Origin: Roseobacter denitrificans OCh 114
GTDB lineage: Bacteria > Pseudomonadota > Alphaproteobacteria > Rhodobacterales > Rhodobacteraceae
Reading direction: 5' to 3'
Assembly (NCBI RefSeq): GCF_000014045.1
Contig: NC_008209.1
Coordinates: 4,053,001-4,117,000 of the forward strand
Length of the DNA stretch: 64,000 bases
The first letter of the stretch is position 1; the number at the start of each line of letters is the position of its first letter. Position numbers and translations under genes: made by a program. Shown here piece after piece: positions 1 to 64,000 of the stretch. The notes under the pieces were generated by a model that worked only from the letters and a program-made list of their open reading frames with translations, was not told the DNA's origin and ran no database searches.

Positions 1-1634
1 TTATCGCTCTCTTGGTGCTTTTTTACGGTGGCACCTTTTTCATGTCGACATTCGTGAACGAAAAGGACGAAAGCGTCGATGGTTTCATGGTGTCCAGCGG
101 CAAGGTTGGCTTTGGCATATCCGCCGCAAGTATGACAGCCACTTGGATCTGGGCAGCGTCCTTTTATGGCGCGGCCATTTCGGGCTATAATTACGGGTTG
201 TCGGGACCGATACACTACGGGTTCTGGGGGGCGTTGATGATCCTGTTCATCTACCCCTTTGGCCTGCGGTTTCGTGCATTGGCACCCAACGCCCATACCC
301 TTGCCGAGATCATGCATGCCCGCCATGGCTCCGGCAGCCAGTTGATCCTTGCCATATCCAACCTCTTTGGCAGCGTGATCAGCCTGATGGTGAATTTCAC
401 GGCTGCAGGCGCGCTCGTATCCGTCTTGTCACCACTCTCCTTTCAGGCGGGCGTGTTGATTGCGGGGATCGGTGTGTTGTCCTACACGCTTTGGTCCGGT
501 TTCCGGGCCTCGATCCTGACCGATTTTGCACAGGTGGTGGCGATGATGTCGATTGCCGTGATCATCATTCCCTGGGTCTATTTCAGCGCGGGCGGCAGCG
601 AGGCATTGACCGCCGGCTTTGAAATCATCACCGAAGAACAGGCCGATTTCTTTTCGACCACCGCCATTCTTGAGCAAGGTGCGCCGTTCTTTGTGGCGGT
701 CCTGGCCTATGCCATCGGCAATCAGACCATCGCGCAGCGCCTTTTCGCGGTGCGGCAGGACCTGATCAAACCCACTTTCATCACCGCGACACTGGGCTAC
801 GGCTCAATCGTGATCGGGCTGGGCATGCTGGGGTTGATGGCTCTGATGCTGGGCATCGCACCGCATGCAGGCGATGTGAATAACATCATTCCGCAAATGG
901 CATCGGCCTATCTGCCGCCCATTATGATTGCGTTGTTTTTCATTCTTGTGATCGGCTCGCTGTCCTCGACGGCGGATTCCGACCTGTCGGCGCTGGCGGC
1001 GATCATGATGACGGATATCTACGGGCGCAACCTTTCCAAGGGCAACCCGAGCCCCCGCAAGATGCTCATGCTGGGCCGGTTGACAATGATTGTGGCGACC
1101 ATGGCGGGTCTGATCCTGGCAAGCTTTTCGCTGGATATTCTGGTCATGCTGGTCTTTGTCGGCGCGCTCTGGGGGGCGATCGTGTTCCCGGTGATCGCCA
1201 GCTGCTACTGGACCCGCGTCACCAATCAGGCGTTTATCTGGGCGGTCGTGGGCGGTTTGGTCATGTTCACCGTCGTGCGGTTTGAAATGCTCACGCTTGG
1301 GGGTATCGTCGGTGGCTTCTTTGAACTCATCGCAGCCGTGGGCGGTGGTGTGGTACTGGGGCTGATGGCCTTCGGGTTTTTCGGCCGCATCGTCGGCTTT
1401 GCCGTCGCGGCCATCGGTGGCGTCGTCTGCGCTGTGTATTTCACCGGATTCCTGCGGGAATACACCGTTTTGCTGGGGTCGTTGACGGCTTATGGCGCCA
1501 GCACGATCATCTGCGTCGCGCTTAGCCTGATCGGCAAGGAAGAGTTCGATTTCAATGTGATCAACGACCGTGTCACCAGCTTTGACGATGATGCCGCATT
1601 GGCAGCCGTGCGCGCTGTGGATGAAAAACTATGA
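1..1634 (+). CDS. Sodium:solute symporter (SSS family), 5'-truncated by window edge
   Basis: Inner-membrane secondary transporter of the SSS fold (LeuT-like), expected to couple Na+ to uptake of a small organic solute. The substrate cannot be told from the sequence. The readable 540+ residues are almost entirely hydrophobic, with about 12-13 membrane segments. A TATWIWAASFYG stretch in an early helix and the SSTADSDLSALAAI stretch near residue 320 match the SSS family's conserved Na+-site helices. The frame stays open to base 3 (Ile-Ala-Leu before the TTG at 12), so the true start lies outside the window. The gene is followed after 34 bases by a tiny membrane protein typical of such transporters. 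Some relatives are annotated as urea or acetate permeases, but that is not decidable here. Confidence 0.85.
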   Translation, partial: IALLVLFYGGTFFMSTFVNEKDESVDGFMVSSGKVGFGISAASMTATWIWAASFYGAAISGYNYGLSGPIHYGFWGALMILFIYPFGLRFRALAPNAHTLAEIMHARHGSGSQLILAISNLFGSVISLMVNFTAAGALVSVLSPLSFQAGVLIAGIGVLSYTLWSGFRASILTDFAQVVAMMSIAVIIIPWVYFSAGGSEALTAGFEIITEEQADFFSTTAILEQGAPFFVAVLAYAIGNQTIAQRLFAVRQDLIKPTFITATLGYGSIVIGLGMLGLMALMLGIAPHAGDVNNIIPQMASAYLPPIMIALFFILVIGSLSSTADSDLSALAAIMMTDIYGRNLSKGNPSPRKMLMLGRLTMIVATMAGLILASFSLDILVMLVFVGALWGAIVFPVIASCYWTRVTNQAFIWAVVGGLVMFTVVRFEMLTLGGIVGGFFELIAAVGGGVVLGLMAFGFFGRIVGFAVAAIGGVVCAVYFTGFLREYTVLLGSLTAYGASTIICVALSLIGKEEFDFNVINDRVTSFDDDAALAAVRAVDEKL

Positions 1635-1668
1635 CCGCCCGAAACCCTACTGCGAAAGGACCGCGCTT

Positions 1669-1788
1669 ATGTTGACGCTGTATATTCTGATCTGGCCGCT
1701 CATTTCGGCCGTTGTGCTGGCAGTGATTGTCACCGCATTTCTGCGTGAGGTCAGACAGGCAAAGAAAGACGGCACCAAGATCGTTTAA
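1669..1788 (+). CDS. Small single-helix partner protein of the SSS transporter
   Basis: A 39-residue protein: one hydrophobic helix (about residues 3-24) followed by a basic tail ending in AKKDGTKIV. The ATG at 1669 has a clear ribosome binding site (GAAAGGA at 1654-1660). The longer frame opening at 1570 overlaps the transporter and is not the gene. Short membrane proteins of this kind are found directly after SSS transporters in Rhodobacterales and are annotated as transporter small subunit or accessory protein. A role in stabilising or regulating the transporter is inferred from position only. Confidence 0.7.
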   Translation: MLTLYILIWPLISAVVLAVIVTAFLREVRQAKKDGTKIV

Positions 1789-1957
1789 GCGATCAGCCCG
1801 GATCTGAGGGTCCCGGCGTGCGCCATGAAGGTTTTGGCGGCCGACCCACCGGCCCCTCACACCGTCCGGCGAACGGCTTTGCGCATGAGACTCTGAGCTG
1901 CCAATCGGCTCTTACGGGCAGAAATAGAAATTTGCCCTTGCACTCCGCGCTTTCCTT

Positions 1958-1971
1958 ACTAATTTTGTCAG
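1958..1971 (+). promoter_or_regulatory. Candidate iron-responsive box upstream of hmuS
   Basis: The sequence ACTAATTTTGTCAG lies 75 bases before the hmuS start. It matches 11 of 14 positions of ACTAAAATTATCAG at 10920-10933, before the exbB/exbD/tonB operon. The GACTAAA-type core resembles the Rrf2/IscR-type iron box described in Rhodobacterales. Assigning it to a specific regulator is inference. A weak TTGCAC-N17-AATTTT promoter overlaps it, which would fit repression. Confidence 0.35.
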
Positions 1972-2046
1972 TCATAGGATGTGAGAGCAAGCCACGCGCC
2001 AGACGCCAGTGCCAGCCATTGATGAAACCACTTTCGAGGGTGAAGC

Positions 2047-3102
2047 ATGGCCGAGCAAAACACAGTCGATCCGGAAACCATCCGCGCTTTTCGCGAAGAC
2101 TTGCCAAAACTAAGGGACAGGGACCTCGCCGATCGGCTTGGAATTTCCGAAGCACAACTGGTGGCGGCATTCTGTGGCATGGGCACGGTAAAGATCGACG
2201 CCCATCCGGATGTTGTCATGGGTCTGGCGCTGACGCTTGGCGAGGTGATGGCGCTTACCCGCAATACGGCCTGTGTCCATGAAAAGGTGGGGTTTTATGA
2301 AAACTACCACCCCGGCAATCATGCGGCGATGGTGTTGAGCCACGACATCGATCTGCGGATTTTCCCCTCCCACTGGCATCACGCATTCATGGTCGAAAAG
2401 GAGACGGACACCGGATTGCGCCGCAGCCTTCAGGTCTTTGATGCCGCCGGTGATGCCATTCACAAGGTATTCCTGCGTGAGGGATCCGATATGGCGGCAT
2501 GGGACGCGGCCAAAGGTGATCTTGCCTTGCACAGTCAACCGCAAACCCTGCAACTGGCCCCGCGCCAACCCGCCGAAGCCGCCAAATCAGCCCCGGATAA
2601 AATCGACATCCTGCGCAAGGAATGGACGCGCATGACGGATACCCACCAGTTCATGCGCCTGACCTCCAAGCTCAAGATGAACCGTTTGGGGGCGTACCGG
2701 ATCGCTGGTGATCCCTTCGTGCGCCGGCTTGACACCGGCGCGGTCGATGCGGCGCTACACACGGTGCAACAGACCGGAACGGATGTGATGATCTTTACCG
2801 GCAACCGTGGGTGTATTCAGATTCACACGGGGCCGATTGCGACGCTGAAACCGACGGGGCCTTGGCAGAATGTCATGGACCCGCGGTTCAACCTGCACCT
2901 GCGTCTGGATCACGTGGCCGAGGTCTGGGCCGTGGAAAAACCGACACAGCGCGGCATGGCCACATCCCTCGAAGCCTTCAACGCGGAAGGGATGCTGATC
3001 TTTCAAATCTTTGGTGTCGCGAAAGAAGGCAAGGACAGCCGCCCCGCGTGGCAGGAAATCGTGAAGGGCCTCGCAGACCTCAAGCAACGGAGCCCGGCAT
3101 GA
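2047..3102 (+). CDS. hmuS: Haem-degrading/haem-trafficking factor HmuS (HemS family)
   Basis: A cytoplasmic HemS/HmuS/ChuX-superfamily protein of 351 residues, the usual length. It has the two tandem half-repeats of the family (about residues 25-165 and 195-345). HemS-type proteins accept haem from the HmuTUV importer and either pass it on or cleave it to release iron. The repeats carry the family's His-rich loop (IFPSHWHHAF, about residue 115) and the NPRFNLHLR-like strand near residue 275 (MDPRFNLHLR). The start at 2047 follows a GAGGG site. The stop overlaps the ATG of hmuT (ATGA), so translation is coupled. It is the first gene of hmuSTUV and lies behind a candidate iron box. Confidence 0.93.
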   Translation: MAEQNTVDPETIRAFREDLPKLRDRDLADRLGISEAQLVAAFCGMGTVKIDAHPDVVMGLALTLGEVMALTRNTACVHEKVGFYENYHPGNHAAMVLSHDIDLRIFPSHWHHAFMVEKETDTGLRRSLQVFDAAGDAIHKVFLREGSDMAAWDAAKGDLALHSQPQTLQLAPRQPAEAAKSAPDKIDILRKEWTRMTDTHQFMRLTSKLKMNRLGAYRIAGDPFVRRLDTGAVDAALHTVQQTGTDVMIFTGNRGCIQIHTGPIATLKPTGPWQNVMDPRFNLHLRLDHVAEVWAVEKPTQRGMATSLEAFNAEGMLIFQIFGVAKEGKDSRPAWQEIVKGLADLKQRSPA

Positions 3103-3959
3103 AAACGCCCTTTGCCCGGTGTTTTGCAATAAGCCTGGTTTTATGCGTGCTGTCTGTCGCGCGCGTTGCGCAGGCGTCGCAGGAGCCCCGCATTCTGGCC
3201 CTTGGCGGGTCGGTCACCGAAATCATCTATGCCCTTGGCGAAGAGGACCGGCTAATCGCGCGCGATGCCACTTCGACCTATCCATCGGCTGCGACTGCGC
3301 TGCCCGATGTGGGATACCTGCGCGCCCTGTCGCCCGAAGGCATATTATCCGTGAACCCCACGCTGATCATATCTGAAGAAGGCGCCGGACCGCCCGAAAC
3401 CATCGACGTGCTGAACGAGGCGGCGATCACATTTGTAACGATTCCCGATGCGCATGACCGCGCCGGTATTCTGGCCAAGGTGGAGGCGGTCGGCGCAGCC
3501 CTTGGCGTGCCCGGCAAAGCCGCCGATCTGGCGCGTGAACTCGATACCGAATTGCAAAGGGCAGAAAAGCGCGCAAGGGGCATCACGCAGGATCCAAAGC
3601 GCGTGATGTTCATTCTCAGCACGCAGGGCGGGCGGATCATGGCCGCAGGCACCAACACAGCAGCGCAGTCCATCATAGAGATGAGCGGCGGGGTCAATGC
3701 CATCGACTGCTTTGAGGGTTACAAGCAGGTCACCGACGAGGCCGTGAGCGCTGCCGCCCCCGACGTGATCCTGATGATGGATCGTGGCGGCGGGCATGGG
3801 GCCAGCAACGACAAGCTGTTTGCCATGCCTGCCATCATGACAACACCGGCGGCGGAGGATCGTGCCGTGATAAGGATGGATGGGCTGTTCATTCTGGGGT
3901 TCGGGCCGCGCACGGCGGCGGCGGCGATGGAACTTAACGAATTGCTCTATGGTAGCTGA
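3099..3959 (+). CDS. hmuT: Periplasmic haem-binding protein HmuT
   Basis: A substrate-binding protein of the class III (TroA/BtuF-like) family, 286 residues. It captures haem in the periplasm and delivers it to HmuUV. A cleavable signal peptide is visible (basic start, hydrophobic run to about residue 23, then AQAS). The mature start RILALGGSVTEIIYALG is the typical family opening. The ATG at 3099 overlaps the hmuS stop, and the upstream extension of this frame lies inside hmuS and is not used. No lipobox Cys, so the protein should be soluble. The last 11 bases overlap hmuU. Confidence 0.93.
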   Translation: MKTPFARCFAISLVLCVLSVARVAQASQEPRILALGGSVTEIIYALGEEDRLIARDATSTYPSAATALPDVGYLRALSPEGILSVNPTLIISEEGAGPPETIDVLNEAAITFVTIPDAHDRAGILAKVEAVGAALGVPGKAADLARELDTELQRAEKRARGITQDPKRVMFILSTQGGRIMAAGTNTAAQSIIEMSGGVNAIDCFEGYKQVTDEAVSAAAPDVILMMDRGGGHGASNDKLFAMPAIMTTPAAEDRAVIRMDGLFILGFGPRTAAAAMELNELLYGS

Positions 3960-5031
3960 CGCCACACCCCTGAACATCGCGCCGCGCGCCTTGCCCGTGG
4001 ATCGCATTCGCCGCGCACGCCTCGGCCATCTGCTGCTGGGCGCGGGTCTGCTTGTCATCAGCGCCGCAAGCCTGACCGTCGGCGCAACCGACATCAGCCT
4101 TGGCAGCGCGCTGAGCAAACTTGCACAGGGCGAACCGCTGACCCGGCTGGAACAGGTCGTGCTGTGGGATATCCGATTGCCGCGCCTTGTGCTGGGTATC
4201 CTCGTAGGCGCGGCGCTGGCGGTGTCGGGCGCTGTGATGCAGGGGCTGTTTCGCAACCCACTGGCCGATCCGGGTCTTGTCGGGGTCGGGGCCGGGGCGG
4301 GTCTGGGCGCGATCTGCGCCATCGTTCTGGGCGGGCTGCTGCCTGTCACGCTGATCGACGGGCTGGGCAACCAGATGATCCCGGTGGCGGCTTTTCTGGG
4401 GGCTTGGGCGTCGACCATTCTGCTTTACCGTGTTTCGACGCGGCGGGGGCGCACATCCGTGGCCACCATGTTGCTGGCGGGAATCGCGCTGGCCGCGCTG
4501 ACCGGTGCGCTGGCGGGTATTCTGATCTATATGGCGAACGATCAACAACTGCGGGACCTGACGTTCTGGGGGCTGGGATCGCTGGCCGGGGCAAGCTGGA
4601 CAAAGGTCGCCGCCGCCGGCCCGATCATCTTGGCCGCAATCATCGCCGCGCCTTTTCTGGGCCGGGGCCTGAACGGGCTGGCCCTTGGCGAAGCGACCGC
4701 CGCGCATATCGGGCATTCGGTGCAGCGGCTGAAAAACGCAAGCATCCTGATGGTTGCCGCCGCCACGGGGGCTGCCGTGGCCGTGTCCGGCGGGATCGGG
4801 TTCATCGGCATCATCGTCCCGCACCTGTTGCGGCTGGCCACGGGGCCGGATCATCGCGCCTTGCTGATCAACTCGGCCTTGCTGGGGGCTATTCTGCTGG
4901 TGCTTGCGGATATGATCGCACGGGTCATCATCGCACCGGCGGAATTGCCGATCGGGATCATCACGGCAGTTCTGGGCGCGCCGGTCTTCTTGTGGATACT
5001 CCTGCGCCGCCGCGATCTGGTGGATATGTAG
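3949..5031 (+). CDS. hmuU: Haem ABC importer permease HmuU
   Basis: A FecCD/BtuC-type permease of 360 residues with about ten membrane helices. It forms the transmembrane channel of the haem importer. Family hallmarks are GAALAVSGAVMQGLFRNPLADPGLVG in the first third and the GFIGIIVPHLLRLATGPDHR coupling stretch near residue 285. ATG 3949 lies inside the end of hmuT (11-base overlap). It is the start that gives the usual length; the open frame from 3880 lies wholly within hmuT. HmuV begins one base after the stop codon. Confidence 0.93.
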   Translation: MVADATPLNIAPRALPVDRIRRARLGHLLLGAGLLVISAASLTVGATDISLGSALSKLAQGEPLTRLEQVVLWDIRLPRLVLGILVGAALAVSGAVMQGLFRNPLADPGLVGVGAGAGLGAICAIVLGGLLPVTLIDGLGNQMIPVAAFLGAWASTILLYRVSTRRGRTSVATMLLAGIALAALTGALAGILIYMANDQQLRDLTFWGLGSLAGASWTKVAAAGPIILAAIIAAPFLGRGLNGLALGEATAAHIGHSVQRLKNASILMVAAATGAAVAVSGGIGFIGIIVPHLLRLATGPDHRALLINSALLGAILLVLADMIARVIIAPAELPIGIITAVLGAPVFLWILLRRRDLVDM

Positions 5032-5032
5032 C

Positions 5033-5818
5033 ATGTCGCTGGACGCCGCTGACATCACGGTCAAACTGGGGCGCACACCCATCCTCCACGGGATCGGGTT
5101 TTGTGCAAAACCGGGCGAAGTCAGCGCCATCGTCGGCCCGAACGGTTCCGGCAAAACCACGCTGTTGCGGGCCATAACGGGGGATCTGCCTTTCGACGGC
5201 ACCGTTCGCCTGAACGGAAAAGACACAAGCCGCATGAAACCTTGGGAGTTGTCAGCGATCCGCGCCGTTTTGCCCCAAAGCGCGGTGCTTGCCTTTCCCT
5301 TTACCGTGGCCGAGGTCGTCAGGCTGGGCGTGCAGGCGGGCGTCTGTGCGCGCGACTGCGACGCGCCCATGGCCGCCCTGTCACAGGTGCGGCTGGCCCA
5401 TTATGCGGATCGGTTTTATCACGAATTATCCGGCGGTGAGCAGCAACGCGTCCAACTGGCGCGGGTTCTGGCACAGGTCTGGCGGCCCGTCGTCGGCGGT
5501 GCGCCGCGCTGGCTGCTGCTGGATGAACCTGTGGCCAGCCTCGATATCGCCAATCAGCTTGAAGTGATGGAAATCACGCGCGCCTACGCAAGCGCTGGTG
5601 GCGGCGTCGTTGCCGTCATGCATGACCTCAATCTGACCGCGATGTTTGCAGACCATCTGGCCATATTGTCAGGCGGACAGTGCCTTGCAGCAGGCCCACC
5701 CGAACAGGTGATGACGGATGCCATTCTGTCACAGGCCTATGGCTGCGCGTTGCGCGTGAACACCCCGCCACCGCACAGCGCGACATATGTTCTGCCCCAC
5801 GCCGCCAACCGCCTTTAG
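5033..5818 (+). CDS. hmuV: Haem ABC importer ATPase HmuV
   Basis: ATP-binding subunit of the haem importer, 261 residues. Walker A is GPNGSGKTT (about residues 36-44), the signature is LSGGEQQRV, Walker B is WLLLDEPVASLD, and the switch His lies in VMHDLN. It closes the tightly overlapping hmuS-T-U-V unit. All four genes sit in the order known from Rhizobiales and Rhodobacterales haem loci. Confidence 0.93.
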   Translation: MSLDAADITVKLGRTPILHGIGFCAKPGEVSAIVGPNGSGKTTLLRAITGDLPFDGTVRLNGKDTSRMKPWELSAIRAVLPQSAVLAFPFTVAEVVRLGVQAGVCARDCDAPMAALSQVRLAHYADRFYHELSGGEQQRVQLARVLAQVWRPVVGGAPRWLLLDEPVASLDIANQLEVMEITRAYASAGGGVVAVMHDLNLTAMFADHLAILSGGQCLAAGPPEQVMTDAILSQAYGCALRVNTPPPHSATYVLPHAANRL

Positions 5819-6064
5819 AAAACCGCCGCAGCCCTGATGCATCCGAATAGGAAGAAGAATGACCGTGACCCAGACGCAGAACAAAACGCATGAGAGAGAA
5901 CGCACCGGGTATTTTGGTTTTGACAGGCAGGCGACCTAGATAACAGAAATGACAGGCAAACGCACCAGAATGGCAGCAATCCCCATTAGGACAGCCGATT
6001 GCGTTCCGCATCAGACACAGCGCGCATATGTGCATCACCAATACAGGATCAAAAAGGACATCAC

Positions 6065-6376
6065 GTGTATATCGCAATGAACAGGTTTACCGTCACCAAA
6101 ACGAATGCGGCGGCGTTTGAGGCCCTGTGGCTGGGCAGAGACAGCCACCTGAAATCCATGGAAGGCTTCGTCGAATTTCACATGTTGAAGGGGCCGGAGA
6201 ATTCAGACGGTCATATCCTCTATGCCTCCCATACGGTCTGGGCATCCGAAGAGGCGTTTCGCGAATGGACACGATCTGATGCGTTCCGGCTGGCGCATAA
6301 GGATGCGGGGAAAACCGCAAAACTGCATGAGGGCTCTCCGCAGTTCGAAGGGTTTTCGGTGATTCAGCATTTGTGA
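6065..6376 (+). CDS. IsdG/HmoA-type haem-degrading monooxygenase (antibiotic biosynthesis monooxygenase fold)
   Basis: A 103-residue ABM-fold protein that probably opens the haem ring in the cytoplasm and frees iron. The IsdG catalytic triad Asn-Trp-His is present at nearly the family positions (N6, W68, H78; Staphylococcus IsdG uses N7, W67, H77). The GTG at 6065 is chosen because AAGGA at 6054-6058 is ideally spaced and it places Asn at position 6. An ATG at 6077 would remove residues 1-4. The gene lies between hmuV and the haem receptor, which supports a haem role. It resembles HmuQ/HmuD of Bradyrhizobium in function and context, but orthology is not proven. Confidence 0.85.
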   Translation: MYIAMNRFTVTKTNAAAFEALWLGRDSHLKSMEGFVEFHMLKGPENSDGHILYASHTVWASEEAFREWTRSDAFRLAHKDAGKTAKLHEGSPQFEGFSVIQHL

Positions 6377-6443
6377 TCTTCGACAATAGTGTCCGGTGCG
6401 CCGAATTCTGCGCTCCGGGCTTGATTTTCTGCACAGTTAAATC

Positions 6444-6465
6444 TTTACAGAATTACTCAGGTAAA
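6444..6465 (+). promoter_or_regulatory. Inverted repeat in the haem-receptor promoter region
   Basis: TTTAC-N12-GTAAA, 84 bases before the receptor start, in an AT-rich stretch. Its core AATTACTCAGG is close to AATTATCAGG found before the exb/tonB operon. It is likely an operator for an iron or haem regulator. Which regulator cannot be read from the sequence. Confidence 0.3.
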
Positions 6466-6548
6466 TTATTAACGCTGCCAAAGCGTGCCCCACTCGGTGT
6501 TTCAGGCAGATCCCGCGCAAGGATTTGATACCGACCGAGGGGACTAAC

Positions 6549-8681
6549 GTGCGCAAAGTATTCATGCTGACAACCGCCTTGACCGCGACCGGAGCCACGG
6601 CTCAGGAGGTAGCGCCGGTTGAGTTGCCGCCGATCACGCTGGAATCCGCCCTGCGTGATACAAGGGACATCCGCGACACACCCGTCGCCGCCTCCGTTCT
6701 TGAAGGCGAGGCGCTGGAGCAGCGACAGGCGGACACCTATGAAGAGCTGATCGGGGATATCCCCGGCGTTGTCATCGAAGGCGGCCCAAGGGGTATTTCA
6801 CAGGAACCCAACATCCGGGGCTTTCAGGATGAACAGGTGGTGTTGCGGTTTGACGGCGGGCGCTTGAATTTTAATCAGGCCCATCGCGGTCGGTTTTTCT
6901 TTGATCCTGATATCGTGCAACGCGTCGAAGTCGTGCGCGGCGGTGGCTCGACCCTCTTTGGCTCAGGCGCTTTGGGCGGGGTCATTTCTGTTGAAACGCG
7001 CGATCCTTCGGACCTGCTGCGGCCAGGGCAAACAACCGGTGCGCGCGTCCGGTTGGGATATGCGTCGAACGGCGATATTTTCAGCGGCAGCACCACGGTT
7101 TATGGCGATTGGGGCAATTTGGATGCCTTGGCCTTTATCGGCACACGTCAGTTCGGATCTGACCTTGACGATGGCAACGGGCGCGACATCCGCAACTCGG
7201 AACTCGACGCGACCAACGGTCTTTTCAAACTCGGATTTGAACCCGCAGAGGACCAGCGTTTTGAGTTTACATGGTCGCACTATCGCGATGACGGAACAAC
7301 GCCGCCCAATGCGAATGCCGCCTCAAGCGAGGATGACGTGGACCGCGATGCCGAAATCTCCACGGCTCGGCTGTCGTGGGATTTCAACCCGGAGGGTTCA
7401 AACCTGGTTGATCTGTCCGTCCTACTTTACGGCAATACGCTACGCATCGAAGAAGACCGCACCCGCGACGGGCGAGCGGATGTCACAGACTATGACACCT
7501 ATGGGCTGGAAATCACCAACCGCTCTTCGTTTGACTGGGGCATTCCGGTGGCGTTGGTTTACGGCGCGGAGATCTACCGCGACGATCAGAACGGCACGCG
7601 CAATGGCACGGACCGTTTGCAGCTTCCCGACGCCACAGCAGAGACCACCGGCGTTTTTGCGGAAGCGTCCTTCGGCGTTTCGGATCAGCTTGACCTGATC
7701 GCCGGCCTGCGTTTTGACAGCTACAGCCGCGATGTGGACGACCCGACCCTTGCCGATGTGGATGAGGACTTCTTGTCCCCAAGGGTTGGTTTCAGCTATC
7801 GCCCGAATGACCGCTGGCAGATTTTCGGCAATGTCGCGCAAGCCTATCGCGCCCCGACGCTGACGGAGCTTTACAATGACGGCGTGCACTTCACGTCACC
7901 CGGATTTCCCATCGGAGGCGGCATCACGTTCAGCGGCGTGAACCAATTTGTCCCCAACCCGAACCTCGAAGAAGAGGAATCCATTCAATACGAGCTGGGC
8001 TTCCGGTTTGAGGACACGGGCGTGCGAACAAGTGGCGATACGCTGCGGTTTTCGGCGAATGCCTATTATGCTGAGGTGGACAATTTCATCGAGTCACGGG
8101 TCGAATTCATTGATTTTTCGACACTGGTGTTCGGGCCGGGCGGTGGTGTTGTCGGCGGGACAACAACGCAACGCAACGTGGACGCCCGATTGTGGGGTGT
8201 GGAGGCCGAACTCGATTATGACGCAGGGCTTTGGTTTGCGGGCGTCGGGCTGAGCATCCCGCGGGGCGAGACCGTGGGCGGGGATCGTCTGGGCTCAATT
8301 CCGCAGGAACGCATCACCGGCACGCTCGGCTGGCGTCCGAATCAGACCTGGACCGTCGGCGCGCGCGCCACCTACGCCGCCAGCGTGGATGACGGATCCG
8401 GCGGCAACGAACCTGCGGATTCATATGCATTGCTGGACCTGTTTGCCACGCTGACCCCAACGCGCGGGGCGTGGGATGGCACGGCGCTGCGCGTCGGCGT
8501 GGATAACCTGTTCGATGAACAATACACGATCTTTCCCAACGGCCTGTCCCAGCCCGGGCGTTCGTTCAAAGTATCCCTCACGCAGACGTTCTGCCCCTTT
8601 GTGACGCACCGTCCGTCTTTGCGGCGCCATCATTGGCCGCGATGTGCGCACGTGCAGGCGGGGCACACCCTGTCTGCGTGA
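6549..8681 (+). CDS. hmuR: TonB-dependent haem/haemoglobin outer-membrane receptor, with unusual C-terminal extension
   Basis: A 710-residue outer-membrane beta barrel that imports haem using TonB energy. It has a signal peptide (MRKVFMLTTALTATGATAQ), a TonB-box-like ITLES near residue 30, a plug domain (about 45-160) and a 22-strand barrel. The haem-receptor signature is present: YRAP (the FRAP motif) followed by NPNL in a large extracellular loop near residues 435-475. GTG 6549 is preferred over the upstream TTG because GAGGGG at 6537-6542 is well spaced and gives a clean signal peptide. The usual barrel end, ...SLTQTF, is at 8589-8591. The next codon is TGC instead of a stop, adding 29 residues of low-complexity, Arg/His-rich sequence. 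Confidence 0.93.
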   Translation: MRKVFMLTTALTATGATAQEVAPVELPPITLESALRDTRDIRDTPVAASVLEGEALEQRQADTYEELIGDIPGVVIEGGPRGISQEPNIRGFQDEQVVLRFDGGRLNFNQAHRGRFFFDPDIVQRVEVVRGGGSTLFGSGALGGVISVETRDPSDLLRPGQTTGARVRLGYASNGDIFSGSTTVYGDWGNLDALAFIGTRQFGSDLDDGNGRDIRNSELDATNGLFKLGFEPAEDQRFEFTWSHYRDDGTTPPNANAASSEDDVDRDAEISTARLSWDFNPEGSNLVDLSVLLYGNTLRIEEDRTRDGRADVTDYDTYGLEITNRSSFDWGIPVALVYGAEIYRDDQNGTRNGTDRLQLPDATAETTGVFAEASFGVSDQLDLIAGLRFDSYSRDVDDPTLADVDEDFLSPRVGFSYRPNDRWQIFGNVAQAYRAPTLTELYNDGVHFTSPGFPIGGGITFSGVNQFVPNPNLEEEESIQYELGFRFEDTGVRTSGDTLRFSANAYYAEVDNFIESRVEFIDFSTLVFGPGGGVVGGTTTQRNVDARLWGVEAELDYDAGLWFAGVGLSIPRGETVGGDRLGSIPQERITGTLGWRPNQTWTVGARATYAASVDDGSGGNEPADSYALLDLFATLTPTRGAWDGTALRVGVDNLFDEQYTIFPNGLSQPGRSFKVSLTQTFCPFVTHRPSLRRHHWPRCAHVQAGHTLSA

Positions 8682-8784
8682 CACAGCCCTGCGCCTCGGC
8701 GGCTTTGTCCTGATCGCCACCGGCGCTATGTACCAAGTTTTGGCACAGAAGGTCGTGACCACAAATGTAAGGGGCTTGGAACAG

Positions 8785-10710
8785 ATGCGCAGACAAAGAC
8801 CAAACGGGGCAGTTTTGCGGGCCGTTGCCGTGGCTGTGCTTGCCCTGCTGATGCGTGCGCCGGAAGGCCATGCAGACACACAGACAGATGTGATCACCCT
8901 CAGCTTTGATCCCGAAAACGCGCGGGTATCCATCGCATTACCCGGCGCAGATGCGAACGATCTGGCACAGGCGCAACTGCCCGACTGGTTAGAGATCGCG
9001 TCTGACGCGGACGCGGATTCAAACACCATGGTCCTGCAAGGGGTCGTACCCGGCATCGACGCCACAAACCCCTTTTTCGGCGCAGGCGCGACAGGGGCCT
9101 ATATGATCGGTGCGCTTGCGTGGTTGCCGGGCTACGCAGATGCCGTTGCGGACCGGATCACGATCAGAACCCCGGCGTCCCACCGGGGTGTCGTAACAGG
9201 CGACCTGATCTCCGAAAACATCACGGACGACATATATACGGCAACCTTTCAATTGGATGAAAGCTGGTCCGACGCGGATGTGTTCTTTGGCCCCTACGTC
9301 ATCGAGGAACGCATGCTCCAGATGCCCTCGGGCGAGATCCGTTTGCGGACGTATTTCACGCCCGAGGATCAGGGCCTCGCGCAGGACTATCTGGCCGCTG
9401 CCGAACGCTATATCACACAGTATGCAGGGCGCATCGGTGCCTATCCGAATGCCGGGTTTGCGATTGTTTCCGCACCGATCCCGGTCGGTTACGCCTTTGA
9501 CGGGCTTACCTATATCAGTGAGGACATCCTCAGCCACCCCTACATGCTGGGTCGCTCGCTCGCGCATGAAGTCTTGCATAACTGGTGGGGTTCGGGTGTG
9601 CGGGTCGATTACGACGCTGGGAATTGGGCCGAAGGGCTGACCACCTATCAGGCCGATTACGCGCTGGCCGCCGCGCACAGTGAGGCAAGCGCAAAGGCGA
9701 TGCGGCGCGATTGGCTGGCCGCCTTGACCGCCCTGCCCGCAAACCGGGATCGCCCCTTGCGGGAGTTCAGATCGAGCGGCCATGACGGGAATCAGTCGGT
9801 GGGCTATGGCAAGAGCGCCATGGTCTTTCACAGTTTGCATGAAAGCATCGGGGCGGAAGTGTTCGACGCCGCATTGAAACGCTTCTGGCATGCGCACAAT
9901 GGCGACGCGGCGGGGTGGTATGACCTGCAAGATGCCTTCGAAGCGGAAGCAGGCCGCAACATGGATGCTTTTTTCAGCCAATCACTGGACAGGAATGGCC
10001 TGCCCGAGATTACCCTTTCAGAAGCCGCCGTTACCGACACAGCCGATGGGTTTGAGGTCAGCTTTCAATTGCGCCAAGGTGATACCCCCTATGCGGTCAG
10101 ACTTCCGGTCGTGCTGGAAACCGCGACGGGTCGCGAAGGGCACATGGTCACCTTTGACACGACCGTGGCAAAGTTCAATCTCGCCGTCAAAGACAGGCCC
10201 ATAAGTCTGTCCATAGACCCGGGTTTTCACGCAATGCGGCAACTCTCCGAAGGTGAATTGCCCGCGACCCTTCAGGATGTTCTGCGCGCGGATGAGGTGA
10301 CGCTGATCGCATCTGACGGCGCGCGGGATATCGCCGAGCAGGTGCTTGCACGATTGTTTCGCACCCCCGCCAGCATCTCGATCTCGGATGGGACCGTCTC
10401 GGAGACATCTGCAATCATAGCGGTTGGCACAGCGCAGCAGGTCGATGCCCTGCGGCAGCCACATTTTGAAGATGACGCGCCGGACATGGCCCAGTCAGGC
10501 GACAGCCGCGTCTGGGTCGAAGTGGATCGCCGCGCCCGGCCTTGGCTTTTCATCTCCGCACGTGATGTGCAAACCCTGCCCGACGCCCTGTCTGCACTGC
10601 GGTACTACGGCAGGCAAAGCTATCTTGTGATCAACAGCACGGGACAGCCTGATACCGGGCGGTGGACAGTCCAGAACAGCCCTTTGACGGTGCAGTTCAA
10701 AAAGGACTGA
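8785..10710 (+). CDS. Exported M1-like zinc metallopeptidase
   Basis: A 641-residue gluzincin with an N-terminal signal peptide (hydrophobic run about residues 12-25, cleavage near GHADT). The zinc site is H261-E-V-L-H265 with the third ligand E283 in NWAEGLTTY, the M1 arrangement, although the spacing is one residue shorter than the usual HExxH-x18-E. The GAMEN exopeptidase motif of classic aminopeptidases is not evident (FDGLTYIS sits at that place), so the specificity may differ. ATG 8785 is chosen over earlier in-frame codons because it starts the signal peptide. Position between the haem receptor and the TonB operon suggests a role in freeing haem from host or prey proteins; this is inference. 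Confidence 0.75.
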   Translation: MRRQRPNGAVLRAVAVAVLALLMRAPEGHADTQTDVITLSFDPENARVSIALPGADANDLAQAQLPDWLEIASDADADSNTMVLQGVVPGIDATNPFFGAGATGAYMIGALAWLPGYADAVADRITIRTPASHRGVVTGDLISENITDDIYTATFQLDESWSDADVFFGPYVIEERMLQMPSGEIRLRTYFTPEDQGLAQDYLAAAERYITQYAGRIGAYPNAGFAIVSAPIPVGYAFDGLTYISEDILSHPYMLGRSLAHEVLHNWWGSGVRVDYDAGNWAEGLTTYQADYALAAAHSEASAKAMRRDWLAALTALPANRDRPLREFRSSGHDGNQSVGYGKSAMVFHSLHESIGAEVFDAALKRFWHAHNGDAAGWYDLQDAFEAEAGRNMDAFFSQSLDRNGLPEITLSEAAVTDTADGFEVSFQLRQGDTPYAVRLPVVLETATGREGHMVTFDTTVAKFNLAVKDRPISLSIDPGFHAMRQLSEGELPATLQDVLRADEVTLIASDGARDIAEQVLARLFRTPASISISDGTVSETSAIIAVGTAQQVDALRQPHFEDDAPDMAQSGDSRVWVEVDRRARPWLFISARDVQTLPDALSALRYYGRQSYLVINSTGQPDTGRWTVQNSPLTVQFKKD

Positions 10711-10910
10711 TCACGCGGGACTTGCCGCCTCATCAATACCAAAGGTTAAGATTGTCAGGTATCGGTTTCATGTGCCCCGCGCATATTTGGTCATGGCTGG
10801 CGTTGAGAACACATGTTTCTGCGCAAGATTCTGCCTGACCATTCCCTGAACCAACGCTGAAACACGGCACAAACGGGTCCAAGCCGCTTGCATGTTTCGG
10901 CGGATTCCGC

Positions 10911-10933
10911 ATAATTCCGACTAAAATTATCAG
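10911..10933 (+). promoter_or_regulatory. Candidate iron box before the exb/tonB operon
   Basis: ATAATT-N8-AATTAT (10911-10930) overlaps ACTAAAATTATCAG (10920-10933), 13-35 bases before the first start codon of the operon. The GACTAAAAT core resembles an IscR/Rrf2-type iron box, and a related sequence precedes hmuS. The position would allow repression at the promoter or at the leader. Confidence 0.4.
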
Positions 10934-10945
10934 GGATTCTGAAAC

Positions 10946-11347
10946 ATGCAATTCGCCCGGTGCCTTTGCGCGGTTTTCGCTCTTTCGACGTCTCAGGCCT
11001 ATGCCGCAGAGACGCAGATTTCAGTGCACTTGGATAACGTGAAGCAGATGGAGGCGGCGTGCCGACTGACCTTTGTGGCGCAGAACGCTTTTGAGCAGGA
11101 CGTGAACCGCATCGTATTGGAAACCGTGGCCTTCGACACAAAGGGAAGCGTTGCCAGCATGACGCTGTTTGACTTTCAGAAGATTCCCGCCGGCAGCATG
11201 CGGGTTCGCCAGTTTGACCTGCCGAACATGAGTTGCGCCGCGCTCGGCAGTCTGCTGGTGAACGGTGTGCAGACCTGCGAAAGCGATGTGGATTGCGAGG
11301 ATGCGTTGACCGTTTCATCCCGCACCGATGTGGCGTTGCAAGGATGA
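10946..11347 (+). CDS. Small exported protein at the head of the exb/tonB operon
   Basis: A 133-residue protein with a signal peptide (MQFARCLCAVFALSTSQAYA) and four to five Cys in the mature part (AACRLTF, NMSCAAL, QTCESDVDCED), suggesting disulphide bonds in the periplasm. It is probably an all-beta fold. No family is recognised. Its stop overlaps the exbB start (ATGA), so it is co-translated with the energising complex. A role linked to TonB or to iron uptake is inferred from that coupling only. Confidence 0.7.
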   Translation: MQFARCLCAVFALSTSQAYAAETQISVHLDNVKQMEAACRLTFVAQNAFEQDVNRIVLETVAFDTKGSVASMTLFDFQKIPAGSMRVRQFDLPNMSCAALGSLLVNGVQTCESDVDCEDALTVSSRTDVALQG

Positions 11348-12018
11348 CGGATGCTGTTTCCGCCATCCGGCAGTCCGTTTGGGGCATCTTCGACCTCGGT
11401 GGTCCTGTCGTCATGCTCTTGCTGTGTCTGTCGATCGTGGCGCTGGCCGTGACGCTGTACAAGGTCTGGCAACATCGCGTGGCACGCGTCGGGCGGCATG
11501 ATCACATCAGGTCTGCGCTGCGGCAAAGGGATGCAAACAACCCCGCCGCCGCCCTGACAGAGGTACGCGCGAGCACATCGCATCTCGCACCGTTGATTGA
11601 GGCGGCGTTGAAAGCCCCCGGGGACGCCATCGTGAACGACCGTCTTGTCAAGGAAGCGGCGGCCAATCTGTCCAGATTGGAGGGGGGCTATCGCATTCTG
11701 GACAGCATCGCGCAGATATCCCCTTTGCTCGGGCTTTTCGGCACGGTTCTGGGGATGATCGACGCCTTCAGAGCGTTGCAGGAAGCAGGGGCGGCGGTCG
11801 ATCCGTCGCTGCTTGCCGGTGGGATCTGGGTGGCCTTGTTGACGACCGCAGTGGGTCTGGCGGTTGCGATACCGACCTCGCTTGTGCTGACCTGGCTGGA
11901 GGGGCGCACAAGCCGCGAGCGTGACTTTGCCGAACTTGCTCTCGCCCGGGCCAGAGCACCGATGGACCTGCGCAATACGCAGCCGGCCGCTTCACTGGCA
12001 GACCCTGCCCATGCCTAG
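11344..12018 (+). CDS. exbB: ExbB/TolQ/MotA-family proton-channel protein
   Basis: A 224-residue inner-membrane protein with three helices (about residues 16-38, 120-142 and 155-180). The conserved SPLLGLFGTVLGMI and GLAVAIPTSL stretches define the family. Together with ExbD it uses the proton gradient to drive TonB. The ATG at 11344 overlaps the preceding stop; the longer frame from 11233 lies within the previous gene. It overlaps exbD by 8 bases. Confidence 0.92.
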   Translation: MTDAVSAIRQSVWGIFDLGGPVVMLLLCLSIVALAVTLYKVWQHRVARVGRHDHIRSALRQRDANNPAAALTEVRASTSHLAPLIEAALKAPGDAIVNDRLVKEAAANLSRLEGGYRILDSIAQISPLLGLFGTVLGMIDAFRALQEAGAAVDPSLLAGGIWVALLTTAVGLAVAIPTSLVLTWLEGRTSRERDFAELALARARAPMDLRNTQPAASLADPAHA

Positions 12019-12367
12019 GCGCGGCTTTCAGCGGCGCGCGCTTTCGCTGACACCGCTGGTGGATGTCATCTTTTTGTTGCTGCTGTTTTTCATGCTGACA
12101 TCGACCTTTTCCAAATTCGGCGAAATCGATATCACAGCCGCCGCCGGTGGCTCGGGTGAAAGTGCGCGCGGCGCCAAGTTCCTTCAGATCACCGAAGATG
12201 AACTGCGTTTGTCCGGCGTAGCCGTGGACATCGACGCCCTCGCGGATTCATTGAGCGACGAACGTGTCTTTGTCTCGCTGCACACGGACATAAAAGCGCA
12301 GCGCATGATTGATGTGCTGGTCGTGCTTCGGTCCATCCCGAACATCTCCATGACGGTCTTGCGATGA
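12011..12367 (+). CDS. exbD: ExbD (first paralogue, with proton-carrying Asp)
   Basis: A 118-residue single-pass protein. The membrane helix begins TPLVD18VIFLLLLFFML and keeps the Asp that carries protons in ExbD/TolR. The periplasmic domain follows (about 45-118). It starts at ATG 12011 inside the exbB end. It is followed directly (ATGA overlap) by a second, divergent ExbD. Confidence 0.92.
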   Translation: MPRRGFQRRALSLTPLVDVIFLLLLFFMLTSTFSKFGEIDITAAAGGSGESARGAKFLQITEDELRLSGVAVDIDALADSLSDERVFVSLHTDIKAQRMIDVLVVLRSIPNISMTVLR

Positions 12368-12738
12368 CGCGCCCCGCAACCCGGCGGCGTCTGGAACCCA
12401 CCATCGCCTTGATCAATGTGGTGTTCCTGATGTTGGTCTTCTTTCTGGTGGCAGGTGCCGTGGCGCCCCCGCTTGACCCTGACCTGACGCTCGCGACGGC
12501 AGCCGATCTGGAAGGGCGCGCGCCACCCGATGCGATGGTATTGTCAGCGGACGGGAACCTGACATTCCGAGGACAACCCACCGATGCGGCGGCGTATTTC
12601 AGCACGCTGGAAGAGCCGGTCGCCCGCATCGTGCCGGATCGTGACGCGCCAGCCTCTGCGCTGCTGGACGCCGCCCTTGCCCTGCAAACAGCGGGCGCGG
12701 AACGGATCATCGTTGTGGCCGCGCGGGGGCTGGAATGA
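12364..12738 (+). CDS. Second ExbD-like protein lacking the membrane Asp
   Basis: A 124-residue ExbD-family protein with one N-terminal helix (IALINVVFLMLVFFLVAG) and a periplasmic domain. Aligned with its neighbour ExbD, position 18 is Asn instead of the essential Asp (codon AAT at 12415-12417). It therefore probably cannot carry protons itself. ExbD works as a dimer inside an ExbB pentamer, so this protein could form a heterodimer with only one active Asp. The start overlaps the exbD stop and the end overlaps the tonB start. Confidence 0.88.
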   Translation: MTRPATRRRLEPTIALINVVFLMLVFFLVAGAVAPPLDPDLTLATAADLEGRAPPDAMVLSADGNLTFRGQPTDAAAYFSTLEEPVARIVPDRDAPASALLDAALALQTAGAERIIVVAARGLE

Positions 12739-13670
12739 TATTTCAGTCCCGCATTCCGACCTCTGGATCAGTTGCCCTGCTTGCTTTGGGCGTATCGTTG
12801 GGCGCACATTTTACCGGTGTGCTATATGGCAAGGCCCCGGAGCGGGTTGAGATCGCCGGGGGGGCCGGCGCATTGGCGCTGCAAGGGTCCTCCTTTCAGG
12901 ATTTTGCAGCAGGGGTCAGCACCCCGGTTTCCGCTGAACCTGTCAAAACACCCCAACCGCCGACAACGCAGCCCGTACAACCGCCAATCGCCCCGGAACC
13001 GACGATCACGGCCACGATGCCACCCGCCGCCGTTACCGCACCAGTGGCAAGTACAGTTGCTGTGACGGGACCGCTCGCCACGACAGCCCCATCCGTTGCG
13101 CAGGCCGAACCAAATGTTGCATCTGCGCCCGTCACGCCACAAGGCGCATTGCTTTCCGAACCCGTCACTGCCGAAGCATTCACGTCACCCGTTGCAAAGG
13201 AAACCGACAGTCCGACCCTGTCCATGCGGCCCAAAACCCGCCCGCCCGAAATCATGGAACGCGCCAAAGCAGAGCAGACTGCCCGCGCGCAAGCCACACC
13301 GCAACCACGCGGAAACGCACAGGCAGATACCCGACGCGGCGCTGCGACGGGGGTGCGAACCGGCACGTCCACCACCCAAGGCAGCGCAATCGCACAAACC
13401 GCAGGCAATGCGGATGTGTCAAACTACCCCGGCCGTGTATCTGCCGCAGTTGCCCGACAGCCCCTGCCGCGCGCACGCACGCGCGGGGTGGCGCGGGTGT
13501 CTTTCAAGATTGCGGGCAATGGCGGGCTTGCATCAGTCGGTCTGGCCAAATCCTCCGGTAATCAGGATCTAGACCGGGCCGCCCTCAACCTTATCCGCCG
13601 CGCGGCACCCTTTCCCCCACCCCCACCGGGTGCGCAAAAACAATTCGTCATTAGTATCAAGTCAAGATGA
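12735..13670 (+). CDS. tonB: TonB energy-transducing protein
   Basis: A 311-residue protein with an N-terminal membrane anchor (about residues 10-30), a long Pro/Thr/Ala-rich periplasmic spacer (about 60-170) and a C-terminal TonB domain (about 225-311, with PRARTRGVARVSFKI, GNQDLDRAALNLIRRAAPFP and a final strand FVISIK). It transmits ExbBD energy to outer-membrane receptors such as the haem receptor encoded upstream. Last gene of the five-gene unit 10946-13670. Confidence 0.92.
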   Translation: MIFQSRIPTSGSVALLALGVSLGAHFTGVLYGKAPERVEIAGGAGALALQGSSFQDFAAGVSTPVSAEPVKTPQPPTTQPVQPPIAPEPTITATMPPAAVTAPVASTVAVTGPLATTAPSVAQAEPNVASAPVTPQGALLSEPVTAEAFTSPVAKETDSPTLSMRPKTRPPEIMERAKAEQTARAQATPQPRGNAQADTRRGAATGVRTGTSTTQGSAIAQTAGNADVSNYPGRVSAAVARQPLPRARTRGVARVSFKIAGNGGLASVGLAKSSGNQDLDRAALNLIRRAAPFPPPPPGAQKQFVISIKSR

Positions 13671-13710
13671 CACAACCGCCACCAACACGACCCGTAGGGT
13701 GTGGCCCTGC

Positions 13711-14547
13711 TCACAGAACGTCTTTCACCGCCTTTCGGAAGCTGCGGCCGACGGGTACATTTATGCCGGTTTGCATCACCAGTTCCTGTCCGCTTTTGCC
13801 GGTTTCAATGCGACGGACGTAGGCAGGATTTACCCACCAGGACCGGTGCACCTGAAGCCCGCCGAGCGGTTCCAGATCGCGGATGGCATCACCAAGGCGC
13901 ATCAGGACCGTCGCGCGACCTTTCAACGTCGTCACTTCCACGTAGTGATCCTGTGCCTGAAGCGTGACGATCGCCGTGCCCAGATGATGCGGCAACTTGC
14001 TTTGCAACAGGGTTGGTTTTGGCAAGGCGGGTTCAGACACGGCAGACTGCTGCCCAAGCACTCCGAACTCGAAGAGCGCATTGATGACCAGCGTGACCCC
14101 GACGACAGAAGGGACGATGTACATCGTCAGGTGCAGGAACCCGACACCATCAAGCCAGCCAGCCGCAAAACCCGTCGCCATCCCCTCGCTCAGATACACG
14201 CTGCCCACCACCGGCAGGACGCCAGCCAGACCCGCAAGAACGGCGACAAACACCCAGTTCAGGGACATGTTGTCTGTCAGCCTGTAGGTCAGGATCGACA
14301 GAAACGTCATGGTCAGCGCAGACAACGGCAAAGCCGTGCCCCAATAGACAAGACGTTCGGGAAAGCTCAACCGCTCCAATGTATAGTAAGGGCCCGCCAT
14401 CGCCGTCAAAACCACGACGGCGCATATGACAATCCAGAAAACGGGACGGGTGAGCGTCACCTGCAGTTGGCGAAGCGCCAACGACATCGGGCTGCTTTTC
14501 GCGGGGTTTTTCCTGTCGGGCACGAAAGTCGGCTTGGTTCGGGTCAT
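13711..14547 (-). CDS. Membrane-anchored LytTR-family transcription regulator
   Basis: A 278-residue protein with four predicted membrane helices in its first 165 residues (starting about 34, 70, 98 and 140) and a C-terminal LytTR DNA-binding domain (about 185-278: VTLQAQDHYVEVTT, LEPLGGLQVHRSWWVN, VPVGRSF). No receiver domain is present, so the membrane part is the likely sensor. It diverges from an ABC-2 exporter 50 bases away, the common layout for LytTR proteins that control their neighbouring transporter. It is convergent with tonB. Confidence 0.88.
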   Translation of the reverse strand: MTRTKPTFVPDRKNPAKSSPMSLALRQLQVTLTRPVFWIVICAVVVLTAMAGPYYTLERLSFPERLVYWGTALPLSALTMTFLSILTYRLTDNMSLNWVFVAVLAGLAGVLPVVGSVYLSEGMATGFAAGWLDGVGFLHLTMYIVPSVVGVTLVINALFEFGVLGQQSAVSEPALPKPTLLQSKLPHHLGTAIVTLQAQDHYVEVTTLKGRATVLMRLGDAIRDLEPLGGLQVHRSWWVNPAYVRRIETGKSGQELVMQTGINVPVGRSFRKAVKDVL

Positions 14548-14597
14548 ATCCCCGTGAATACGTGTTTGACAGACGTTAGCAAACCTCGGGATCGCTC

Positions 14598-15491
14598 ATG
14601 GCTTCAAAAAACAGGGACCTGGCTCTTTGCGCGACTGGCTTGGCGAAACGGTTTGGCGCGGTTCAGGCTGTCTCGGACATCAGCTTGCAGGTGGAGGCAG
14701 GATCCGCCCTCGGACTGCTGGGCCCCAACGGTGCAGGCAAATCGACAACCTTGTCCATGCTGATGGGACTGATGACGCCAGACCAGGGAAGTGCACAGAT
14801 CTTTGGCCATCCCGCCGGCAGTGCGGCGGCGCGAAAATTGACCGGTGCGACCCCGCAAGCGACGGATTTTCCAGACCAGCTCACACCGCGCGAACTGTTG
14901 GACTACACCGCCGCATGCTACGGGCGGCAGCCCCGGTCGGACGAGGTGAGCGCGCAATTCGGCCTGAACACCCTGATCGACCGCCGGGTTGCCGGGTTTT
15001 CAGGCGGGGAGTTGCGCCGCGTTGCGCTCGCTCTGGCCTTTGTTGGTGCGCCCGGGCTTGTGTTTCTGGACGAACCCACAACCGGCCTTGATGCAGAGGC
15101 GCGCGCCGCGTTTCGCACAGTTGCAAAGGCTTATGTCGCAACGGGCGGTGCCTTGGTGCTGACGTCACACCACTGGGACGAGATCGAAGCCATTTGTGAC
15201 AGCATCACGCTGATCGACAGAGGCGAAAGCGTTCTGAACGCGCGCATTAATGATATGCGCGCGCGCGCCAATACCAAACGGCTGAGCTTCAGCCTGCCGG
15301 AGGGCACCGTTGCGCCGCAGTGGATGCAAGCGGTTCGCGATGGGCATCGCTGGCACATGGACGCAAGGGATTGCGACGTCGTCCTGCGCCGGATGGTGCA
15401 TGAAGAGCTGCCTTTTCACGACCTGTCGCTGGAACCCTTGACCCTGCAGGGTCTTATCGACCGGACACGCCACAAAGAGACAAGCACATGA
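14598..15491 (+). CDS. ABC-2 exporter ATP-binding protein
   Basis: A 297-residue ATPase. Walker A is GPNGAGKST (about residues 40-48), the signature is FSGGELRRVALA, Walker B is LVFLDEPTTGLD, and the switch is TSHHWDE. The C-terminal extension of about 80 residues is typical of CcmA/DrrA-type exporters of drugs, lipids or peptides. It overlaps the permease gene by 4 bases. The divergent LytTR gene probably regulates it. Substrate unknown. Confidence 0.9.
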   Translation: MASKNRDLALCATGLAKRFGAVQAVSDISLQVEAGSALGLLGPNGAGKSTTLSMLMGLMTPDQGSAQIFGHPAGSAAARKLTGATPQATDFPDQLTPRELLDYTAACYGRQPRSDEVSAQFGLNTLIDRRVAGFSGGELRRVALALAFVGAPGLVFLDEPTTGLDAEARAAFRTVAKAYVATGGALVLTSHHWDEIEAICDSITLIDRGESVLNARINDMRARANTKRLSFSLPEGTVAPQWMQAVRDGHRWHMDARDCDVVLRRMVHEELPFHDLSLEPLTLQGLIDRTRHKETST

Positions 15492-16207
15492 CCCCCCATC
15501 TTTACGCGGAGTGCCGCCTGATCCTGACCATTCTGTTTCGACAGCCCGGCTTCTGGGTACCGACGGTTCTGTTTCCCGCCATGCTCTATGCGTTTTTCGG
15601 CGCACAAAGCGGCCAAGGAAGCTGGGCGGCGCAGGCCATGGCCTCCTTTGCCATCTATGCGGTTCTGGGGGTTGGGTTTTTCCAGTTTGGCGTCAGCGTG
15701 GCACAGGACCGGGAAAGCGTATTTGCAACATGGCAACGCAGCCTGCCGGGGCACCGTGTCAATCACTGGATCGCGCGCATTATCGCCTCACTTGTTTTTG
15801 TACTTCTGGCCGTTTGTCTGGTGATTGTCGTCGCGCGGATAATGACCGACATCAACCTCAGTGCGCAGGCTTGGGCACGGCTGTCTTTCGTCTGCCTTGT
15901 CGCAACCATTCCTGCAACCGTGATGGGCATCGCACTCGGCACCGTCACCACCGCCCGTGCAGCGGTTCCGGTTGCCAACCTGATTTTTCTGCCTTTGGCC
16001 TATTTGGGCGGGCTGTGGGTGCCGCCCATGTTCATGCCCGCGCCAATCGCCGCCATCTCAGTATGGACACCGACCCGCGCCATGGGGGAACTCGGCTGGG
16101 CAGCCATCGACGGCACCGCATGGGAGCCGCGCCAGATGCTTCTTTTGCTTGGTTGGACCCTCATCGCTTCGGTCGTGATATTCGCATCACGCCGGGCGCG
16201 AAGATGA
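15488..16207 (+). CDS. ABC-2 exporter permease
   Basis: A 239-residue membrane protein with six helices, ABC2_membrane type. The LPLAYLGGLWVPPMFMPAPI stretch near residue 170 is a hallmark of this family. It forms a two-gene exporter with the preceding ATPase. The ATG overlaps the ATPase stop. Confidence 0.88.
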   Translation: MTPHLYAECRLILTILFRQPGFWVPTVLFPAMLYAFFGAQSGQGSWAAQAMASFAIYAVLGVGFFQFGVSVAQDRESVFATWQRSLPGHRVNHWIARIIASLVFVLLAVCLVIVVARIMTDINLSAQAWARLSFVCLVATIPATVMGIALGTVTTARAAVPVANLIFLPLAYLGGLWVPPMFMPAPIAAISVWTPTRAMGELGWAAIDGTAWEPRQMLLLLGWTLIASVVIFASRRARR

Positions 16208-16246
16208 AGCGAGGATCGCAGGCATGTTGTTTTTGCCTGCCCGAAC

Positions 16247-17260
16247 TCAGGTTTCGGCGAAACCCTTGGGATTCTTGCGTTGCCAGTGCCAGGCATCCCG
16301 GCACATCTCCGCAAGCCCCAGTTTTGCCTGCCAGCCGGTCAAGGACCTGGCGCGCGAAGGGTTCGCATAGCAGGCCGCAACATCGCCGGGACGACGGGCT
16401 GTGATCTGGTAGGGAATACGCACGTCGTTCACCGTTTCGAATGTCGTGATGATATCGAGCACCGAGTATCCCTTGCCGGTTCCCAAATTCATCGCAGTGC
16501 ATCCGGCCTCATCGAGCAACTTCAACGCGCTGACGTGGCCATCGGCAAGGTCACAGACATGGATGTAATCCCGCACCCCTGTGCCATCCCGCGTGTCAAA
16601 GTCATTCCCGAAGACGGAGAGCTTTTCCAACTGTCCAACTGCGACCTGCGTGACATAAGGCATCAGATTGTTGGGAATGCCGCGCGGGAATTCACCGATC
16701 TCGCCGGACTTATGCGCACCCACCGGGTTGAAATACCGCAGCAAGACGACGGACCATTCCTGATCAGATGCAGACAGCGCACGCAGCATGTCCTCGACTG
16801 TGCGTTTCGTATCGCCATAGACATTGCAGGTCGAAAGCGGGTGCTCTTCATCAATGGGCAGATATTCCGGATTGCCATAAACCACGGCGGAGGAGGAAAA
16901 GATCAGCTTCTTGCAGCCGGTTCTATTCATCGCATGCAAAAGCTGGACTGTCCCGCCGACGTTCTGATCGAAGTACAAAAGCGGTTTGGACTGACCTTCG
17001 CCCACAGCTTTGCGACCGGCAAAATGGACAACCGCATCGCATTTCTCGCGCGTCAGTATGTCCGCGATCCTGTCTGAATCACGCACGTCAGCCTGATGGA
17101 ACACAGGTTTCTCCCCCGTGAGCGTGTGCAGCCGGTCCAGCACCTGTGGCGAAGAGTTGTCAAAGGTATCAACGACAATCGGCTTGTGACCGGCATCGAT
17201 GAGGCTTAAGAACGTATGCGATCCTATATATCCCGCCCCACCTGTGAGTAAAATGTTCAA
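16247..17260 (-). CDS. galE: UDP-glucose 4-epimerase
   Basis: A 337-residue short-chain dehydrogenase fold enzyme interconverting UDP-glucose and UDP-galactose. It starts with the NAD-binding GGAGYIGSHT, has the catalytic SSSAVVYG plus Tyr-Lys pair in YGDTKRTVE, and the GVRDYIHVCDLADGHV signature. The TTG at 17260 is chosen as start. It has AAAGGGA 8 bases before it and gives the normal GalE length, while the open frame runs on upstream without family similarity. It diverges from the surface-sugar cluster and is convergent with the exporter permease. It probably supplies UDP-Gal for polysaccharide. Confidence 0.93.
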   Translation of the reverse strand: MNILLTGGAGYIGSHTFLSLIDAGHKPIVVDTFDNSSPQVLDRLHTLTGEKPVFHQADVRDSDRIADILTREKCDAVVHFAGRKAVGEGQSKPLLYFDQNVGGTVQLLHAMNRTGCKKLIFSSSAVVYGNPEYLPIDEEHPLSTCNVYGDTKRTVEDMLRALSASDQEWSVVLLRYFNPVGAHKSGEIGEFPRGIPNNLMPYVTQVAVGQLEKLSVFGNDFDTRDGTGVRDYIHVCDLADGHVSALKLLDEAGCTAMNLGTGKGYSVLDIITTFETVNDVRIPYQITARRPGDVAACYANPSRARSLTGWQAKLGLAEMCRDAWHWQRKNPKGFAET

Positions 17261-17380
17261 AGCAGAGGTCCCTTTAATCGTCTGTGCTGCATTCCTGACT
17301 ACCATGAACAGGCGCACGGTCGAAGGCCAGTCAAAAGGTCGGTTTCTGGCGCGCTCATGCGGGCCGGGGCGGCATTGCAG

Positions 17381-19048
17381 ATGAACAAAAGCACGGATGC
17401 CTCGCCAAGCGCAACACGTCCCGAAACCGGGACCATGTCGCGCATTCTCTGCTACATCGCGCTGCGCCGTTCGAACGCTGCACAAAAGGCGGGCAAGCTC
17501 GAAAAGGCCCTCGATATCCTGACCCGCGCGCTTGGTCGTGACCCTAAAAACCCGAGGCTGCGCAATGAGCAGGCCCGTTTGAAGGTGGCCCTCAAGCAGG
17601 CACGGTGCGCATCCTCGTCACTGGCACATATCCAGCGCGCTGAGACCATTGATATCACCAGCCTGTGCCAGTGCTTCTGGGATGCCGAAAAGGAACTGTC
17701 GCTGCTGGAGTTGAAAATCGAAGGCGTTTTTGTCTGGCCGCTGGTCCGGATGAGCGTTTTTTACAGCACCGCACAGCGCCTCAATCTCTACGATGCGCCA
17801 CACCCGAACCTGAAGCGGCAGAACGAGCAACCGACCGCCGATCCATTGACTGCCGCCGCGCTTGAGCGCTGCGCCAATGTTGCTGCCGGTCATCCCGTTT
17901 CGGATTGGTCGCAGTCTGGCAAAACCATCGCTGTGATCATGAACGCGCGCAAACTCAAGGGCGAGGATACATATACCAAGGCCCTCAGGGATGAGGCAGG
18001 CGCGCATGCGTTACTGCTGGATTCCCACAGTGGCGCCGGGGCTGCGGATGATGCGATAGACTTTGACGCGCTGCTCACAGAGTTCAAGCGATACAGGATC
18101 AACTCTCGTGATTTGGTGATCGAGGAAAACGCGTTGGAAGCACTGGCAAACCTGCGCATGTTTTTTGAACGCCGTCTGGGAGTGGCACCGGATGACCTGA
18201 TCAAAGTGGTCCGACGCAATGTCCAGAACTTCCTGTTCCTCTACGAAGGATTCGATCAGTTCTGGCGAGCGCACCCCGTTGAAACACTGTTTCTGACCAA
18301 TGGATACGGCTTCAGAGAACGCGCCGCGCTGGCAGCCGCCAAAGACCGGGGCATCGAGGTGGTCGAGCTTCAGCATGGTTTCATATCGCAGTTTCACCTC
18401 GGCTACAGTTGGCCAAACAGGGATCACGTACCGTATGTGGCGGATACACTGCTGACGTTCGGCGACTACTGGCCGGATGTGACCCCATTGCCTGAGAACA
18501 TGAATGCGCGCACCATTGGCGCGCCCTACGTCAAGGATATGGCCGCGCTGTCGGACACGGACTCCCGGATCGGTCTGGTGACATTCACGTCACAAGGTGT
18601 GGTCGGTCGCCAGCTTTTCGATATGGCCGTTCGTTTCGCGCAGGCGCGCAGTGACAAGCAGGTCATGTTCCGCCTGCATCCCAGTGAAAGTGTCGAAGAT
18701 TACGAGCAAGCGCTTAAAACCCATGGCGATGCACCTGCAAACTTTGAAATCTCGCATCGCACGCCCGTGATTTTCGAGGTTCTGGCGCGCACCGAGATTC
18801 TGGTCGGGGCCTTCTCGACCACGCTTCTCGAGGGCATGGTGCTCGATTGCCGGACGATTGTCATCAACCTGCCCGGAATAGAGTATATGAAACCGATCAT
18901 TGACCGCGGGGATGCTCTGATGGTTCAATCGCTTGAGGAATTGGTGCGCCGTGTAGATGACGCGCCTTATGCCACGGATCCTTCCTATTACTATGCGCCA
19001 CCTGTCGCATCGGTTATGGAACAGGTGCGTGCGGCGCGAGCAGAATAG
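17381..19048 (+). CDS. Surface-polysaccharide protein: short TPR region plus GT-B-like transferase domain
   Basis: A 555-residue cytoplasmic protein. Residues about 25-65 form a TPR-like helix pair (AGKLEKALDILTRALGRDPKNPRLRNEQARL). The remainder resembles capsule/CDP-glycerol-type transferases with a GT-B fold: VELQHGFISQFHLGY near 335, VMFRLHPSES near 425 and a nucleotide-binding FSTTLLEGMV near 480. The H-P-x-E pattern fits KpsS/LipB-like proteins. The ATG at 17381 is the first good start after the galE divergence. It is the first of four genes that appear to make and attach an acidic sugar. The precise acceptor and donor are unknown. Confidence 0.65.
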   Translation: MNKSTDASPSATRPETGTMSRILCYIALRRSNAAQKAGKLEKALDILTRALGRDPKNPRLRNEQARLKVALKQARCASSSLAHIQRAETIDITSLCQCFWDAEKELSLLELKIEGVFVWPLVRMSVFYSTAQRLNLYDAPHPNLKRQNEQPTADPLTAAALERCANVAAGHPVSDWSQSGKTIAVIMNARKLKGEDTYTKALRDEAGAHALLLDSHSGAGAADDAIDFDALLTEFKRYRINSRDLVIEENALEALANLRMFFERRLGVAPDDLIKVVRRNVQNFLFLYEGFDQFWRAHPVETLFLTNGYGFRERAALAAAKDRGIEVVELQHGFISQFHLGYSWPNRDHVPYVADTLLTFGDYWPDVTPLPENMNARTIGAPYVKDMAALSDTDSRIGLVTFTSQGVVGRQLFDMAVRFAQARSDKQVMFRLHPSESVEDYEQALKTHGDAPANFEISHRTPVIFEVLARTEILVGAFSTTLLEGMVLDCRTIVINLPGIEYMKPIIDRGDALMVQSLEELVRRVDDAPYATDPSYYYAPPVASVMEQVRAARAE

Positions 19049-19057
19049 GACGGAGAC

Positions 19058-20122
19058 ATGATGGCGCAGTTTTTGCTGAACACACACAGCTACGGTGTCT
19101 TGTCGCCCTATGTGATCGCGGAGATCGGCGTCAACCACGAGGGTGATCTGGACCGTGCCAAGTCGATGATCCAGAGCATCGCGAAAAGCGGTGCGCATGC
19201 GGCAAAATTCCAGAGCTACAAGGCCGATTTACTGGCCACCAGCACCTCCAGCCCCGCCTATTGGGACCGCACCAAGGAAGCCGCATCCAGCCAGCATGAA
19301 CTGTTCCAGAGGTGGGACACCTTCGGCCCCAAGGAATATCAGGCGCTGGCAGACGAGTGCCGCAACTGCGGTATTGATTTCATGTCGACGCCCTTCGACC
19401 TCGAAGCCGTTGATATGGTGGCGGATATCTCTCCGGTCATCAAAGTCGCATCCGCTGACCTGACCAATATCCCGCTACTGCGCCGGATCGGGGCCAGAGG
19501 GTTGCCAACCATCATGTCCACTGGCGCGTCCCGTCTGGATGAAATCGCCACCGGCTGCGCGGAATTGAAAGCCGCCGGCGCGGGACAGATCGCCCTGCTG
19601 CACTGTGTATTGAACTACCCTACCCTGCCCGCAGATGCCCAACTGGCGCAGATTCCCCTGCTGCAAAAGACCTTTGGACAGGACTGTGTCATCGGCTACT
19701 CCGATCACGTCAAACCTGACGACGACGGCAGCATGCCCGCGCTGGAAATGGCTGCCCTGATGGGCGCCGTCGTGATCGAAAAACACTTTACCGATGATAA
19801 ATCCGGTGTCGGAAATGACCATTACCACGCCATGGATGAGGCGGATTGCACTGCCTTCATGGACAAGCTGGCGGTTTACCGGGATCTTTATGGCAGCGCA
19901 GAGCGTGACATCTCCGGGGAGGCAACCGCGATCAAGAACGCCCGGCGCCGGGTTGTGGCCGCCAGACCCCTGACCGCCGGTACGACATTGACAGAAAACG
20001 ATCTGATCGCCCTACGGTCGGACGACGGAATAGAGATCGCACATTGGGACCGTGTGGTCGGGCGCAGCCTCGCCCGGGAGGTCGCCGGTGGCACTCCACT
20101 GCAGTGGCACGACCTGTCATGA
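19058..20122 (+). CDS. NeuB-family nonulosonic acid synthase
   Basis: A 354-residue enzyme condensing phosphoenolpyruvate with a six-carbon amino sugar to give sialic-, legionaminic- or pseudaminic-type acid. The NeuB barrel spans about residues 20-265 (YVIAEIGVNHEGDLDRA, AAKFQSYKADLL, DFMSTPFD, VIEKHFTDD). A C-terminal SAF/antifreeze-like domain spans about 290-354 (RRRVVAARPLTAGTTLTENDL). ATG 19058 follows a GGAG site. It overlaps the next gene (ATGA). The neighbouring PseG-like domain favours a pseudaminic acid product, but the sequence alone does not fix it. Confidence 0.88.
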   Translation: MMAQFLLNTHSYGVLSPYVIAEIGVNHEGDLDRAKSMIQSIAKSGAHAAKFQSYKADLLATSTSSPAYWDRTKEAASSQHELFQRWDTFGPKEYQALADECRNCGIDFMSTPFDLEAVDMVADISPVIKVASADLTNIPLLRRIGARGLPTIMSTGASRLDEIATGCAELKAAGAGQIALLHCVLNYPTLPADAQLAQIPLLQKTFGQDCVIGYSDHVKPDDDGSMPALEMAALMGAVVIEKHFTDDKSGVGNDHYHAMDEADCTAFMDKLAVYRDLYGSAERDISGEATAIKNARRRVVAARPLTAGTTLTENDLIALRSDDGIEIAHWDRVVGRSLAREVAGGTPLQWHDLS

Positions 20123-21135
20123 TCGTCACTGTCTGCGGTGCCTATGTGAATTGCGGCGACCACCTGATTGGTGCGCGTGCAAGGTCCCTGCTCCGGGAAC
20201 ATGTGGAGCAGGATATTCTCGTCGTAGACCGCAAGGCAATCACGCCTGAAGACTACGCCCGTTTCAACGACGCGCGCGCGGTGCTGTTGACGGGGGGACC
20301 TGCCTATCAGATCGGCATTTATCCCGACATCTACCCTATTGATCGCGAAAGGGTTTCCAGCCGGATTATCCCCTATGGGCTCGGTTGGAAGGCACATCTG
20401 GACATCCAGAGCGATGCGTTTTCCTTTGAACCGCAAGCCAAAGCCTTCGTTCAGGCCATACATTCGAACATCGAGACCTCAAGCGTCCGGGACCCGCTGA
20501 CCAAGACCGTTCTGGCGGCCAACGGTGTCGACAATGTTCTGATGACCGGATGCCCGGCCTGGTATGATCTGGCGCATTTTGAAAAAACCTATCAGTTCCA
20601 GGAAACCCCCAAGACGCTCGTTCTCAGCATGCCACCAAAGATACAGCCCGATCTTTTCGATCTGATGGCATGGCTGTCGAAGCGGTTTCCCAAAACGCGC
20701 AAAATTGCGAGCCTGCATCACGGTTTCCTCCCGACGCGGGACAAGGCAGGGTTCAAACGCGCCAGAGGGTTCTTGAAGTTTGCCGCGGCCGCGGGCCTCA
20801 AAGGCTGGACCATGTCCTCCCTTGGGGGAAATCTTGACAAGATGGAAGCGCTCTATGCCGGTGCAGATATGCACGTCGGATATCGTGTTCATGCCCATCT
20901 GTTATGCTTGTCACAACGCAAGGCCTCTATCCTGATCAACGAGGATTCACGTGGCGAGGGTCAGGCAAAGGCACTGAACGCCCCGAGCCTCAATACGGAT
21001 AAATCAGGCGACATCGAACACATCAAGGCCGCAGTCGAAGAACACTTTACCTCAAAAGGGGCCAATATCGAGACCAGCATAGAGACCATGCGAGAGACTT
21101 ATCCCGTCATGAAACAGTTTCTTGCAACGATTTGA
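20119..21135 (+). CDS. Polysaccharide pyruvyl transferase-like protein
   Basis: A 338-residue GT-B-like protein of the CsaB/WcaK-type pyruvyl transferase group. Visible family features are VCGAYVNCGDHLIGA at the start, the RDPLTKTVL segment (the usual SxRDxxS-like stretch) near residue 122, and GYRVHAHLL with its conserved basic/His pattern near residue 255. Members add pyruvate ketals to surface sugars; some relatives only bind polysaccharide. ATG 20119 overlaps the neuB-like stop; the frame upstream lies in that gene. Confidence 0.7.
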   Translation: MIVTVCGAYVNCGDHLIGARARSLLREHVEQDILVVDRKAITPEDYARFNDARAVLLTGGPAYQIGIYPDIYPIDRERVSSRIIPYGLGWKAHLDIQSDAFSFEPQAKAFVQAIHSNIETSSVRDPLTKTVLAANGVDNVLMTGCPAWYDLAHFEKTYQFQETPKTLVLSMPPKIQPDLFDLMAWLSKRFPKTRKIASLHHGFLPTRDKAGFKRARGFLKFAAAAGLKGWTMSSLGGNLDKMEALYAGADMHVGYRVHAHLLCLSQRKASILINEDSRGEGQAKALNAPSLNTDKSGDIEHIKAAVEEHFTSKGANIETSIETMRETYPVMKQFLATI

Positions 21136-21243
21136 CGCCAAGTTCCGCCGTTTGCATGTCGCAAGGATTCATTTCAAGGTTCGACCAGCAGTCTACGCGC
21201 AGACGTCTGGATGCAGGTATCACGCGAAACGGAGGGGACGGAT

Positions 21244-22878
21244 GTGAGCCATGACAACGTATGGATCATGATCCCGGCACGCGGGGGATCGCGCGGGCTG
21301 CCGCGCAAGAATGTGCGTCTTTTGGGCGGGCGGCCTTTGATCCGCCATGTGGTCGAAGCCTGTTTGCAAGTTGTTCCAGCCGGGCAGATCATTGTGGTGA
21401 CGGATGATGACGAAATCGACGCCATCGCGACCGAAACCTCCGCGCGGGTGATGCGCGAAGAACAAACCACCGGCAAGGCCACCCTTGATGATGTGGCCGC
21501 CAAAGTCCTGCCGCTTCTGCGCACGCTTGGCTCCGCTGAGGACGACATATTCCTGACGGTGCAACCGACTTGCCCCCTCATCAAGTCAGACCGCATAACG
21601 CAAGCGGTCAGGAAATTTCGGGACGGTGCCGGCTCTGTTGTCACGGTTGTCGATGACCGCCACCTCGGCTGGCAGATTGATGACGCGGGCGCACCCACCC
21701 CAGATTACGCAGCACGCGTTAACCGCCAGATGCTGCCCCCGCAATACCGTGAAACCGGGGCCGTGATCGGCTGCCGGATCAGAGATCTGGCCGCGCAAGG
21801 CACGCGGATCATTGAACCCATTCACCTGATTGAAGTCAGCAAGCAGGAAGCGCTTGATATTGACACCTTTGCCGATTGGGTGGTTGCGGAATATTTTATC
21901 GGTCGCCGCGACATCGTGATCCGCGCGGACGCGGGCAAGAAGCTGGGCATGGGTCATGTGTTTCGCGCCTTGGCGCTGGCACAGGAATTTGCGCAACACC
22001 GCGTGCGGATCGTGACTGAGAAAGCCGAGGCGATCGCCTTTGGCCTGCTGTCACAATCGCCCTTCGACGTGGTTCAGGTGGATGGCAACAGCGGTTTTCT
22101 GGCATGGCTGCAGGATAATCCGGCCGATCTGGTCATCCTCGACCAGTTGGACACCGATGTGCCCTATGTGCGCGCCATCAAGGCGCATTGCCACCGCGTC
22201 GTGACTTTCGAAGACCTCGGCGAAGGGGCGATGGAGGCCGATCTCGTCGTCTCTGACCTTTACAAAAACCTCAATGTCCCAGATGCACGGCAACTTTCGG
22301 GCCTGTCCAATGCGATCCTTGCGCCAAATTTTGAGACCATAACCGGCGCGGCCCCTTTTCGTGAGACGGTGGAGAACATCCTGGTTCTGTTCGGCGGTAC
22401 GGACCCATCCCAACTGACGGAAAAAACCTTGGCAGCGCTGAGGGATGTGGACTACGGCGGGCAGTGCACGGTCGTGATCGGCCCCGGTTTCGGACGCCCG
22501 CTTGCGCTGGACGATTACGGGTTAAAGGGCACCATACATCAAAACCTGAAGTTCATGCCCGCGGTCATGCGCTCCGCTGATCTGGCCGTTTCAAGCGCCG
22601 GTCGGACGATCACAGAGCTTGTCAGCCTCGGCGTTCCCGTCCTGTGCATGTGCCAGAACAGCAAGGAACTTACCCATACACATGCCTCCGCGCGGTTTGG
22701 TGTGGTCAGTATCGGGATGGGGTCGCTGGCCGGGCCCGGGACGATCGCAGCCCATATTCAGACCCTGATCGACACGCCCGACCTGCGGCGCCTGCTGCGC
22801 GAAAGGGGGCTGCATGAGACCGCTGGTCGAAGCAACAAAGCCATCGTATCGCGCATGCTGGAACGCCTCGATTTCTGA
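21244..22878 (+). CDS. Fusion of CMP-acylneuraminate cytidylyltransferase (NeuA/PseF-like) and PseG/SpsG-like UDP-sugar hydrolase
   Basis: A 544-residue two-domain protein. Residues about 4-220 are the cytidylyltransferase (IPARGGSRGLPRKNVRLLGGRPLI; LTVQPTCPLI), which activates the nonulosonic acid as its CMP ester. Residues about 225-540 are a GT28-like PseG domain (IRADAGKKLGMGHVFRALALA; FGGTDPSQLT; SSAGRTITELVSLGVP), which in the pseudaminic pathway removes UDP from the precursor. The GTG at 21244 has GGAGGGG just before it; the ATG at 21211 has no such site. The PseB, PseC and PseH steps are not in the window. Last gene of the cluster. Confidence 0.87.
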   Translation: MSHDNVWIMIPARGGSRGLPRKNVRLLGGRPLIRHVVEACLQVVPAGQIIVVTDDDEIDAIATETSARVMREEQTTGKATLDDVAAKVLPLLRTLGSAEDDIFLTVQPTCPLIKSDRITQAVRKFRDGAGSVVTVVDDRHLGWQIDDAGAPTPDYAARVNRQMLPPQYRETGAVIGCRIRDLAAQGTRIIEPIHLIEVSKQEALDIDTFADWVVAEYFIGRRDIVIRADAGKKLGMGHVFRALALAQEFAQHRVRIVTEKAEAIAFGLLSQSPFDVVQVDGNSGFLAWLQDNPADLVILDQLDTDVPYVRAIKAHCHRVVTFEDLGEGAMEADLVVSDLYKNLNVPDARQLSGLSNAILAPNFETITGAAPFRETVENILVLFGGTDPSQLTEKTLAALRDVDYGGQCTVVIGPGFGRPLALDDYGLKGTIHQNLKFMPAVMRSADLAVSSAGRTITELVSLGVPVLCMCQNSKELTHTHASARFGVVSIGMGSLAGPGTIAAHIQTLIDTPDLRRLLRERGLHETAGRSNKAIVSRMLERLDF

Positions 22879-23015
22879 CACCCGGCACCTTGGCTTGGGG
22901 CATTCCGACTGCGTATGCAGACAAATCTGATGTCGGCCCTTCTAAAATCGGGCGATGGTACATTTGATATGGCCCTATAGCCTGCGCGGTTGCATGCATC
23001 GAGGGCAGCCACCTA

Positions 23016-23116
23016 AAGCGTCATGCGAAAACCCCGAACCACGTAACGCTGCCTGAAACAAATGATTTCAACGCGCTACGTGATACCCGATGTTTCAGGT
23101 GTTTCGTCAGAGGCTT
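23016..23116 (+). repeat. Palindromic 100-bp repeat, copy 1
   Basis: The ends are AAGCGTCATGCGAAAA and TTTCGTCAGAGGCTT, an imperfect terminal inverted repeat. The centre holds a second palindrome (CACGTAACGC with GCGCTACGTG around TGAAA/TTTCA). It is about 85% identical to the copy at 62218 by eye and in the same orientation. The copy at 53678 is inverted. No coding capacity; it looks like a MITE or REP-type element. Confidence 0.85.
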
Positions 23117-23382
23117 CAGAACCAGCGGCGCGGCTTTGTCCAAACCCAAAGTAGTTTGTCAACCGTCACCGCGCCTGTGCCGGGTAGTAAACCATTAACC
23201 AGAACCGTTAATTCCGAACCGAGATTCAGGGTTCGTTCAGTTTGTTTGACGACATTAGGCAATACGCACGAAACGGGTCTGGGTTCCGCCGAATTTTACA
23301 CTTTCAGCACTCCTGACTTTTACACCATGACAGTCGGCCAAAATCGCACTGTGGGCACATCGACGTTGTAGAGAGTTATGTG
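23117..23382 (+). promoter_or_regulatory. Leader of the GGDEF-EAL gene
   Basis: With the 137 bases before copy 1 of the repeat, this is a 500-base stretch without a convincing gene. It is less GC-rich than the genes and contains TTAACCAGAACCGTTAATT and an inverted pair GAACC-N9-GGTTC. The 93-codon open frame beginning in the repeat (23090-23371) has no family likeness and no ribosome binding site. Confidence 0.4.
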
Positions 23383-25983
23383 ATGGTCAGGTACGGGTTC
23401 ACCGCTCGATTTTTGAGACTTACAGTCGCCGGCTATTTGGCCTCTGTCGTGACCGTTGCCGCCGCCGTTTGGTTTGCGTCAGCCCCGGTGCTCCAGGACA
23501 TACAAAATGATGCCAAACGGGTTCACTTGGAAACCAAGGCAAACGTTATCTCGGGCCTTTTGGATGATGTTGTTGCGCTTGGACGCGAAGCCGTATCCGA
23601 TGCGAACGTCATCGCTTTTGCAACCGGTGAAAGCGTGAGGGAGCTCGAAGCAAGAACGCAGTTGTCAGGTCTCGTGAATGCAAGGCTTTTCGACGCCTCA
23701 GGACGGCTGCTGCTTGATCAGCAAACTGGCCAGACACCATCGCCATTCCTCAGAGTTGAAGGTCTGGCAGGACTTGCAGATATGGCTGCGGGAAAACAAC
23801 CCGCCGTCCCTCAGATCACATATCGCCCCGGCAGTTCGAAATTCGATGCAGTTTTTCAGATCACTATTCCATTACTCTCAAACGAAGCTGTTGTCGCCCT
23901 GCTGGTGTATGAAGCACATATGGACTTATCTGCGGTCCTCAGTGGCGCAGACAGTGTTCTGGTCACAATGCTGCTTACGCCCTTCCAAAAAGCGCAGTGG
24001 TCCGCATGGAATGATGGTGGAGAGATCATCGACGTTCGGGTCGCTGATCGCAGCTTTTTCGTCGCTTCCCCAACAGTGCGCAACGTGTTTGAGTCCATTG
24101 GTTTTGAACTTGTTTTCACGGCAATTTCAGTAGCAATGGTCGCCTTGCTTCTGCCTTTTGCGTTGATGGCCGTCTCAGGTATGCGCGCCATCGTAAGGCC
24201 CCACAAAGACCTGCTTCAGTCACAAGATTTGCTCGCCGAAAAGCAAGGAGAATTGGAAGAACTGGCGCAAATTGCCGAAATGGCTTCAGAAAGCGTTACG
24301 GTCACGGATGAAAATCAGCGGATACTCTGGGTCAATCGGGCGTTCACAACGATGACCGGCTTCTCCACTGAGGAAGCCGTGGGCAGAACGCCGCGACAAC
24401 TCCTACAAGGGCCAGAAACCAGCGCGGAGGCCCGAAATGAAATCAGACAGGCGGTCAAAGCACGTCGCCCCGTGCAAACTGAAATTGTGAATTATCACAA
24501 GGATGGGTCGCGCTACTGGATCAAACTCAGCATCGCGCCTCTGATCTCGCTGCGCACCGGGGAACTTCGGTTTACAGCGATCGCAACGGATGTGACGGAA
24601 TCAAAAGAAGCGCAACACGCGATCTCCGATGCGAAACGGGAAACGGAACATCAGGCGCGACACGATCCTTTGACAGCGCTGCCAAATCGCCGCTACCTCG
24701 ACGAAGTTCTGGAATCCGAAGTGTGCAACTCAGCCGCTCCGCGCACCCTTATCCGGGTAGACCTGGACCATTTCAAAAACGTCAACGACACCCTCGGGCA
24801 CGCTGCCGGGGATTTTGTTTTGGTGGAAGTCGCAAACTGTCTACGACGGTCGATCGGGCCAAGCGATTTGGCCGCGCGGGTTGGCGGCGATGAGTTTGTT
24901 ATACTGCTCGCTGTCGATGGCGATACGAGGGCTGCAACGGCGCTGACGGAAAAGCTCCGCGTTCAACTCGGGACAGATATGGTTTTCGAGGGGAGAACCT
25001 GCAGGATCGGGGCCAGTTTTGGAATCGCCACGGCATCCGAAGGTCTGGTCGGGAATGAGGACCTGCTCAAAAGTGCTGATGCGGCTCTGTATGTCGCCAA
25101 AGACACGGGTCGGAATACGACAACCCTTTATACCCCCGATGTTCACCATGCTGTCCTCGCGAAACGGCAGCTGTCTTCAGAGATAGAACATGGCATTGCG
25201 CGCGGCGAGTTCATAGCATTCTTCCAACCCCAGATTGATGCGCTGACAGAGGAATTGGTCGGCGTGGAGGCTCTCGTTCGCTGGTGGCACCCAACACGCG
25301 GCATTCTTCCACCGAATGAGTTTCTGAAAGTCGCTGAACAGCTGCGTATTCTCTCCGACATTGACCGCCAGGTCTTTGCATATGGCCTCGATTGCATGAG
25401 AATCCTGAACGAAGATGGCCTGAGAGTTCCGAAAATTTCGTTCAACGTGGGCATGCATCAACTGATGAACCCGGTCATAGACTACCTTGCGGGCCAGGTT
25501 AAGATTGGGAACACGCGCGTGTCGCTTGAGGTCCTCGAAAGTGTGCTCGTTGAGGAGGATGCGACCGGGTTCCAGACACGGATTTCAGAGCTGCGCGACA
25601 TGGGCTTTACCATTGAGGTTGATGATTTCGGTTCAGGCCATGCGTCCGTAGTAGGGCTGAAAGCGCTCAACCCCGACATCATGAAACTCGACCGCGTCCT
25701 CGTGTCGCCGGTTACGGAAAGCGCATCTGCCCGCACGCTGATCAAAAGCATGGTCGACATCGGTAAGGCACTGGGGATTTCCGTGACTGCGGAAGGTATC
25801 GAAACTGCCGAACATGCCGCCATCATGCGTGATCTGGGCTGCGACACGTTTCAGGGCTACTATTTTGCGCGCCCGATGGACTTTGGTCAGCTTCGCGAAT
25901 TCATAAAGGATGGCTATGATTCCAAGCTGGACGGGATCGCATCCATTGCCGTGCGCCGCGACCAAGCGAGCGACAACAAGTAA
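23383..25983 (+). CDS. Membrane PAS-GGDEF-EAL protein (cyclic-di-GMP turnover)
   Basis: An 866-residue inner-membrane sensor. Helix 1 is about residues 12-33, a periplasmic sensor region spans about 35-235, and helix 2 is about 240-262. Next come a linker, a PAS domain (about 290-400, WVNRAFTTMTGFSTEEAVGRTPRQLL), a GGDEF domain (intact G501-G-D-E-F505) and an EAL domain (E629-A-L, DDFGSGHASV, FQGYYFARPM). Both catalytic signatures look intact, so synthesis and breakdown of c-di-GMP are both possible. ATG 23383 is preferred; a GTG three bases earlier is also possible. It follows repeat copy 1 and precedes the injection-system block. Confidence 0.9.
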   Translation: MVRYGFTARFLRLTVAGYLASVVTVAAAVWFASAPVLQDIQNDAKRVHLETKANVISGLLDDVVALGREAVSDANVIAFATGESVRELEARTQLSGLVNARLFDASGRLLLDQQTGQTPSPFLRVEGLAGLADMAAGKQPAVPQITYRPGSSKFDAVFQITIPLLSNEAVVALLVYEAHMDLSAVLSGADSVLVTMLLTPFQKAQWSAWNDGGEIIDVRVADRSFFVASPTVRNVFESIGFELVFTAISVAMVALLLPFALMAVSGMRAIVRPHKDLLQSQDLLAEKQGELEELAQIAEMASESVTVTDENQRILWVNRAFTTMTGFSTEEAVGRTPRQLLQGPETSAEARNEIRQAVKARRPVQTEIVNYHKDGSRYWIKLSIAPLISLRTGELRFTAIATDVTESKEAQHAISDAKRETEHQARHDPLTALPNRRYLDEVLESEVCNSAAPRTLIRVDLDHFKNVNDTLGHAAGDFVLVEVANCLRRSIGPSDLAARVGGDEFVILLAVDGDTRAATALTEKLRVQLGTDMVFEGRTCRIGASFGIATASEGLVGNEDLLKSADAALYVAKDTGRNTTTLYTPDVHHAVLAKRQLSSEIEHGIARGEFIAFFQPQIDALTEELVGVEALVRWWHPTRGILPPNEFLKVAEQLRILSDIDRQVFAYGLDCMRILNEDGLRVPKISFNVGMHQLMNPVIDYLAGQVKIGNTRVSLEVLESVLVEEDATGFQTRISELRDMGFTIEVDDFGSGHASVVGLKALNPDIMKLDRVLVSPVTESASARTLIKSMVDIGKALGISVTAEGIETAEHAAIMRDLGCDTFQGYYFARPMDFGQLREFIKDGYDSKLDGIASIAVRRDQASDNK

Positions 25984-26149
25984 CAACGTCCGGGTATCAT
26001 CTGGCCGGTTCAGCAGCCCATCGAAACACGCTTTTGGCCAGCGGGGACGAACACCGCAGGCAGCCGCGAAGAAAGCGTGTCGCTCAGACCGTAAACCCCT
26101 TCAACAAGGTGCGCGAACCGACGCAGACGCCCAAGTCATCAAACACGGC

Positions 26150-26806
26150 TCACAGGTTTCTGTCGCGCGAAACGAATTGGCTCGCCTTCGCCCCCATGAC
26201 GTCAGCTTCTGTTTCGAGACGCGGATCATCATTGACGGGAGTGCCCGCAACAGATGTTGTAGGGCTCACTCTACCCTGTCTTTGCTGTACAACATGCCAA
26301 GCTTCATGCGGCAAATGTCGTTCCTGTCCGCTGGCCAGATGAATGTCATTGCCCTGCGCAAAAGCATGGGCGTTCACAGCCGCCGGTGCGGATGAATTGT
26401 AGTGCACGTTCACACCACTGATATCGGTACCCGACAGTTGCTGAATTCCCTCCTGCAATTGCAAGGGTAGTCCCCCATCAGAAACGGCCCCCGCTTTTTC
26501 TTCGCGCTGAAGTGCCTTGCCCTGAAGCATTTCATCTTCTTCCATCTTCTGGATGGTCTTACCCTGAAGCATCTCTTCGTCTTCCATCCGCTGTATCACC
26601 TTGCCTTGCAGCATTTCTTCGTCTTCCATCCGCTGAATGGATTGACCCTGCAAATGCGATAAATAAGCGGTTGCACTGCTTTGATCCGCTTTCCGCTGCA
26701 ACGCGGCCAGCGACTTCTCTGCACTGCTGTGAGGTGACGCAGTTGTGGCCTTTTTCGGTGTGCCTGAAGATGTGTTGCTACGTTCCGACGCGAATATTTG
26801 AGCCAT
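26150..26806 (-). CDS. DUF4157-domain protein with acidic tandem repeats (injection-system-associated)
   Basis: A 218-residue protein. It has a Ser/Thr-rich head, then three perfect-period 14-residue repeats (IQRMEDEEMLQGK, about residues 57-98), then a DUF4157 domain (about 112-200) with the zinc-protease-like motif H167-E-A-W-H171 in LPHEAWHVVQQRQG. DUF4157 proteins are strongly associated with extracellular contractile injection systems, often as the N-terminal part of cargo toxins. Here the protein ends soon after the domain, with no toxin domain. ATG 26806 is chosen for its AAAGGA site; the frame upstream has none. It lies 2.9 kb from the injection operon and on the opposite strand. Cargo, loading factor or protease are all possible. 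Confidence 0.82.
   Translation of the reverse strand: MAQIFASERSNTSSGTPKKATTASPHSSAEKSLAALQRKADQSSATAYLSHLQGQSIQRMEDEEMLQGKVIQRMEDEEMLQGKTIQKMEEDEMLQGKALQREEKAGAVSDGGLPLQLQEGIQQLSGTDISGVNVHYNSSAPAAVNAHAFAQGNDIHLASGQERHLPHEAWHVVQQRQGRVSPTTSVAGTPVNDDPRLETEADVMGAKASQFVSRDRNL
26513..26638 (-). repeat. 42-bp tandem repeat, three units, inside the DUF4157 gene
   Basis: Encodes three copies of IQRMEDEEMLQGKx (the third reads IQKMEEDEMLQGK). The units differ by only a few bases, suggesting recent duplication and possible copy-number variation. Confidence 0.85.
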
Positions 26807-27196
26807 TTGCGGTCCTTTCGTTCGTGTCACGATAACACGTAGTAATTGAAAAAACACCTATGTGTTTCGCAGGCTACCACGTTGTGCATTTACATGGTTG
26901 AAGCGGGCTCGTTTGTGCGTCAAACGCAGGCTCGTTGCAAAAGAGCGCCTGCCGGGAATTCACCGCAGAGCGATCCGTCAGCATGGTGATCATGATCAAC
27001 CGCTCTTCGCCAACCTCTTTTCAATGTATCCGTTTTCATCAAAGCCACTGCACCCGCGCTACGATTTGCAAAGGGGATTCTACCCTGAATTGTTTTCTTG
27101 CGCCAAAACGCAAAAGTGCCCTACGATTGGCCAATTCTTTTTAATGCCCGTTTAATCAGTTTCATTCAAAACCATACAAATGAGAAGAAGCAAGCG
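26807..27196. promoter_or_regulatory. Divergent intergenic region between DUF4157 gene and channel gene
   Basis: Holds the promoters of two divergent genes. Visible on the DUF4157 side are the hairpin AAACAC-CTAT-GTGTTT (26852-26867) and CGTGT-N7-ACACG (26823-26839). Open frames in this stretch (for example 26862-27155) have no recognisable product. The last 60 bases before 27197 are AT-rich and probably contain the channel-gene promoter. Confidence 0.35.
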
Positions 27197-28492
27197 ATGA
27201 CCCGCGCCGTCCTCTTTGTCCTGATTCTGTCTTGCGCGATTTTCACCCTCGCGCCGGTATCGCATGCTTGTCCTGATACGCGACCGGAAGGCGACATCAT
27301 CGTGGCAATGCGCGATGATGCCGAGCCATTCTCCTATTTCAAAGCGAATGGCGACCCCGCAGGCTTTGCCTATGATCTCTGGCGCAATGTCGAACGGTCC
27401 TTGTCCGTCCTCGACAGTGACGGCAGATCCGTTGCCCCTAATGTGAATTTTGTCCCCTGCAACACCATTGATGGGCAGGAAATCGGATTGGTGAGCGGTC
27501 GCATCGACGTTGTGATTGCACCGCTCACAATCACGTCCGAGCGCATGCAGTCCTATGATTTTTCCCAACAGTACCTGTCATCCGGCATTGCACTTGCATT
27601 ACCGCCGTCCAACGCAATCGACTTCTCGCAAGCCAAAGACATCGTTTCAGAAACAATCTTTCACCCGACGGTCGCCCGGGCCGTGCTGCTGTTCCTGAGT
27701 TTCAATCTGCTGATGGCATTCCTGATCCGCTGGCTTTTGTTCGGCAAAACAGCGGATGGCGAACACACAACCGCTTCGCTATGGCTGCGATCGATACTTG
27801 AGTCGATTATTCGAACCATTGGGCTGCGCGGTGTTGGCGATGGATACAGCACAGCGATGGCAAAAGTACTTGAGATTTTTCTGGCCGTGGTCGGAACTGC
27901 ACTATCCGCGACCTTGCTGGGCGTTCTGACATCCGCGTTTGTCGGTTCTGTCGGCGGACAAAAACGGGTTGCGGCGCAAGAACTTACGGAAATGTCAATT
28001 GCAACACTCGACTGCTCGACTTCGCAGAACCTGCTGTTGGTGGAGTATCGCAAACGTCTTCAGGACGCCGACCCTGTTTCGCCAGAAGCTGCGGCATTGA
28101 GGACGCGTGTGGCACAACTCACTTGCCGGCCCGAGGATCCTGAGCGAGAAGACATTTCCGTTGACAATGACCCCACACTGAAGGGACATGTGACACTGGT
28201 TTCAAGCTGGCCCAAAGCTGCGAACCTGCTCGCGAAGGGCGAAGTCGACGGAGTGCTTGGTGACTGGATCGCACTCACATATCTGAGCCGTCAGGATCAA
28301 TACAGCGACAAGATATCGGTTCTGCCAAACGTTTATCGCAATGAGCCCTATGGTTGGGGAATTTCCCGCGCATCGGTCACACAAAGCATGCGGCGCGATA
28401 TTGATCGCGCGTTGATCCGCGAGATGCGCAACAGGGACTGGCGCAAAAACCTCGAAGATGAGCTTGGCACAGGCAGCGTGTCACCAAATTGA
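27197..28492 (+). CDS. Ionotropic glutamate receptor-like ligand-gated channel (GluR0-type architecture)
   Basis: A 431-residue protein. Signal peptide is 1-24; first half of a type-3 solute-binding domain is about 30-150 (ILSYFK-like ligand fold, DLWRNVERSL, GRIDVVIAPLTITSERMQSYDFS). Helix 1 is about 158-182. A pore loop about 195-220 contains TIGLRGVGDGYST in place of the K+ filter TVGYGD. Helix 2 is about 225-250, and the second half of the binding domain about 260-420. This split binding domain around helix-pore-helix is the layout of bacterial GluR0 channels. The filter is longer than the canonical one, so ion selectivity is uncertain. ATG 27197 is the start that yields the signal peptide. 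The next gene follows after 2 bases. Confidence 0.8.
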   Translation: MTRAVLFVLILSCAIFTLAPVSHACPDTRPEGDIIVAMRDDAEPFSYFKANGDPAGFAYDLWRNVERSLSVLDSDGRSVAPNVNFVPCNTIDGQEIGLVSGRIDVVIAPLTITSERMQSYDFSQQYLSSGIALALPPSNAIDFSQAKDIVSETIFHPTVARAVLLFLSFNLLMAFLIRWLLFGKTADGEHTTASLWLRSILESIIRTIGLRGVGDGYSTAMAKVLEIFLAVVGTALSATLLGVLTSAFVGSVGGQKRVAAQELTEMSIATLDCSTSQNLLLVEYRKRLQDADPVSPEAAALRTRVAQLTCRPEDPEREDISVDNDPTLKGHVTLVSSWPKAANLLAKGEVDGVLGDWIALTYLSRQDQYSDKISVLPNVYRNEPYGWGISRASVTQSMRRDIDRALIREMRNRDWRKNLEDELGTGSVSPN

Positions 28493-28494
28493 CG

Positions 28495-29298
28495 ATGCAG
28501 GGACATAAGCCTCCGCCGTCCGCGACGCCGCCGATCACCACTGCGGATGCGACGACACAGGCTTCTTACCACCTCTATTTTTCATCCGGCCTTTACGACC
28601 TGCGCTATCCCAGTCCCAACCGGATCATGTGGCAACGGATTGAGCAGTTTTTGCACGCTGGTGCTGCGGTGTTGGATTTCGGTTGCGGCAGTGGTCGCTA
28701 CCTGATGCGTCTGCAGGGGCGTGTTGCACGTGCCGCAGGGTTTGATGTCAGCCCGACCGCACTGGAAACAATTCGTGAGCGCGCGGCGCGGTCTGAATGG
28801 CACGATCTGCATGTCCTCGGCCCTGACGAGGCGGATATTGCTGACCATACTAAAGCGTATGGGCAGGTGGACCTCGTGCTGTGCCTGTTTGGTGTTCTCG
28901 GGCACATTACGGATGAAACGGCCCGCGCGCAGGCCCTGCTGCGCATGCGCGAGGCTCTGAAACCAGACAGTGGCAGGGTGTTGATCTCCGTGCCCAACAG
29001 GGCGCGCCGTTTTCGCGCCGAACAAGCCAGAAACAGAGACACCAGCGGGCTGGTGCGCTATAGTCGGCGGACAGAGGACGGTCAGAATGTCGTATTGAAT
29101 TACCAGCTTTTTGACCCTGAAAAACTGGTGCAGGAGCTTGCAGCAGCGGGCTTCAACCTGCGCCGCATCGGGTGTGAAAGCGTTCTCCCCGAAAGCTGGC
29201 TTTTGCGCAATGGCCTCGCAAGAAGGCTCGATGCGCTATTGACGCCGCTGTGTCCGCCCCGTTGGGGATATGGGATTTATGCCGAGGCATCCTGCTGA
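28495..29298 (+). CDS. Class I SAM-dependent methyltransferase
   Basis: A 267-residue protein with a Rossmann-type methyltransferase domain. Motif I is VLDFGCGSGRYLMRL (about residues 60-75), motif II GFDVSPTALE, motif IV VDLVLCLFGVLGHI, and post-motif LKPDSGRVLISVPN. The substrate is unknown. The start is ATG 28495; a TTG two codons earlier overlaps the channel-gene stop. The tight spacing suggests one transcript with the channel. It precedes the leader of the injection-system operon. Confidence 0.8.
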   Translation: MQGHKPPPSATPPITTADATTQASYHLYFSSGLYDLRYPSPNRIMWQRIEQFLHAGAAVLDFGCGSGRYLMRLQGRVARAAGFDVSPTALETIRERAARSEWHDLHVLGPDEADIADHTKAYGQVDLVLCLFGVLGHITDETARAQALLRMREALKPDSGRVLISVPNRARRFRAEQARNRDTSGLVRYSRRTEDGQNVVLNYQLFDPEKLVQELAAAGFNLRRIGCESVLPESWLLRNGLARRLDALLTPLCPPRWGYGIYAEASC

Positions 29299-29720
29299 GC
29301 GTGTTTATGCTGCATTCGATTTAAATCGGCCCGTGATGGCTGCGATCTGCTGGTCGTTCCGGTTTCAAGCTGACTTGTTCCACCTTCACATTCTGGTCGT
29401 ACGACCTTTGCTCAACACAGTCGGAAAAAGTAGCGGCGCCAGAACTGAGATAACCGTTATCTGAATGATTTTATTACAGTTTTTTCACGCTATTATTCTT
29501 TCGCCAATCGCCGCTCGTAAGAGAAAAACGACCCTTGGTTGATGCTCAACGCCAAAACTCTCGTAGAAATTTAGAAAAAAACAGAGAGTTTTGTTGCTTT
29601 TAAACAACTTCAGGTTACGCTACCCGAAATTTCCTTGAAAGGTGGACTGGTGTATTTTCGCCATTTGTCTCGCGCCTGCTTTTGTTTTTTCCATCTGGTG
29701 TCCGCACGGCGGTCAGCCTC
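29299..29720 (+). promoter_or_regulatory. Palindrome-rich leader of the contractile injection system operon
   Basis: A 422-base AT-richer stretch without a gene. It contains three perfect short palindromes: CGATTTAAATCG (29317-29328), GGTCGTACGACC (29395-29406) and AGATAACCGTTATCT (29448-29462, one central unpaired base). A longer hairpin follows at 29553-29593. Such clustering suggests operator sites for dimeric regulators. No clear -35/-10 pair could be fixed. Confidence 0.5.
29553..29593 (+). promoter_or_regulatory. Perfect 10-bp inverted repeat before the injection operon
   Basis: CAAAACTCTC (29553-29562) pairs with GAGAGTTTTG (29584-29593) across a 21-base A-rich loop. It lies 128 bases before the first start codon. 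It could be an operator or an RNA hairpin; the long loop and missing U-run argue against a simple terminator. Confidence 0.5.
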
Positions 29721-30293
29721 ATGATTGACCTCACGCTGAAGCTCATCTGCGACCGGCTCAACGCGCATTTATCCGCGCTCTTTTCAGTTCCTGAAGACCT
29801 TGTGGCAATCGGACCCCTAAATGACGCAGAAGGTAAACCGTCGGCAGAGGCGCGAAACCGGCTAACCATCTTTGTGACAAATATCGCACAGGACAGCATG
29901 CCGAGAAATGACGCGGCACGCGGGGTTGCGCAGATTGGACAGGCACGGCCCGTCCATCTTGATATCTACTTCATGCTCGCCTCCGGTCACGACGCTGAAA
30001 TCTACGAAGAGGGTTTGAAGCTGGTATCGGCGGCGCTGATGTTCTTCCAGTCGAATTCCGTCATGACCCCTCAGAATACGCCCGAGATGCCCTCTGGTAT
30101 CTCGCAACTGTCAATCGACATTGCCAATCTCAAAGTTGAAGAGATCGGTCAGCTGTGGGGCAACCTTGGTGGGCGATATGTGCCATCGGTCATGTTCAAG
30201 GTCCGCTCAGTGATGATCGACGCGGGTCTGGTGAAATCCATCACCCCGCTCATCCGCGCGCCTGCAAGTTCTGCCAAAGCGGAGGCAGGATGA
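29721..30293 (+). CDS. Contractile injection system tail-terminator-like protein (DUF4255, Pvc16/Afp16 type)
   Basis: A 190-residue protein of the DUF4255 (Pvc16 N-terminal) family. Family features are the helical start MIDLTLKLICDRLNAHL, the RNRLTIFVTNIAQD strand and the terminal PSVMFKVRSVMID. In Afp/PVC particles this protein caps the distal end of tube and sheath and sets sheath attachment. The ATG at 29721 is chosen because it begins the conserved helix; upstream codons of the frame are unlike the family. First gene of the operon here, whereas Afp16 is last in Afp. It overlaps the next gene (ATGA). Confidence 0.85.
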   Translation: MIDLTLKLICDRLNAHLSALFSVPEDLVAIGPLNDAEGKPSAEARNRLTIFVTNIAQDSMPRNDAARGVAQIGQARPVHLDIYFMLASGHDAEIYEEGLKLVSAALMFFQSNSVMTPQNTPEMPSGISQLSIDIANLKVEEIGQLWGNLGGRYVPSVMFKVRSVMIDAGLVKSITPLIRAPASSAKAEAG

Positions 30294-31030
30294 TGGGCTG
30301 GGACGTTTTGGCAGAACTGACGGTTGAGCATGAATATTATGCGCCCAATATGCCCCCGGTGACGCTGCGCCCGAATGATGCGCACAGCTTTGACAAGGAT
30401 GGGCTGTTGCTGCGCCAGCAAGGCGGCAGAGGATTCATTCTTGCCGAGGAAGATACACCTGAATTGCCCGCGCAGGTTGCGATTGACCTGCATGCGCAAA
30501 GCACTGATGTGATCACCGTCACGGCAGGCGGAAACTGGGACAACGTCCCGCAAATCGACCTGACGACCGGGACCGATCACGCGACCCTGGACCCGCTGAC
30601 GCAAGACGCGCTGCCTGCTCAAACACCCGGTCACTTGCGGCTTGCGCAGCTGAACATAGGGATCACGCCCAGATTGCATCGCAAACTGCATGTGGCATTC
30701 AAGGCGATCGCATCGCATTGGGCCTATCACGTCATAGGCCCCGGACATGACGACGTGATGATCGAGGACCCGGACGGGCGTGTGTCCTTTTCCCCTCTGG
30801 GCGTGAGGGTGCTGCCAGACGGCAGACCGGCAAATGTCCTGCGTTCCAGCGATGCCCTGCCTGCGCGGGCGCGGCCCGGCCAGCGCTTCAGCCTTTCAAA
30901 ACCCGGGCCCTTTGGTCCACGCACTCTCATTCCCGTACTGCCTGCACCGCAGCCCCTGTTCGCAACCGTACCAGCCCCTGACGGGACCGGCGCACTCATT
31001 CAATCTGACATCTACGTCTCGATCTTTTAA
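30290..31030 (+). CDS. Uncharacterised protein of the contractile injection operon
   Basis: A 246-residue soluble protein without signal peptide or membrane helix. Translation is coupled to the terminator gene by an ATGA overlap, and the sheath gene follows after 15 bases. It is rich in short beta-like stretches with Pro/Gly turns (LPDGRPANVLRS, RTLIPVLPAPQP). I do not recognise a family. Its place between terminator and sheath suggests a structural or assembly role near the distal cap. Confidence 0.7.
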   Translation: MMGWDVLAELTVEHEYYAPNMPPVTLRPNDAHSFDKDGLLLRQQGGRGFILAEEDTPELPAQVAIDLHAQSTDVITVTAGGNWDNVPQIDLTTGTDHATLDPLTQDALPAQTPGHLRLAQLNIGITPRLHRKLHVAFKAIASHWAYHVIGPGHDDVMIEDPDGRVSFSPLGVRVLPDGRPANVLRSSDALPARARPGQRFSLSKPGPFGPRTLIPVLPAPQPLFATVPAPDGTGALIQSDIYVSIF

Positions 31031-31045
31031 AGGAGGACCTGCAGC

Positions 31046-33433
31046 ATGGTCATGAAAACCCCCGGCGTCTACATTGTCGAAAAGAACGCCTTTCCCAACT
31101 CCGTCGTACAGGTCGCCACGGCCGTTCCGGCGTTTATCGGCTATACAGAAAAAGCGGTGAACGGAAACGTCTCCTTGCACGAGACCCCGATGAAGATCAA
31201 TTCGATCTCGGAGTATCACAACTACTTTGGCGGCGCGTCCGAGCCTCTCTTCGCAATCAAGCCCTTCGAAGAACGCAAATCCGCACAGCCCTACGGTGAC
31301 GATGCTGACATGGCCACAGCGGCTGAGTTGCCGCAGGCCGTCTTTACGGTCGACGGCCCGGCAGGGCCCATGAAATACGAACTGATCCAGACAAATACCG
31401 CCTTTACGCTTTACAGCGCCATGCGCGCGTTTTTCCTGAATGGGGGCGGTACGTGTTATGTAACCTCCATCGGGTCTTACAAGGACCAGATCGACGCGCA
31501 AAAGATGCTCAATGCGATCACGCGGCTGGAAAAAGAACCCGAACCGACGATGCTGGTCATTCCGGAAACCACGCGCCTGACCCGTCAGAATTCGCTCAAG
31601 GTGCAGCAGCAGATGCTGGCCCATTGCGGCTTCAAGATGAAAAACCGTTTTGCGATCCTCGATATTCATGGCGGTTATCTGGATGAGCGCAGCCCGCGCG
31701 GCGATCCGATCAAATGTTTCCGCAATGACGCAGGTACAAACTATCTCGACTATGGGGCGGCCTATTACCCATGGCTCGACAGCGCGGTCTACCAGTCGCG
31801 CGATTTCACATTTGAAAACATCGAACTGAAGAAATACCGCAACGTTTTCATCTCATTGCTCAAGTCCAGCGTCAAAATGGACAAGACCATCGTGCCGGAA
31901 ATCCTGAAAGTCGGGACAGCGGTCGTATCCGGTGACTTCACCGTTTCCGTCACCAAGGGCGGCGTATCCGTCATCAAGAATTCGGACATCCACGCAGCCG
32001 ATGATCTGGCCGATGCCAAAGAGCTGAAATACAAAGTCGTCGGTGCGCCAAAGAATGCGATGGATACAGAGGCGCTCACCGAGTTGACAAATAACATGAA
32101 GGGCAAAATCGTCCTTGGTGCGAAAAATGCCACGGATGACGCGCTGAAAGAAGCGGCACCGGTCTATGACTTTACGCAAGACGACATCGACAGCGGAAAG
32201 GTACGCTACGTTCACACGGGCGACACAAGCGACAAGGGCTTTTTCGAACTGATCATCACGGACAACGAGGGCGTGCAGACATCTGCCCGAAAGATCGCCG
32301 TCTTGATCGGCAGCGATGTGCTCGCTTTGCCGGATGTCAAAAAGAAGAAAACCATAAGCATCCCCGTCGATGAAGATGGTGTGACCATCGAGAACGTGGT
32401 TCTGCTGGGCGCGGATGAGATAGACCCCGTTGCCGTCAAAAAGGACAATGACGCCGTCCAGCAGGCGCTTGCGGCGGTTGATGCATTGCCCCCGGATGCG
32501 ACAGATGCCGCCAAGGCGGAGGCTGCCAAAACACTGGAGGACGCCGAAGCTGCGGCAATCCTTGCGGTCAAGGACAAAAAACTGACGCGCAAGGATATCG
32601 GTGTTTGGGAAGTCGACGGCACGCAGGCCATCAAGTTTACGCCTGACCCTGCCCTTGATCGGGCAGAGACATCCGTGCGCTACAAATTCATGACCGCCGA
32701 CGGACTATCCGCCCCCAAGGAGATCAAGATTCTTGTGGACGGTATCGTGGCAACCGACACGACCGAAGATCAGGCGGCAAAGACGACAGACAAAACCATG
32801 CGCGTATTGGTCCCGCTTTACACCGATGTGATGAACGCCATCACCAAATACATGAACACCATGCCACCAGCAGCGGCGATGGCGGGGATTTACACGGCCG
32901 TGGATAACACCCGCGGCGTCTGGAAGGCCCCAGCGAATGTGTCCGTTGCCGGGGTGACAGGCCCCATGGTCAATATCGACCATGCACAACAGGAAAACCT
33001 GAACGTGTCGACAACCGGTAAATCGATCAACGCGATCCGTCCCTTTGTGGGCGAAGGCACGTTGGTCTGGGGCGCGCGCACGCTTGACGGCAACTCGCTG
33101 GACTGGCGCTACATCAACGTGCGTCGCACCATGATCATGATCGAGGAATCCATCCGGCTGGCCGCCAAGGCCTATGTGTTCGAACCCAACACGGCGCAGA
33201 CATGGGTGACGATCCGGTCGATGATCGAAAACTTCCTGACCTCGGTCTGGAAAGCGGGCGGTCTTGCCGGTGCGGTGCCGACGGATGCGTTCAGTGTCCA
33301 AGTCGGTCTGGGTCAGACGATGACGCCGGTGGATATTCTGGAAGGCAAGCTGCTGATCACCGTTCTGGTGGCCGTCTCGCGCCCTGCGGAATTCATCGAA
33401 ATCACGTTCCAGCAACAAATGCAGAAATCATAA
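31046..33433 (+). CDS. Contractile tail sheath protein with large inserted domains
   Basis: A 795-residue sheath subunit, the contracting outer tube. Residues 1-280 and about 585-795 are the conserved sheath core (TPGVYIVEKNAFPNSVVQVATAVPAFIGYTE; LNGGGTCYVTSIG; GTLVWGARTLDGNSLDWRYINVRRTM; VWKAGGLAGA). Between them, about 283-588 (31892-32810), is an insertion with two beta-rich modules. The first contains DFTQDDIDSGKVRYVHTGD followed by FFELIITDNEG, the signature of cadherin/CSPG-like repeats; an Ala/Asp-rich helical linker (about 465-510) separates the second. A consensus AGGAGG site (31031-31036) implies high expression. It is the only sheath gene, whereas Afp has three. Confidence 0.93.
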   Translation: MVMKTPGVYIVEKNAFPNSVVQVATAVPAFIGYTEKAVNGNVSLHETPMKINSISEYHNYFGGASEPLFAIKPFEERKSAQPYGDDADMATAAELPQAVFTVDGPAGPMKYELIQTNTAFTLYSAMRAFFLNGGGTCYVTSIGSYKDQIDAQKMLNAITRLEKEPEPTMLVIPETTRLTRQNSLKVQQQMLAHCGFKMKNRFAILDIHGGYLDERSPRGDPIKCFRNDAGTNYLDYGAAYYPWLDSAVYQSRDFTFENIELKKYRNVFISLLKSSVKMDKTIVPEILKVGTAVVSGDFTVSVTKGGVSVIKNSDIHAADDLADAKELKYKVVGAPKNAMDTEALTELTNNMKGKIVLGAKNATDDALKEAAPVYDFTQDDIDSGKVRYVHTGDTSDKGFFELIITDNEGVQTSARKIAVLIGSDVLALPDVKKKKTISIPVDEDGVTIENVVLLGADEIDPVAVKKDNDAVQQALAAVDALPPDATDAAKAEAAKTLEDAEAAAILAVKDKKLTRKDIGVWEVDGTQAIKFTPDPALDRAETSVRYKFMTADGLSAPKEIKILVDGIVATDTTEDQAAKTTDKTMRVLVPLYTDVMNAITKYMNTMPPAAAMAGIYTAVDNTRGVWKAPANVSVAGVTGPMVNIDHAQQENLNVSTTGKSINAIRPFVGEGTLVWGARTLDGNSLDWRYINVRRTMIMIEESIRLAAKAYVFEPNTAQTWVTIRSMIENFLTSVWKAGGLAGAVPTDAFSVQVGLGQTMTPVDILEGKLLITVLVAVSRPAEFIEITFQQQMQKS

Positions 33434-33458
33434 GAATTGAACAAGAAGGATATAGACT

Positions 33459-33917
33459 ATGGCAGATGATGGCTCCGCCCAAACAACGGCAATCTGGCCG
33501 CTTCCCAAGTTCCATTTTCAGGTGAAATGGGACGATACGGAACTGGCGTTTCAGGAGGTTTCCGGTCTCGACATCGAGTCCGAGCCGCTGGAATATCGCG
33601 CGGGCAACAACCCGGTTTTTTCCAAGATCAAGATGCCGGGCATGATCAAATACAGCAATATCACCATGAAAAAAGGCGTATTTGTCAAAGACAATGCTTT
33701 GTTTGACTGGTTTGCAGAGATCAAGATGAACGTGATCAAGCGCAAGGCGATCACGATTTCCTTGCTGGATGAAGCGCAAGCGCCGACGATGGTATGGAAG
33801 GTTCAAAACGCCTTTCCCATCAAGGTCACGGGCACGGATCTGAAAGCCGAGGGCAATGAGGTCGCGGTGGAAAGCATCGAGATCGCGCACGAAGGCTTTG
33901 TCATCGAGAACGCCTGA
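33459..33917 (+). CDS. Contractile injection system inner tube protein 1 (gp19/Afp1-like)
   Basis: A 152-residue phage T4 gp19-like tube protein. It has the family opening FHFQVKWDDTELAFQEVSGLDIESEPLEYR, then PGMIKYSNITMKKGVF and a terminal AVESIEIAHEGF. Hexamers stack to form the inner tube driven through the target. It starts 25 bases after the sheath with AGAAGGA upstream. The second tube gene follows after 5 bases. Confidence 0.93.
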   Translation: MADDGSAQTTAIWPLPKFHFQVKWDDTELAFQEVSGLDIESEPLEYRAGNNPVFSKIKMPGMIKYSNITMKKGVFVKDNALFDWFAEIKMNVIKRKAITISLLDEAQAPTMVWKVQNAFPIKVTGTDLKAEGNEVAVESIEIAHEGFVIENA

Positions 33918-33922
33918 CGCCG

Positions 33923-34378
33923 ATGGACCCGCTTAGCCCGCCTGTCGCGTTTCATTTTTCGGTCATGTTCGTGGGCGGTACGCCGCCCGTGTCGGATACG
34001 GCATTTCAGGAGGTGTCAGGGCTCGAAAGTGGCCTTGAGACCGAAGCGCTGGTGGAAGGCGGCGAGAACCGCTTTGTCCACCAACTGCCCAAGCCGCTGA
34101 AACAGGGCAACCTCAAGCTCAAGCGCGGGATGACGCCTGCGGACAGTGGTCTGGTGAAATGGTGCAAGGCCACGATCGAAAACGATCTGTCGAAACCGAT
34201 CGAACCCAAGGACATTACGGTGTCGTTGTTGAATGAAGAGCGTGACCCGGTGGCCGTCTGGTCCATCGGGAACGCCTATCCGGTCAAGTGGACAGTAGGA
34301 GGATTTGACGCGATGAAAAACGAACTGGCCGTCGAAACAATCGAACTGGCCTATACCACCCTGAAGAGGAAAACCTGA
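33923..34378 (+). CDS. Inner tube protein 2 (Afp5-like tube initiator)
   Basis: A 151-residue second gp19-like protein, clearly homologous to its neighbour (TAFQEVSGLESGLETEALVEGGENRF; KLKRGMTPADSGLVKWCK; NELAVETIELAY) but divergent. In Afp and PVC a second tube protein sits between the baseplate hub and the main tube, and this is the likely role. ATGA overlap with the DUF5908 gene. Confidence 0.92.
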   Translation: MDPLSPPVAFHFSVMFVGGTPPVSDTAFQEVSGLESGLETEALVEGGENRFVHQLPKPLKQGNLKLKRGMTPADSGLVKWCKATIENDLSKPIEPKDITVSLLNEERDPVAVWSIGNAYPVKWTVGGFDAMKNELAVETIELAYTTLKRKT

Positions 34379-34551
34379 TGGCTGTCGAGATTGGAACGCT
34401 TGTCCTGAAGGGTCGCTTTGGGCCTGCCGAACCGGAAAGCACGCAAGCGCAGCCAGACCTGAGCGATGCGCTTGAAGCGCTCAGGCAGGAAGTGTTGCGC
34501 GATGTCGATCAAAAGCTGGAACAAGCGGCACGCCGCGCGCGGGAGCGTTGA
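34378..34551 (+). CDS. Small DUF5908-family protein (Afp6-like)
   Basis: A 57-residue protein, coupled by ATGA overlap to the tube gene and 3 bases from the next start. The opening AVEIGTLVLKGRF resembles the short DUF5908 proteins found at this exact place (between Afp5 and Afp7) in extracellular contractile injection systems. The C-terminal half is a charged helix (LEALRQEVLRDVDQKLEQAARRARER). Function unknown; presumably a baseplate or assembly factor. Confidence 0.75.
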   Translation: MAVEIGTLVLKGRFGPAEPESTQAQPDLSDALEALRQEVLRDVDQKLEQAARRARER

Positions 34552-34554
34552 TCA

Positions 34555-35241
34555 GTGGCCAAGCTCAAGATCATCAAATGTGCGATCAAATCCAGCAAGA
34601 TCGAACCCAAAAGCGGTGCGGCCAATACGTTTCAGGCGACGATCAACCCCGAAAGCTATAAGCACAACTATTCTCTGCAATACACCGGGACCAAGAACAA
34701 CAAGGACGCGCCCGTCGGAAAATCCGGCACCGTGCCGAAATACTCGATGGCCGACCCTGAAAAGATCGGGTTCTCGATCACGGTGGATGGCACGGGCGTC
34801 GTGCCCGATGCCAAGGGCAAGACCGTCGCCGCGCAACTCGAACAGTTGCGCAAGATCGTCTATGATTATGACGGTGATGAACACGAACCGACGGCGGTGA
34901 AAATCATCTGGGGCAAGGGTCTCAAGGCGTTTTTCGGCAGGCTGACTGACATGGCCGTGGATTACACGTTGTTTCATCCCGACGGGACCGCGCTGCGGGC
35001 CAAGATCACGATGAATTTCATCGAGGCGCGCACGGCCGCACAGGAGGCGCTGGAGGCGAAACGCCGCTCGCCCGACCTGACCCATGTGGTGCGCGTGCAA
35101 AGCGGGGATACGCTGCCGATGCTGTGTTACAGGATCTACAAGGATGCGGGCAAATACCTCGCCATTGCTGCCTTCAACGACCTAGACAGTTTCAGGGATC
35201 TGGAGCCGAACACGTTGCTCCGTTTCCCGCCGATGAGGTGA
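34555..35241 (+). CDS. LysM-containing hub/baseplate protein (Afp7-like)
   Basis: A 228-residue protein. The N-terminal part (about 1-165) is a tube/hub-like beta domain; residues about 170-225 are a LysM-like module (HVVRVQSGDTLPMLCYRIYKDAGKYLAIAAFNDL...). Afp7/Pvc7 and T4 gp53 carry this module and join the hub to the wedges. GTG start at 34555. It lies directly before the spike gene as in Afp. Confidence 0.88.
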   Translation: MAKLKIIKCAIKSSKIEPKSGAANTFQATINPESYKHNYSLQYTGTKNNKDAPVGKSGTVPKYSMADPEKIGFSITVDGTGVVPDAKGKTVAAQLEQLRKIVYDYDGDEHEPTAVKIIWGKGLKAFFGRLTDMAVDYTLFHPDGTALRAKITMNFIEARTAAQEALEAKRRSPDLTHVVRVQSGDTLPMLCYRIYKDAGKYLAIAAFNDLDSFRDLEPNTLLRFPPMR

Positions 35242-35248
35242 CAAAGCC

Positions 35249-37015
35249 ATGCCAGCAAGTCCATTAGACAATTCCGACGGCCCGCTTACCATCTCTGTGA
35301 AAGCGGACGGGTCGGAAGTGCCTGACGATCTGGCGATACAGGCGATGTACATCACACATGAGCTTAACCGCATTCCCGAGGCGACGGTTATCGTGCAATC
35401 GGACTCCGTGGAAATTGACGAGTTCGAAGAACTGGACAACTCCCTGTTTGGATTGGGCGCCGAGATTGAAATCAGAGCCGGGTTTGGCGATTCCGGGTAT
35501 CAGCAGCTTTTCAAGGGCATCGTGACCTCCCAACGCGCGCGCCTTGACGCACAACAGGGCGCAAGGCTCGAAGTCCTGTGTCGCGACAAGGCGCTCAAGC
35601 TGACGGAAACACGCAGTTCCGCCCGTTATGAAGACATGAACGATGGCGACGTGATGAAAGCTATCATCACCGATGCCGGGCTGAAGAGTGCCGTCGAAAA
35701 AGTCAAGACCGGAGCGGGCACGCAACTGCGCATTGGCGCGACTGACTGGGACTTTCTGCGCTTGCTTGCAGATCGGAACGGGTTCGTGGTGTCCGTCAAG
35801 GAAGGTGAAATCAAAGTCGCCAAGCCCGACAGTTCCGTCGCGCCAGCGCTGCTGGTGACGTTCGGCATGGACATCATCGATTTCGACATCTCACTGGAAA
35901 CCAACCGCACGATCAAAAACGCCGTACAGGATGCATGGGACGAAGCGAGCCAGGAACGCGTGACTGGCCCAAGCAATTACAAACCAAAGCTCAGTTTTGG
36001 TGATACCAAGTATAGCGACTTCGCGGAAAACCTTGGGGACAGGACGCATAAGGTCAGCACGTCACGCGAAGTGGATGCATCGGATCTCAAGGAGATGGCC
36101 AACGCCCGGGTTATCCGCTCAGAACTGGCGGCCGTATCCGGGAGCATCTCGTTTCCGGGGTGTGGTGAAATCTCGCCGCTGGATGTGCTTGAAATTTCCA
36201 ATACCGGGAAACGCTTCGGCGGCAAGGGTCTGGTCACGGCAGTGTCCCACATGATCGAAGCGGGCAAGTGGACGTCACAAACCCGGCTCGGATTGCCACC
36301 TGACTGGACCAGCGACAGCTTTGGTCTTGCAGCGCCCGCGGCTGAGGCGATAACAACCCCGATCCATGGCCTTCAGATTGGTAAAGTTGTTCAACTGGCC
36401 GATGATCCCCTGGGCAAGCAGCGCATTCTTATCTCTCTGCCGATGATAGGGCCTGAAGGATCGGATGTCTGGGCGCGCTATGCGCAACCCTATGCGTCTG
36501 ACGGGGCGGGCATCCAGTTTCTGCCGGAGGTGGGCGACGAGGTGATCGTGGCCTTCCTGAATGCGGACCCCAACGCGCCGATAATCGTCGGATCACTGCA
36601 CAACGAAAAAGCCAAGCGCCCTGAGACGGAAACCGAAGAAAACCACATCAAGACAATTGTGACGCGCGAAAAGCTGAAGGTGATCTTTGATGAGGAAAAG
36701 AAGATCATCACGGTCGAGACCCCGGGCGGTCACAAGCTGGTCATGGATGACGACGAGAGCAGTTTCAGCATGCAAGACATGAACGGCAATTTCATCAAGA
36801 TGGACAGTTCGGGCATCGCGCTGAAATCGGACAAGGATATCACCCTGACCGCAACAGGCAAAATAGAGGCCAAGGCGACGATGGACGCAACCCTATCCGG
36901 TCAGAACGTGACCTGCGAAGGGCAGATCGGGTTTACCGGCTCTGGCGGTGCGACGGCCGAGGTATCGGCGGGCGGTCAGACAAAGATCGAAGGCGGTATG
37001 GTGATGATAAACTGA
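35249..37015 (+). CDS. VgrG/gpD-like spike protein (Afp8-like)
   Basis: A 588-residue central spike. Residues about 1-340 are the gp27/gpD-like hub (GFGDSGYQQLFKGIVTSQRARLDAQQGARLEVLCRDKALKL). Residues about 375-455 are the OB-fold (GKVVQLADDPLGKQRILISLPMIGPEGSDVWARYAQPYAS), with FLPEVGDEVIVAFLNADPNAPIIVGSLHN. The C-terminal repetitive beta-helix spans about 490-588 and ends in EGGMVMIN. Trimers form the piercing needle, tipped by the PAAR protein encoded next. No extra effector domain is fused. Confidence 0.93.
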   Translation: MPASPLDNSDGPLTISVKADGSEVPDDLAIQAMYITHELNRIPEATVIVQSDSVEIDEFEELDNSLFGLGAEIEIRAGFGDSGYQQLFKGIVTSQRARLDAQQGARLEVLCRDKALKLTETRSSARYEDMNDGDVMKAIITDAGLKSAVEKVKTGAGTQLRIGATDWDFLRLLADRNGFVVSVKEGEIKVAKPDSSVAPALLVTFGMDIIDFDISLETNRTIKNAVQDAWDEASQERVTGPSNYKPKLSFGDTKYSDFAENLGDRTHKVSTSREVDASDLKEMANARVIRSELAAVSGSISFPGCGEISPLDVLEISNTGKRFGGKGLVTAVSHMIEAGKWTSQTRLGLPPDWTSDSFGLAAPAAEAITTPIHGLQIGKVVQLADDPLGKQRILISLPMIGPEGSDVWARYAQPYASDGAGIQFLPEVGDEVIVAFLNADPNAPIIVGSLHNEKAKRPETETEENHIKTIVTREKLKVIFDEEKKIITVETPGGHKLVMDDDESSFSMQDMNGNFIKMDSSGIALKSDKDITLTATGKIEAKATMDATLSGQNVTCEGQIGFTGSGGATAEVSAGGQTKIEGGMVMIN

Positions 37016-37041
37016 CAACAGCAAGAGAGGGGGCGGGGGAA

Positions 37042-37332
37042 ATGCCACCAGCAGCAAGACTAACCGATATGCAGACCTGTCCGATGGTGACAGGCATTGT
37101 TCCACATGTGGGCGGCCCCATTGCCGGCCCCGGAGAGGCGACCGTTCTGATCGCCAAGATGCCGGCGGCTGTGGTCGGGGACAATTGCATTTGCGTCGGC
37201 CCGCCTGCGACCATCGTAAAGGGATCGGCAACCGTGATGATCGGCGGCAAACCGGCCGCGCGCATGGGTGATACCACATCGCACGGGGGCAGCATCTTGG
37301 TCGGCGCACCAACCGTGATCATAGGGGGCTGA
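37042..37332 (+). CDS. PAAR-domain spike tip
   Basis: A 96-residue PAAR protein of minimal length (MPPAARLTDMQTCPMVTG; PAAVVGDNCICVGPP; KPAARMGDTTSHGG; APTVIIGG). His and Cys residues for a metal site at the apex are present. It sharpens the VgrG spike. No C-terminal toxin is fused, so cargo must travel otherwise, probably in the tube lumen. Confidence 0.93.
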   Translation: MPPAARLTDMQTCPMVTGIVPHVGGPIAGPGEATVLIAKMPAAVVGDNCICVGPPATIVKGSATVMIGGKPAARMGDTTSHGGSILVGAPTVIIGG

Positions 37333-37333
37333 T

Positions 37334-37771
37334 ATGTCAGAGAATGATCCGGGGTTTCTGGGACGCGGCTGGCATTTCCCGCCTACCTTCGACAAAGCAA
37401 CCGGCGAGGTTGAGATGGTTCAGGCCGAACCGGACATCGAAGAAAGCCTTTGTATCCTGATGGCGACCCGCCCCGGGGAACGGATCATGCAGCCTGCCTA
37501 CGGCTGCCGCCTGCACGACTATGTGTTCGAGACAAACGACGGGGAAACAGAGGCCGCAATCGAAACGGCCATCCGTCAGGCCATATTGTTTTTCGAACCC
37601 CGCATCACCCTGCATGAGGTCAGTGTGGATACAACCGACTGGTTGGGTGGCAAGATGCGCGTGTCATTGGACTATACCGTGGATCAGACAAATTCACGTT
37701 CCAACATGGTGTATCCATTCTATGTCCACGAAGGCACCTTGGTGGCCGATACCCCCATGCTGGCGATTTAG
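37334..37771 (+). CDS. Baseplate wedge protein gp25-like (Afp9-like)
   Basis: A 145-residue gp25/IraD-type wedge protein with the conserved DIEESLCILMATRPGERIMQPAYGCRLHDYVFE block (about residues 34-66; Glu-Arg-Pro-Tyr-Gly pattern typical). It nucleates sheath assembly at the baseplate. It starts one base after the PAAR stop. Confidence 0.92.
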   Translation: MSENDPGFLGRGWHFPPTFDKATGEVEMVQAEPDIEESLCILMATRPGERIMQPAYGCRLHDYVFETNDGETEAAIETAIRQAILFFEPRITLHEVSVDTTDWLGGKMRVSLDYTVDQTNSRSNMVYPFYVHEGTLVADTPMLAI

Positions 37772-37774
37772 CAT

Positions 37775-38722
37775 ATGATCAACGCCCCCCCCATATCCCT
37801 GATGCGCATGGGTGCCGCGATTGCTCTGGCCCTGATCGGCCTTGCGGGGTGTGGTTTCATTGCCGACCGGCTCCGGGACGAACCGGTCAAGAGGGTGGAG
37901 GTGCTGACACCAGATCAGGCCTGTGACGCTTCCGAGCAGACGCAAAACCGCTTGTCGGGGGGGTATTTGCGGCAGGCCGAGGCAGGCGGGCTTGCCTTTG
38001 ATCCCGTGCTGGTGAACGGGCGCAGCAACAGCAACGGTCTGAGTGAAGAGATAGACCTGAACGACAAATCCCAGACCCGCGAGACGCAAGACATCAGGGG
38101 CACGACCTTTATCGGCACCAAGAAGGCCAGTGCCAAACTGCGCGCAGGATTTGGCCAGCCGGGAAAGCTGCCGAATGTCTATGATGTGACATATGCCATC
38201 AACGACATTAACTTCACCGGCCCGATGGTGATCGGACCCGCTGCCGTCATCAGCGAGATTCCCACATCCGGCGCAACCCTTTACGCGGGCAAGGTCGCGC
38301 TCAGCATCATTGCCCCGAACAACGCAGGGGAGCTGGAAACGACCAAGGCCACCGGGCGGTTTGAAATGAACGCCGGTTACGCCAGTCAACGCGGCAGCTT
38401 CACGGCGAAAGACTTCGACAAGGAATTGTCCTTTGATCGATTGATATGGCGCAATCTGTTTTTGTGCGGAACCCGTTTTGTCAGCAGTGGCAAAGGGGTT
38501 GTGGGCGTACAGGAAGGCGACGGGCCTGTTCTGGCCCCGTTCAAGACGGACCGGGAGCCGGCCCCGTTTGGCGCACTATTTGAAAGCTCGCAATTTGCGC
38601 CCTCAGAGCGGCCCGCCCCGCCGGTTTCATTTGGCGGGGTTCTGGTCATCCAAAGCGACAACGGCACGATCATAGCCGCGTTCCTGTCAGATCAGGTGAA
38701 AGAGCAGGAAAGTGATGTCTGA
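37775..38722 (+). CDS. TbpB-like outer-membrane lipoprotein within the injection operon
   Basis: A 315-residue predicted lipoprotein. The signal peptide ends in a lipobox L23-A-G-C26, and Gly follows the Cys, so outer-membrane retention is expected. The C-terminal half (about 150-310) has the alternating Gly/aromatic pattern of transferrin-binding-protein-B-like beta barrels (ATLYAGKVALSI; GRFEMNAGYASQRGSFTA; FGGVLVIQSDNGTIIAAF). The gene sits between gp25 and the J-like baseplate gene with 3-base spacing and an 8-base overlap, so it belongs to the operon. Standard Afp/PVC sets have no such gene. A tether or docking role at the outer membrane is inferred. A later ATG at 37802 is also a possible start. 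Confidence 0.72.
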   Translation: MINAPPISLMRMGAAIALALIGLAGCGFIADRLRDEPVKRVEVLTPDQACDASEQTQNRLSGGYLRQAEAGGLAFDPVLVNGRSNSNGLSEEIDLNDKSQTRETQDIRGTTFIGTKKASAKLRAGFGQPGKLPNVYDVTYAINDINFTGPMVIGPAAVISEIPTSGATLYAGKVALSIIAPNNAGELETTKATGRFEMNAGYASQRGSFTAKDFDKELSFDRLIWRNLFLCGTRFVSSGKGVVGVQEGDGPVLAPFKTDREPAPFGALFESSQFAPSERPAPPVSFGGVLVIQSDNGTIIAAFLSDQVKEQESDV

Positions 38723-41700
38723 TACGGTGCGCCCAACGGATCAACAGGCGAAAGAATGGGGTGGCCTGCGCGTCACGCCCGGCTCACAAAGCGATGCAAG
38801 GCTGCCGCGCCCGCTGTCACCGCGCCGTTTCAGGGTCCGGAACGAGAGCCTCGCCGAAGCGTTCTGCAAGGCAGGCAAAAGACTGGGGGCTGCGGATGTG
38901 CCGCTGGCACGGGAGGACAGATATGCACGGCCCTGGGCGCGCCTGTTTCAGAACGAACCAGCCTATCTTTATGCAGAAATCCTGAGCTTCAAGGCGGGTG
39001 ATGCCGGTTTTGCCTTTGCCGAAGCCCTCGAATACGAGCCCACGAAAGCGCTCACCCTGACGCGGGAGCTTTCGGATCAACTGACCGATTGGTTGCGCCG
39101 CATCCAGCTTGAATCACCCGTGCCGTTTTCCAAACAGATTGACCAGCTGAACAAGGAACGAAACCTCTCTGGCCTGCTGGCGGACATGTACGGCAAGGGG
39201 CCTGCGGAACTGACACGGATCGCCAAGAAACACCCGTCGGTTCTGGCTGCCAGCGCGCAGGCAGGCCCGCTCGCAGAGGCCCGCGCCCTGCGCGACAGGC
39301 TGCGAAGCGTCCACACGTTGCTGCGCAATGCAGTGACCTCCCTGCAAGCCTCGGCACAGGGGGCCTTTGACGCCCGCATCGCCTCCGGCGAGATTGACCC
39401 GGGCCTTGGGCTGATCATTGCCGAATTGCGCACAGCACAGCATGTGGATGCCGCGTTCAACAAACTGCCGGATCGTCATACGGATCTCTATTATCAGGAG
39501 ATCATTGGACAGACCCCGGCTCCGGCCAGTCCCGAGATGGTCCTGCTCGATCTTGGCCGCGTCCCCCGGCCCGGCTTCGTCCCGCAAGGCACAGCCCTTG
39601 AAGCGTTGTTGCCTGATGGCAGCGTGCAACGCTTTGAAACGGACACCGGCGTTCCGGTCAGCCCCGCCGTGGTGAGCGACGTCAAGGTGCTCAGCTATCA
39701 AATGGACAATCACATTTCCTACAATCGCGCTTTGGGTGGTATAACCGGACTGCGTGCGGCCAGTTTGAACACAGGGACGGCGCATAACGCGCAAACACTC
39801 TTCGGGTCGGGGACAGAACAGGACCCCGATATCGGGCTGGATATTTCATCACCCATGCTGTCATTGGCCGAAGGGACCCGGCGCATCGAAGTATCCCTGC
39901 ACATGAGCCGCGATTCAAACCTGCCTGCGGGTTCCTATGTTTTCACCGAAAAGGAGGTCAAAGCCCTTGAGGAAAAACGCAAGGCCGAGGCCAATCCCAG
40001 ACGCACGCAAACCGGTGCCATGGCCGCCGTCGCCGACCCGGACAAGGCACCGAAACTGCGCCTGACCCCGCAGGAAACGGACCCCGAATACAGGGACCCG
40101 GAGGTGCGCCTTGCCCTGTCGGCAGACCCTGCGTTGATTTCGGCCTTCTACGGCGACAGGAAGGACCTCAAGACCGCCGATGCGATTGAGGAGCTGACCC
40201 TCGAAGTCACCGAATACGCCAGCCTGCACAATATGACGACATCATTGGCGCTGATCTATGCGGTGCTGATGGACAAGGTCGAAAAACCCGCGCATCTGCG
40301 CCTGCTGCTGGGCCGGATCGTGACGCTGTCGCTGATTGAAAAACACCCCTTCCCCGAAGGCGATTACTGGGCCAAGATTTACGCGCTGGTCCAGAAATAC
40401 CGCAGCGAACTGATCGGTGTCGAGCCCGAGGGCATCCAAACAGACAGCGCGGCGCGAAAAAGCTACGAGCAGCAACAGAACTCGATGATTTTCGCCGCTT
40501 TTTCACAGCGCCCGGATGGCAAGATCGACTACCCGCTCAGGGATGTGTTTCAAAGCCTGCTGGGTGATGCGTTCTCCATGACGATCACCACGGATGATGG
40601 CCCGCTGCGCCCGGATATCATGCAGGTTCTGCCGCTGAAGGAAAAGCGCGCGCAGGGCGGTATCATGCTCAGCATGCGGTATGATGCCAGCGCACCCGCC
40701 CTGACCGGGCCAAAAGATGCGCCGCGCCTCGCACTGCGATATGCGACGGATGCGCGTCTTTGTCCGGTGTCTTTTTTCGAAGCCTACGCCATCGAAACCA
40801 TCAGCATCCGCACGCAGGTCACCGGATTGCGAAAGCTGGCCGCGTTTTCCGACGACGGCCCGCTGGTCACCGATCAGACCTTTCAACCCTTTGGGCCGCG
40901 CCCCTCCGAGGGGGCGACGTTTCAGGTCGGTTGTGCTGAAATGGCGCGCAAGCCTGTCAAAAGCATCAACGTTTGCCTTGAGTGGTCGGGCATGCCCAAC
41001 CCGGTTGGCGGGTTTGAAACCCATTACGCCAGCTACGGACGCGGTGTCGACATTCCCGACCCGAAGCTGACCATCGATTACCTCAGCGGCGCCGGGTGGA
41101 AGACCGTGAGCGCTGATCCCGTGCCGCTTTTCCAAAGCGCAGGCGCGTCGGGCACGCTCCAACCCGAGTGGGAGTTCTCCGGCAAGATCACGGGGCGGTC
41201 AATCCCCGCAACGGGCGTTGTATCGGCGCAGGAATACCAGTCACGCCAGACCATCCGCGCCGGCATGATCCGCTTTACGTTGACAGGCACGGCTGGCGGG
41301 TTTCTGACGGATCGCTACCCGATGGCGCTGGTCGACGCGATGCGCCCCCGGTTGGTGAACCTGGGCGAACGCAAGATACCGCCCGCCCCCTTCGTTCCGG
41401 AAATCGCCAGCTTTTCGCTCTCGTACACCGCTGAAGGGATGATCGAGTTGAACGCCCCCGAGACCGCGCGCGCCGGTGAAGAGGTGCGGCAATCCGGCCC
41501 CTTTGGATCGGTGAGCGTGTTTCCAAAGCGCATGCACAAACAGATACAGCTTTTCCCAAGACGGCTTGGGTATGGGCAGGTTTACTTTCAACTCACCGGG
41601 GCCAATACGGTTGGGCCGACCGCGCTGACGATTGATCTGGCATCTTCAGGACATCTGCGCCGGGTCCCGGCGCGCAACCCGCTATCATGGTTCTATCTTT

Positions 41701-42827
41701 CGGCGCATGGCTGGCAACAACTGCCTGAAACCGCGATTTCCTCTGACACGACCGTCGGCTTGATGCGCTCCGGCATCGTTGTGATCGACCTGCCCGATGA
41801 TGCGACAGATCATTCCACCGAAATGCCGGCAGGCGGCGTCTGGTTCGCGGCGGTCGCCACCGAACCCAACGTCGACGTATTCCCAAGCCTATCCGCCGCC
41901 AAGGTCAATGGTGTCTGGGCGCGCCGCATGGACGACACCTGGCAGAAAGACAACGCGCCGCGCGTCTGGAGCTTCACACCCGCGCAGCCGGGGCTGACCA
42001 GTATCGCGGAAATTCCGACCCCCGGCACGTCACGCCCGCCTGAGCCGCGCGACATGTTCCTCGCCCGGGTGGGCGAACGTCTGCGTCACCGCCGACGCGG
42101 GGTCACGCCCTGGGACATGGAACGACTGGTGCTCGAAGAGTTTCCGGACGTGTGGATGGCCAAATGCCTGCCCCATCTGCACACACAGACCCGCGCGCCT
42201 GCGCCGGGTCACATGACGCTCGTGGTGGCGCGCAAACAATCCGAGGAGGCCGTTTTGCGAAACCCCCAGCCTGCGCTGTTTGACGTCACGACGCTGAACA
42301 CAATTCAAAAGTGGTTGGCAGATTACACATCCGACGCCTGCAGCATCGACGTTGTGAACCCGACTTTTGAGCGGCTTCAAGTGCGTGCCAAACTGAGCGC
42401 CAACGTGAAACGGGAAAACGGAGCGATCGCCCAACTGTTGCGGCGCGATCTGCGCAGGTTCCTGTCCGTCTGGACTGCTGATGCCTCGATGAAACGGTTT
42501 GGCTGGTCGCTCAACATCCAGATGCTGCGCGCCCATATCGCTGAAAAGGACTATATCGAAAAGATCACCGATTTTTCTGTTCTTCATCTGGCTGGCGATG
42601 ACCAGAAGTGTTTCAGTCTGCTGGATACCGCACAGACCAAATCGGACTGGCGCGGACTGTACGGTCCCGTATTGAAACCGCATTTCCCATGGAGCCTGCC
42701 CATTTCCACAGTGGAGCATGGTTTAACAATCGTCCCCGATTTCAAAGATGAACAACCAACAGCAGCCGGCATTGGAAGCCTCACCCTGGGCGAGATGCTG
42801 ATTGTCGGCCAAAGGACCGTCCCGTGA
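38715..42827 (+). CDS. Large baseplate J-like protein (Afp11-like)
   Basis: A 1370-residue baseplate component. The C-terminal part has the J-like wedge features (PPEPRDMFLARVGERLRHRRRGVTPWDMERLVLEEFPDVW; FDVTTLNTIQKWLADYTSDACSIDVVNPTFERLQVRAKLSAN). The long N-terminal and middle regions are beta-rich and match the size of Afp11/Pvc11. Wedges of this protein dock sheath to hub and carry fibres. ATG 38715 overlaps the lipoprotein stop; a GTG one codon earlier is possible. It overlaps the next gene by 4 bases. Confidence 0.88.
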   Translation: MSDTVRPTDQQAKEWGGLRVTPGSQSDARLPRPLSPRRFRVRNESLAEAFCKAGKRLGAADVPLAREDRYARPWARLFQNEPAYLYAEILSFKAGDAGFAFAEALEYEPTKALTLTRELSDQLTDWLRRIQLESPVPFSKQIDQLNKERNLSGLLADMYGKGPAELTRIAKKHPSVLAASAQAGPLAEARALRDRLRSVHTLLRNAVTSLQASAQGAFDARIASGEIDPGLGLIIAELRTAQHVDAAFNKLPDRHTDLYYQEIIGQTPAPASPEMVLLDLGRVPRPGFVPQGTALEALLPDGSVQRFETDTGVPVSPAVVSDVKVLSYQMDNHISYNRALGGITGLRAASLNTGTAHNAQTLFGSGTEQDPDIGLDISSPMLSLAEGTRRIEVSLHMSRDSNLPAGSYVFTEKEVKALEEKRKAEANPRRTQTGAMAAVADPDKAPKLRLTPQETDPEYRDPEVRLALSADPALISAFYGDRKDLKTADAIEELTLEVTEYASLHNMTTSLALIYAVLMDKVEKPAHLRLLLGRIVTLSLIEKHPFPEGDYWAKIYALVQKYRSELIGVEPEGIQTDSAARKSYEQQQNSMIFAAFSQRPDGKIDYPLRDVFQSLLGDAFSMTITTDDGPLRPDIMQVLPLKEKRAQGGIMLSMRYDASAPALTGPKDAPRLALRYATDARLCPVSFFEAYAIETISIRTQVTGLRKLAAFSDDGPLVTDQTFQPFGPRPSEGATFQVGCAEMARKPVKSINVCLEWSGMPNPVGGFETHYASYGRGVDIPDPKLTIDYLSGAGWKTVSADPVPLFQSAGASGTLQPEWEFSGKITGRSIPATGVVSAQEYQSRQTIRAGMIRFTLTGTAGGFLTDRYPMALVDAMRPRLVNLGERKIPPAPFVPEIASFSLSYTAEGMIELNAPETARAGEEVRQSGPFGSVSVFPKRMHKQIQLFPRRLGYGQVYFQLTGANTVGPTALTIDLASSGHLRRVPARNPLSWFYLSAHGWQQLPETAISSDTTVGLMRSGIVVIDLPDDATDHSTEMPAGGVWFAAVATEPNVDVFPSLSAAKVNGVWARRMDDTWQKDNAPRVWSFTPAQPGLTSIAEIPTPGTSRPPEPRDMFLARVGERLRHRRRGVTPWDMERLVLEEFPDVWMAKCLPHLHTQTRAPAPGHMTLVVARKQSEEAVLRNPQPALFDVTTLNTIQKWLADYTSDACSIDVVNPTFERLQVRAKLSANVKRENGAIAQLLRRDLRRFLSVWTADASMKRFGWSLNIQMLRAHIAEKDYIEKITDFSVLHLAGDDQKCFSLLDTAQTKSDWRGLYGPVLKPHFPWSLPISTVEHGLTIVPDFKDEQPTAAGIGSLTLGEMLIVGQRTVP

Positions 42828-43684
42828 CCAAACAAGACCGCCCCACTCTCAAATCCTTCTTTCGCAGTGGTGCTTTGCCCACAGCCAAGGAGTTCGGTGA
42901 CCTGATCGACAGCACTGTAAATCAGGTCGATGATGGCTTTGCGAAAACCGACACGGATGGGCTGCGGCTGAATTCAGTCGGATCATCACTGAAGGTGCTC
43001 AGCTTGTATCAGGGGCTGGGGACGCCCAAACCGTCGTGGATCATAGAGCACGGCGAAAAAGATGGTGTGCTCAATTTTCGCCCGGATGAAGGGCAGGATG
43101 GGCTGAAGATCGACGAAGAGGCCAAACCGTCGGGCAAGGCCGAAAACACGTTCCCGCCAAACATGACAATGACCCGCGACGGCAAGATCGGCATCAACCA
43201 GGAAGAGCCGGAATGGCGCTTTGATGTCGGTGGTGTGGCGCGGATGCAGGGGCGCATTGGCGTTGCAACCCCAAAGTACAAAACCGTGCCCGCCGACCGG
43301 GGCTGGCACCCCATCACCGAAGCCATGACCGGCTGCCAGATCCTCGAAGTGGTGGCGGGCACCGGCGGGGAGCCCGGAAAAGGGCGCTATTCCATCATGC
43401 GCGCCATTGCCATGAATGCCTATCATCCGCGCAACCGGTTTCTGAACTGGTTCTTTCGGCGGCGGTCGATCAAGACGCAAACGGCGATGTATGGCAGCTA
43501 TGCGGATCGCATCTGTCTGCGCTGGGTCGCGGATGACGAGAAGGAGCACCATTATATTCTTGAACTGAAGACCAACGCTAAATTCGAGGGCAAGGTGGTG
43601 CGCTATTACATCACGAAACTGTGGTTCGACAGTGCGATGCTGGGCGCGCGGGGCAAAGAAGACAGGGATGCGAACCTGCTATGA
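42824..43684 (+). CDS. Tail-fibre-like protein
   Basis: A 286-residue protein. The start TLKSFFRSGALPTAKEFGDLIDSTVNQVDDG is the attachment-type motif found at the N-terminus of fibre-like proteins in MAC/eCIS clusters. The middle contains DGKIGINQEEPEWRFDVGGVARMQGRIGVAT, the G-x-VGIGT-x-P-x-x-LDV-type pattern of tail-fibre shafts. The C-terminal 130 residues form a globular end (RWHPITEAMTGCQILEVVAGT) that may bind a receptor or partner. It is short for a receptor fibre; a longer adhesin is not encoded in this operon. Confidence 0.68.
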   Translation: MTKQDRPTLKSFFRSGALPTAKEFGDLIDSTVNQVDDGFAKTDTDGLRLNSVGSSLKVLSLYQGLGTPKPSWIIEHGEKDGVLNFRPDEGQDGLKIDEEAKPSGKAENTFPPNMTMTRDGKIGINQEEPEWRFDVGGVARMQGRIGVATPKYKTVPADRGWHPITEAMTGCQILEVVAGTGGEPGKGRYSIMRAIAMNAYHPRNRFLNWFFRRRSIKTQTAMYGSYADRICLRWVADDEKEHHYILELKTNAKFEGKVVRYYITKLWFDSAMLGARGKEDRDANLL

Positions 43685-45939
43685 GCCCCAAGCCGCCAGA
43701 ACCTTTGGAAGACTTTGCCGATCTGCGTCGCGTTGCGGTGGACTATGCGCAAGAGGCTTCCGGCAAGATCTGGACAGATTACAACCTGCATGACCCCGGC
43801 GTTACGCTGCTTGAACAAACCTGTTTTGCGCTGAGCGAGATCGCCTATCAGGTCGGGCTTCCGACCCGCGATCTGCTGACAAATCAGCGTGGTAATTTCT
43901 GCTTTCACAATCTCGGCTTGTTTCGTCCGCGAAAGGTGCTGAACACGACGCCTGTGACCCGCGATGATCTGGCGGCGTGGCTCTGTGCCTGCAAGGAGGT
44001 CGAAAGCGTCACGGTCGCCGAACCCGACCCCGAGCGTCCGGGCTTGTTTGACATCACGCTGATCCCGACGGACGATGTGAAAAACAAACAGGCACTGGCA
44101 AAACGTTTTCGCAAGGCTTTTGCGGCGGCCCGTCCCCTGGGCACGGATCTGGGCAGGCTGACGATTGCGGAACCCGTCTATGTCAAGCTGAGCGGCACGA
44201 TCGAGATCAAGAACGAGATGCTGCCCGAAACGACCGCTGCCTATCTGTACTATGGCATCGCACGCTTGCTCAAAGGGATCGGAAACCCCAAAAGACCGGC
44301 AACGCGCAAGGATGTCTGGGATGACCCGCTGCGCCTGCTGACCCCGCCACAAAGCCGTACAGAACAGAAACTGGACCGCAAGGAACCCGAAATCGACCTC
44401 AGCGCGTATCTGGCAAAGCTGCGTGAATTGCCGGGCGTGGAGACGATAGAACATCTGACGCTGAAACTGCCTGTTGGGTTCACGCCAAGACCGGGGCATG
44501 AGATTTACTTTCACTCTTTCCTGCCGACCATGCCCGAAGAAGAGTTGCAGACGATATCTCCTGATGCCTTGCCGGCATTTCCCGAAAAGATCGGCGTCAC
44601 ACTGACGATGGATGGCACCCCCGTCACATTGAATGCAAAACGCATCGAAGAAGAGGTCGTGCGCATCAAGGCCGTCGAGATCGCCGAGGCCGATCACCAC
44701 ATTGACGCACCGGACTGGGACGTCATGAAACCTGGGCGCAACCGCAAGTTTTCGCAATCGCATGTGGATGCGTTTTTGCCCTTTGTCTACCGTGCACGGG
44801 GCTACCGGGAAAATGACGCCAGCACTTTGATCGCCGAATATCGCAGCAGCATCAACAAGTTGCTCTGCGATATGGTGGATGATCTGAACACATTGCCCGA
44901 GATTTTCAAGGCCAAGCCCAAGGTGCAGAATGACGATGCGGAAAAGCACCGGCTGCGGATTGCCTTGCTGGACTATCTGATCGCGCTGCAGGGCAGCGAA
45001 ATGCCGCCCACCCGGCACAGTGGTCTGCATTGCTATCACACGACCCGTGCACGCCACCGGTTCGAGATTTCGTGGCGGCTGAATTACTTGTTTGCCCTGC
45101 CCACACTGCATGCAGCGCGCGCCACCGGACCGGATGACGCTGAACCGGATGACACTGACAAGAAGCAGGGCGGCTTTTTGCGCGAATTGGCCCTGCTGTG
45201 CGATCTTGATGTTTCCACGGATGGCAGGTTGACGGGGCTGCTCACAGACTACGGTTTGCGCCTGACGCAAGGGCCGACACTGGCAAGCGCGGCAACGGCG
45301 GAGGAGATCGAGTTGGTTTCCGCCACAAGCCCCTTTGACATGATCGTCCCCGAATCCGACAGGCACGAAGTACTGGACAAGGATGCGCTTGCGGAGCTGT
45401 CGCCTTTTCTGAGTGACGGGATGCTCTCGACAGAGCTTTTTGCACATTTGACGCAATCGGACAGTTTTGCGATTGCACCCTATCCGGGGCAGTACCAGAT
45501 ATTGCTCGATCCCGGCGCCTTCGGACCGCTGCGCCGCGTCGGGCTGCGTGAGAAAAAGGAAGAGGCCCAGCAGACCGTCGTCAACCTGCGCGCCACATGG
45601 CGGCATCTGAACCGAGGCTCTGAAAGGGCTGTTCTGATCGAACATATCACCCTGCGCGATTGTGGGGATGAGTGCGACCCCAACGTGGCTGATCTGATCC
45701 TGCCGGGATGGACGGCCCGCTGCGCGATGCCAAGTTTCCGCACCTTTGTTGAAACGCAGGTCAACGCGCTGGCCCCGGCACATATTCATGTGCGGGTGCG
45801 CTGGTTGGGCTTTGATGCCTGCGCCACATTTGAGGCGTTAAAACAGAAGTCGAAATCCGGCGCGACACAGGATCTGAAGGCGCTCAAGGATTTTCTGGAC
45901 ATGCCCGCGACAGCACAAGCGGAGGGTCGGGATAGTTGA
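43681..45939 (+). CDS. Second large baseplate protein (Afp12-like)
   Basis: A 752-residue protein. It opens with the wedge signature IWTDYNLHDPGVTLLEQTCFALSEIAYQVG (about residues 33-62), usual for large baseplate proteins of contractile injection systems. Further J-like segments follow (LPTMPEEELQTISPDALPAFPEKIGV). It ends with WTARCAMPSFRTFVETQVNALAPAHIHVRVRWLG, typical of the family end. The ATG at 43681 overlaps the fibre-gene stop; upstream codons belong to that gene. It is followed by the tape-measure gene (TGATG overlap). Confidence 0.85.
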   Translation: MSPKPPEPLEDFADLRRVAVDYAQEASGKIWTDYNLHDPGVTLLEQTCFALSEIAYQVGLPTRDLLTNQRGNFCFHNLGLFRPRKVLNTTPVTRDDLAAWLCACKEVESVTVAEPDPERPGLFDITLIPTDDVKNKQALAKRFRKAFAAARPLGTDLGRLTIAEPVYVKLSGTIEIKNEMLPETTAAYLYYGIARLLKGIGNPKRPATRKDVWDDPLRLLTPPQSRTEQKLDRKEPEIDLSAYLAKLRELPGVETIEHLTLKLPVGFTPRPGHEIYFHSFLPTMPEEELQTISPDALPAFPEKIGVTLTMDGTPVTLNAKRIEEEVVRIKAVEIAEADHHIDAPDWDVMKPGRNRKFSQSHVDAFLPFVYRARGYRENDASTLIAEYRSSINKLLCDMVDDLNTLPEIFKAKPKVQNDDAEKHRLRIALLDYLIALQGSEMPPTRHSGLHCYHTTRARHRFEISWRLNYLFALPTLHAARATGPDDAEPDDTDKKQGGFLRELALLCDLDVSTDGRLTGLLTDYGLRLTQGPTLASAATAEEIELVSATSPFDMIVPESDRHEVLDKDALAELSPFLSDGMLSTELFAHLTQSDSFAIAPYPGQYQILLDPGAFGPLRRVGLREKKEEAQQTVVNLRATWRHLNRGSERAVLIEHITLRDCGDECDPNVADLILPGWTARCAMPSFRTFVETQVNALAPAHIHVRVRWLGFDACATFEALKQKSKSGATQDLKALKDFLDMPATAQAEGRDS

Positions 45940-48900
45940 TGGCAACACCTGCCCGATCTGATCCTGCCAAACCTGTATCTGCACGGATCGATAACTGTGA
46001 CGCGGCGTTTCATGTGACCCGGCTGACCGGGCCGCTTTCGTCGCCTGAAACCCTGCTGGCCGCTGTGCGCCGCGAAATCCTGCCTGCGCTATCCGATGTC
46101 CTTGATGCGCCCGAGTGGGACGGGATCGACATTCGGGCAGACCGGATCGAGATTGATCTGGGCCACTGGCCCGATGATCCCGTCTGGTCAGACGTGCGCT
46201 ATGTGCTTGCAACCAAGCTGCGATATGCGCTTGCGGATTACCTGCCCCCCGCGCCAACGGCTTCTGGCCCGCGCGCGGTCCCTGCAAAGCCGAAAGACGA
46301 CGCGACATCGCACGCCACCTTGCCAAAGAGCGAAAGCGATCCCGCTGATGACGCGCAAGTCCGCACAGAGCCGGAAACGGATCAACCGACCGCCTTGCCA
46401 CAGCAGATCGCAGATCACATCGACGCCTTCATGCGCTGGACGCAGGCTGCGTCAGGCAACAAAACCCTGCCCAAGATTCTGGCGCGGCTGGATCGTCGCT
46501 CAGCAGAAAGTCAGGCCCTGCGGCACATCCTGCGCGCGGCCTCATCCGCAGATGCCAAAGAGGCACAAACCTTGGACCGACGCCTCACGGGTGAGCTTGC
46601 TCACACGGTTTCCCGGGCGCTTACGCTTCTGGAAACGCGCACCGAGCATGCTGCCACGCAAGATGCCCCGTCCGGGCAACAGTCGGGGCATCCGCAGGCA
46701 GGGCAACCAGACCAAGTCCCGGTTACAGAAGCGTCAAACGCGGCTGCGACCACGTCGCCGCCGGACATCGCGCGTGATTTGCATGCAGCGCTCAATGGCT
46801 CTGATGCGTTCAGTCTGCGCCTGACCAACGCAAGGAAGCATCTGATACACGGCCTGTTGCAGGCCGGCGTTCCTGGGGCGGTCGCCCGCGAACGATCTTT
46901 TGCGCTTCTTCACCGTTTGCTGCCGTTTCTGGATATCGGATCTGGCGCAGCATCTCTGGTGTCTCCAGAACAGCCACAAACGGCTGCTGAGGTTGCGAGA
47001 TCGCAAGCTTCGCCTGAAAAAAGCGTGAACAGTTCCACAGTATCACCGACCACACCCAGCGGGAACCTGCCCCAAGCCAAAGGCGCGCATGGCGCGCCAG
47101 AGGCGACGAAAGCGCATCAGATTGAACCGCGCCAAAACAGCCAACCGGATGCTAGCGAGGTGCGACCACCAGAGCCTGAGCGGGATCGCGCCGTTTCAAA
47201 CCCCAGTCCGTCGCAGCATGAGACTGCGGAACCTGCCGCAGCGAGTGATGAAGCGGACGCCCTCATGTTAACCGAAATTGCGCAAGCTCTGGGCATCCGG
47301 CCCGGAGAGACCGCGAAAGATGTTTGTATCGCACAGCTGATGCAAAGCCCGACTGCGGTTTTCGATGCAGCGTCCGACCTTGGCGCGCTCAATGTACTGG
47401 TCAGGCTTTTGGCACAAGCGCAGTCGGATGCAGGCCCGCTGCTCGCCAAAGCCCCGCTTGAGGCTGACAGCATCGCAGCCCTTTTTGCGTCAGACCCGGC
47501 GACCTTTGCCAAGGCAGTTGCGCAGCTCACAACCGCCGACGCCTTTGCCCTTGCCCGCAGGCTTCTGCCACCCGGTGCAACCCTGCTGATCGCGCATCTT
47601 TCAAGACTGAGAGACAGCGCAAAGTCGCCGCGCCTTGCGATGCAGCAAGCGGTGCTTGCGCTACTCAACGGCGATTTGCTTGACTTCGAGGACCTTGCGC
47701 AAAGGGTCGAAACCCCCGCTGAAAAGATGTCTCCCGCAGAGCGCACGGGCGGGGAAACCACCGCAGAAGAGGATGGGGCGACGGAGCGCGAAAACCCGTC
47801 CGACCCCGATCCGGAAGCGGCGGCGCAACCGCATCTGGAAAAGAAAGCGCGCACAACCGGCAGTCTGGCAGAAACCGTGATGATCCTGGCCGGTTTTCAT
47901 CCATCCGAGATTGAGCGGATACTGGCGCGACCGGCCAACGGGTCCGTTCCCATGGAACCAGATCAGCGGCGATCAAGCCAGACAGAAACCCGGTCAGAGA
48001 CGTCTGATCCCACCAAAGCAGCCGCAGGCAATCCCGAAACGGGCGCACCGCCAGACCAACCGGCCGGTGAACGTTCCGACGCGGATCTCATCGCAAGAGC
48101 CGCCGCCCTGAGCAAAGCGCTGGCCGCGCCGGATAGAACGCAGTTTTCAGACGCAGCAGAACTGCTTTTGCGCGCCTGGCCCATGGTACAGCCCACCGAT
48201 GAAACTGCGCTGAGAACGGCCAATTTGCGCACGGCGCTCACCTTGTTGCTCGCGCGTGATAGCGCGCAACTCACCCTTTCGGAGTACCTTCTGGCGACAG
48301 CGCAGGAAATCGAACCGGATGCGCAAAAGCGACAATCCGCGCTGCGTGTGGTTGCCGCTCGGCTCAGCATTCCGATCGGTGCGGATGAAACTGCGCTGAG
48401 ACGACAAACACATAGCGCCATCGAGGCGCTTCTGGAGACAACACCCCAGCCGACTCCGCTTACCCAAACGGACGTGCCGGAAAAACCGCCTGAAACAGAC
48501 AGCGAAACGCTGTTGGTAACCGAGGTCGCGGGCCTTGTACTGTTGGGTCCGTTCTTCACCCTTCTGTTTGAACGGCTGAAAATCGAATGGGATGGCAAGG
48601 CGCTGCATGAAGCGGACTACCCCAAAGCACTCGGCGCCTTGCACTGTCTTGCCGATACGACACCGGGGCCAACGCCTGACCCGTTTCACCGCGTCATCCT
48701 TGGCCTTGATGCGGCATCCCCCCTGCTAATGCCGCTTGCGCCGGATGAGGACGCACAGGCGCTTATGGACGGCCTTTTGCGTTCGGTCGTCGCGCGCTGG
48801 GGGAAACTTGGTGCGACGTCTCCGGACGGACTGCGCGAGACCTTCTTGCGCCGCACCGGCACATTGCGTTTTGACGAGACGGGCACGCATCTGCGCGTCA

Positions 48901-49016
48901 CGCCCGGCCCGTTTGACATGTTGCTGGATGGATTGCCCTGGAGCATCGACCGTCTTGTCCTGCCGTGGATGCCCCTGCCCTGTCATGTCACATGGAGGGA
49001 GGACCCGGATGCTTGA
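45939..49016 (+). CDS. Contractile injection system tape-measure protein (Afp14-like, CIS_TMP)
   Basis: A 1025-residue protein with conserved ends and a low-complexity middle, as in CIS tape measures. N-terminus about 1-100: ALSDVLDAPEWDGIDIRADRIEIDLGHWPDD. The middle, about 110-850, is Ala/Glu/Pro-rich and helical. C-terminus about 860-1025: AGLVLLGPFFTLLFERLKIEWDG; GALHCLADTTPGPTPDPFHRVILGLD; FLRRTGTLRFDETGTHLRVTPGPFDMLLDGLPWSIDRLVLPWM. Length should set tube length. It starts at ATG 45939 and overlaps the ATPase gene by 8 bases. Confidence 0.88.
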   Translation: MATPARSDPAKPVSARIDNCDAAFHVTRLTGPLSSPETLLAAVRREILPALSDVLDAPEWDGIDIRADRIEIDLGHWPDDPVWSDVRYVLATKLRYALADYLPPAPTASGPRAVPAKPKDDATSHATLPKSESDPADDAQVRTEPETDQPTALPQQIADHIDAFMRWTQAASGNKTLPKILARLDRRSAESQALRHILRAASSADAKEAQTLDRRLTGELAHTVSRALTLLETRTEHAATQDAPSGQQSGHPQAGQPDQVPVTEASNAAATTSPPDIARDLHAALNGSDAFSLRLTNARKHLIHGLLQAGVPGAVARERSFALLHRLLPFLDIGSGAASLVSPEQPQTAAEVARSQASPEKSVNSSTVSPTTPSGNLPQAKGAHGAPEATKAHQIEPRQNSQPDASEVRPPEPERDRAVSNPSPSQHETAEPAAASDEADALMLTEIAQALGIRPGETAKDVCIAQLMQSPTAVFDAASDLGALNVLVRLLAQAQSDAGPLLAKAPLEADSIAALFASDPATFAKAVAQLTTADAFALARRLLPPGATLLIAHLSRLRDSAKSPRLAMQQAVLALLNGDLLDFEDLAQRVETPAEKMSPAERTGGETTAEEDGATERENPSDPDPEAAAQPHLEKKARTTGSLAETVMILAGFHPSEIERILARPANGSVPMEPDQRRSSQTETRSETSDPTKAAAGNPETGAPPDQPAGERSDADLIARAAALSKALAAPDRTQFSDAAELLLRAWPMVQPTDETALRTANLRTALTLLLARDSAQLTLSEYLLATAQEIEPDAQKRQSALRVVAARLSIPIGADETALRRQTHSAIEALLETTPQPTPLTQTDVPEKPPETDSETLLVTEVAGLVLLGPFFTLLFERLKIEWDGKALHEADYPKALGALHCLADTTPGPTPDPFHRVILGLDAASPLLMPLAPDEDAQALMDGLLRSVVARWGKLGATSPDGLRETFLRRTGTLRFDETGTHLRVTPGPFDMLLDGLPWSIDRLVLPWMPLPCHVTWREDPDA

Positions 49017-50352
49017 CGGAAATGACCGCGCCTCTGTGCAAAAACTGAATGCCCGGGCCGTCGCCATTGAAATCAAATGGCTTGAACAGGTCATCGCGGC
49101 ACGCCTCGAACACTTCTTCAAGGGGGCTGACACCGCATTTGACCTGCCCCGCGCACCTTCGCACCAAGGCAACACGGTGCTGGCCGATCTGATATCGCAA
49201 CATGGGTTATCGCCCGAGGCCCGGCTTGTGCTGGCCCTGGCCATCGCGCCGCATGTAAACTCCGCCGTGCTGGACCCGTTTTACGTCAAGAATGCCGCAA
49301 TCGACCGCGCGTTTTCCCAGTTCGGCGGCCTTCCTGATGCGAGCACGGCCTTTGTGCCGACCGTGGAAACCGCACTGTTCCTGATTGCAGGAACGGATAC
49401 GGCCGCGCGCATTGCGGCCATGCGCCTGTTTGAACCGGAACACGCGCTGCGCCTGCAAGCGGGTGTGTCACTTGTGCAAACCCCTCCGTCGCAGGCCAGT
49501 CGGCTGGACCTGCCGATGCACCGCGTCGTCGCGCTTTGTGATGGCACGCCGCCCCGGCCAGACTTTGCGCCCAACTTTCCGGCCCGTCGTCTGAGCACGA
49601 GGCTCAGCTGGGACGATCTGATCCTGCCCGCAGCGATACGCGATCAACTTGATCACATTCTGGCGTGGTTGCAGAACAGGGATAAGATCCTTGGTGACTG
49701 GGGGCTCGGGCGTCAGTTCGGACGCGGATACAAAGCACTGTTTTACGGCGCGCCCGGCACAGGCAAGACACTCACCGCAACACTTTTGGGCCAGCGCACC
49801 AACCTTGATGTCTACCGCGTGGATTTGTCGATGGTCGTTTCCAAATACATCGGAGAGACGGAAAAAAATCTGGGGATCATCTTTGACATGGCGGCAGAAC
49901 GGGATTGGATTCTGTTCTTTGACGAGGCCGATGCGCTTTTTGGGGCACGCACTGCCACCAGTTCGTCCAATGACCGCTACGCCAATCAGGAAGTCTCCTA
50001 TCTGCTGCAGCGAATTGAAGAGTGCGAAAGCCTTGTGATCCTTGCCAGCAACCTGCGCAGCAACATTGATGACGCGTTCTTTCGCCGCTTCCAAAGTGCC
50101 ATCGGCTTTGCCCGCCCCACCCCGCCGGAACGCGAGATGCTGTGGCGCAACACGTTGGCCAGCGTGCCACTGGCACCCGAGATTGATATCAAACAACTGG
50201 CGATGGATTACGACCTGTCCGGTGCAGCCATTTCCAATGTGGTCCGCCATGCCGCCGTGAGTGCTCTGCGCCGAGGGGCCGAAACCGTTGCAGCGCAAGA
50301 CCTGAAATCCGCGATCGCAGCCGAAATGCGTAAAGAAGGACGAACATCATGA
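49009..50352 (+). CDS. AAA+ ATPase of the injection system (Afp15-like)
   Basis: A 447-residue ATPase with an N-terminal helical region (about 1-205) and an AAA+ domain (about 210-440). Walker A is G247-APGTGKT, Walker B is ILFFD305EADALFG, and the second region of homology with Arg finger is RSNIDDAFFRRFQ. In Afp/PVC the homologue is needed for assembly or effector loading and is probably not part of the released particle. ATG 49009 follows GGAGGGAGGA; the frame upstream lies in the tape-measure gene. It is coupled (ATGA) to the last gene of the operon. Confidence 0.92.
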   Translation: MLDGNDRASVQKLNARAVAIEIKWLEQVIAARLEHFFKGADTAFDLPRAPSHQGNTVLADLISQHGLSPEARLVLALAIAPHVNSAVLDPFYVKNAAIDRAFSQFGGLPDASTAFVPTVETALFLIAGTDTAARIAAMRLFEPEHALRLQAGVSLVQTPPSQASRLDLPMHRVVALCDGTPPRPDFAPNFPARRLSTRLSWDDLILPAAIRDQLDHILAWLQNRDKILGDWGLGRQFGRGYKALFYGAPGTGKTLTATLLGQRTNLDVYRVDLSMVVSKYIGETEKNLGIIFDMAAERDWILFFDEADALFGARTATSSSNDRYANQEVSYLLQRIEECESLVILASNLRSNIDDAFFRRFQSAIGFARPTPPEREMLWRNTLASVPLAPEIDIKQLAMDYDLSGAAISNVVRHAAVSALRRGAETVAAQDLKSAIAAEMRKEGRTS

Positions 50353-53300
50353 GCCTCCTCAGGACCAGTTTGCGTCATATGATGGCCCTTTTTGTGGTTA
50401 CCATCGCGATGGCAACCGCCGCTGTCGCCGCCTGCTCGGATTTTGACGATATCACGGTCGATGAACTCGCCCCCGCGAACATCCGCGAGGTGCAGTTGGG
50501 CCTGCGCACCGCCTATAGAGACGCGAACCCGGCACTAACGGACGGCAAGTTGGGAATATACACACGCGAGCGATTGCGCGTGTTGTGCGAAGATGTGCCG
50601 ATGCCCGACGGCGTAAACAATGTACGCGCCACGCTGCGGTTGACGATACAATACGCGCGGCTGCAACAAAACTGGCCCGGCTGGTCAACGCAACTCTTCA
50701 CCATGAGCCTGCCCGGACCGGCTGATGCGCAAGGCGACCCGGCACTGGCGCTGCGGCTTGCGGGCACGACGGCGATGACAACGCTGGCGCTTGGCCGCCG
50801 GGCACTCACCTATGATTGCGCAACCTCCGGCGGTGTTCTCGCTCAAATCCCCAGCGCAAGTCAGGCGTTGACAACTCTGACGAATATTTTCCGCGACAAA
50901 TCCGAGGTCCAGATATGTGACCTTCTGCCCGTGGCAGGGGGGCTGGATGCATGGCAGCAAGGCATGGAGCGTTTCGGCCAGATCGAGGCAAGACGCCCCG
51001 GTGCGCTGAGTATCTTACAAAGCAGGGGTTTCATCGTCTGGATCGCGGCGGAAGAGAAAGAAAACCGGTTGCGCAGATTGGTCGGAACAGTTGACGCGGT
51101 CATCAAGCTCATCGACGAATATGCAGCGCAATCCGGTGTGCCTGCGCCCTACACGGGTGGCCCATGCTCGCCCCAAACCACTGAAGAGACGCTGACCTAC
51201 TATGCGCTTGAAGAGAGCGACATCGCTGATCTGAACTTTCTGGTCTCGCTCACCCCGATCCTTGAGGGATTCCGCGCGGATAATCCGGGCCATGACAGCC
51301 CGCAGGCGCTGTGGCGGGATCTGCGCCCGGTACTGGCTGTAGACCTCGGAGACTGCATCCTTGACGAGATCGAGAAGCTTGTCACGGGGGACGAAAAGCT
51401 GCCCCTGTCCTTTCTGCTGCGGCCTTCGGTGACGGATAAACTGCAGGGCAACCCCGCGTTTGAAACCGCGCTGCCCGTTGTCGAAAACATGATCACCGTG
51501 CGCGAACCCACCAAGGCAGGGCTGGTCAATCGCATCCAGACTGCATTGATGGACGCACAGAAAGACGCAATCGACGCGGAAGTGGATGCCGCTGCGGATG
51601 TACTGGCGGCCGCATCAGAACCCGTGCCGCCGCCCACGGATACGGCATTGCTGGAATTGGATACCGATGCCGAACCGGACCCGACACCGCGCATGACGGT
51701 TACCGATGCCACCGATCAGGCGGTGGCATCAGCCATCGATAACCCGGAGCTTTCGCAGGCCTTGCAGGACACGCCGCTGTCGGATGTCACCGTGCCTGAA
51801 CTGATGCGCGCGCAAGCCCGCGCCGCGCTGGAGGAGGCCGCGACCGCTCAGGCAGAACGCAAGGTCAAGGCACAGGTTCAGGGGATTGAGCCCTCCGTGA
51901 CCTCCGACTGGACACTGACGGAGGCACTTCAGGACGAGATCCTCGCGCTGCCCTTTATTCAGGCCACCGTCGCAGATGTAACGGCAGAGGGTCTGGCGGA
52001 CCGGCTCAAGCCGCTCATCGGTGTTGCCTACCCCAGCCGTCGTCTCTTCACCGAGGCCGTTGCGAATGTCGCCAAGATCGATGGAAAAGGCGATTTGTCG
52101 AGGTTTGTCACCGAGCGGCTCGTTCAGGCGGCGCAGAAGACGATTGATGACCCTGAAGTCACCCGTGTCTATGAGCCGTTCGAAATCGAGGACTGCAAGT
52201 GCGTTCCAGAACGCAAAAGCGAAGATCTGCAGGTCTATGGTTTTTATCCGTTTTGGCTGGCACAGCCACCCGCCAGATCTGTGCCGACAGAAGACCCCGA
52301 AGCCGAGGAGACAGAGCCGAAACAACAAACCAAGGTTGATTTCAGCGTCATTGATCACATCGCCTTTTACGGGCTTGAGTTCACTAAGGGGGATGGTGAT
52401 CGCGCGCTGCTGTACAATCGTGGTCAATGGCGCGCGGCGCGTCGGCAATTCATCAATTCAGCACATCAATACAGAGCCAAGGCCGAACTGGCGTTCGATT
52501 TGCGCGACTGGATGGACTGGACCCCGGCGGACATCGAATATGTCGTGGATGACATTGCAACCGAAATGGGTGCTTTCAACCGGGTTGAAGGGCGCAAGCC
52601 GCAGAACGTGACCGCCGCCATTCCGACCCTGTTTGATCCGATGCAGCCCGATGGCGTCACGCTGATCTTTCACGATTACCCGGGCACCCGGCTGACTGAT
52701 GCAGACAACATGCGCACAATGGTGTCGATCATCAGGCGCGTTTATCAGGAACTGCCAGATCGGGAAAACACAACGATCAACGTCGCTTTCGACTTCCCGG
52801 TGGTTCCCGAGAACAAAGGCGAAGAGCGCACGGGGGTTTTTGATGATCTTTATGAATTACTGGTCCCGAACGAAATCAGGGTGCTGAACGACAAGGATCA
52901 AAGCCTTTTGCGCAATTTCCTATCGGCGTTGAACCCCTTTCAGGACGTTAACACCCAAACAGAAACAAGTCGGGAAACGGTGGAGATCGTGGACAAGATC
53001 CTCCTGTTTCTGGAGCGTCCGACATCGGATGCAAAAAAGGAGTTGCGCCTGCGCATGGAAGAGGGCCTGTTCAAGGGGCCGGTGCGCGCAGACGTTTTGC
53101 GCAGCATCATTCCTGTGGTCCCACCGGGTGGGCACAGATTTATCAAGAGCACCCCGCACGAAGACGCCTTTGACACCACACCCGCAAAGGAGTTCTCGCA
53201 ATTTGACGATGACGTCGTCTATTTCAAGGACAACTTTTCCGGTATCGGATTCTGGCCCGTTCTGGACCCGCAGTCTGACGATAACGCCGAAATGACGGCG

Positions 53301-53678
53301 ATAATTTCGAAATACTTCGACAAGCAGCTTCCGCCTTCACTGGCAGGGTTTGAAACCATTATCACCAATACATGCAACTACTGGTGCCCCAACCGTGCAA
53401 GGATAACGCTGGGCGCGATTGCTCTGTTCATTCTGGTCGGGGTTTTGACGTGGCGGTCGTTTTACAGTGGGCTGGCCGATCAAATCGCCTTTCGCTTCAT
53501 GTGGGTCGGCCTTGTGTGGTCCGGACATGTCGTGTTGATCGCAACGCTCTTCATTCTGGCGAATTGTGATCCGCATGCTGTGTGGCCGGGTCGCTTTATG
53601 TGGACATTGATCGGGGTGCTTGGCGTCATGTTGGCGGTAAGCTCCTACCAACGGCACAAAAACGGCCCAATGCCCTGA
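50349..53678 (+). CDS. Exported membrane-anchored protein with inactive-looking GH18-like domain, last gene of injection operon
   Basis: A 1109-residue envelope protein. Signal peptide is 1-29 (ends AAVAACS). A long helical, Ala/Asp-rich region runs about 30-600. A GH18-like barrel spans about 625-960: opening strand VYGFYPFWLA at 629, then VDFSVIDHIAFYGLEF, then NTTINVAFDFP. At the place of the GH18 catalytic DGxxxDxE the sequence reads D768-GVTLIFH775, so the acidic catalytic pair is missing and hydrolysis is unlikely. Residues about 1015-1105 hold three membrane helices. The protein could bind glycan and anchor or gate the machine at the inner membrane. Translation is coupled to the AAA+ gene. 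The stop codon abuts repeat copy 2. Confidence 0.7.
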   Translation: MSLLRTSLRHMMALFVVTIAMATAAVAACSDFDDITVDELAPANIREVQLGLRTAYRDANPALTDGKLGIYTRERLRVLCEDVPMPDGVNNVRATLRLTIQYARLQQNWPGWSTQLFTMSLPGPADAQGDPALALRLAGTTAMTTLALGRRALTYDCATSGGVLAQIPSASQALTTLTNIFRDKSEVQICDLLPVAGGLDAWQQGMERFGQIEARRPGALSILQSRGFIVWIAAEEKENRLRRLVGTVDAVIKLIDEYAAQSGVPAPYTGGPCSPQTTEETLTYYALEESDIADLNFLVSLTPILEGFRADNPGHDSPQALWRDLRPVLAVDLGDCILDEIEKLVTGDEKLPLSFLLRPSVTDKLQGNPAFETALPVVENMITVREPTKAGLVNRIQTALMDAQKDAIDAEVDAAADVLAAASEPVPPPTDTALLELDTDAEPDPTPRMTVTDATDQAVASAIDNPELSQALQDTPLSDVTVPELMRAQARAALEEAATAQAERKVKAQVQGIEPSVTSDWTLTEALQDEILALPFIQATVADVTAEGLADRLKPLIGVAYPSRRLFTEAVANVAKIDGKGDLSRFVTERLVQAAQKTIDDPEVTRVYEPFEIEDCKCVPERKSEDLQVYGFYPFWLAQPPARSVPTEDPEAEETEPKQQTKVDFSVIDHIAFYGLEFTKGDGDRALLYNRGQWRAARRQFINSAHQYRAKAELAFDLRDWMDWTPADIEYVVDDIATEMGAFNRVEGRKPQNVTAAIPTLFDPMQPDGVTLIFHDYPGTRLTDADNMRTMVSIIRRVYQELPDRENTTINVAFDFPVVPENKGEERTGVFDDLYELLVPNEIRVLNDKDQSLLRNFLSALNPFQDVNTQTETSRETVEIVDKILLFLERPTSDAKKELRLRMEEGLFKGPVRADVLRSIIPVVPPGGHRFIKSTPHEDAFDTTPAKEFSQFDDDVVYFKDNFSGIGFWPVLDPQSDDNAEMTAIISKYFDKQLPPSLAGFETIITNTCNYWCPNRARITLGAIALFILVGVLTWRSFYSGLADQIAFRFMWVGLVWSGHVVLIATLFILANCDPHAVWPGRFMWTLIGVLGVMLAVSSYQRHKNGPMP

Positions 53679-53775
53679 GCGTCAGACGAAACACCTGAGC
53701 CATCAAGTCTCACGTAACGCGTTGAACCCTTTGATTTCAGACCGCGTTACGTGGGTCAGGTTTTCGCATGAGCCT
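53678..53775 (-). repeat. Palindromic 100-bp repeat, copy 2 (inverted)
   Basis: Begins AGCGTCAGACGAAA, with its first A being the last base of the preceding TGA stop, and ends TTTTCGCATGAGCCT. The centre holds CACGTAACGC and GCGTTACGTG around TTGA...TTTCA. It is the reverse complement of copies 1 and 3 with scattered changes. It probably also serves as the 3' end structure of the injection-operon transcript. Confidence 0.85.
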
Positions 53776-54161
53776 TGAGCAGTTTGCCAAACGCACCAGA
53801 AATGCGGACCCGACGCCTTAATGCGCGGGACACTTTCCGCGTCAACAGGTCTGTGTCGGGCATAGCGGGAAACCGGGCTGTTCAGGGGCTTGCACACAGG
53901 TTACAAGAAACAGAGTTTAAAAGGCATAACCCCGCTGGCATGGATTCTCGCACACCAACTCCGGTGCAGATTTTCCTGGCCGCGCAAAGGGCACCGGGTA
54001 AAAAGTTTCCGATACGCGTCTTTCAGCAGATTGAGCGCGCGGATCTTGGGTGAAAACCGGTTTTTTACCGACGCCCAACGCGAATTCCCCGTTGACCAAG
54101 AGTAAAATAAATTGCTTATTGGGAAACAGAATTATAACCTTGGCCAAGGGGATTCACGCTC
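53776..54161 (+). promoter_or_regulatory. Leader of the formate dehydrogenase operon
   Basis: 386 bases without a credible gene. The AT-rich part before the first gene contains TTGCTT-N15-TATAAC (54113-54139) as a weak promoter candidate and AAGGGG before the start at 54162. Open frames here (53775-54053 and 53890-54105) resemble no protein and begin in or next to the repeat. Confidence 0.35.
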
Positions 54162-55844
54162 ATGTCGTTAGATGACACAGGTATCTGGAAGTCCGGACGC
54201 GGGAAGGGTCGCAAGACTCCGAAGGGTCGGCAGTATGATGATGTGGCGCTTGAAGAAGTGCAAGCGCTGATCGGCTCGCGTCCATTGGACCGTGATTTGC
54301 TGATCGAATTTCTTCATCTGATTCAGGACGCTTACGGGCACCTTTCCGCGCGGCACCTGCGGGCACTGGCCGAGGTGATGCGCCTGAGCATGGCCGAGGT
54401 CTATGAAGTCGCAACCTTCTATGCGCATTTTGATGTGGTGAAGGAAAACGAGACGCCGCCGCCCGCCTTGACCATCCGCGTCTGTGATTCCCTGTCCTGC
54501 GAACTTGCCGGTGCGCAGCAGCTGAAGGCGGCGCTTGAGGATGGGCTTGATCCGACCGAGGTGCGCGTGCTGCGCGCGCCCTGCATGGGCCGTTGTGACA
54601 CGGCTCCCGTTCTGGAACTGGGCCATCATCACATTGACCACGCCACGCCCGAAAAGGTGCGGGCCGCAATCGCTGCGAACCATACTCATGCGGATATCCC
54701 CGACTATGAAACCTTCGCCAAGTATCAGGCGGAGGGCGGATACACCGCTTTGCAGGACCTGCGCGAAAACGGCGACTGGGAAGCGGTGCAGGATAAGGTG
54801 CTGGCATCCGGCCTGCGGGGTCTGGGCGGCGCAGGCTTCCCGTCGGGGAAGAAGTGGGGCTTTGTGCGCGCCAACCCCGGCCCACGCTATCTGGCGGTGA
54901 ACGGGGACGAGGGCGAGCCGGGTACGTTCAAGGACCGCTATTACCTCGAACGCACGCCGCATCTGTTCCTTGAGGGCATGTTGATCGCCGCTTGGGCTGT
55001 CGAGGCCGAGCGCTGCTATATCTACATGCGCGATGAATACCCTGCGGTGCTGCATATCCTCGCCGAAGAGATCAAGGCGCTTGAGGATGCGGGGATTGTC
55101 GCCCCCGGATTTATCGACCTGCGTCGCGGGGCCGGTGCCTATATCTGCGGCGAAGAAAGCGCGATGATCGAAAGCATCGAGGGCAAACGCGGATTGCCAC
55201 GCCACCGCCCGCCTTATGTCGCGCAGGTCGGTCTGTTTGGGCAGCCGACGCTTGTGCACAATATCGAAACCCTGCATTGGGTTGCGCGCATCTGCCGCGA
55301 AGGGCCCGAAACCCTGTCGTCGACAGAAAAGAACGGGCGCGTCGGGTTGCGCAGCTATTCGGTGTCGGGCCGTGTGGCCAAGCCGGGTGTCTATCTGTTG
55401 CCGGCTGGCTCCACGATCACCGATATTATCGAGGCGGCAGGCGGCATGGCCGAGGGTCATGTATTCAAAGCCTACCAGCCCGGCGGCCCTTCCTCGGGTC
55501 TTCTGCCCGCGTCGATCAACGATGTGCCGCTGGATTTCGACACGCTGCAACCGCTTGGCACGTTCATCGGCTCCGCGGCTGTGGTGGTACTGTCTGATCA
55601 GGACAAAGCCCGCGATGCGGCGCTGAACATGCTGCGCTTTTTCGAGGATGAAAGCTGCGGTCAGTGCACGCCCTGTCGTGTCGGCTGCGAAAAGGCGGTC
55701 AAGCTGATGCAGGCGGATAAGTGGGATACCGATCTGCTGGACGAGTTGAGCACCGCGATGGTCGACGCGTCGATCTGTGGTCTTGGACAGGCGGCACCGA
55801 ATCCGATCCGCCTGACCATGAAGCATTTTCCGGAGGAGATTTAA
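54162..55844 (+). CDS. NAD-dependent formate dehydrogenase, beta subunit (fused NuoE-NuoF type)
   Basis: A 560-residue diaphorase subunit that passes electrons from the catalytic subunit to NAD+. Residues about 25-165 are NuoE/HoxE-like with 2Fe-2S ligands (RVCDSLSCELAG; APCMGRCDTAP). Residues about 180-560 are NuoF-like with the NADH site GLRGLGGAGFPSGKKWG, the FMN site VNGDEGEPGTFKDR, and the 4Fe-4S motif ESCGQCTPCRVGC. A single fused gene in place of separate gamma and beta genes is the arrangement of Methylorubrum Fdh1B. The alpha gene follows after 3 bases. Confidence 0.92.
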   Translation: MSLDDTGIWKSGRGKGRKTPKGRQYDDVALEEVQALIGSRPLDRDLLIEFLHLIQDAYGHLSARHLRALAEVMRLSMAEVYEVATFYAHFDVVKENETPPPALTIRVCDSLSCELAGAQQLKAALEDGLDPTEVRVLRAPCMGRCDTAPVLELGHHHIDHATPEKVRAAIAANHTHADIPDYETFAKYQAEGGYTALQDLRENGDWEAVQDKVLASGLRGLGGAGFPSGKKWGFVRANPGPRYLAVNGDEGEPGTFKDRYYLERTPHLFLEGMLIAAWAVEAERCYIYMRDEYPAVLHILAEEIKALEDAGIVAPGFIDLRRGAGAYICGEESAMIESIEGKRGLPRHRPPYVAQVGLFGQPTLVHNIETLHWVARICREGPETLSSTEKNGRVGLRSYSVSGRVAKPGVYLLPAGSTITDIIEAAGGMAEGHVFKAYQPGGPSSGLLPASINDVPLDFDTLQPLGTFIGSAAVVVLSDQDKARDAALNMLRFFEDESCGQCTPCRVGCEKAVKLMQADKWDTDLLDELSTAMVDASICGLGQAAPNPIRLTMKHFPEEI

Positions 55845-55847
55845 GCC

Positions 55848-58625
55848 ATGAGCGAGAGCATCACCTTCACCCTGAACGGTAAAACCGTCACTGCCGCACC
55901 GGGCGAGACGATCTGGGAAGTGGCCAACGGCCGCGGTCTGAAGATCCCGCATCTGTGCCACAAGCCCGCGCCGGGCTATCGTCCTGACGGCAACTGCCGT
56001 GCCTGCATGGTCGAGATCGAGGGCGAACGCGTTCTGGCCGCGTCCTGCATCCGCGAACCTTCCGAAGGTATGGTTGTCACCACCGACACGCACCGCGCCG
56101 AAAGCGCCCGCAAGATGGTGATGGAGCTTTTGCTTGCGGATCAGCCCGAGCGCGAGGTGGCGCATGACAAGTCTTCCCACCTGTGGGACATGGCCGACGA
56201 AAACGGTATCGACGTCAGCCGCTTCCCCAAGCTGGAAGAGGGCCGCATCCCGCTGCTGGATGACAGCCACGTGGCGATGTCGGTGAACCTTGATGCCTGT
56301 ATTCAATGCGGGCTTTGCGTGCGCGCCTGCCGTGATGTGCAGGTCAATGACGTGATCGGCATGGCGGGGCGCGGCCATGACGCCTATCCCACCTTTGATT
56401 TCGCGGATCCGATGGGCGAGAGCACCTGCGTGGCCTGTGGCGAATGCGTTCAGGCCTGCCCGACCGGGGCGCTGATGCCATCGACGGTGGTGGATACGGA
56501 TCAGGTTGGCGACAGCGCGGACTTTGACAGCGAGACGGAAAGCGTCTGCCCGTTCTGCGGTGTCGGCTGCAAGGTGTCGCTGAAGGTCAAGGACGGCAAG
56601 GTCAAATACGTCGAAGGCATCAATGGCCCCGCCAACGAAGGTCGCCTTTGCGTCAAGGGACGGTTCGGATTTGACTATATCCACCACGAACATCGCCTGA
56701 CGAAACCGCTGATCCGCCGCGAAGACGCGCCACCCAAAGGGCTGAACGTCGATCCCGGCAATCTGCTCACGCATTTCCGCGAAGCAACCTGGGAAGAAGC
56801 GATGGAGGCCGCCGCCGGTGGTCTGGCCAAACTGCGACAGGCCCATGGCGGTCAGTCCGTCGCAGGCTTTGGGTCGGCCAAATGCACAAACGAAGAAGCC
56901 TATCTGTTCCAGAAGCTGATCCGTCAGGGGTTCAAGCACAACAACGTCGATCACTGCACGCGTCTGTGCCACGCCTCCTCGGTGGCGGCCCTGATCGAAA
57001 ACGTCGGATCGGGTGCGGTGACAGCGACGTTCAACGAGATCGAGAACGCCGATGTCGCCATCGTCATCGGCGCGAACCCGGTCGAAAACCATCCTGTGGC
57101 GGCGACCTACTTCAAGCAGTTCACAAAACGCGGCGGCAAGCTGATCGTGATGGACCCGCGTGGGCAGGGGCTCAAGCGGTTTGCCTCTCACATGCTTCAA
57201 TTCCGCCCCGGTGCGGATGTGTCGATGCTGAACGCGATCATGAACGTGATCGTCGAGGAAAACCTCTACGACCAGCAGTATATCGAAGCCTACACCGAAA
57301 ACTGGGAAGCTGAGAAAGAACACCTCAAAGCCTTCACCCCGGAGGCGATGGAGCCGATCTGCGGCATCGCGCCGGAGGTCATCCGCGACGTCGCCCGGAC
57401 CTTCGCCGGTGCCAATGCCGCCATGATTTTCTGGGGCATGGGCGTTTCACAACACATCCACGGGACGGATAACTCGCGCTGTCTGATCTCACTGGCTCTG
57501 ATGACGGGTCAGGTGGGGCGTCCGGGGTCGGGTCTGCACCCGCTGCGGGGTCAGAACAACGTGCAAGGTGCGTCGGATGCGGGACTGATCCCGATGTTCC
57601 TGCCGGATTATCGTTCGGTCACGGACCCGGAAGTGCGCGAAGATATCTTTGGTGTCTGGGGACGCGACGAGGATTGGTCTGATCAAAAGGGCCTGACCGT
57701 CACCGAGATCGTCGATCAGGTTTATGCAGGCAATATCAAGGGCATGTATATTCAGGGCGAAAACCCGGCCATGTCCGATCCCGATGTGGATCACGCGCGT
57801 GAAGCCTTTGCCAAGCTTGAGCATCTTGTCGTGCAGGATATCTTCCTGACGGAAACCGCGTGTTTCGCGGATGTGATCCTGCCGGCTTCGGCGCTTTACG
57901 AAAAGAACGGGACCGTCAGCAACACCAACCGCCAGGTGCAGCGTGTGCGTCCCGCGGTCCCACCGCCCGGCGAGGCGCGCGAGGATTGGGCGATCACGGT
58001 CGAACTGGCGCAACGTCTCGGTTTACCGTGGGAGTATACTGACGTCAGTCAGGTCTTTGACGAGATGAAGCAGGTCATGCCGTCGCTCGACAATATCACG
58101 TGGGAACGGCTCAAGACCGAGACCGTCACCTATCCGTCGCTTTCGGAAACCGACCCCGGTCAGGCGGTGGTGTTTGGTGATGGCTTCCCACGTCCCGATG
58201 GGCGCGCGCGGTTCACCCCCGCCAGCGTCATCCCACCGGATGAGGCACCGGACACGGAATATCCGATGATCATGACGACCGGACGTCAGTTGGAACACTG
58301 GCACACGGGATCCATGACGCGCCGTGCCAGCGTGCTTGATGCGGTCGAGCCCGAGGCAAATTGTTCGCTGCACCCCAAGACATTGCGCCGACTGGGTGTT
58401 GAGCCGGGCGACATGGTCCGACTGACCACGCGCCGGGGCAGCATCGACATCATGGCCCGTTCGGACCGGGCTGTGTCTGAGGACATGGTGTTTGTGCCCT
58501 TTGCCTATGTCGAAGCGGCGGCGAATGTGCTCACCAACCCGGCGATCGACCCCTACGGCAAGATCCCGGAATTCAAATTCGCTGCGGTGCGGGTCGAAGC
58601 GATCACCCGCGTCGCGGCTGAATAA
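55848..58625 (+). CDS. NAD-dependent formate dehydrogenase, catalytic alpha subunit (Mo/W-bis-MGD)
   Basis: A 925-residue cytoplasmic enzyme oxidising formate to CO2. It has an N-terminal 2Fe-2S ferredoxin domain (HLCHKPAPGYRPDGNCRAC), two 4Fe-4S clusters (CIQCGLCVRACRD; CVACGECVQACPTG), a further cluster CPFCGVGC, and a molybdopterin domain. The metal ligand is C370 in VDHCTRLCHAS, encoded by TGC, so this is the Cys and not the selenocysteine type. Mo versus W cannot be read from the sequence. No fdhD or mobA is in the window. It is followed by fhs after 27 bases. Confidence 0.93.
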   Translation: MSESITFTLNGKTVTAAPGETIWEVANGRGLKIPHLCHKPAPGYRPDGNCRACMVEIEGERVLAASCIREPSEGMVVTTDTHRAESARKMVMELLLADQPEREVAHDKSSHLWDMADENGIDVSRFPKLEEGRIPLLDDSHVAMSVNLDACIQCGLCVRACRDVQVNDVIGMAGRGHDAYPTFDFADPMGESTCVACGECVQACPTGALMPSTVVDTDQVGDSADFDSETESVCPFCGVGCKVSLKVKDGKVKYVEGINGPANEGRLCVKGRFGFDYIHHEHRLTKPLIRREDAPPKGLNVDPGNLLTHFREATWEEAMEAAAGGLAKLRQAHGGQSVAGFGSAKCTNEEAYLFQKLIRQGFKHNNVDHCTRLCHASSVAALIENVGSGAVTATFNEIENADVAIVIGANPVENHPVAATYFKQFTKRGGKLIVMDPRGQGLKRFASHMLQFRPGADVSMLNAIMNVIVEENLYDQQYIEAYTENWEAEKEHLKAFTPEAMEPICGIAPEVIRDVARTFAGANAAMIFWGMGVSQHIHGTDNSRCLISLALMTGQVGRPGSGLHPLRGQNNVQGASDAGLIPMFLPDYRSVTDPEVREDIFGVWGRDEDWSDQKGLTVTEIVDQVYAGNIKGMYIQGENPAMSDPDVDHAREAFAKLEHLVVQDIFLTETACFADVILPASALYEKNGTVSNTNRQVQRVRPAVPPPGEAREDWAITVELAQRLGLPWEYTDVSQVFDEMKQVMPSLDNITWERLKTETVTYPSLSETDPGQAVVFGDGFPRPDGRARFTPASVIPPDEAPDTEYPMIMTTGRQLEHWHTGSMTRRASVLDAVEPEANCSLHPKTLRRLGVEPGDMVRLTTRRGSIDIMARSDRAVSEDMVFVPFAYVEAAANVLTNPAIDPYGKIPEFKFAAVRVEAITRVAAE

Positions 58626-58652
58626 CCAACCTCCAAATTACAGGGACAGATC

Positions 58653-60329
58653 ATGGCATATAAGTCAGACATCGAAATCGCGAGAGAAGCAAAGAAACGC
58701 CCGATCCAGGAGATTGGCGAAAAGATCGGCATCGGGTCCGATGACCTGCTGCCTTACGGCCACGACAAGGCCAAGGTCAGCCAGAGTTTTATCAACTCGG
58801 TTCAGGACAAGCCAAACGGGCGTCTGGTGCTTGTGACCGCGATCAACCCGACCCCGGCCGGTGAGGGCAAGACAACCACCACCGTGGGTCTGGGCGACGG
58901 GTTGAACCACATTGGCAAGAATGCAATGATCTGTATCCGCGAAGCCTCGCTCGGCCCGAACTTCGGGATGAAGGGCGGCGCTGCCGGGGGCGGTTATGCG
59001 CAGGTTGTGCCGATGGAGGATATGAACCTCCACTTCACCGGCGACTTCCACGCCATCACATCGGCGCACTCTCTCTTGTCGGCGATGATTGACAACCACA
59101 TCTATTGGGGCAATGAAGCGGAGATCGACGTTCGCCGTGTCCAGTGGCGGCGCGTTGTTGACATGAATGACCGCGCGCTGCGCCAGATCACGGCGTCGCT
59201 TGGTGGCGTTGCCAACGGGTTCCCGCGTGAGGCCGGGTTTGACATCACCGTGGCCTCCGAAGTCATGGCGATCCTGTGTCTGGCCAAAGATCTCAAGGAT
59301 CTTGAAAAGCGCCTCGGCGACATGATCGTGGCCTATCGCCGCGACCGCTCGCCGGTCTTCTGCCGGGACATCAAAGCGCAAGGCGCGATGACGGTTCTGC
59401 TGAAAGATGCGATGCAGCCCAACCTTGTGCAGACGCTGGAAAACAACCCGGCCTTTGTGCATGGCGGACCCTTCGCGAACATCGCGCATGGCTGTAACTC
59501 GGTGATCGCGACGACGACCGCCCTCAAACTGGCCGATTACGTGGTGACAGAGGCGGGCTTCGGGGCCGACCTTGGGGCCGAGAAGTTCATGAACATCAAG
59601 TGCCGCAAGGCTGGCATTGCCCCATCGGTTGTGGTGTGTGTCGCAACTGTGCGCGCGATGAAGATGAATGGCGGCGTGGCCAAGGCAGACCTTGGTGCAG
59701 AGAACGTCGACGCGGTCAAGAAGGGTTGCCCCAACCTTGGCCGTCACATCGAAAACCTGAAGTCGTTCGGCGTACCCGTCATCGTGGCGATCAACCACTT
59801 TGTCACGGATACGGATGCGGAAGTCGAGGCCATCAAGTCATATGTCAGCGAACACGGTGCCGAAGCTGTGTTGAGCCGCCATTGGGAGTTGGGTTCCGAG
59901 GGTTCCGCCGATCTTGCGCGCAAGGTTGTCGAAGTGGCCGAGAAAGACAGCGCGAATTTTGCGCCGATCTATCCCGACGACATGCCATTGGCCGAGAAAG
60001 TCCAGACCATCGCCAAGCGTATCTACCGCGCCGACGAAGCGCTGATGGACAAGAAGGTCCGCGATCAGTTGAAACTCTGGGAAGAACAGGGCTACGGCCA
60101 CCTGCCGGTCTGCATGGCCAAGACGCAGTATTCCTTCTCGACCGATCCCAACCTGCGCGGCGCGCCCACCGGTCATTCGGTGCCCGTGCGCGAGGTGCGG
60201 TTGTCCGCCGGTGCCGGTTTTGTCGTCGTCGTCTGCGGCGAGATCATGACAATGCCGGGCCTGCCCCGTGTGCCATCGGCCGAAAACATTCATCTGAACG
60301 AAGACGGTCAGATCGAAGGTCTGTTCTGA
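58653..60329 (+). CDS. fhs: Formate--tetrahydrofolate ligase
   Basis: A 558-residue FTHFS, usual length. It makes 10-formyl-THF from formate, THF and ATP, or runs in reverse. The P-loop is [19 protein letters not shown] (about residues 66-84); other family blocks are [22 protein letters not shown] and [20 protein letters not shown]. Clustering with formate dehydrogenase and two FolD genes indicates full oxidation of THF-bound C1 units to CO2, or assimilation from formate. RBS ACAGGGACAG before ATG 58653. Confidence 0.95.
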
Positions 60330-60337
60330 ACGCACAG

Positions 60338-60359
60338 GGGGTCCCGGTCCCGGGACCCC
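60338..60359 (+). terminator. Strong GC hairpin between fhs and folD
   Basis: GGGGTCCCGG-TC-CCGGGACCCC, a perfect 10-bp stem 8 bases after the fhs stop. No U-run follows, so it is more likely an mRNA-stability or partial-attenuation element within the operon than a full terminator. Confidence 0.5.
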
Positions 60360-60442
60360 GACCGAGGGATCGGGCGCGGCGTTTGAGCGCCGCCCGTCCT
60401 CATACCAAAACAACATACATTTTGAAGAAAGAAGGGTCTGGC

Positions 60443-61345
60443 ATGGCGGCGACCATTATCGACGGAAAAGCCTTTGCGGCGAAGGTGCGCGCACAGGTGG
60501 CGGAACATGTGACACGGATTAAACAGGATCACGGCATCACACCGGGTCTGGCGGTCGTGCTGGTGGGCGAAGACCCGGCGAGCCAGGTCTATGTCCGCTC
60601 CAAAGGCAAGCAAACGGTCGAAGCGGGCATGAACTCTTATGAGCACAAGCTTGATGCCGACACCTCCGAGGCTGATTTGCTGGCCGTAGTTGACAAGCTG
60701 AACAAGGATCCCAACGTACACGGTATTCTTGTGCAGTTGCCGCTGCCCAAACATCTGGATGAAGACCTGATCATCAATTCAATTGATCCGGCCAAGGACG
60801 TCGATGGCTTCCACATCTCGAACGTCGGCCTGTTGGGCACGGGACAGAAAAGCATGGTGCCCTGCACGCCGCTTGGTTGCCTGATGATGCTGCGCGAACA
60901 CCATGGCAGCCTGTCGGGTATGAACGCGGTCGTTATTGGCCGCTCAAACATCGTGGGCAAACCGATGGCGCAACTCTTGCTGAATGACAGCTGCACGGTG
61001 ACAATCGCCCACAGCCGTACGAAGGACCTGCCCGACGTCGTGCGCGGCGCTGACATCGTGGTCGCGGCCGTCGGTCGGCCTGAAATGGTGCCCGGCGATT
61101 GGATCAAGCCCGGCGCGACAGTCATTGACGTGGGTATCAACCGCATTGATGCACCCGAAAAAGGTGAGGGCAAAACCCGTTTGGTCGGCGATTGCCACTA
61201 TGATAGCTGCGCCGAGACAGCGGGTGCCATCACGCCTGTGCCCGGTGGGGTCGGACCAATGACGATTGCCTGTTTGTTGGCCAACACCGTAACCTCGTGC
61301 TGTCGCGCAAACGGCCTGGAAGAACCGACCGGGCTGACAGCGTAA
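60443..61345 (+). CDS. folD: Bifunctional methylene-THF dehydrogenase/methenyl-THF cyclohydrolase
   Basis: A 300-residue FolD. The catalytic Y-V-R-S-K (Y-x-x-x-K) lies near residue 51-55 in [17 protein letters not shown]; the substrate loop is [15 protein letters not shown], then KDVDGFH; the nucleotide site is [17 protein letters not shown]; and the end signature is [16 protein letters not shown]. All key residues are standard. ATG 60443 is chosen for GAAGGG upstream and the conserved start; the open frame from 59600 is antisense-like read-through of fhs sequence. It is followed immediately by a second FolD (TAATG). Confidence 0.94.
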
Positions 61346-62217
61346 TGCAAGATCCGCGACTACTGATGGGCAAACCCGTACGCGAGCGTATCCTCGAAGA
61401 GGTGCGCAGCGTGACAGAGAAAGTGGACCGGATCGGCAAACTCGTCTCCATCTCCATCGGAGATGTGCCCGAGGTGGCTGTCTATGTCCGCAATCAGGCG
61501 CGGGCCGCTTCAACGGCGGGGCTGCCTTTCGATCAGGAGTTCTGGGGGGCGGATGTCACGCAGGACGAATGCAAGGCGATGATCCAGAAGATGAATGACG
61601 ACCCGGAGGTTCTGGGCATCATCCTGCAGCGCCCGGTGCCCGATCACATCAACGTCCGCTCGCTGCAGTCTGCGATCCACCCGCTCAAGGACGTCGAAGG
61701 CATGAACCCGGCCTCCATCGGGAATATCGTCTATAATGACGTGGCAATGGCCCCCTGTACGGCCGCCGCCGCGGTGGAACTGATCCGGGAAACCGGGCTT
61801 AAACTGGAAGGTCTCGAAGTGGTCATGGTCGGCCATTCCGAGATCGTCGGAAAACCGGCCGCCATGATGCTCATGGCAGAGGGTGCGACGGTCACCGTCT
61901 GCCATCACCTGACGCGTTCGGTCGCCATGCATTCACGCCGCGCAGATGTCATCGTGGTCGCGGTTGGCAAGGCGCATCTGATCGGCGCGGATATGGTCAA
62001 GCCCGGCGCGGCGGTGATTGACATCGGCATCAACCAGATCACCGAGGCCGACGGCAACACCCGGATCGTCGGCGATGTGGATACCGACGCGGTAAAAGAG
62101 ATCGCCGGATGGGTAACCCCTGTGCCCGGCGGGGTCGGACCGGTAACGGTTGCGATCCTGATGCGCAACGCGGTACGCGCGCATGAGCGGCAAAAGGCTG
62201 CCGGCTGGTACGCCTGA
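61345..62217 (+). CDS. FolD paralogue lacking the catalytic lysine
   Basis: A 290-residue divergent FolD. The fold and NAD(P) site are intact ([33 protein letters not shown]), but the catalytic Y-x-x-x-K reads Y-V-R-N-Q and KDVDG reads KDVEG. Loss of the Lys is expected to abolish cyclohydrolase action and may leave dehydrogenase action, as known for mutants of the human enzyme. The ATG at 61345 overlaps the stop of folD, so both are made together. The stop codon abuts repeat copy 3. Confidence 0.88.
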   Translation: MQDPRLLMGKPVRERILEEVRSVTEKVDRIGKLVSISIGDVPEVAVYVRNQARAASTAGLPFDQEFWGADVTQDECKAMIQKMNDDPEVLGIILQRPVPDHINVRSLQSAIHPLKDVEGMNPASIGNIVYNDVAMAPCTAAAAVELIRETGLKLEGLEVVMVGHSEIVGKPAAMMLMAEGATVTVCHHLTRSVAMHSRRADVIVVAVGKAHLIGADMVKPGAAVIDIGINQITEADGNTRIVGDVDTDAVKEIAGWVTPVPGGVGPVTVAILMRNAVRAHERQKAAGWYA

Positions 62218-62317
62218 AGCGTCATGCGAAAAACCTCGACCACGTAACGCTGCCTGAAATCAAGGATTTCAACGCGATACGTGACACATGACGTTTTTGG
62301 GTATTTCGTCAGACGCT
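62218..62317 (+). repeat. Palindromic 100-bp repeat, copy 3, between convergent genes
   Basis: AGCGTCATGCGAAAA ... TTTCGTCAGACGCT with internal CACGTAACGC/GCGATACGTG and TGAAATC/GATTTCA palindromes. It fills exactly the space between the TGA of the FolD paralogue and the TAG (reverse strand) of the EamA gene, so it is very likely also a two-way transcript end. Confidence 0.88.
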
Positions 62318-63163
62318 CTAAAACGACAGGTAGCCGATCCCGAAAAAGGCAACCACGCATCCCGCCCATTGGGCGGGGCCCATCAATTCCTTGAGGAAAA
62401 CGCGCGCCAGCAGGATCGTGAACAGACCAAACATCGAAGCTGCGACGGAGGCATATTCCGGGCGATCAAAGGCCCCCGCCGAAAAGACCGCCAAGAGCGC
62501 GATGCCGTCAAGAAGACCCATGACAATCAGCGGCGGCACAGCGCGCCAGCCGACGCGGATGTTCGATTTGAACGCCATAATGATCGTGACCAACAACACC
62601 AGTGCCACGACGCGGGCCGTGAAGGTGCCGGGCCACTCTCCACCCAGATCTGCGGATATCTGGCCAAGCTTGAACGTCGTGGCAAATCCCACGGCCGACA
62701 GTAGTGAATAGATGATCGTCGGACCTTTGGGCGGGATGTCTGTGTCTTCGGAATCCGACAGGATCGCGACAAGGCCGACGGCGGCAACGATCAACAGCAC
62801 CGCTGCGATCTGATCGAATGTGATCGGTGTTCCCGCAAGTGCGGCGTAGATCAGCGACAAAACAGGAAAAGCGCCGATAATCGGACTGACGAGCCGCACC
62901 GGCCCCCGCTGGAAAGCAAAGTAAAGCCCGAGGCTTGCAACAAGAAACGCCACCCCTGCCCCGATCGCGCTCCAGAGCGCTGGACCCTGAGGCAGAAATG
63001 GGGCCTGATTGACGACGATCACGAGGCTCTGAAAGATCAACCCTGTCGTCAGCACCACCAGAAGCGCCCCCATCAAAGGGACACTGCGGCTCAGGTAGCG
63101 AATAGCGATGTCATGCAGGCCCCAACAGAAAGCCGCCACAAGTCCAAGGTAAAGTGCAGTCAC
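62318..63163 (-). CDS. EamA/DMT-superfamily transporter
   Basis: A 281-residue inner-membrane protein with ten helices in two EamA repeats (about 1-135 and 148-281), for example FCWGLHDIAIRYLSR at the start and VFLKELMGPAQWAGCVVAFFGIGYL at the end. Members export amino acids, nucleotides or drugs; the substrate is unknown. It is convergent with the C1 operon and divergent from the globin gene. Confidence 0.88.
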   Translation of the reverse strand: MTALYLGLVAAFCWGLHDIAIRYLSRSVPLMGALLVVLTTGLIFQSLVIVVNQAPFLPQGPALWSAIGAGVAFLVASLGLYFAFQRGPVRLVSPIIGAFPVLSLIYAALAGTPITFDQIAAVLLIVAAVGLVAILSDSEDTDIPPKGPTIIYSLLSAVGFATTFKLGQISADLGGEWPGTFTARVVALVLLVTIIMAFKSNIRVGWRAVPPLIVMGLLDGIALLAVFSAGAFDRPEYASVAASMFGLFTILLARVFLKELMGPAQWAGCVVAFFGIGYLSF

Positions 63164-63292
63164 AACTGGGCGCCCCTTTGCATGTCGCTGAAAAACGACT
63201 GAATTCCTTGTCCGACTGTACCGCGCTTTTCATTCACAACAATAAACTATTTTTCTGTTCAGGCAATTTTTCTTCTGAGAGAAGCCCCGGTC

Positions 63293-63306
63293 TTGATACA
63301 GATCAA
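63293..63306 (+). promoter_or_regulatory. Perfect FNR/FnrL-type box
   Basis: TTGAT-ACAG-ATCAA is a perfect 5+4+5 palindrome identical to the FNR half-sites. It is centred about 41 bases before the globin start codon and 136 bases before the divergent EamA start. FnrL or a Dnr-type relative could activate globin under low oxygen or nitric oxide. Confidence 0.75.
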
Positions 63307-63340
63307 AGACGGCAAAGTACTGGTTTTCTAGGCTGCTACG

Positions 63341-63799
63341 ATGACATGTGCTTTGCAAAAGATGGGCGGCGAAACGGCGCTGCAGATGCTGGTCGAACGT
63401 TTCTACGACATCATGGAAACCGATCCGGAGGTTCACGAATTGCACCGGCTGCATTTTCGCGGACATGGGCTGTCGCATACGCGGCAAGCTCAGTTTGAAT
63501 TCATGTCGGGCTTTCTTGGCGGGCGTGCCTATTATCGCGAGCGTTTTGGCCACATGAACCTGCGTGAGATTCACGATCATGTGCCCATCCGGACCGAAGA
63601 CGCGGAACTTTGGCTGGAAACATTCGACCGCGCCCTTGCCGATGTGAATCTGGCCGGGGAGGACGTCGACAAGATGCGCGCGACCCTGCGGCGTGCGGCT
63701 CATATGCTGGTCAATGATCTGCCGGACTGGCGCAAGGGCGAGGGTGCGGGCGAAGGGGCCGAAGTGCTCCGGGATCACGGTGCGCTGCGGCGGGCCTGA
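63341..63799 (+). CDS. Group II truncated haemoglobin
   Basis: A 152-residue 2-on-2 globin. Typical features are GGETALQMLVERFYDIMETDPEVHELHRLH, the FLGGRAYYRERFGHMNLREIHDHVPI block with the proximal His in the F helix region, and AELWLETFDRAL with the conserved Trp. It probably handles nitric oxide or oxygen. ATG 63341 is used; ATG 63362 is an alternative. An FNR-type box precedes it. Confidence 0.88.
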   Translation: MTCALQKMGGETALQMLVERFYDIMETDPEVHELHRLHFRGHGLSHTRQAQFEFMSGFLGGRAYYRERFGHMNLREIHDHVPIRTEDAELWLETFDRALADVNLAGEDVDKMRATLRRAAHMLVNDLPDWRKGEGAGEGAEVLRDHGALRRA

Positions 63800-63805
63800 A
63801 CCCCG

Positions 63806-64000
63806 TCAGGCCGCGCCGGTCAGCAGTATCTGTACATCCGCGACGTTTGTGCCCGTCGGCCCGGTAATCAGCAGATCACCCGCAAGGCGCAGGGCCGTGT
63901 TGCTGTCATTTTGATCCAGCAATGCCGTTGGCGCCTGCCCCTCGGCACGAATGCGCGACAGCGTCCCCTGATCGACAAGGCCCCCCGCCGCATCCGTGGG
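63806..64000 (-). CDS. Glycerate 2-kinase (MOFRL family), C-terminal end only
   Basis: The last 64 residues are readable on the reverse strand, ending at TGA 63806-63808. [30 protein letters not shown] and [18 protein letters not shown] are the C-terminal signature of glycerate 2-kinase/MOFRL proteins. The rest lies beyond the window edge. It is convergent with the globin gene. Confidence 0.85.

Follow-up and report, generated by a model that had tools for sequence, protein, structure and literature searches.

In the canonical type VI secretion system (T6SS), the TssJLM complex places an outer-membrane lipoprotein and a wall-linked inner-membrane protein under the contractile machine. Contractile injection systems (CISs) of the eCIS lineage may be free particles or cell-anchored weapons, and how they pass from one form to the other is an open question; the anchors described so far (a Cis13 helix, a haloarchaeal six-helix protein and CisA) all differ from one another. 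The Anabaena tCIS is described as thylakoid-anchored, with anchoring via a membrane helix of its tail-fibre-like protein Cis13 (All3316) and an extension of Cis12 (PMC8894136). The haloarchaeal T6SS-like CIS, which is eCIS-related, is reported at the cytoplasmic membrane, together with a clade-specific putative anchor of six predicted helices and a cytoplasmic domain (PMC11566945). In Streptomyces, a Gram-positive host, the particles are described as cytoplasmic and as acting in cell death; the membrane protein CisA, which has its N-terminus in the cytosol, a single helix and a periplasmic domain resembling substrate-binding domains, is required there for CIS function and firing (PMC12237407).

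The window analyzed here is a 64,000-nucleotide stretch from contig C1 of Roseobacter denitrificans OCh 114 (a 4.33-Mb genome in 5 contigs). It carries 17 plus-strand genes at 29721-53678 that form a full CIS of the eCIS lineage. Under the frame starts used here, neighboring genes lie -11 to +26 bp apart; ATG starts were read in the sequence at 29721 (terminator), 43681 (J2) and 49009 (AAA+), which leaves the frames unchanged. The operon opens with a tail terminator or cap (g1, Pvc16_N, 29721..30293; PF14065, E 2e-27) and a second cap protein (g2, 30290..31030), which the initial annotation had not named and whose 7-row profile matches PDB 9r9n, 'SalCis16b - cap' (E 1.3e-20). These are followed by the sheath (g3, 31046..33433), recognized by Pfam and with 9r9h as its best solved match (E 6e-169), two inner tube proteins (g4, 33459..33917, and g5, 33923..34378; PF06841, E 9e-49 and 2e-44), a small DUF5908-like protein (g6, 34378..34551), the hub or tube initiator (g7, CIS_tube, 34555..35241; PF19266, E 1e-43), a VgrG-like spike (g8, Phage_base_V/VgrG, 35249..37015; PF04717, E 2e-21), a PAAR tip (g9, 37042..37332; PF05488, E 7e-24) and the gp25 baseplate wedge (g10, 37334..37771; PF04965, E 1e-25). 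The large baseplate proteins J1 (Cis11; g12, 38712..42827) and J2 (Cis12; g14, 43681..45939) have no Pfam match and were identified via solved baseplate proteins of other CISs: J1 by PDB 9rce_A (E 1e-81) and All3317 (E 2e-44), and J2 by PDB 9rce_B SalCis12 (E 1e-28) as well as All3315 and Algo12. A tape measure (g15, CIS_TMP, 45939..49016; PF19268, E 2e-48) and an AAA+ ATPase (g16, Cis15, 49009..50352; PF00004, E 6e-25) follow. The remaining genes are g11 (37775..38722), g13 (42824..43684) and g17 (50349..53678).

The eCIS-lineage gene set (sheath, gp19 tubes, CIS_tube hub, VgrG, PAAR, gp25, J-type baseplate proteins, CIS_TMP, AAA+ and Pvc16 terminator) is thus complete in one cluster, and the comparison with Pfam and PDB sequences confirms the Afp/PVC-type core in 17 same-strand genes that the initial annotation had read. 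Two of its details stand in part. The DUF5908 assignment of g6 has a PF19265 match (E 6e-4), but its score is under the cut-off (21.2 vs 27.7 bits); the hub said to carry LysM has a LysM-like stretch by eye, but no Pfam LysM at E 0.01. The sheath is 795 aa long with a Cadherin_3-like insert at residues 299-409 (E 1.5e-10), compared with 526 to 767 aa for complete sheaths in g17-bearing relatives. The insert would give the sheath a decorated surface. A 727-aa open frame antisense to the J2 gene (43606-45789, minus strand) is probably a by-product of codon use.

A canonical T6SS was rejected because IcmF_C is absent from the source genome: the TssM domain gave 0 matches there, and the same search was positive in E. 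coli among 14 control genomes. This bears out the TssM part of the earlier statement that no TssJLM-type complex is encoded. An anti-phage system was likewise rejected, as PADLOC matches fell only on the AAA+ protein. No sheath relative was confirmed among viral contigs at the sensitivity used; in PHROGs, J1 had a single weak and partial match, and no other protein scanned had a significant one.

Two gene products, g11 and g17, match nothing significant in Pfam, NCBIfam, PHROGs or PADLOC. The initial annotation had singled them out as a lipoprotein and an exported multi-pass protein, and the corresponding signals are present: a lipobox (LAGC) in g11, and a signal-peptide-like N-terminus with C-terminal membrane helices in g17. 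Folds predicted for g17, a putative inner-membrane and cell-wall anchor, give the order signal peptide, PG_binding_1-like stretch (about residues 44-82), helical region, GH18 barrel (about 624-993), three membrane helices and a short tail. Hydropathy alone finds two of the three helices in the window protein, and the model gives three. PG_binding_1 (PF01471) is matched by 4 of 40 aligned members at E up to 1 (best 2.9e-4) and not by the window protein; among four further homologues, one matches above the cut-off and three are without. The alignment, A3, comprises the window protein and 39 of the 56 g17 loci described below, picked for long genes.

The predicted TIM barrel of g17 has the fold of GH18 chitinases, and SleL, a spore-cortex lytic enzyme, is among its fold matches. 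The catalytic motif of GH18 is DxxDxDxE. In a register set from the strand-4 motif, the first inner Asp position is T in 40/40 members of the alignment and the second is D in none of them (0/40); the Glu position holds E in 15/40 and H in the window protein. The barrel is therefore probably dead as a chitinase, and it may act as a glycan lectin. Decay of the motif is unequal among homologues, since the related protein in PDB 9r9a, with T at the first inner Asp position, keeps D at the second.

To what extent g17 belongs to CISs was assessed by scanning 84,980 species genomes for two short peptide patterns taken from a five-row alignment, a scan from which further g17 loci may have escaped. It returned 56 loci (four from genomes already in our same-family sample), in Rhodobacterales, Nitrosomonas, Oxalobacteraceae, Rhodocyclaceae, Gammaproteobacteria, one Nitrospirota and one 'Deltaproteobacteria' MAG, among others. 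The initial annotation had named the linkage of the last gene beforehand as a possible point of refutation; CIS genes lie beside g17 in 51 of the 56 loci, and the rest are truncated or broken. Three of these five begin inside the gene at a contig end (L064, L079, L084), one begins right after a 100-N gap (L109), and in one (L106) the gene is broken and its 8.5-kb contig carries no CIS genes.

Smaller samples, in both of which the source genome is counted, agree with this linkage. Among 295 genomes of the same family, CIS_TMP occurs in 11 and g17 in 5, all within the 11 and in the order TMP-AAA-g17; genome-wide searches found g17 and the lipoprotein in 0/6 of the other CIS genomes, and the CIS loci of G035, G072, G098, G101 and G246 (not G133) have neither at the locus. 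Across 398 genomes of the phylum, CIS_TMP is above the cut-off in 9 and the g17 profile matches in 11. Five of these matches span the barrel (4 of them to the membrane end), all in CIS-positive genomes with g17 adjoining TMP or AAA; the remaining six cover the N-terminal or middle part only.

In AAA+ trees, where the window protein is nearest those of two Roseobacter records, g17 systems do not fall on one side of a branch: the first tree requires 4 changes and the second 2, and a single clade of g17 systems is not rejected (AU p 0.149). The first tree was built without L062, L066, L078 and L080 (same genomes as L038, L036, L041 and L040), and the second additionally without L153 (end branch 10, doubtful orthologue) and twelve near-copy rows. 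One g17-bearing CIS (L154, G562) has no AAA+ gene between TMP and g17; an AAA+ gene lies on the opposite strand about 1.8 kb off.

The lipoprotein g11, a putative outer-membrane tether, is predicted to form a handle and a barrel with a TbpB/fHbp-like fold (model pLDDT 75.6) and has no sequence match in the PDB. Our search for it covered 35 of the 56 g17 loci (20/25 alphaproteobacterial and 15/31 others). A homologue is found in all 20 alphaproteobacterial g17 genomes searched and in 0/15 of the non-alphaproteobacterial ones. Being confined, among the genomes searched, to the alphaproteobacterial branch, g11 does not belong to the tether in every lineage. Its linkage, also at issue in the initial annotation, is uniform, the best match adjoining the J1 baseplate gene in 20/20 lipoprotein-positive genomes. 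Hence g17 and g11 are not hitch-hikers in the CIS operon. A further lipoprotein gene lies by a J1 fragment on a 4.6-kb contig (L043; G132 contig 187), in a genome that is 99% complete and has no CIS_TMP match.

A Slam-exported surface lipoprotein was lowered as first choice for g11, given that Slam (PF04575) is absent from the source genome and occurs in 5/20 genomes searched (4 above the cut-off); it is lacking in 12/17 lipoprotein-bearing genomes searched. The relative G001 has a Slam gene between its two CIS modules, which are 21 kb apart; beside this gene is its own TbpB_B_D lipoprotein, which has no sequence likeness to g11. The Slam gene neither shows nor excludes export of g11, and the lipoprotein may be surface-displayed in G001.

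Between J1 and J2, in the slot of the fibre, sits the short conserved protein g13, in which hydropathy finds no membrane helix. In profile comparison it matches bd2133 (E 1e-5) and the N-terminal part of tCIS Cis13, All3316 (E 0.0014). Across 14 alphaproteobacterial g17 systems the median pairwise identity of g13 is 58%, close to that of AAA+ (61%) and well above J2 (37%) and g17, the lowest of the four (36%); for five other g17 systems the medians are 42%, 56%, 36% and 29%, respectively. In g17-less systems, which are small samples of a more divergent set, a slot protein is recognized in 3/6, at 29% identity and 0.63 coverage, with AAA+ at 42% and J2 at 31%. A conserved partner in the cell's own envelope would explain the conservation of g13 better than foreign receptors would.

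The cluster consists of two modules, because four loci (L073, L077, L078, L080) have the core block, from gp25 to sheath, on the opposite strand directly behind g17, tail to tail. The baseplate and tape-measure block stays together with g17, which indicates that g17 moves as part of it. The core block and the lipoprotein gene of G001 share a contig, 21 kb apart. On that contig (contig 12, 118,708 bases; L036, L037, L183), the baseplate block crosses both contig ends, as for a circular plasmid, and the core block lies at 27.8-35.7 kb. Another module order is seen in Herbaspirillum rhizosphaerae (L096, 13645-21316), where g17 is followed by a second AAA+ gene (775 aa) and by sheath, tube and hub genes.

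A possible cargo gene is found on the minus strand (26150..26857), 2.9 kb before the start of the operon. It encodes a small eCIS_core protein (DUF4157; PF13699, E 6e-12) with an HEAWH zinc motif, and three tandem 14-residue repeats of the IQRMEDEEMLQGK type precede the zinc-motif domain. DUF4157 is described as an eCIS core domain adjoining or inside toxins (PMC8213781). The domain is present in 35/35 g17-bearing genomes searched and 0/14 control genomes, and in 11 of 19 lipoprotein-bearing genomes compared its gene and that of the lipoprotein share a contig, no more than 15 kb apart. We regard the protein as a candidate cargo or cargo-handling protein. Ten flanking proteins scanned include none of a holin or endolysin family. 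On the far side of the CIS, at 54162-58625, are formate-dehydrogenase-like genes and then folate C1 genes. G266, a genome of the same genus in which CIS_TMP has no match, did not provide a clean empty site: only the formate dehydrogenase gene matches, and the 18 kb upstream of it have no blastn match to the window, so that no insertion boundary is defined.

On balance we favor, with some reservation, an eCIS-lineage machine docked in the envelope of its producer through a TssJLM-like but non-homologous tether. The lipobox, the PG-binding-like stretch, the membrane helices and the lost GH18 catalysis fit such a tether. We infer docking, localization, topology, the g13-g17 contact, the direction of firing and the cargo as follows. 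Sheath, tube, baseplate and tape measure would assemble in the cytoplasm, as is usual for the family. The three helices would hold g17 in the inner membrane with its cytosolic tail towards the baseplate, and its periplasmic part would grip the cell wall through the PG-binding-like stretch and the probably dead chitinase-fold barrel. In place of a target-binding fibre, g13 would connect g17 with J2 at the baseplate rim. The trans-envelope path would be completed, in alphaproteobacteria, by g11, located in the outer membrane and probably facing the periplasm. Firing would then push the tube outward through the cell's own envelope, as in a T6SS, delivering cargo such as the nearby eCIS_core protein. 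More tentatively, we suggest that alphaproteobacteria have assembled, from unrelated parts, a trans-envelope complex functioning as TssJLM does (the g17 anchor, g11 and a g13 fibre turned docking protein), which would make the machine a reusable, contact-firing secretion system.

Several observations count against docking. All 15 non-alphaproteobacterial g17 genomes searched are without the lipoprotein, and a tether there would miss its outer-membrane part. To this are added the lack of a PG_binding_1 match in the window protein, the Asp retained in 9r9a, the low identity of g17, the split AAA+ trees, the AAA+ position in G562 and the Slam gene of G001. The envelope-docked reading of the initial annotation gains from linkage, lipobox, PG-binding-like stretch and helices, but docking itself is a proposal, and a trigger of the CisA kind would look alike. 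In that alternative, g17 is chiefly a sensor: free particles stay in the cytoplasm until the envelope is damaged, then contact the membrane and fire, killing the cell itself or a neighbor, so that docking is transient. The precedent is CisA, a membrane protein with a periplasmic domain, which is reported as required for Streptomyces CIS function and firing (PMC12237407), and the large, predicted wall-facing part of g17 would suit sensing. CisA as described there, however, has one helix and a substrate-binding-like periplasmic domain, unlike g17, and the conserved short g13 and the alphaproteobacterial lipoprotein would fit a standing connection better. We consider a sensor unlikely, if worth keeping in mind.

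The predicted biochemistry of g17 bears on whether g17 and g11 could instead form a lysis and release module, its chitinase-fold domain opening the wall to free the particles. The PG-binding-like stretch, the GH18 fold with SleL among its matches and the Glu that 15/40 members keep would suit such an enzyme. With both inner Asp positions lost throughout the alignment and H at the Glu position of the window protein, a lysis enzyme was dropped as first choice; moreover, three membrane helices would hold g17 in the inner membrane, and the flanking scan gave no holin or endolysin family. We judge this highly improbable. Hardly more credence goes to an ordinary free eCIS in which g17 and g11 are accessory, for example as surface lectin or adhesin or in protecting the producer's own envelope, and make no contact with the machine. 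A normal eCIS core, the DUF4157 gene nearby, a TbpB/fHbp fold typical of surface-exposed lipoproteins and the Slam gene on the CIS contig of G001 are what one would expect of it. It accounts poorly for the close linkage of these genes and their joint inheritance across Pseudomonadota and one Nitrospirota MAG, for the missing Slam in the source genome and most lipoprotein-bearing genomes searched, for the separate partner lipoprotein of the G001 Slam, and for a g17 homologue, 9r9a, within the PDB number block of the SalCIS structures.

If the docked reading holds, these data warn that systems labeled 'extracellular' from their core genes may not be extracellular. As a genetic marker, g17, with its wall-binding-like stretch and a chitinase-fold part that is probably dead, defines a widespread class in two-membrane bacteria; through it, the mode of action can be tested in relatives that grow in culture (Roseobacter group, Nitrosomonas, Herbaspirillum).

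The closest solved relative is SalCIS (PDB 9r9h, 9r9i, 9r9n, 9rce), so called after the 'SalCis' molecule names in the PDB, and the best solved match for sheath (6e-169), J1 (1e-81), J2 (1e-28) and g2 (1e-20). PDB 9r9a, an 864-aa 'Uncharacterized protein', matches the g17 profile (E 5e-50) in its N-terminal, barrel and C-terminal parts. Judging by their entry numbers and by shared sequences, 9r9h and 9r9a probably belong to the SalCIS deposition; the closeness of the 9r9a number to the SalCIS entries suggests that the depositors probably regard this protein as a CIS component. The window accordingly shows what we define here as the SalCIS-type trait, a second cap and a g17-type membrane protein beside an eCIS core, with the 9r9a assignment resting on those numbers and sequences. 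The open-access literature searched, which excludes preprints, yielded neither a SalCIS paper or organism nor any title or abstract opening describing g17.

Anchored CISs of the eCIS lineage have been described before; the parts here differ from the tCIS, haloarchaeal and CisA anchors. With the tCIS the locus shares its lineage, membrane-anchored there and proposed to be so here, and a g13 N-terminus resembling All3316. In contrast to the Cis13 described for the tCIS, g13 of the window is without a hydrophobic helix, and a separate g17 is present. The haloarchaeal anchor, as described, has six helices and comes from an archaeon, whereas g17 has three and a wall-binding-like periplasmic part. 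Like CisA, g17 would be an extra membrane protein with a periplasmic part, but its signal peptide, PGB-like and GH18-like parts and three helices set it apart from CisA's description. Compared with TssJLM, the plan of parts is similar; the predicted folds of g17 and g11 are GH18-like and TbpB-like, and the genome has no IcmF_C.
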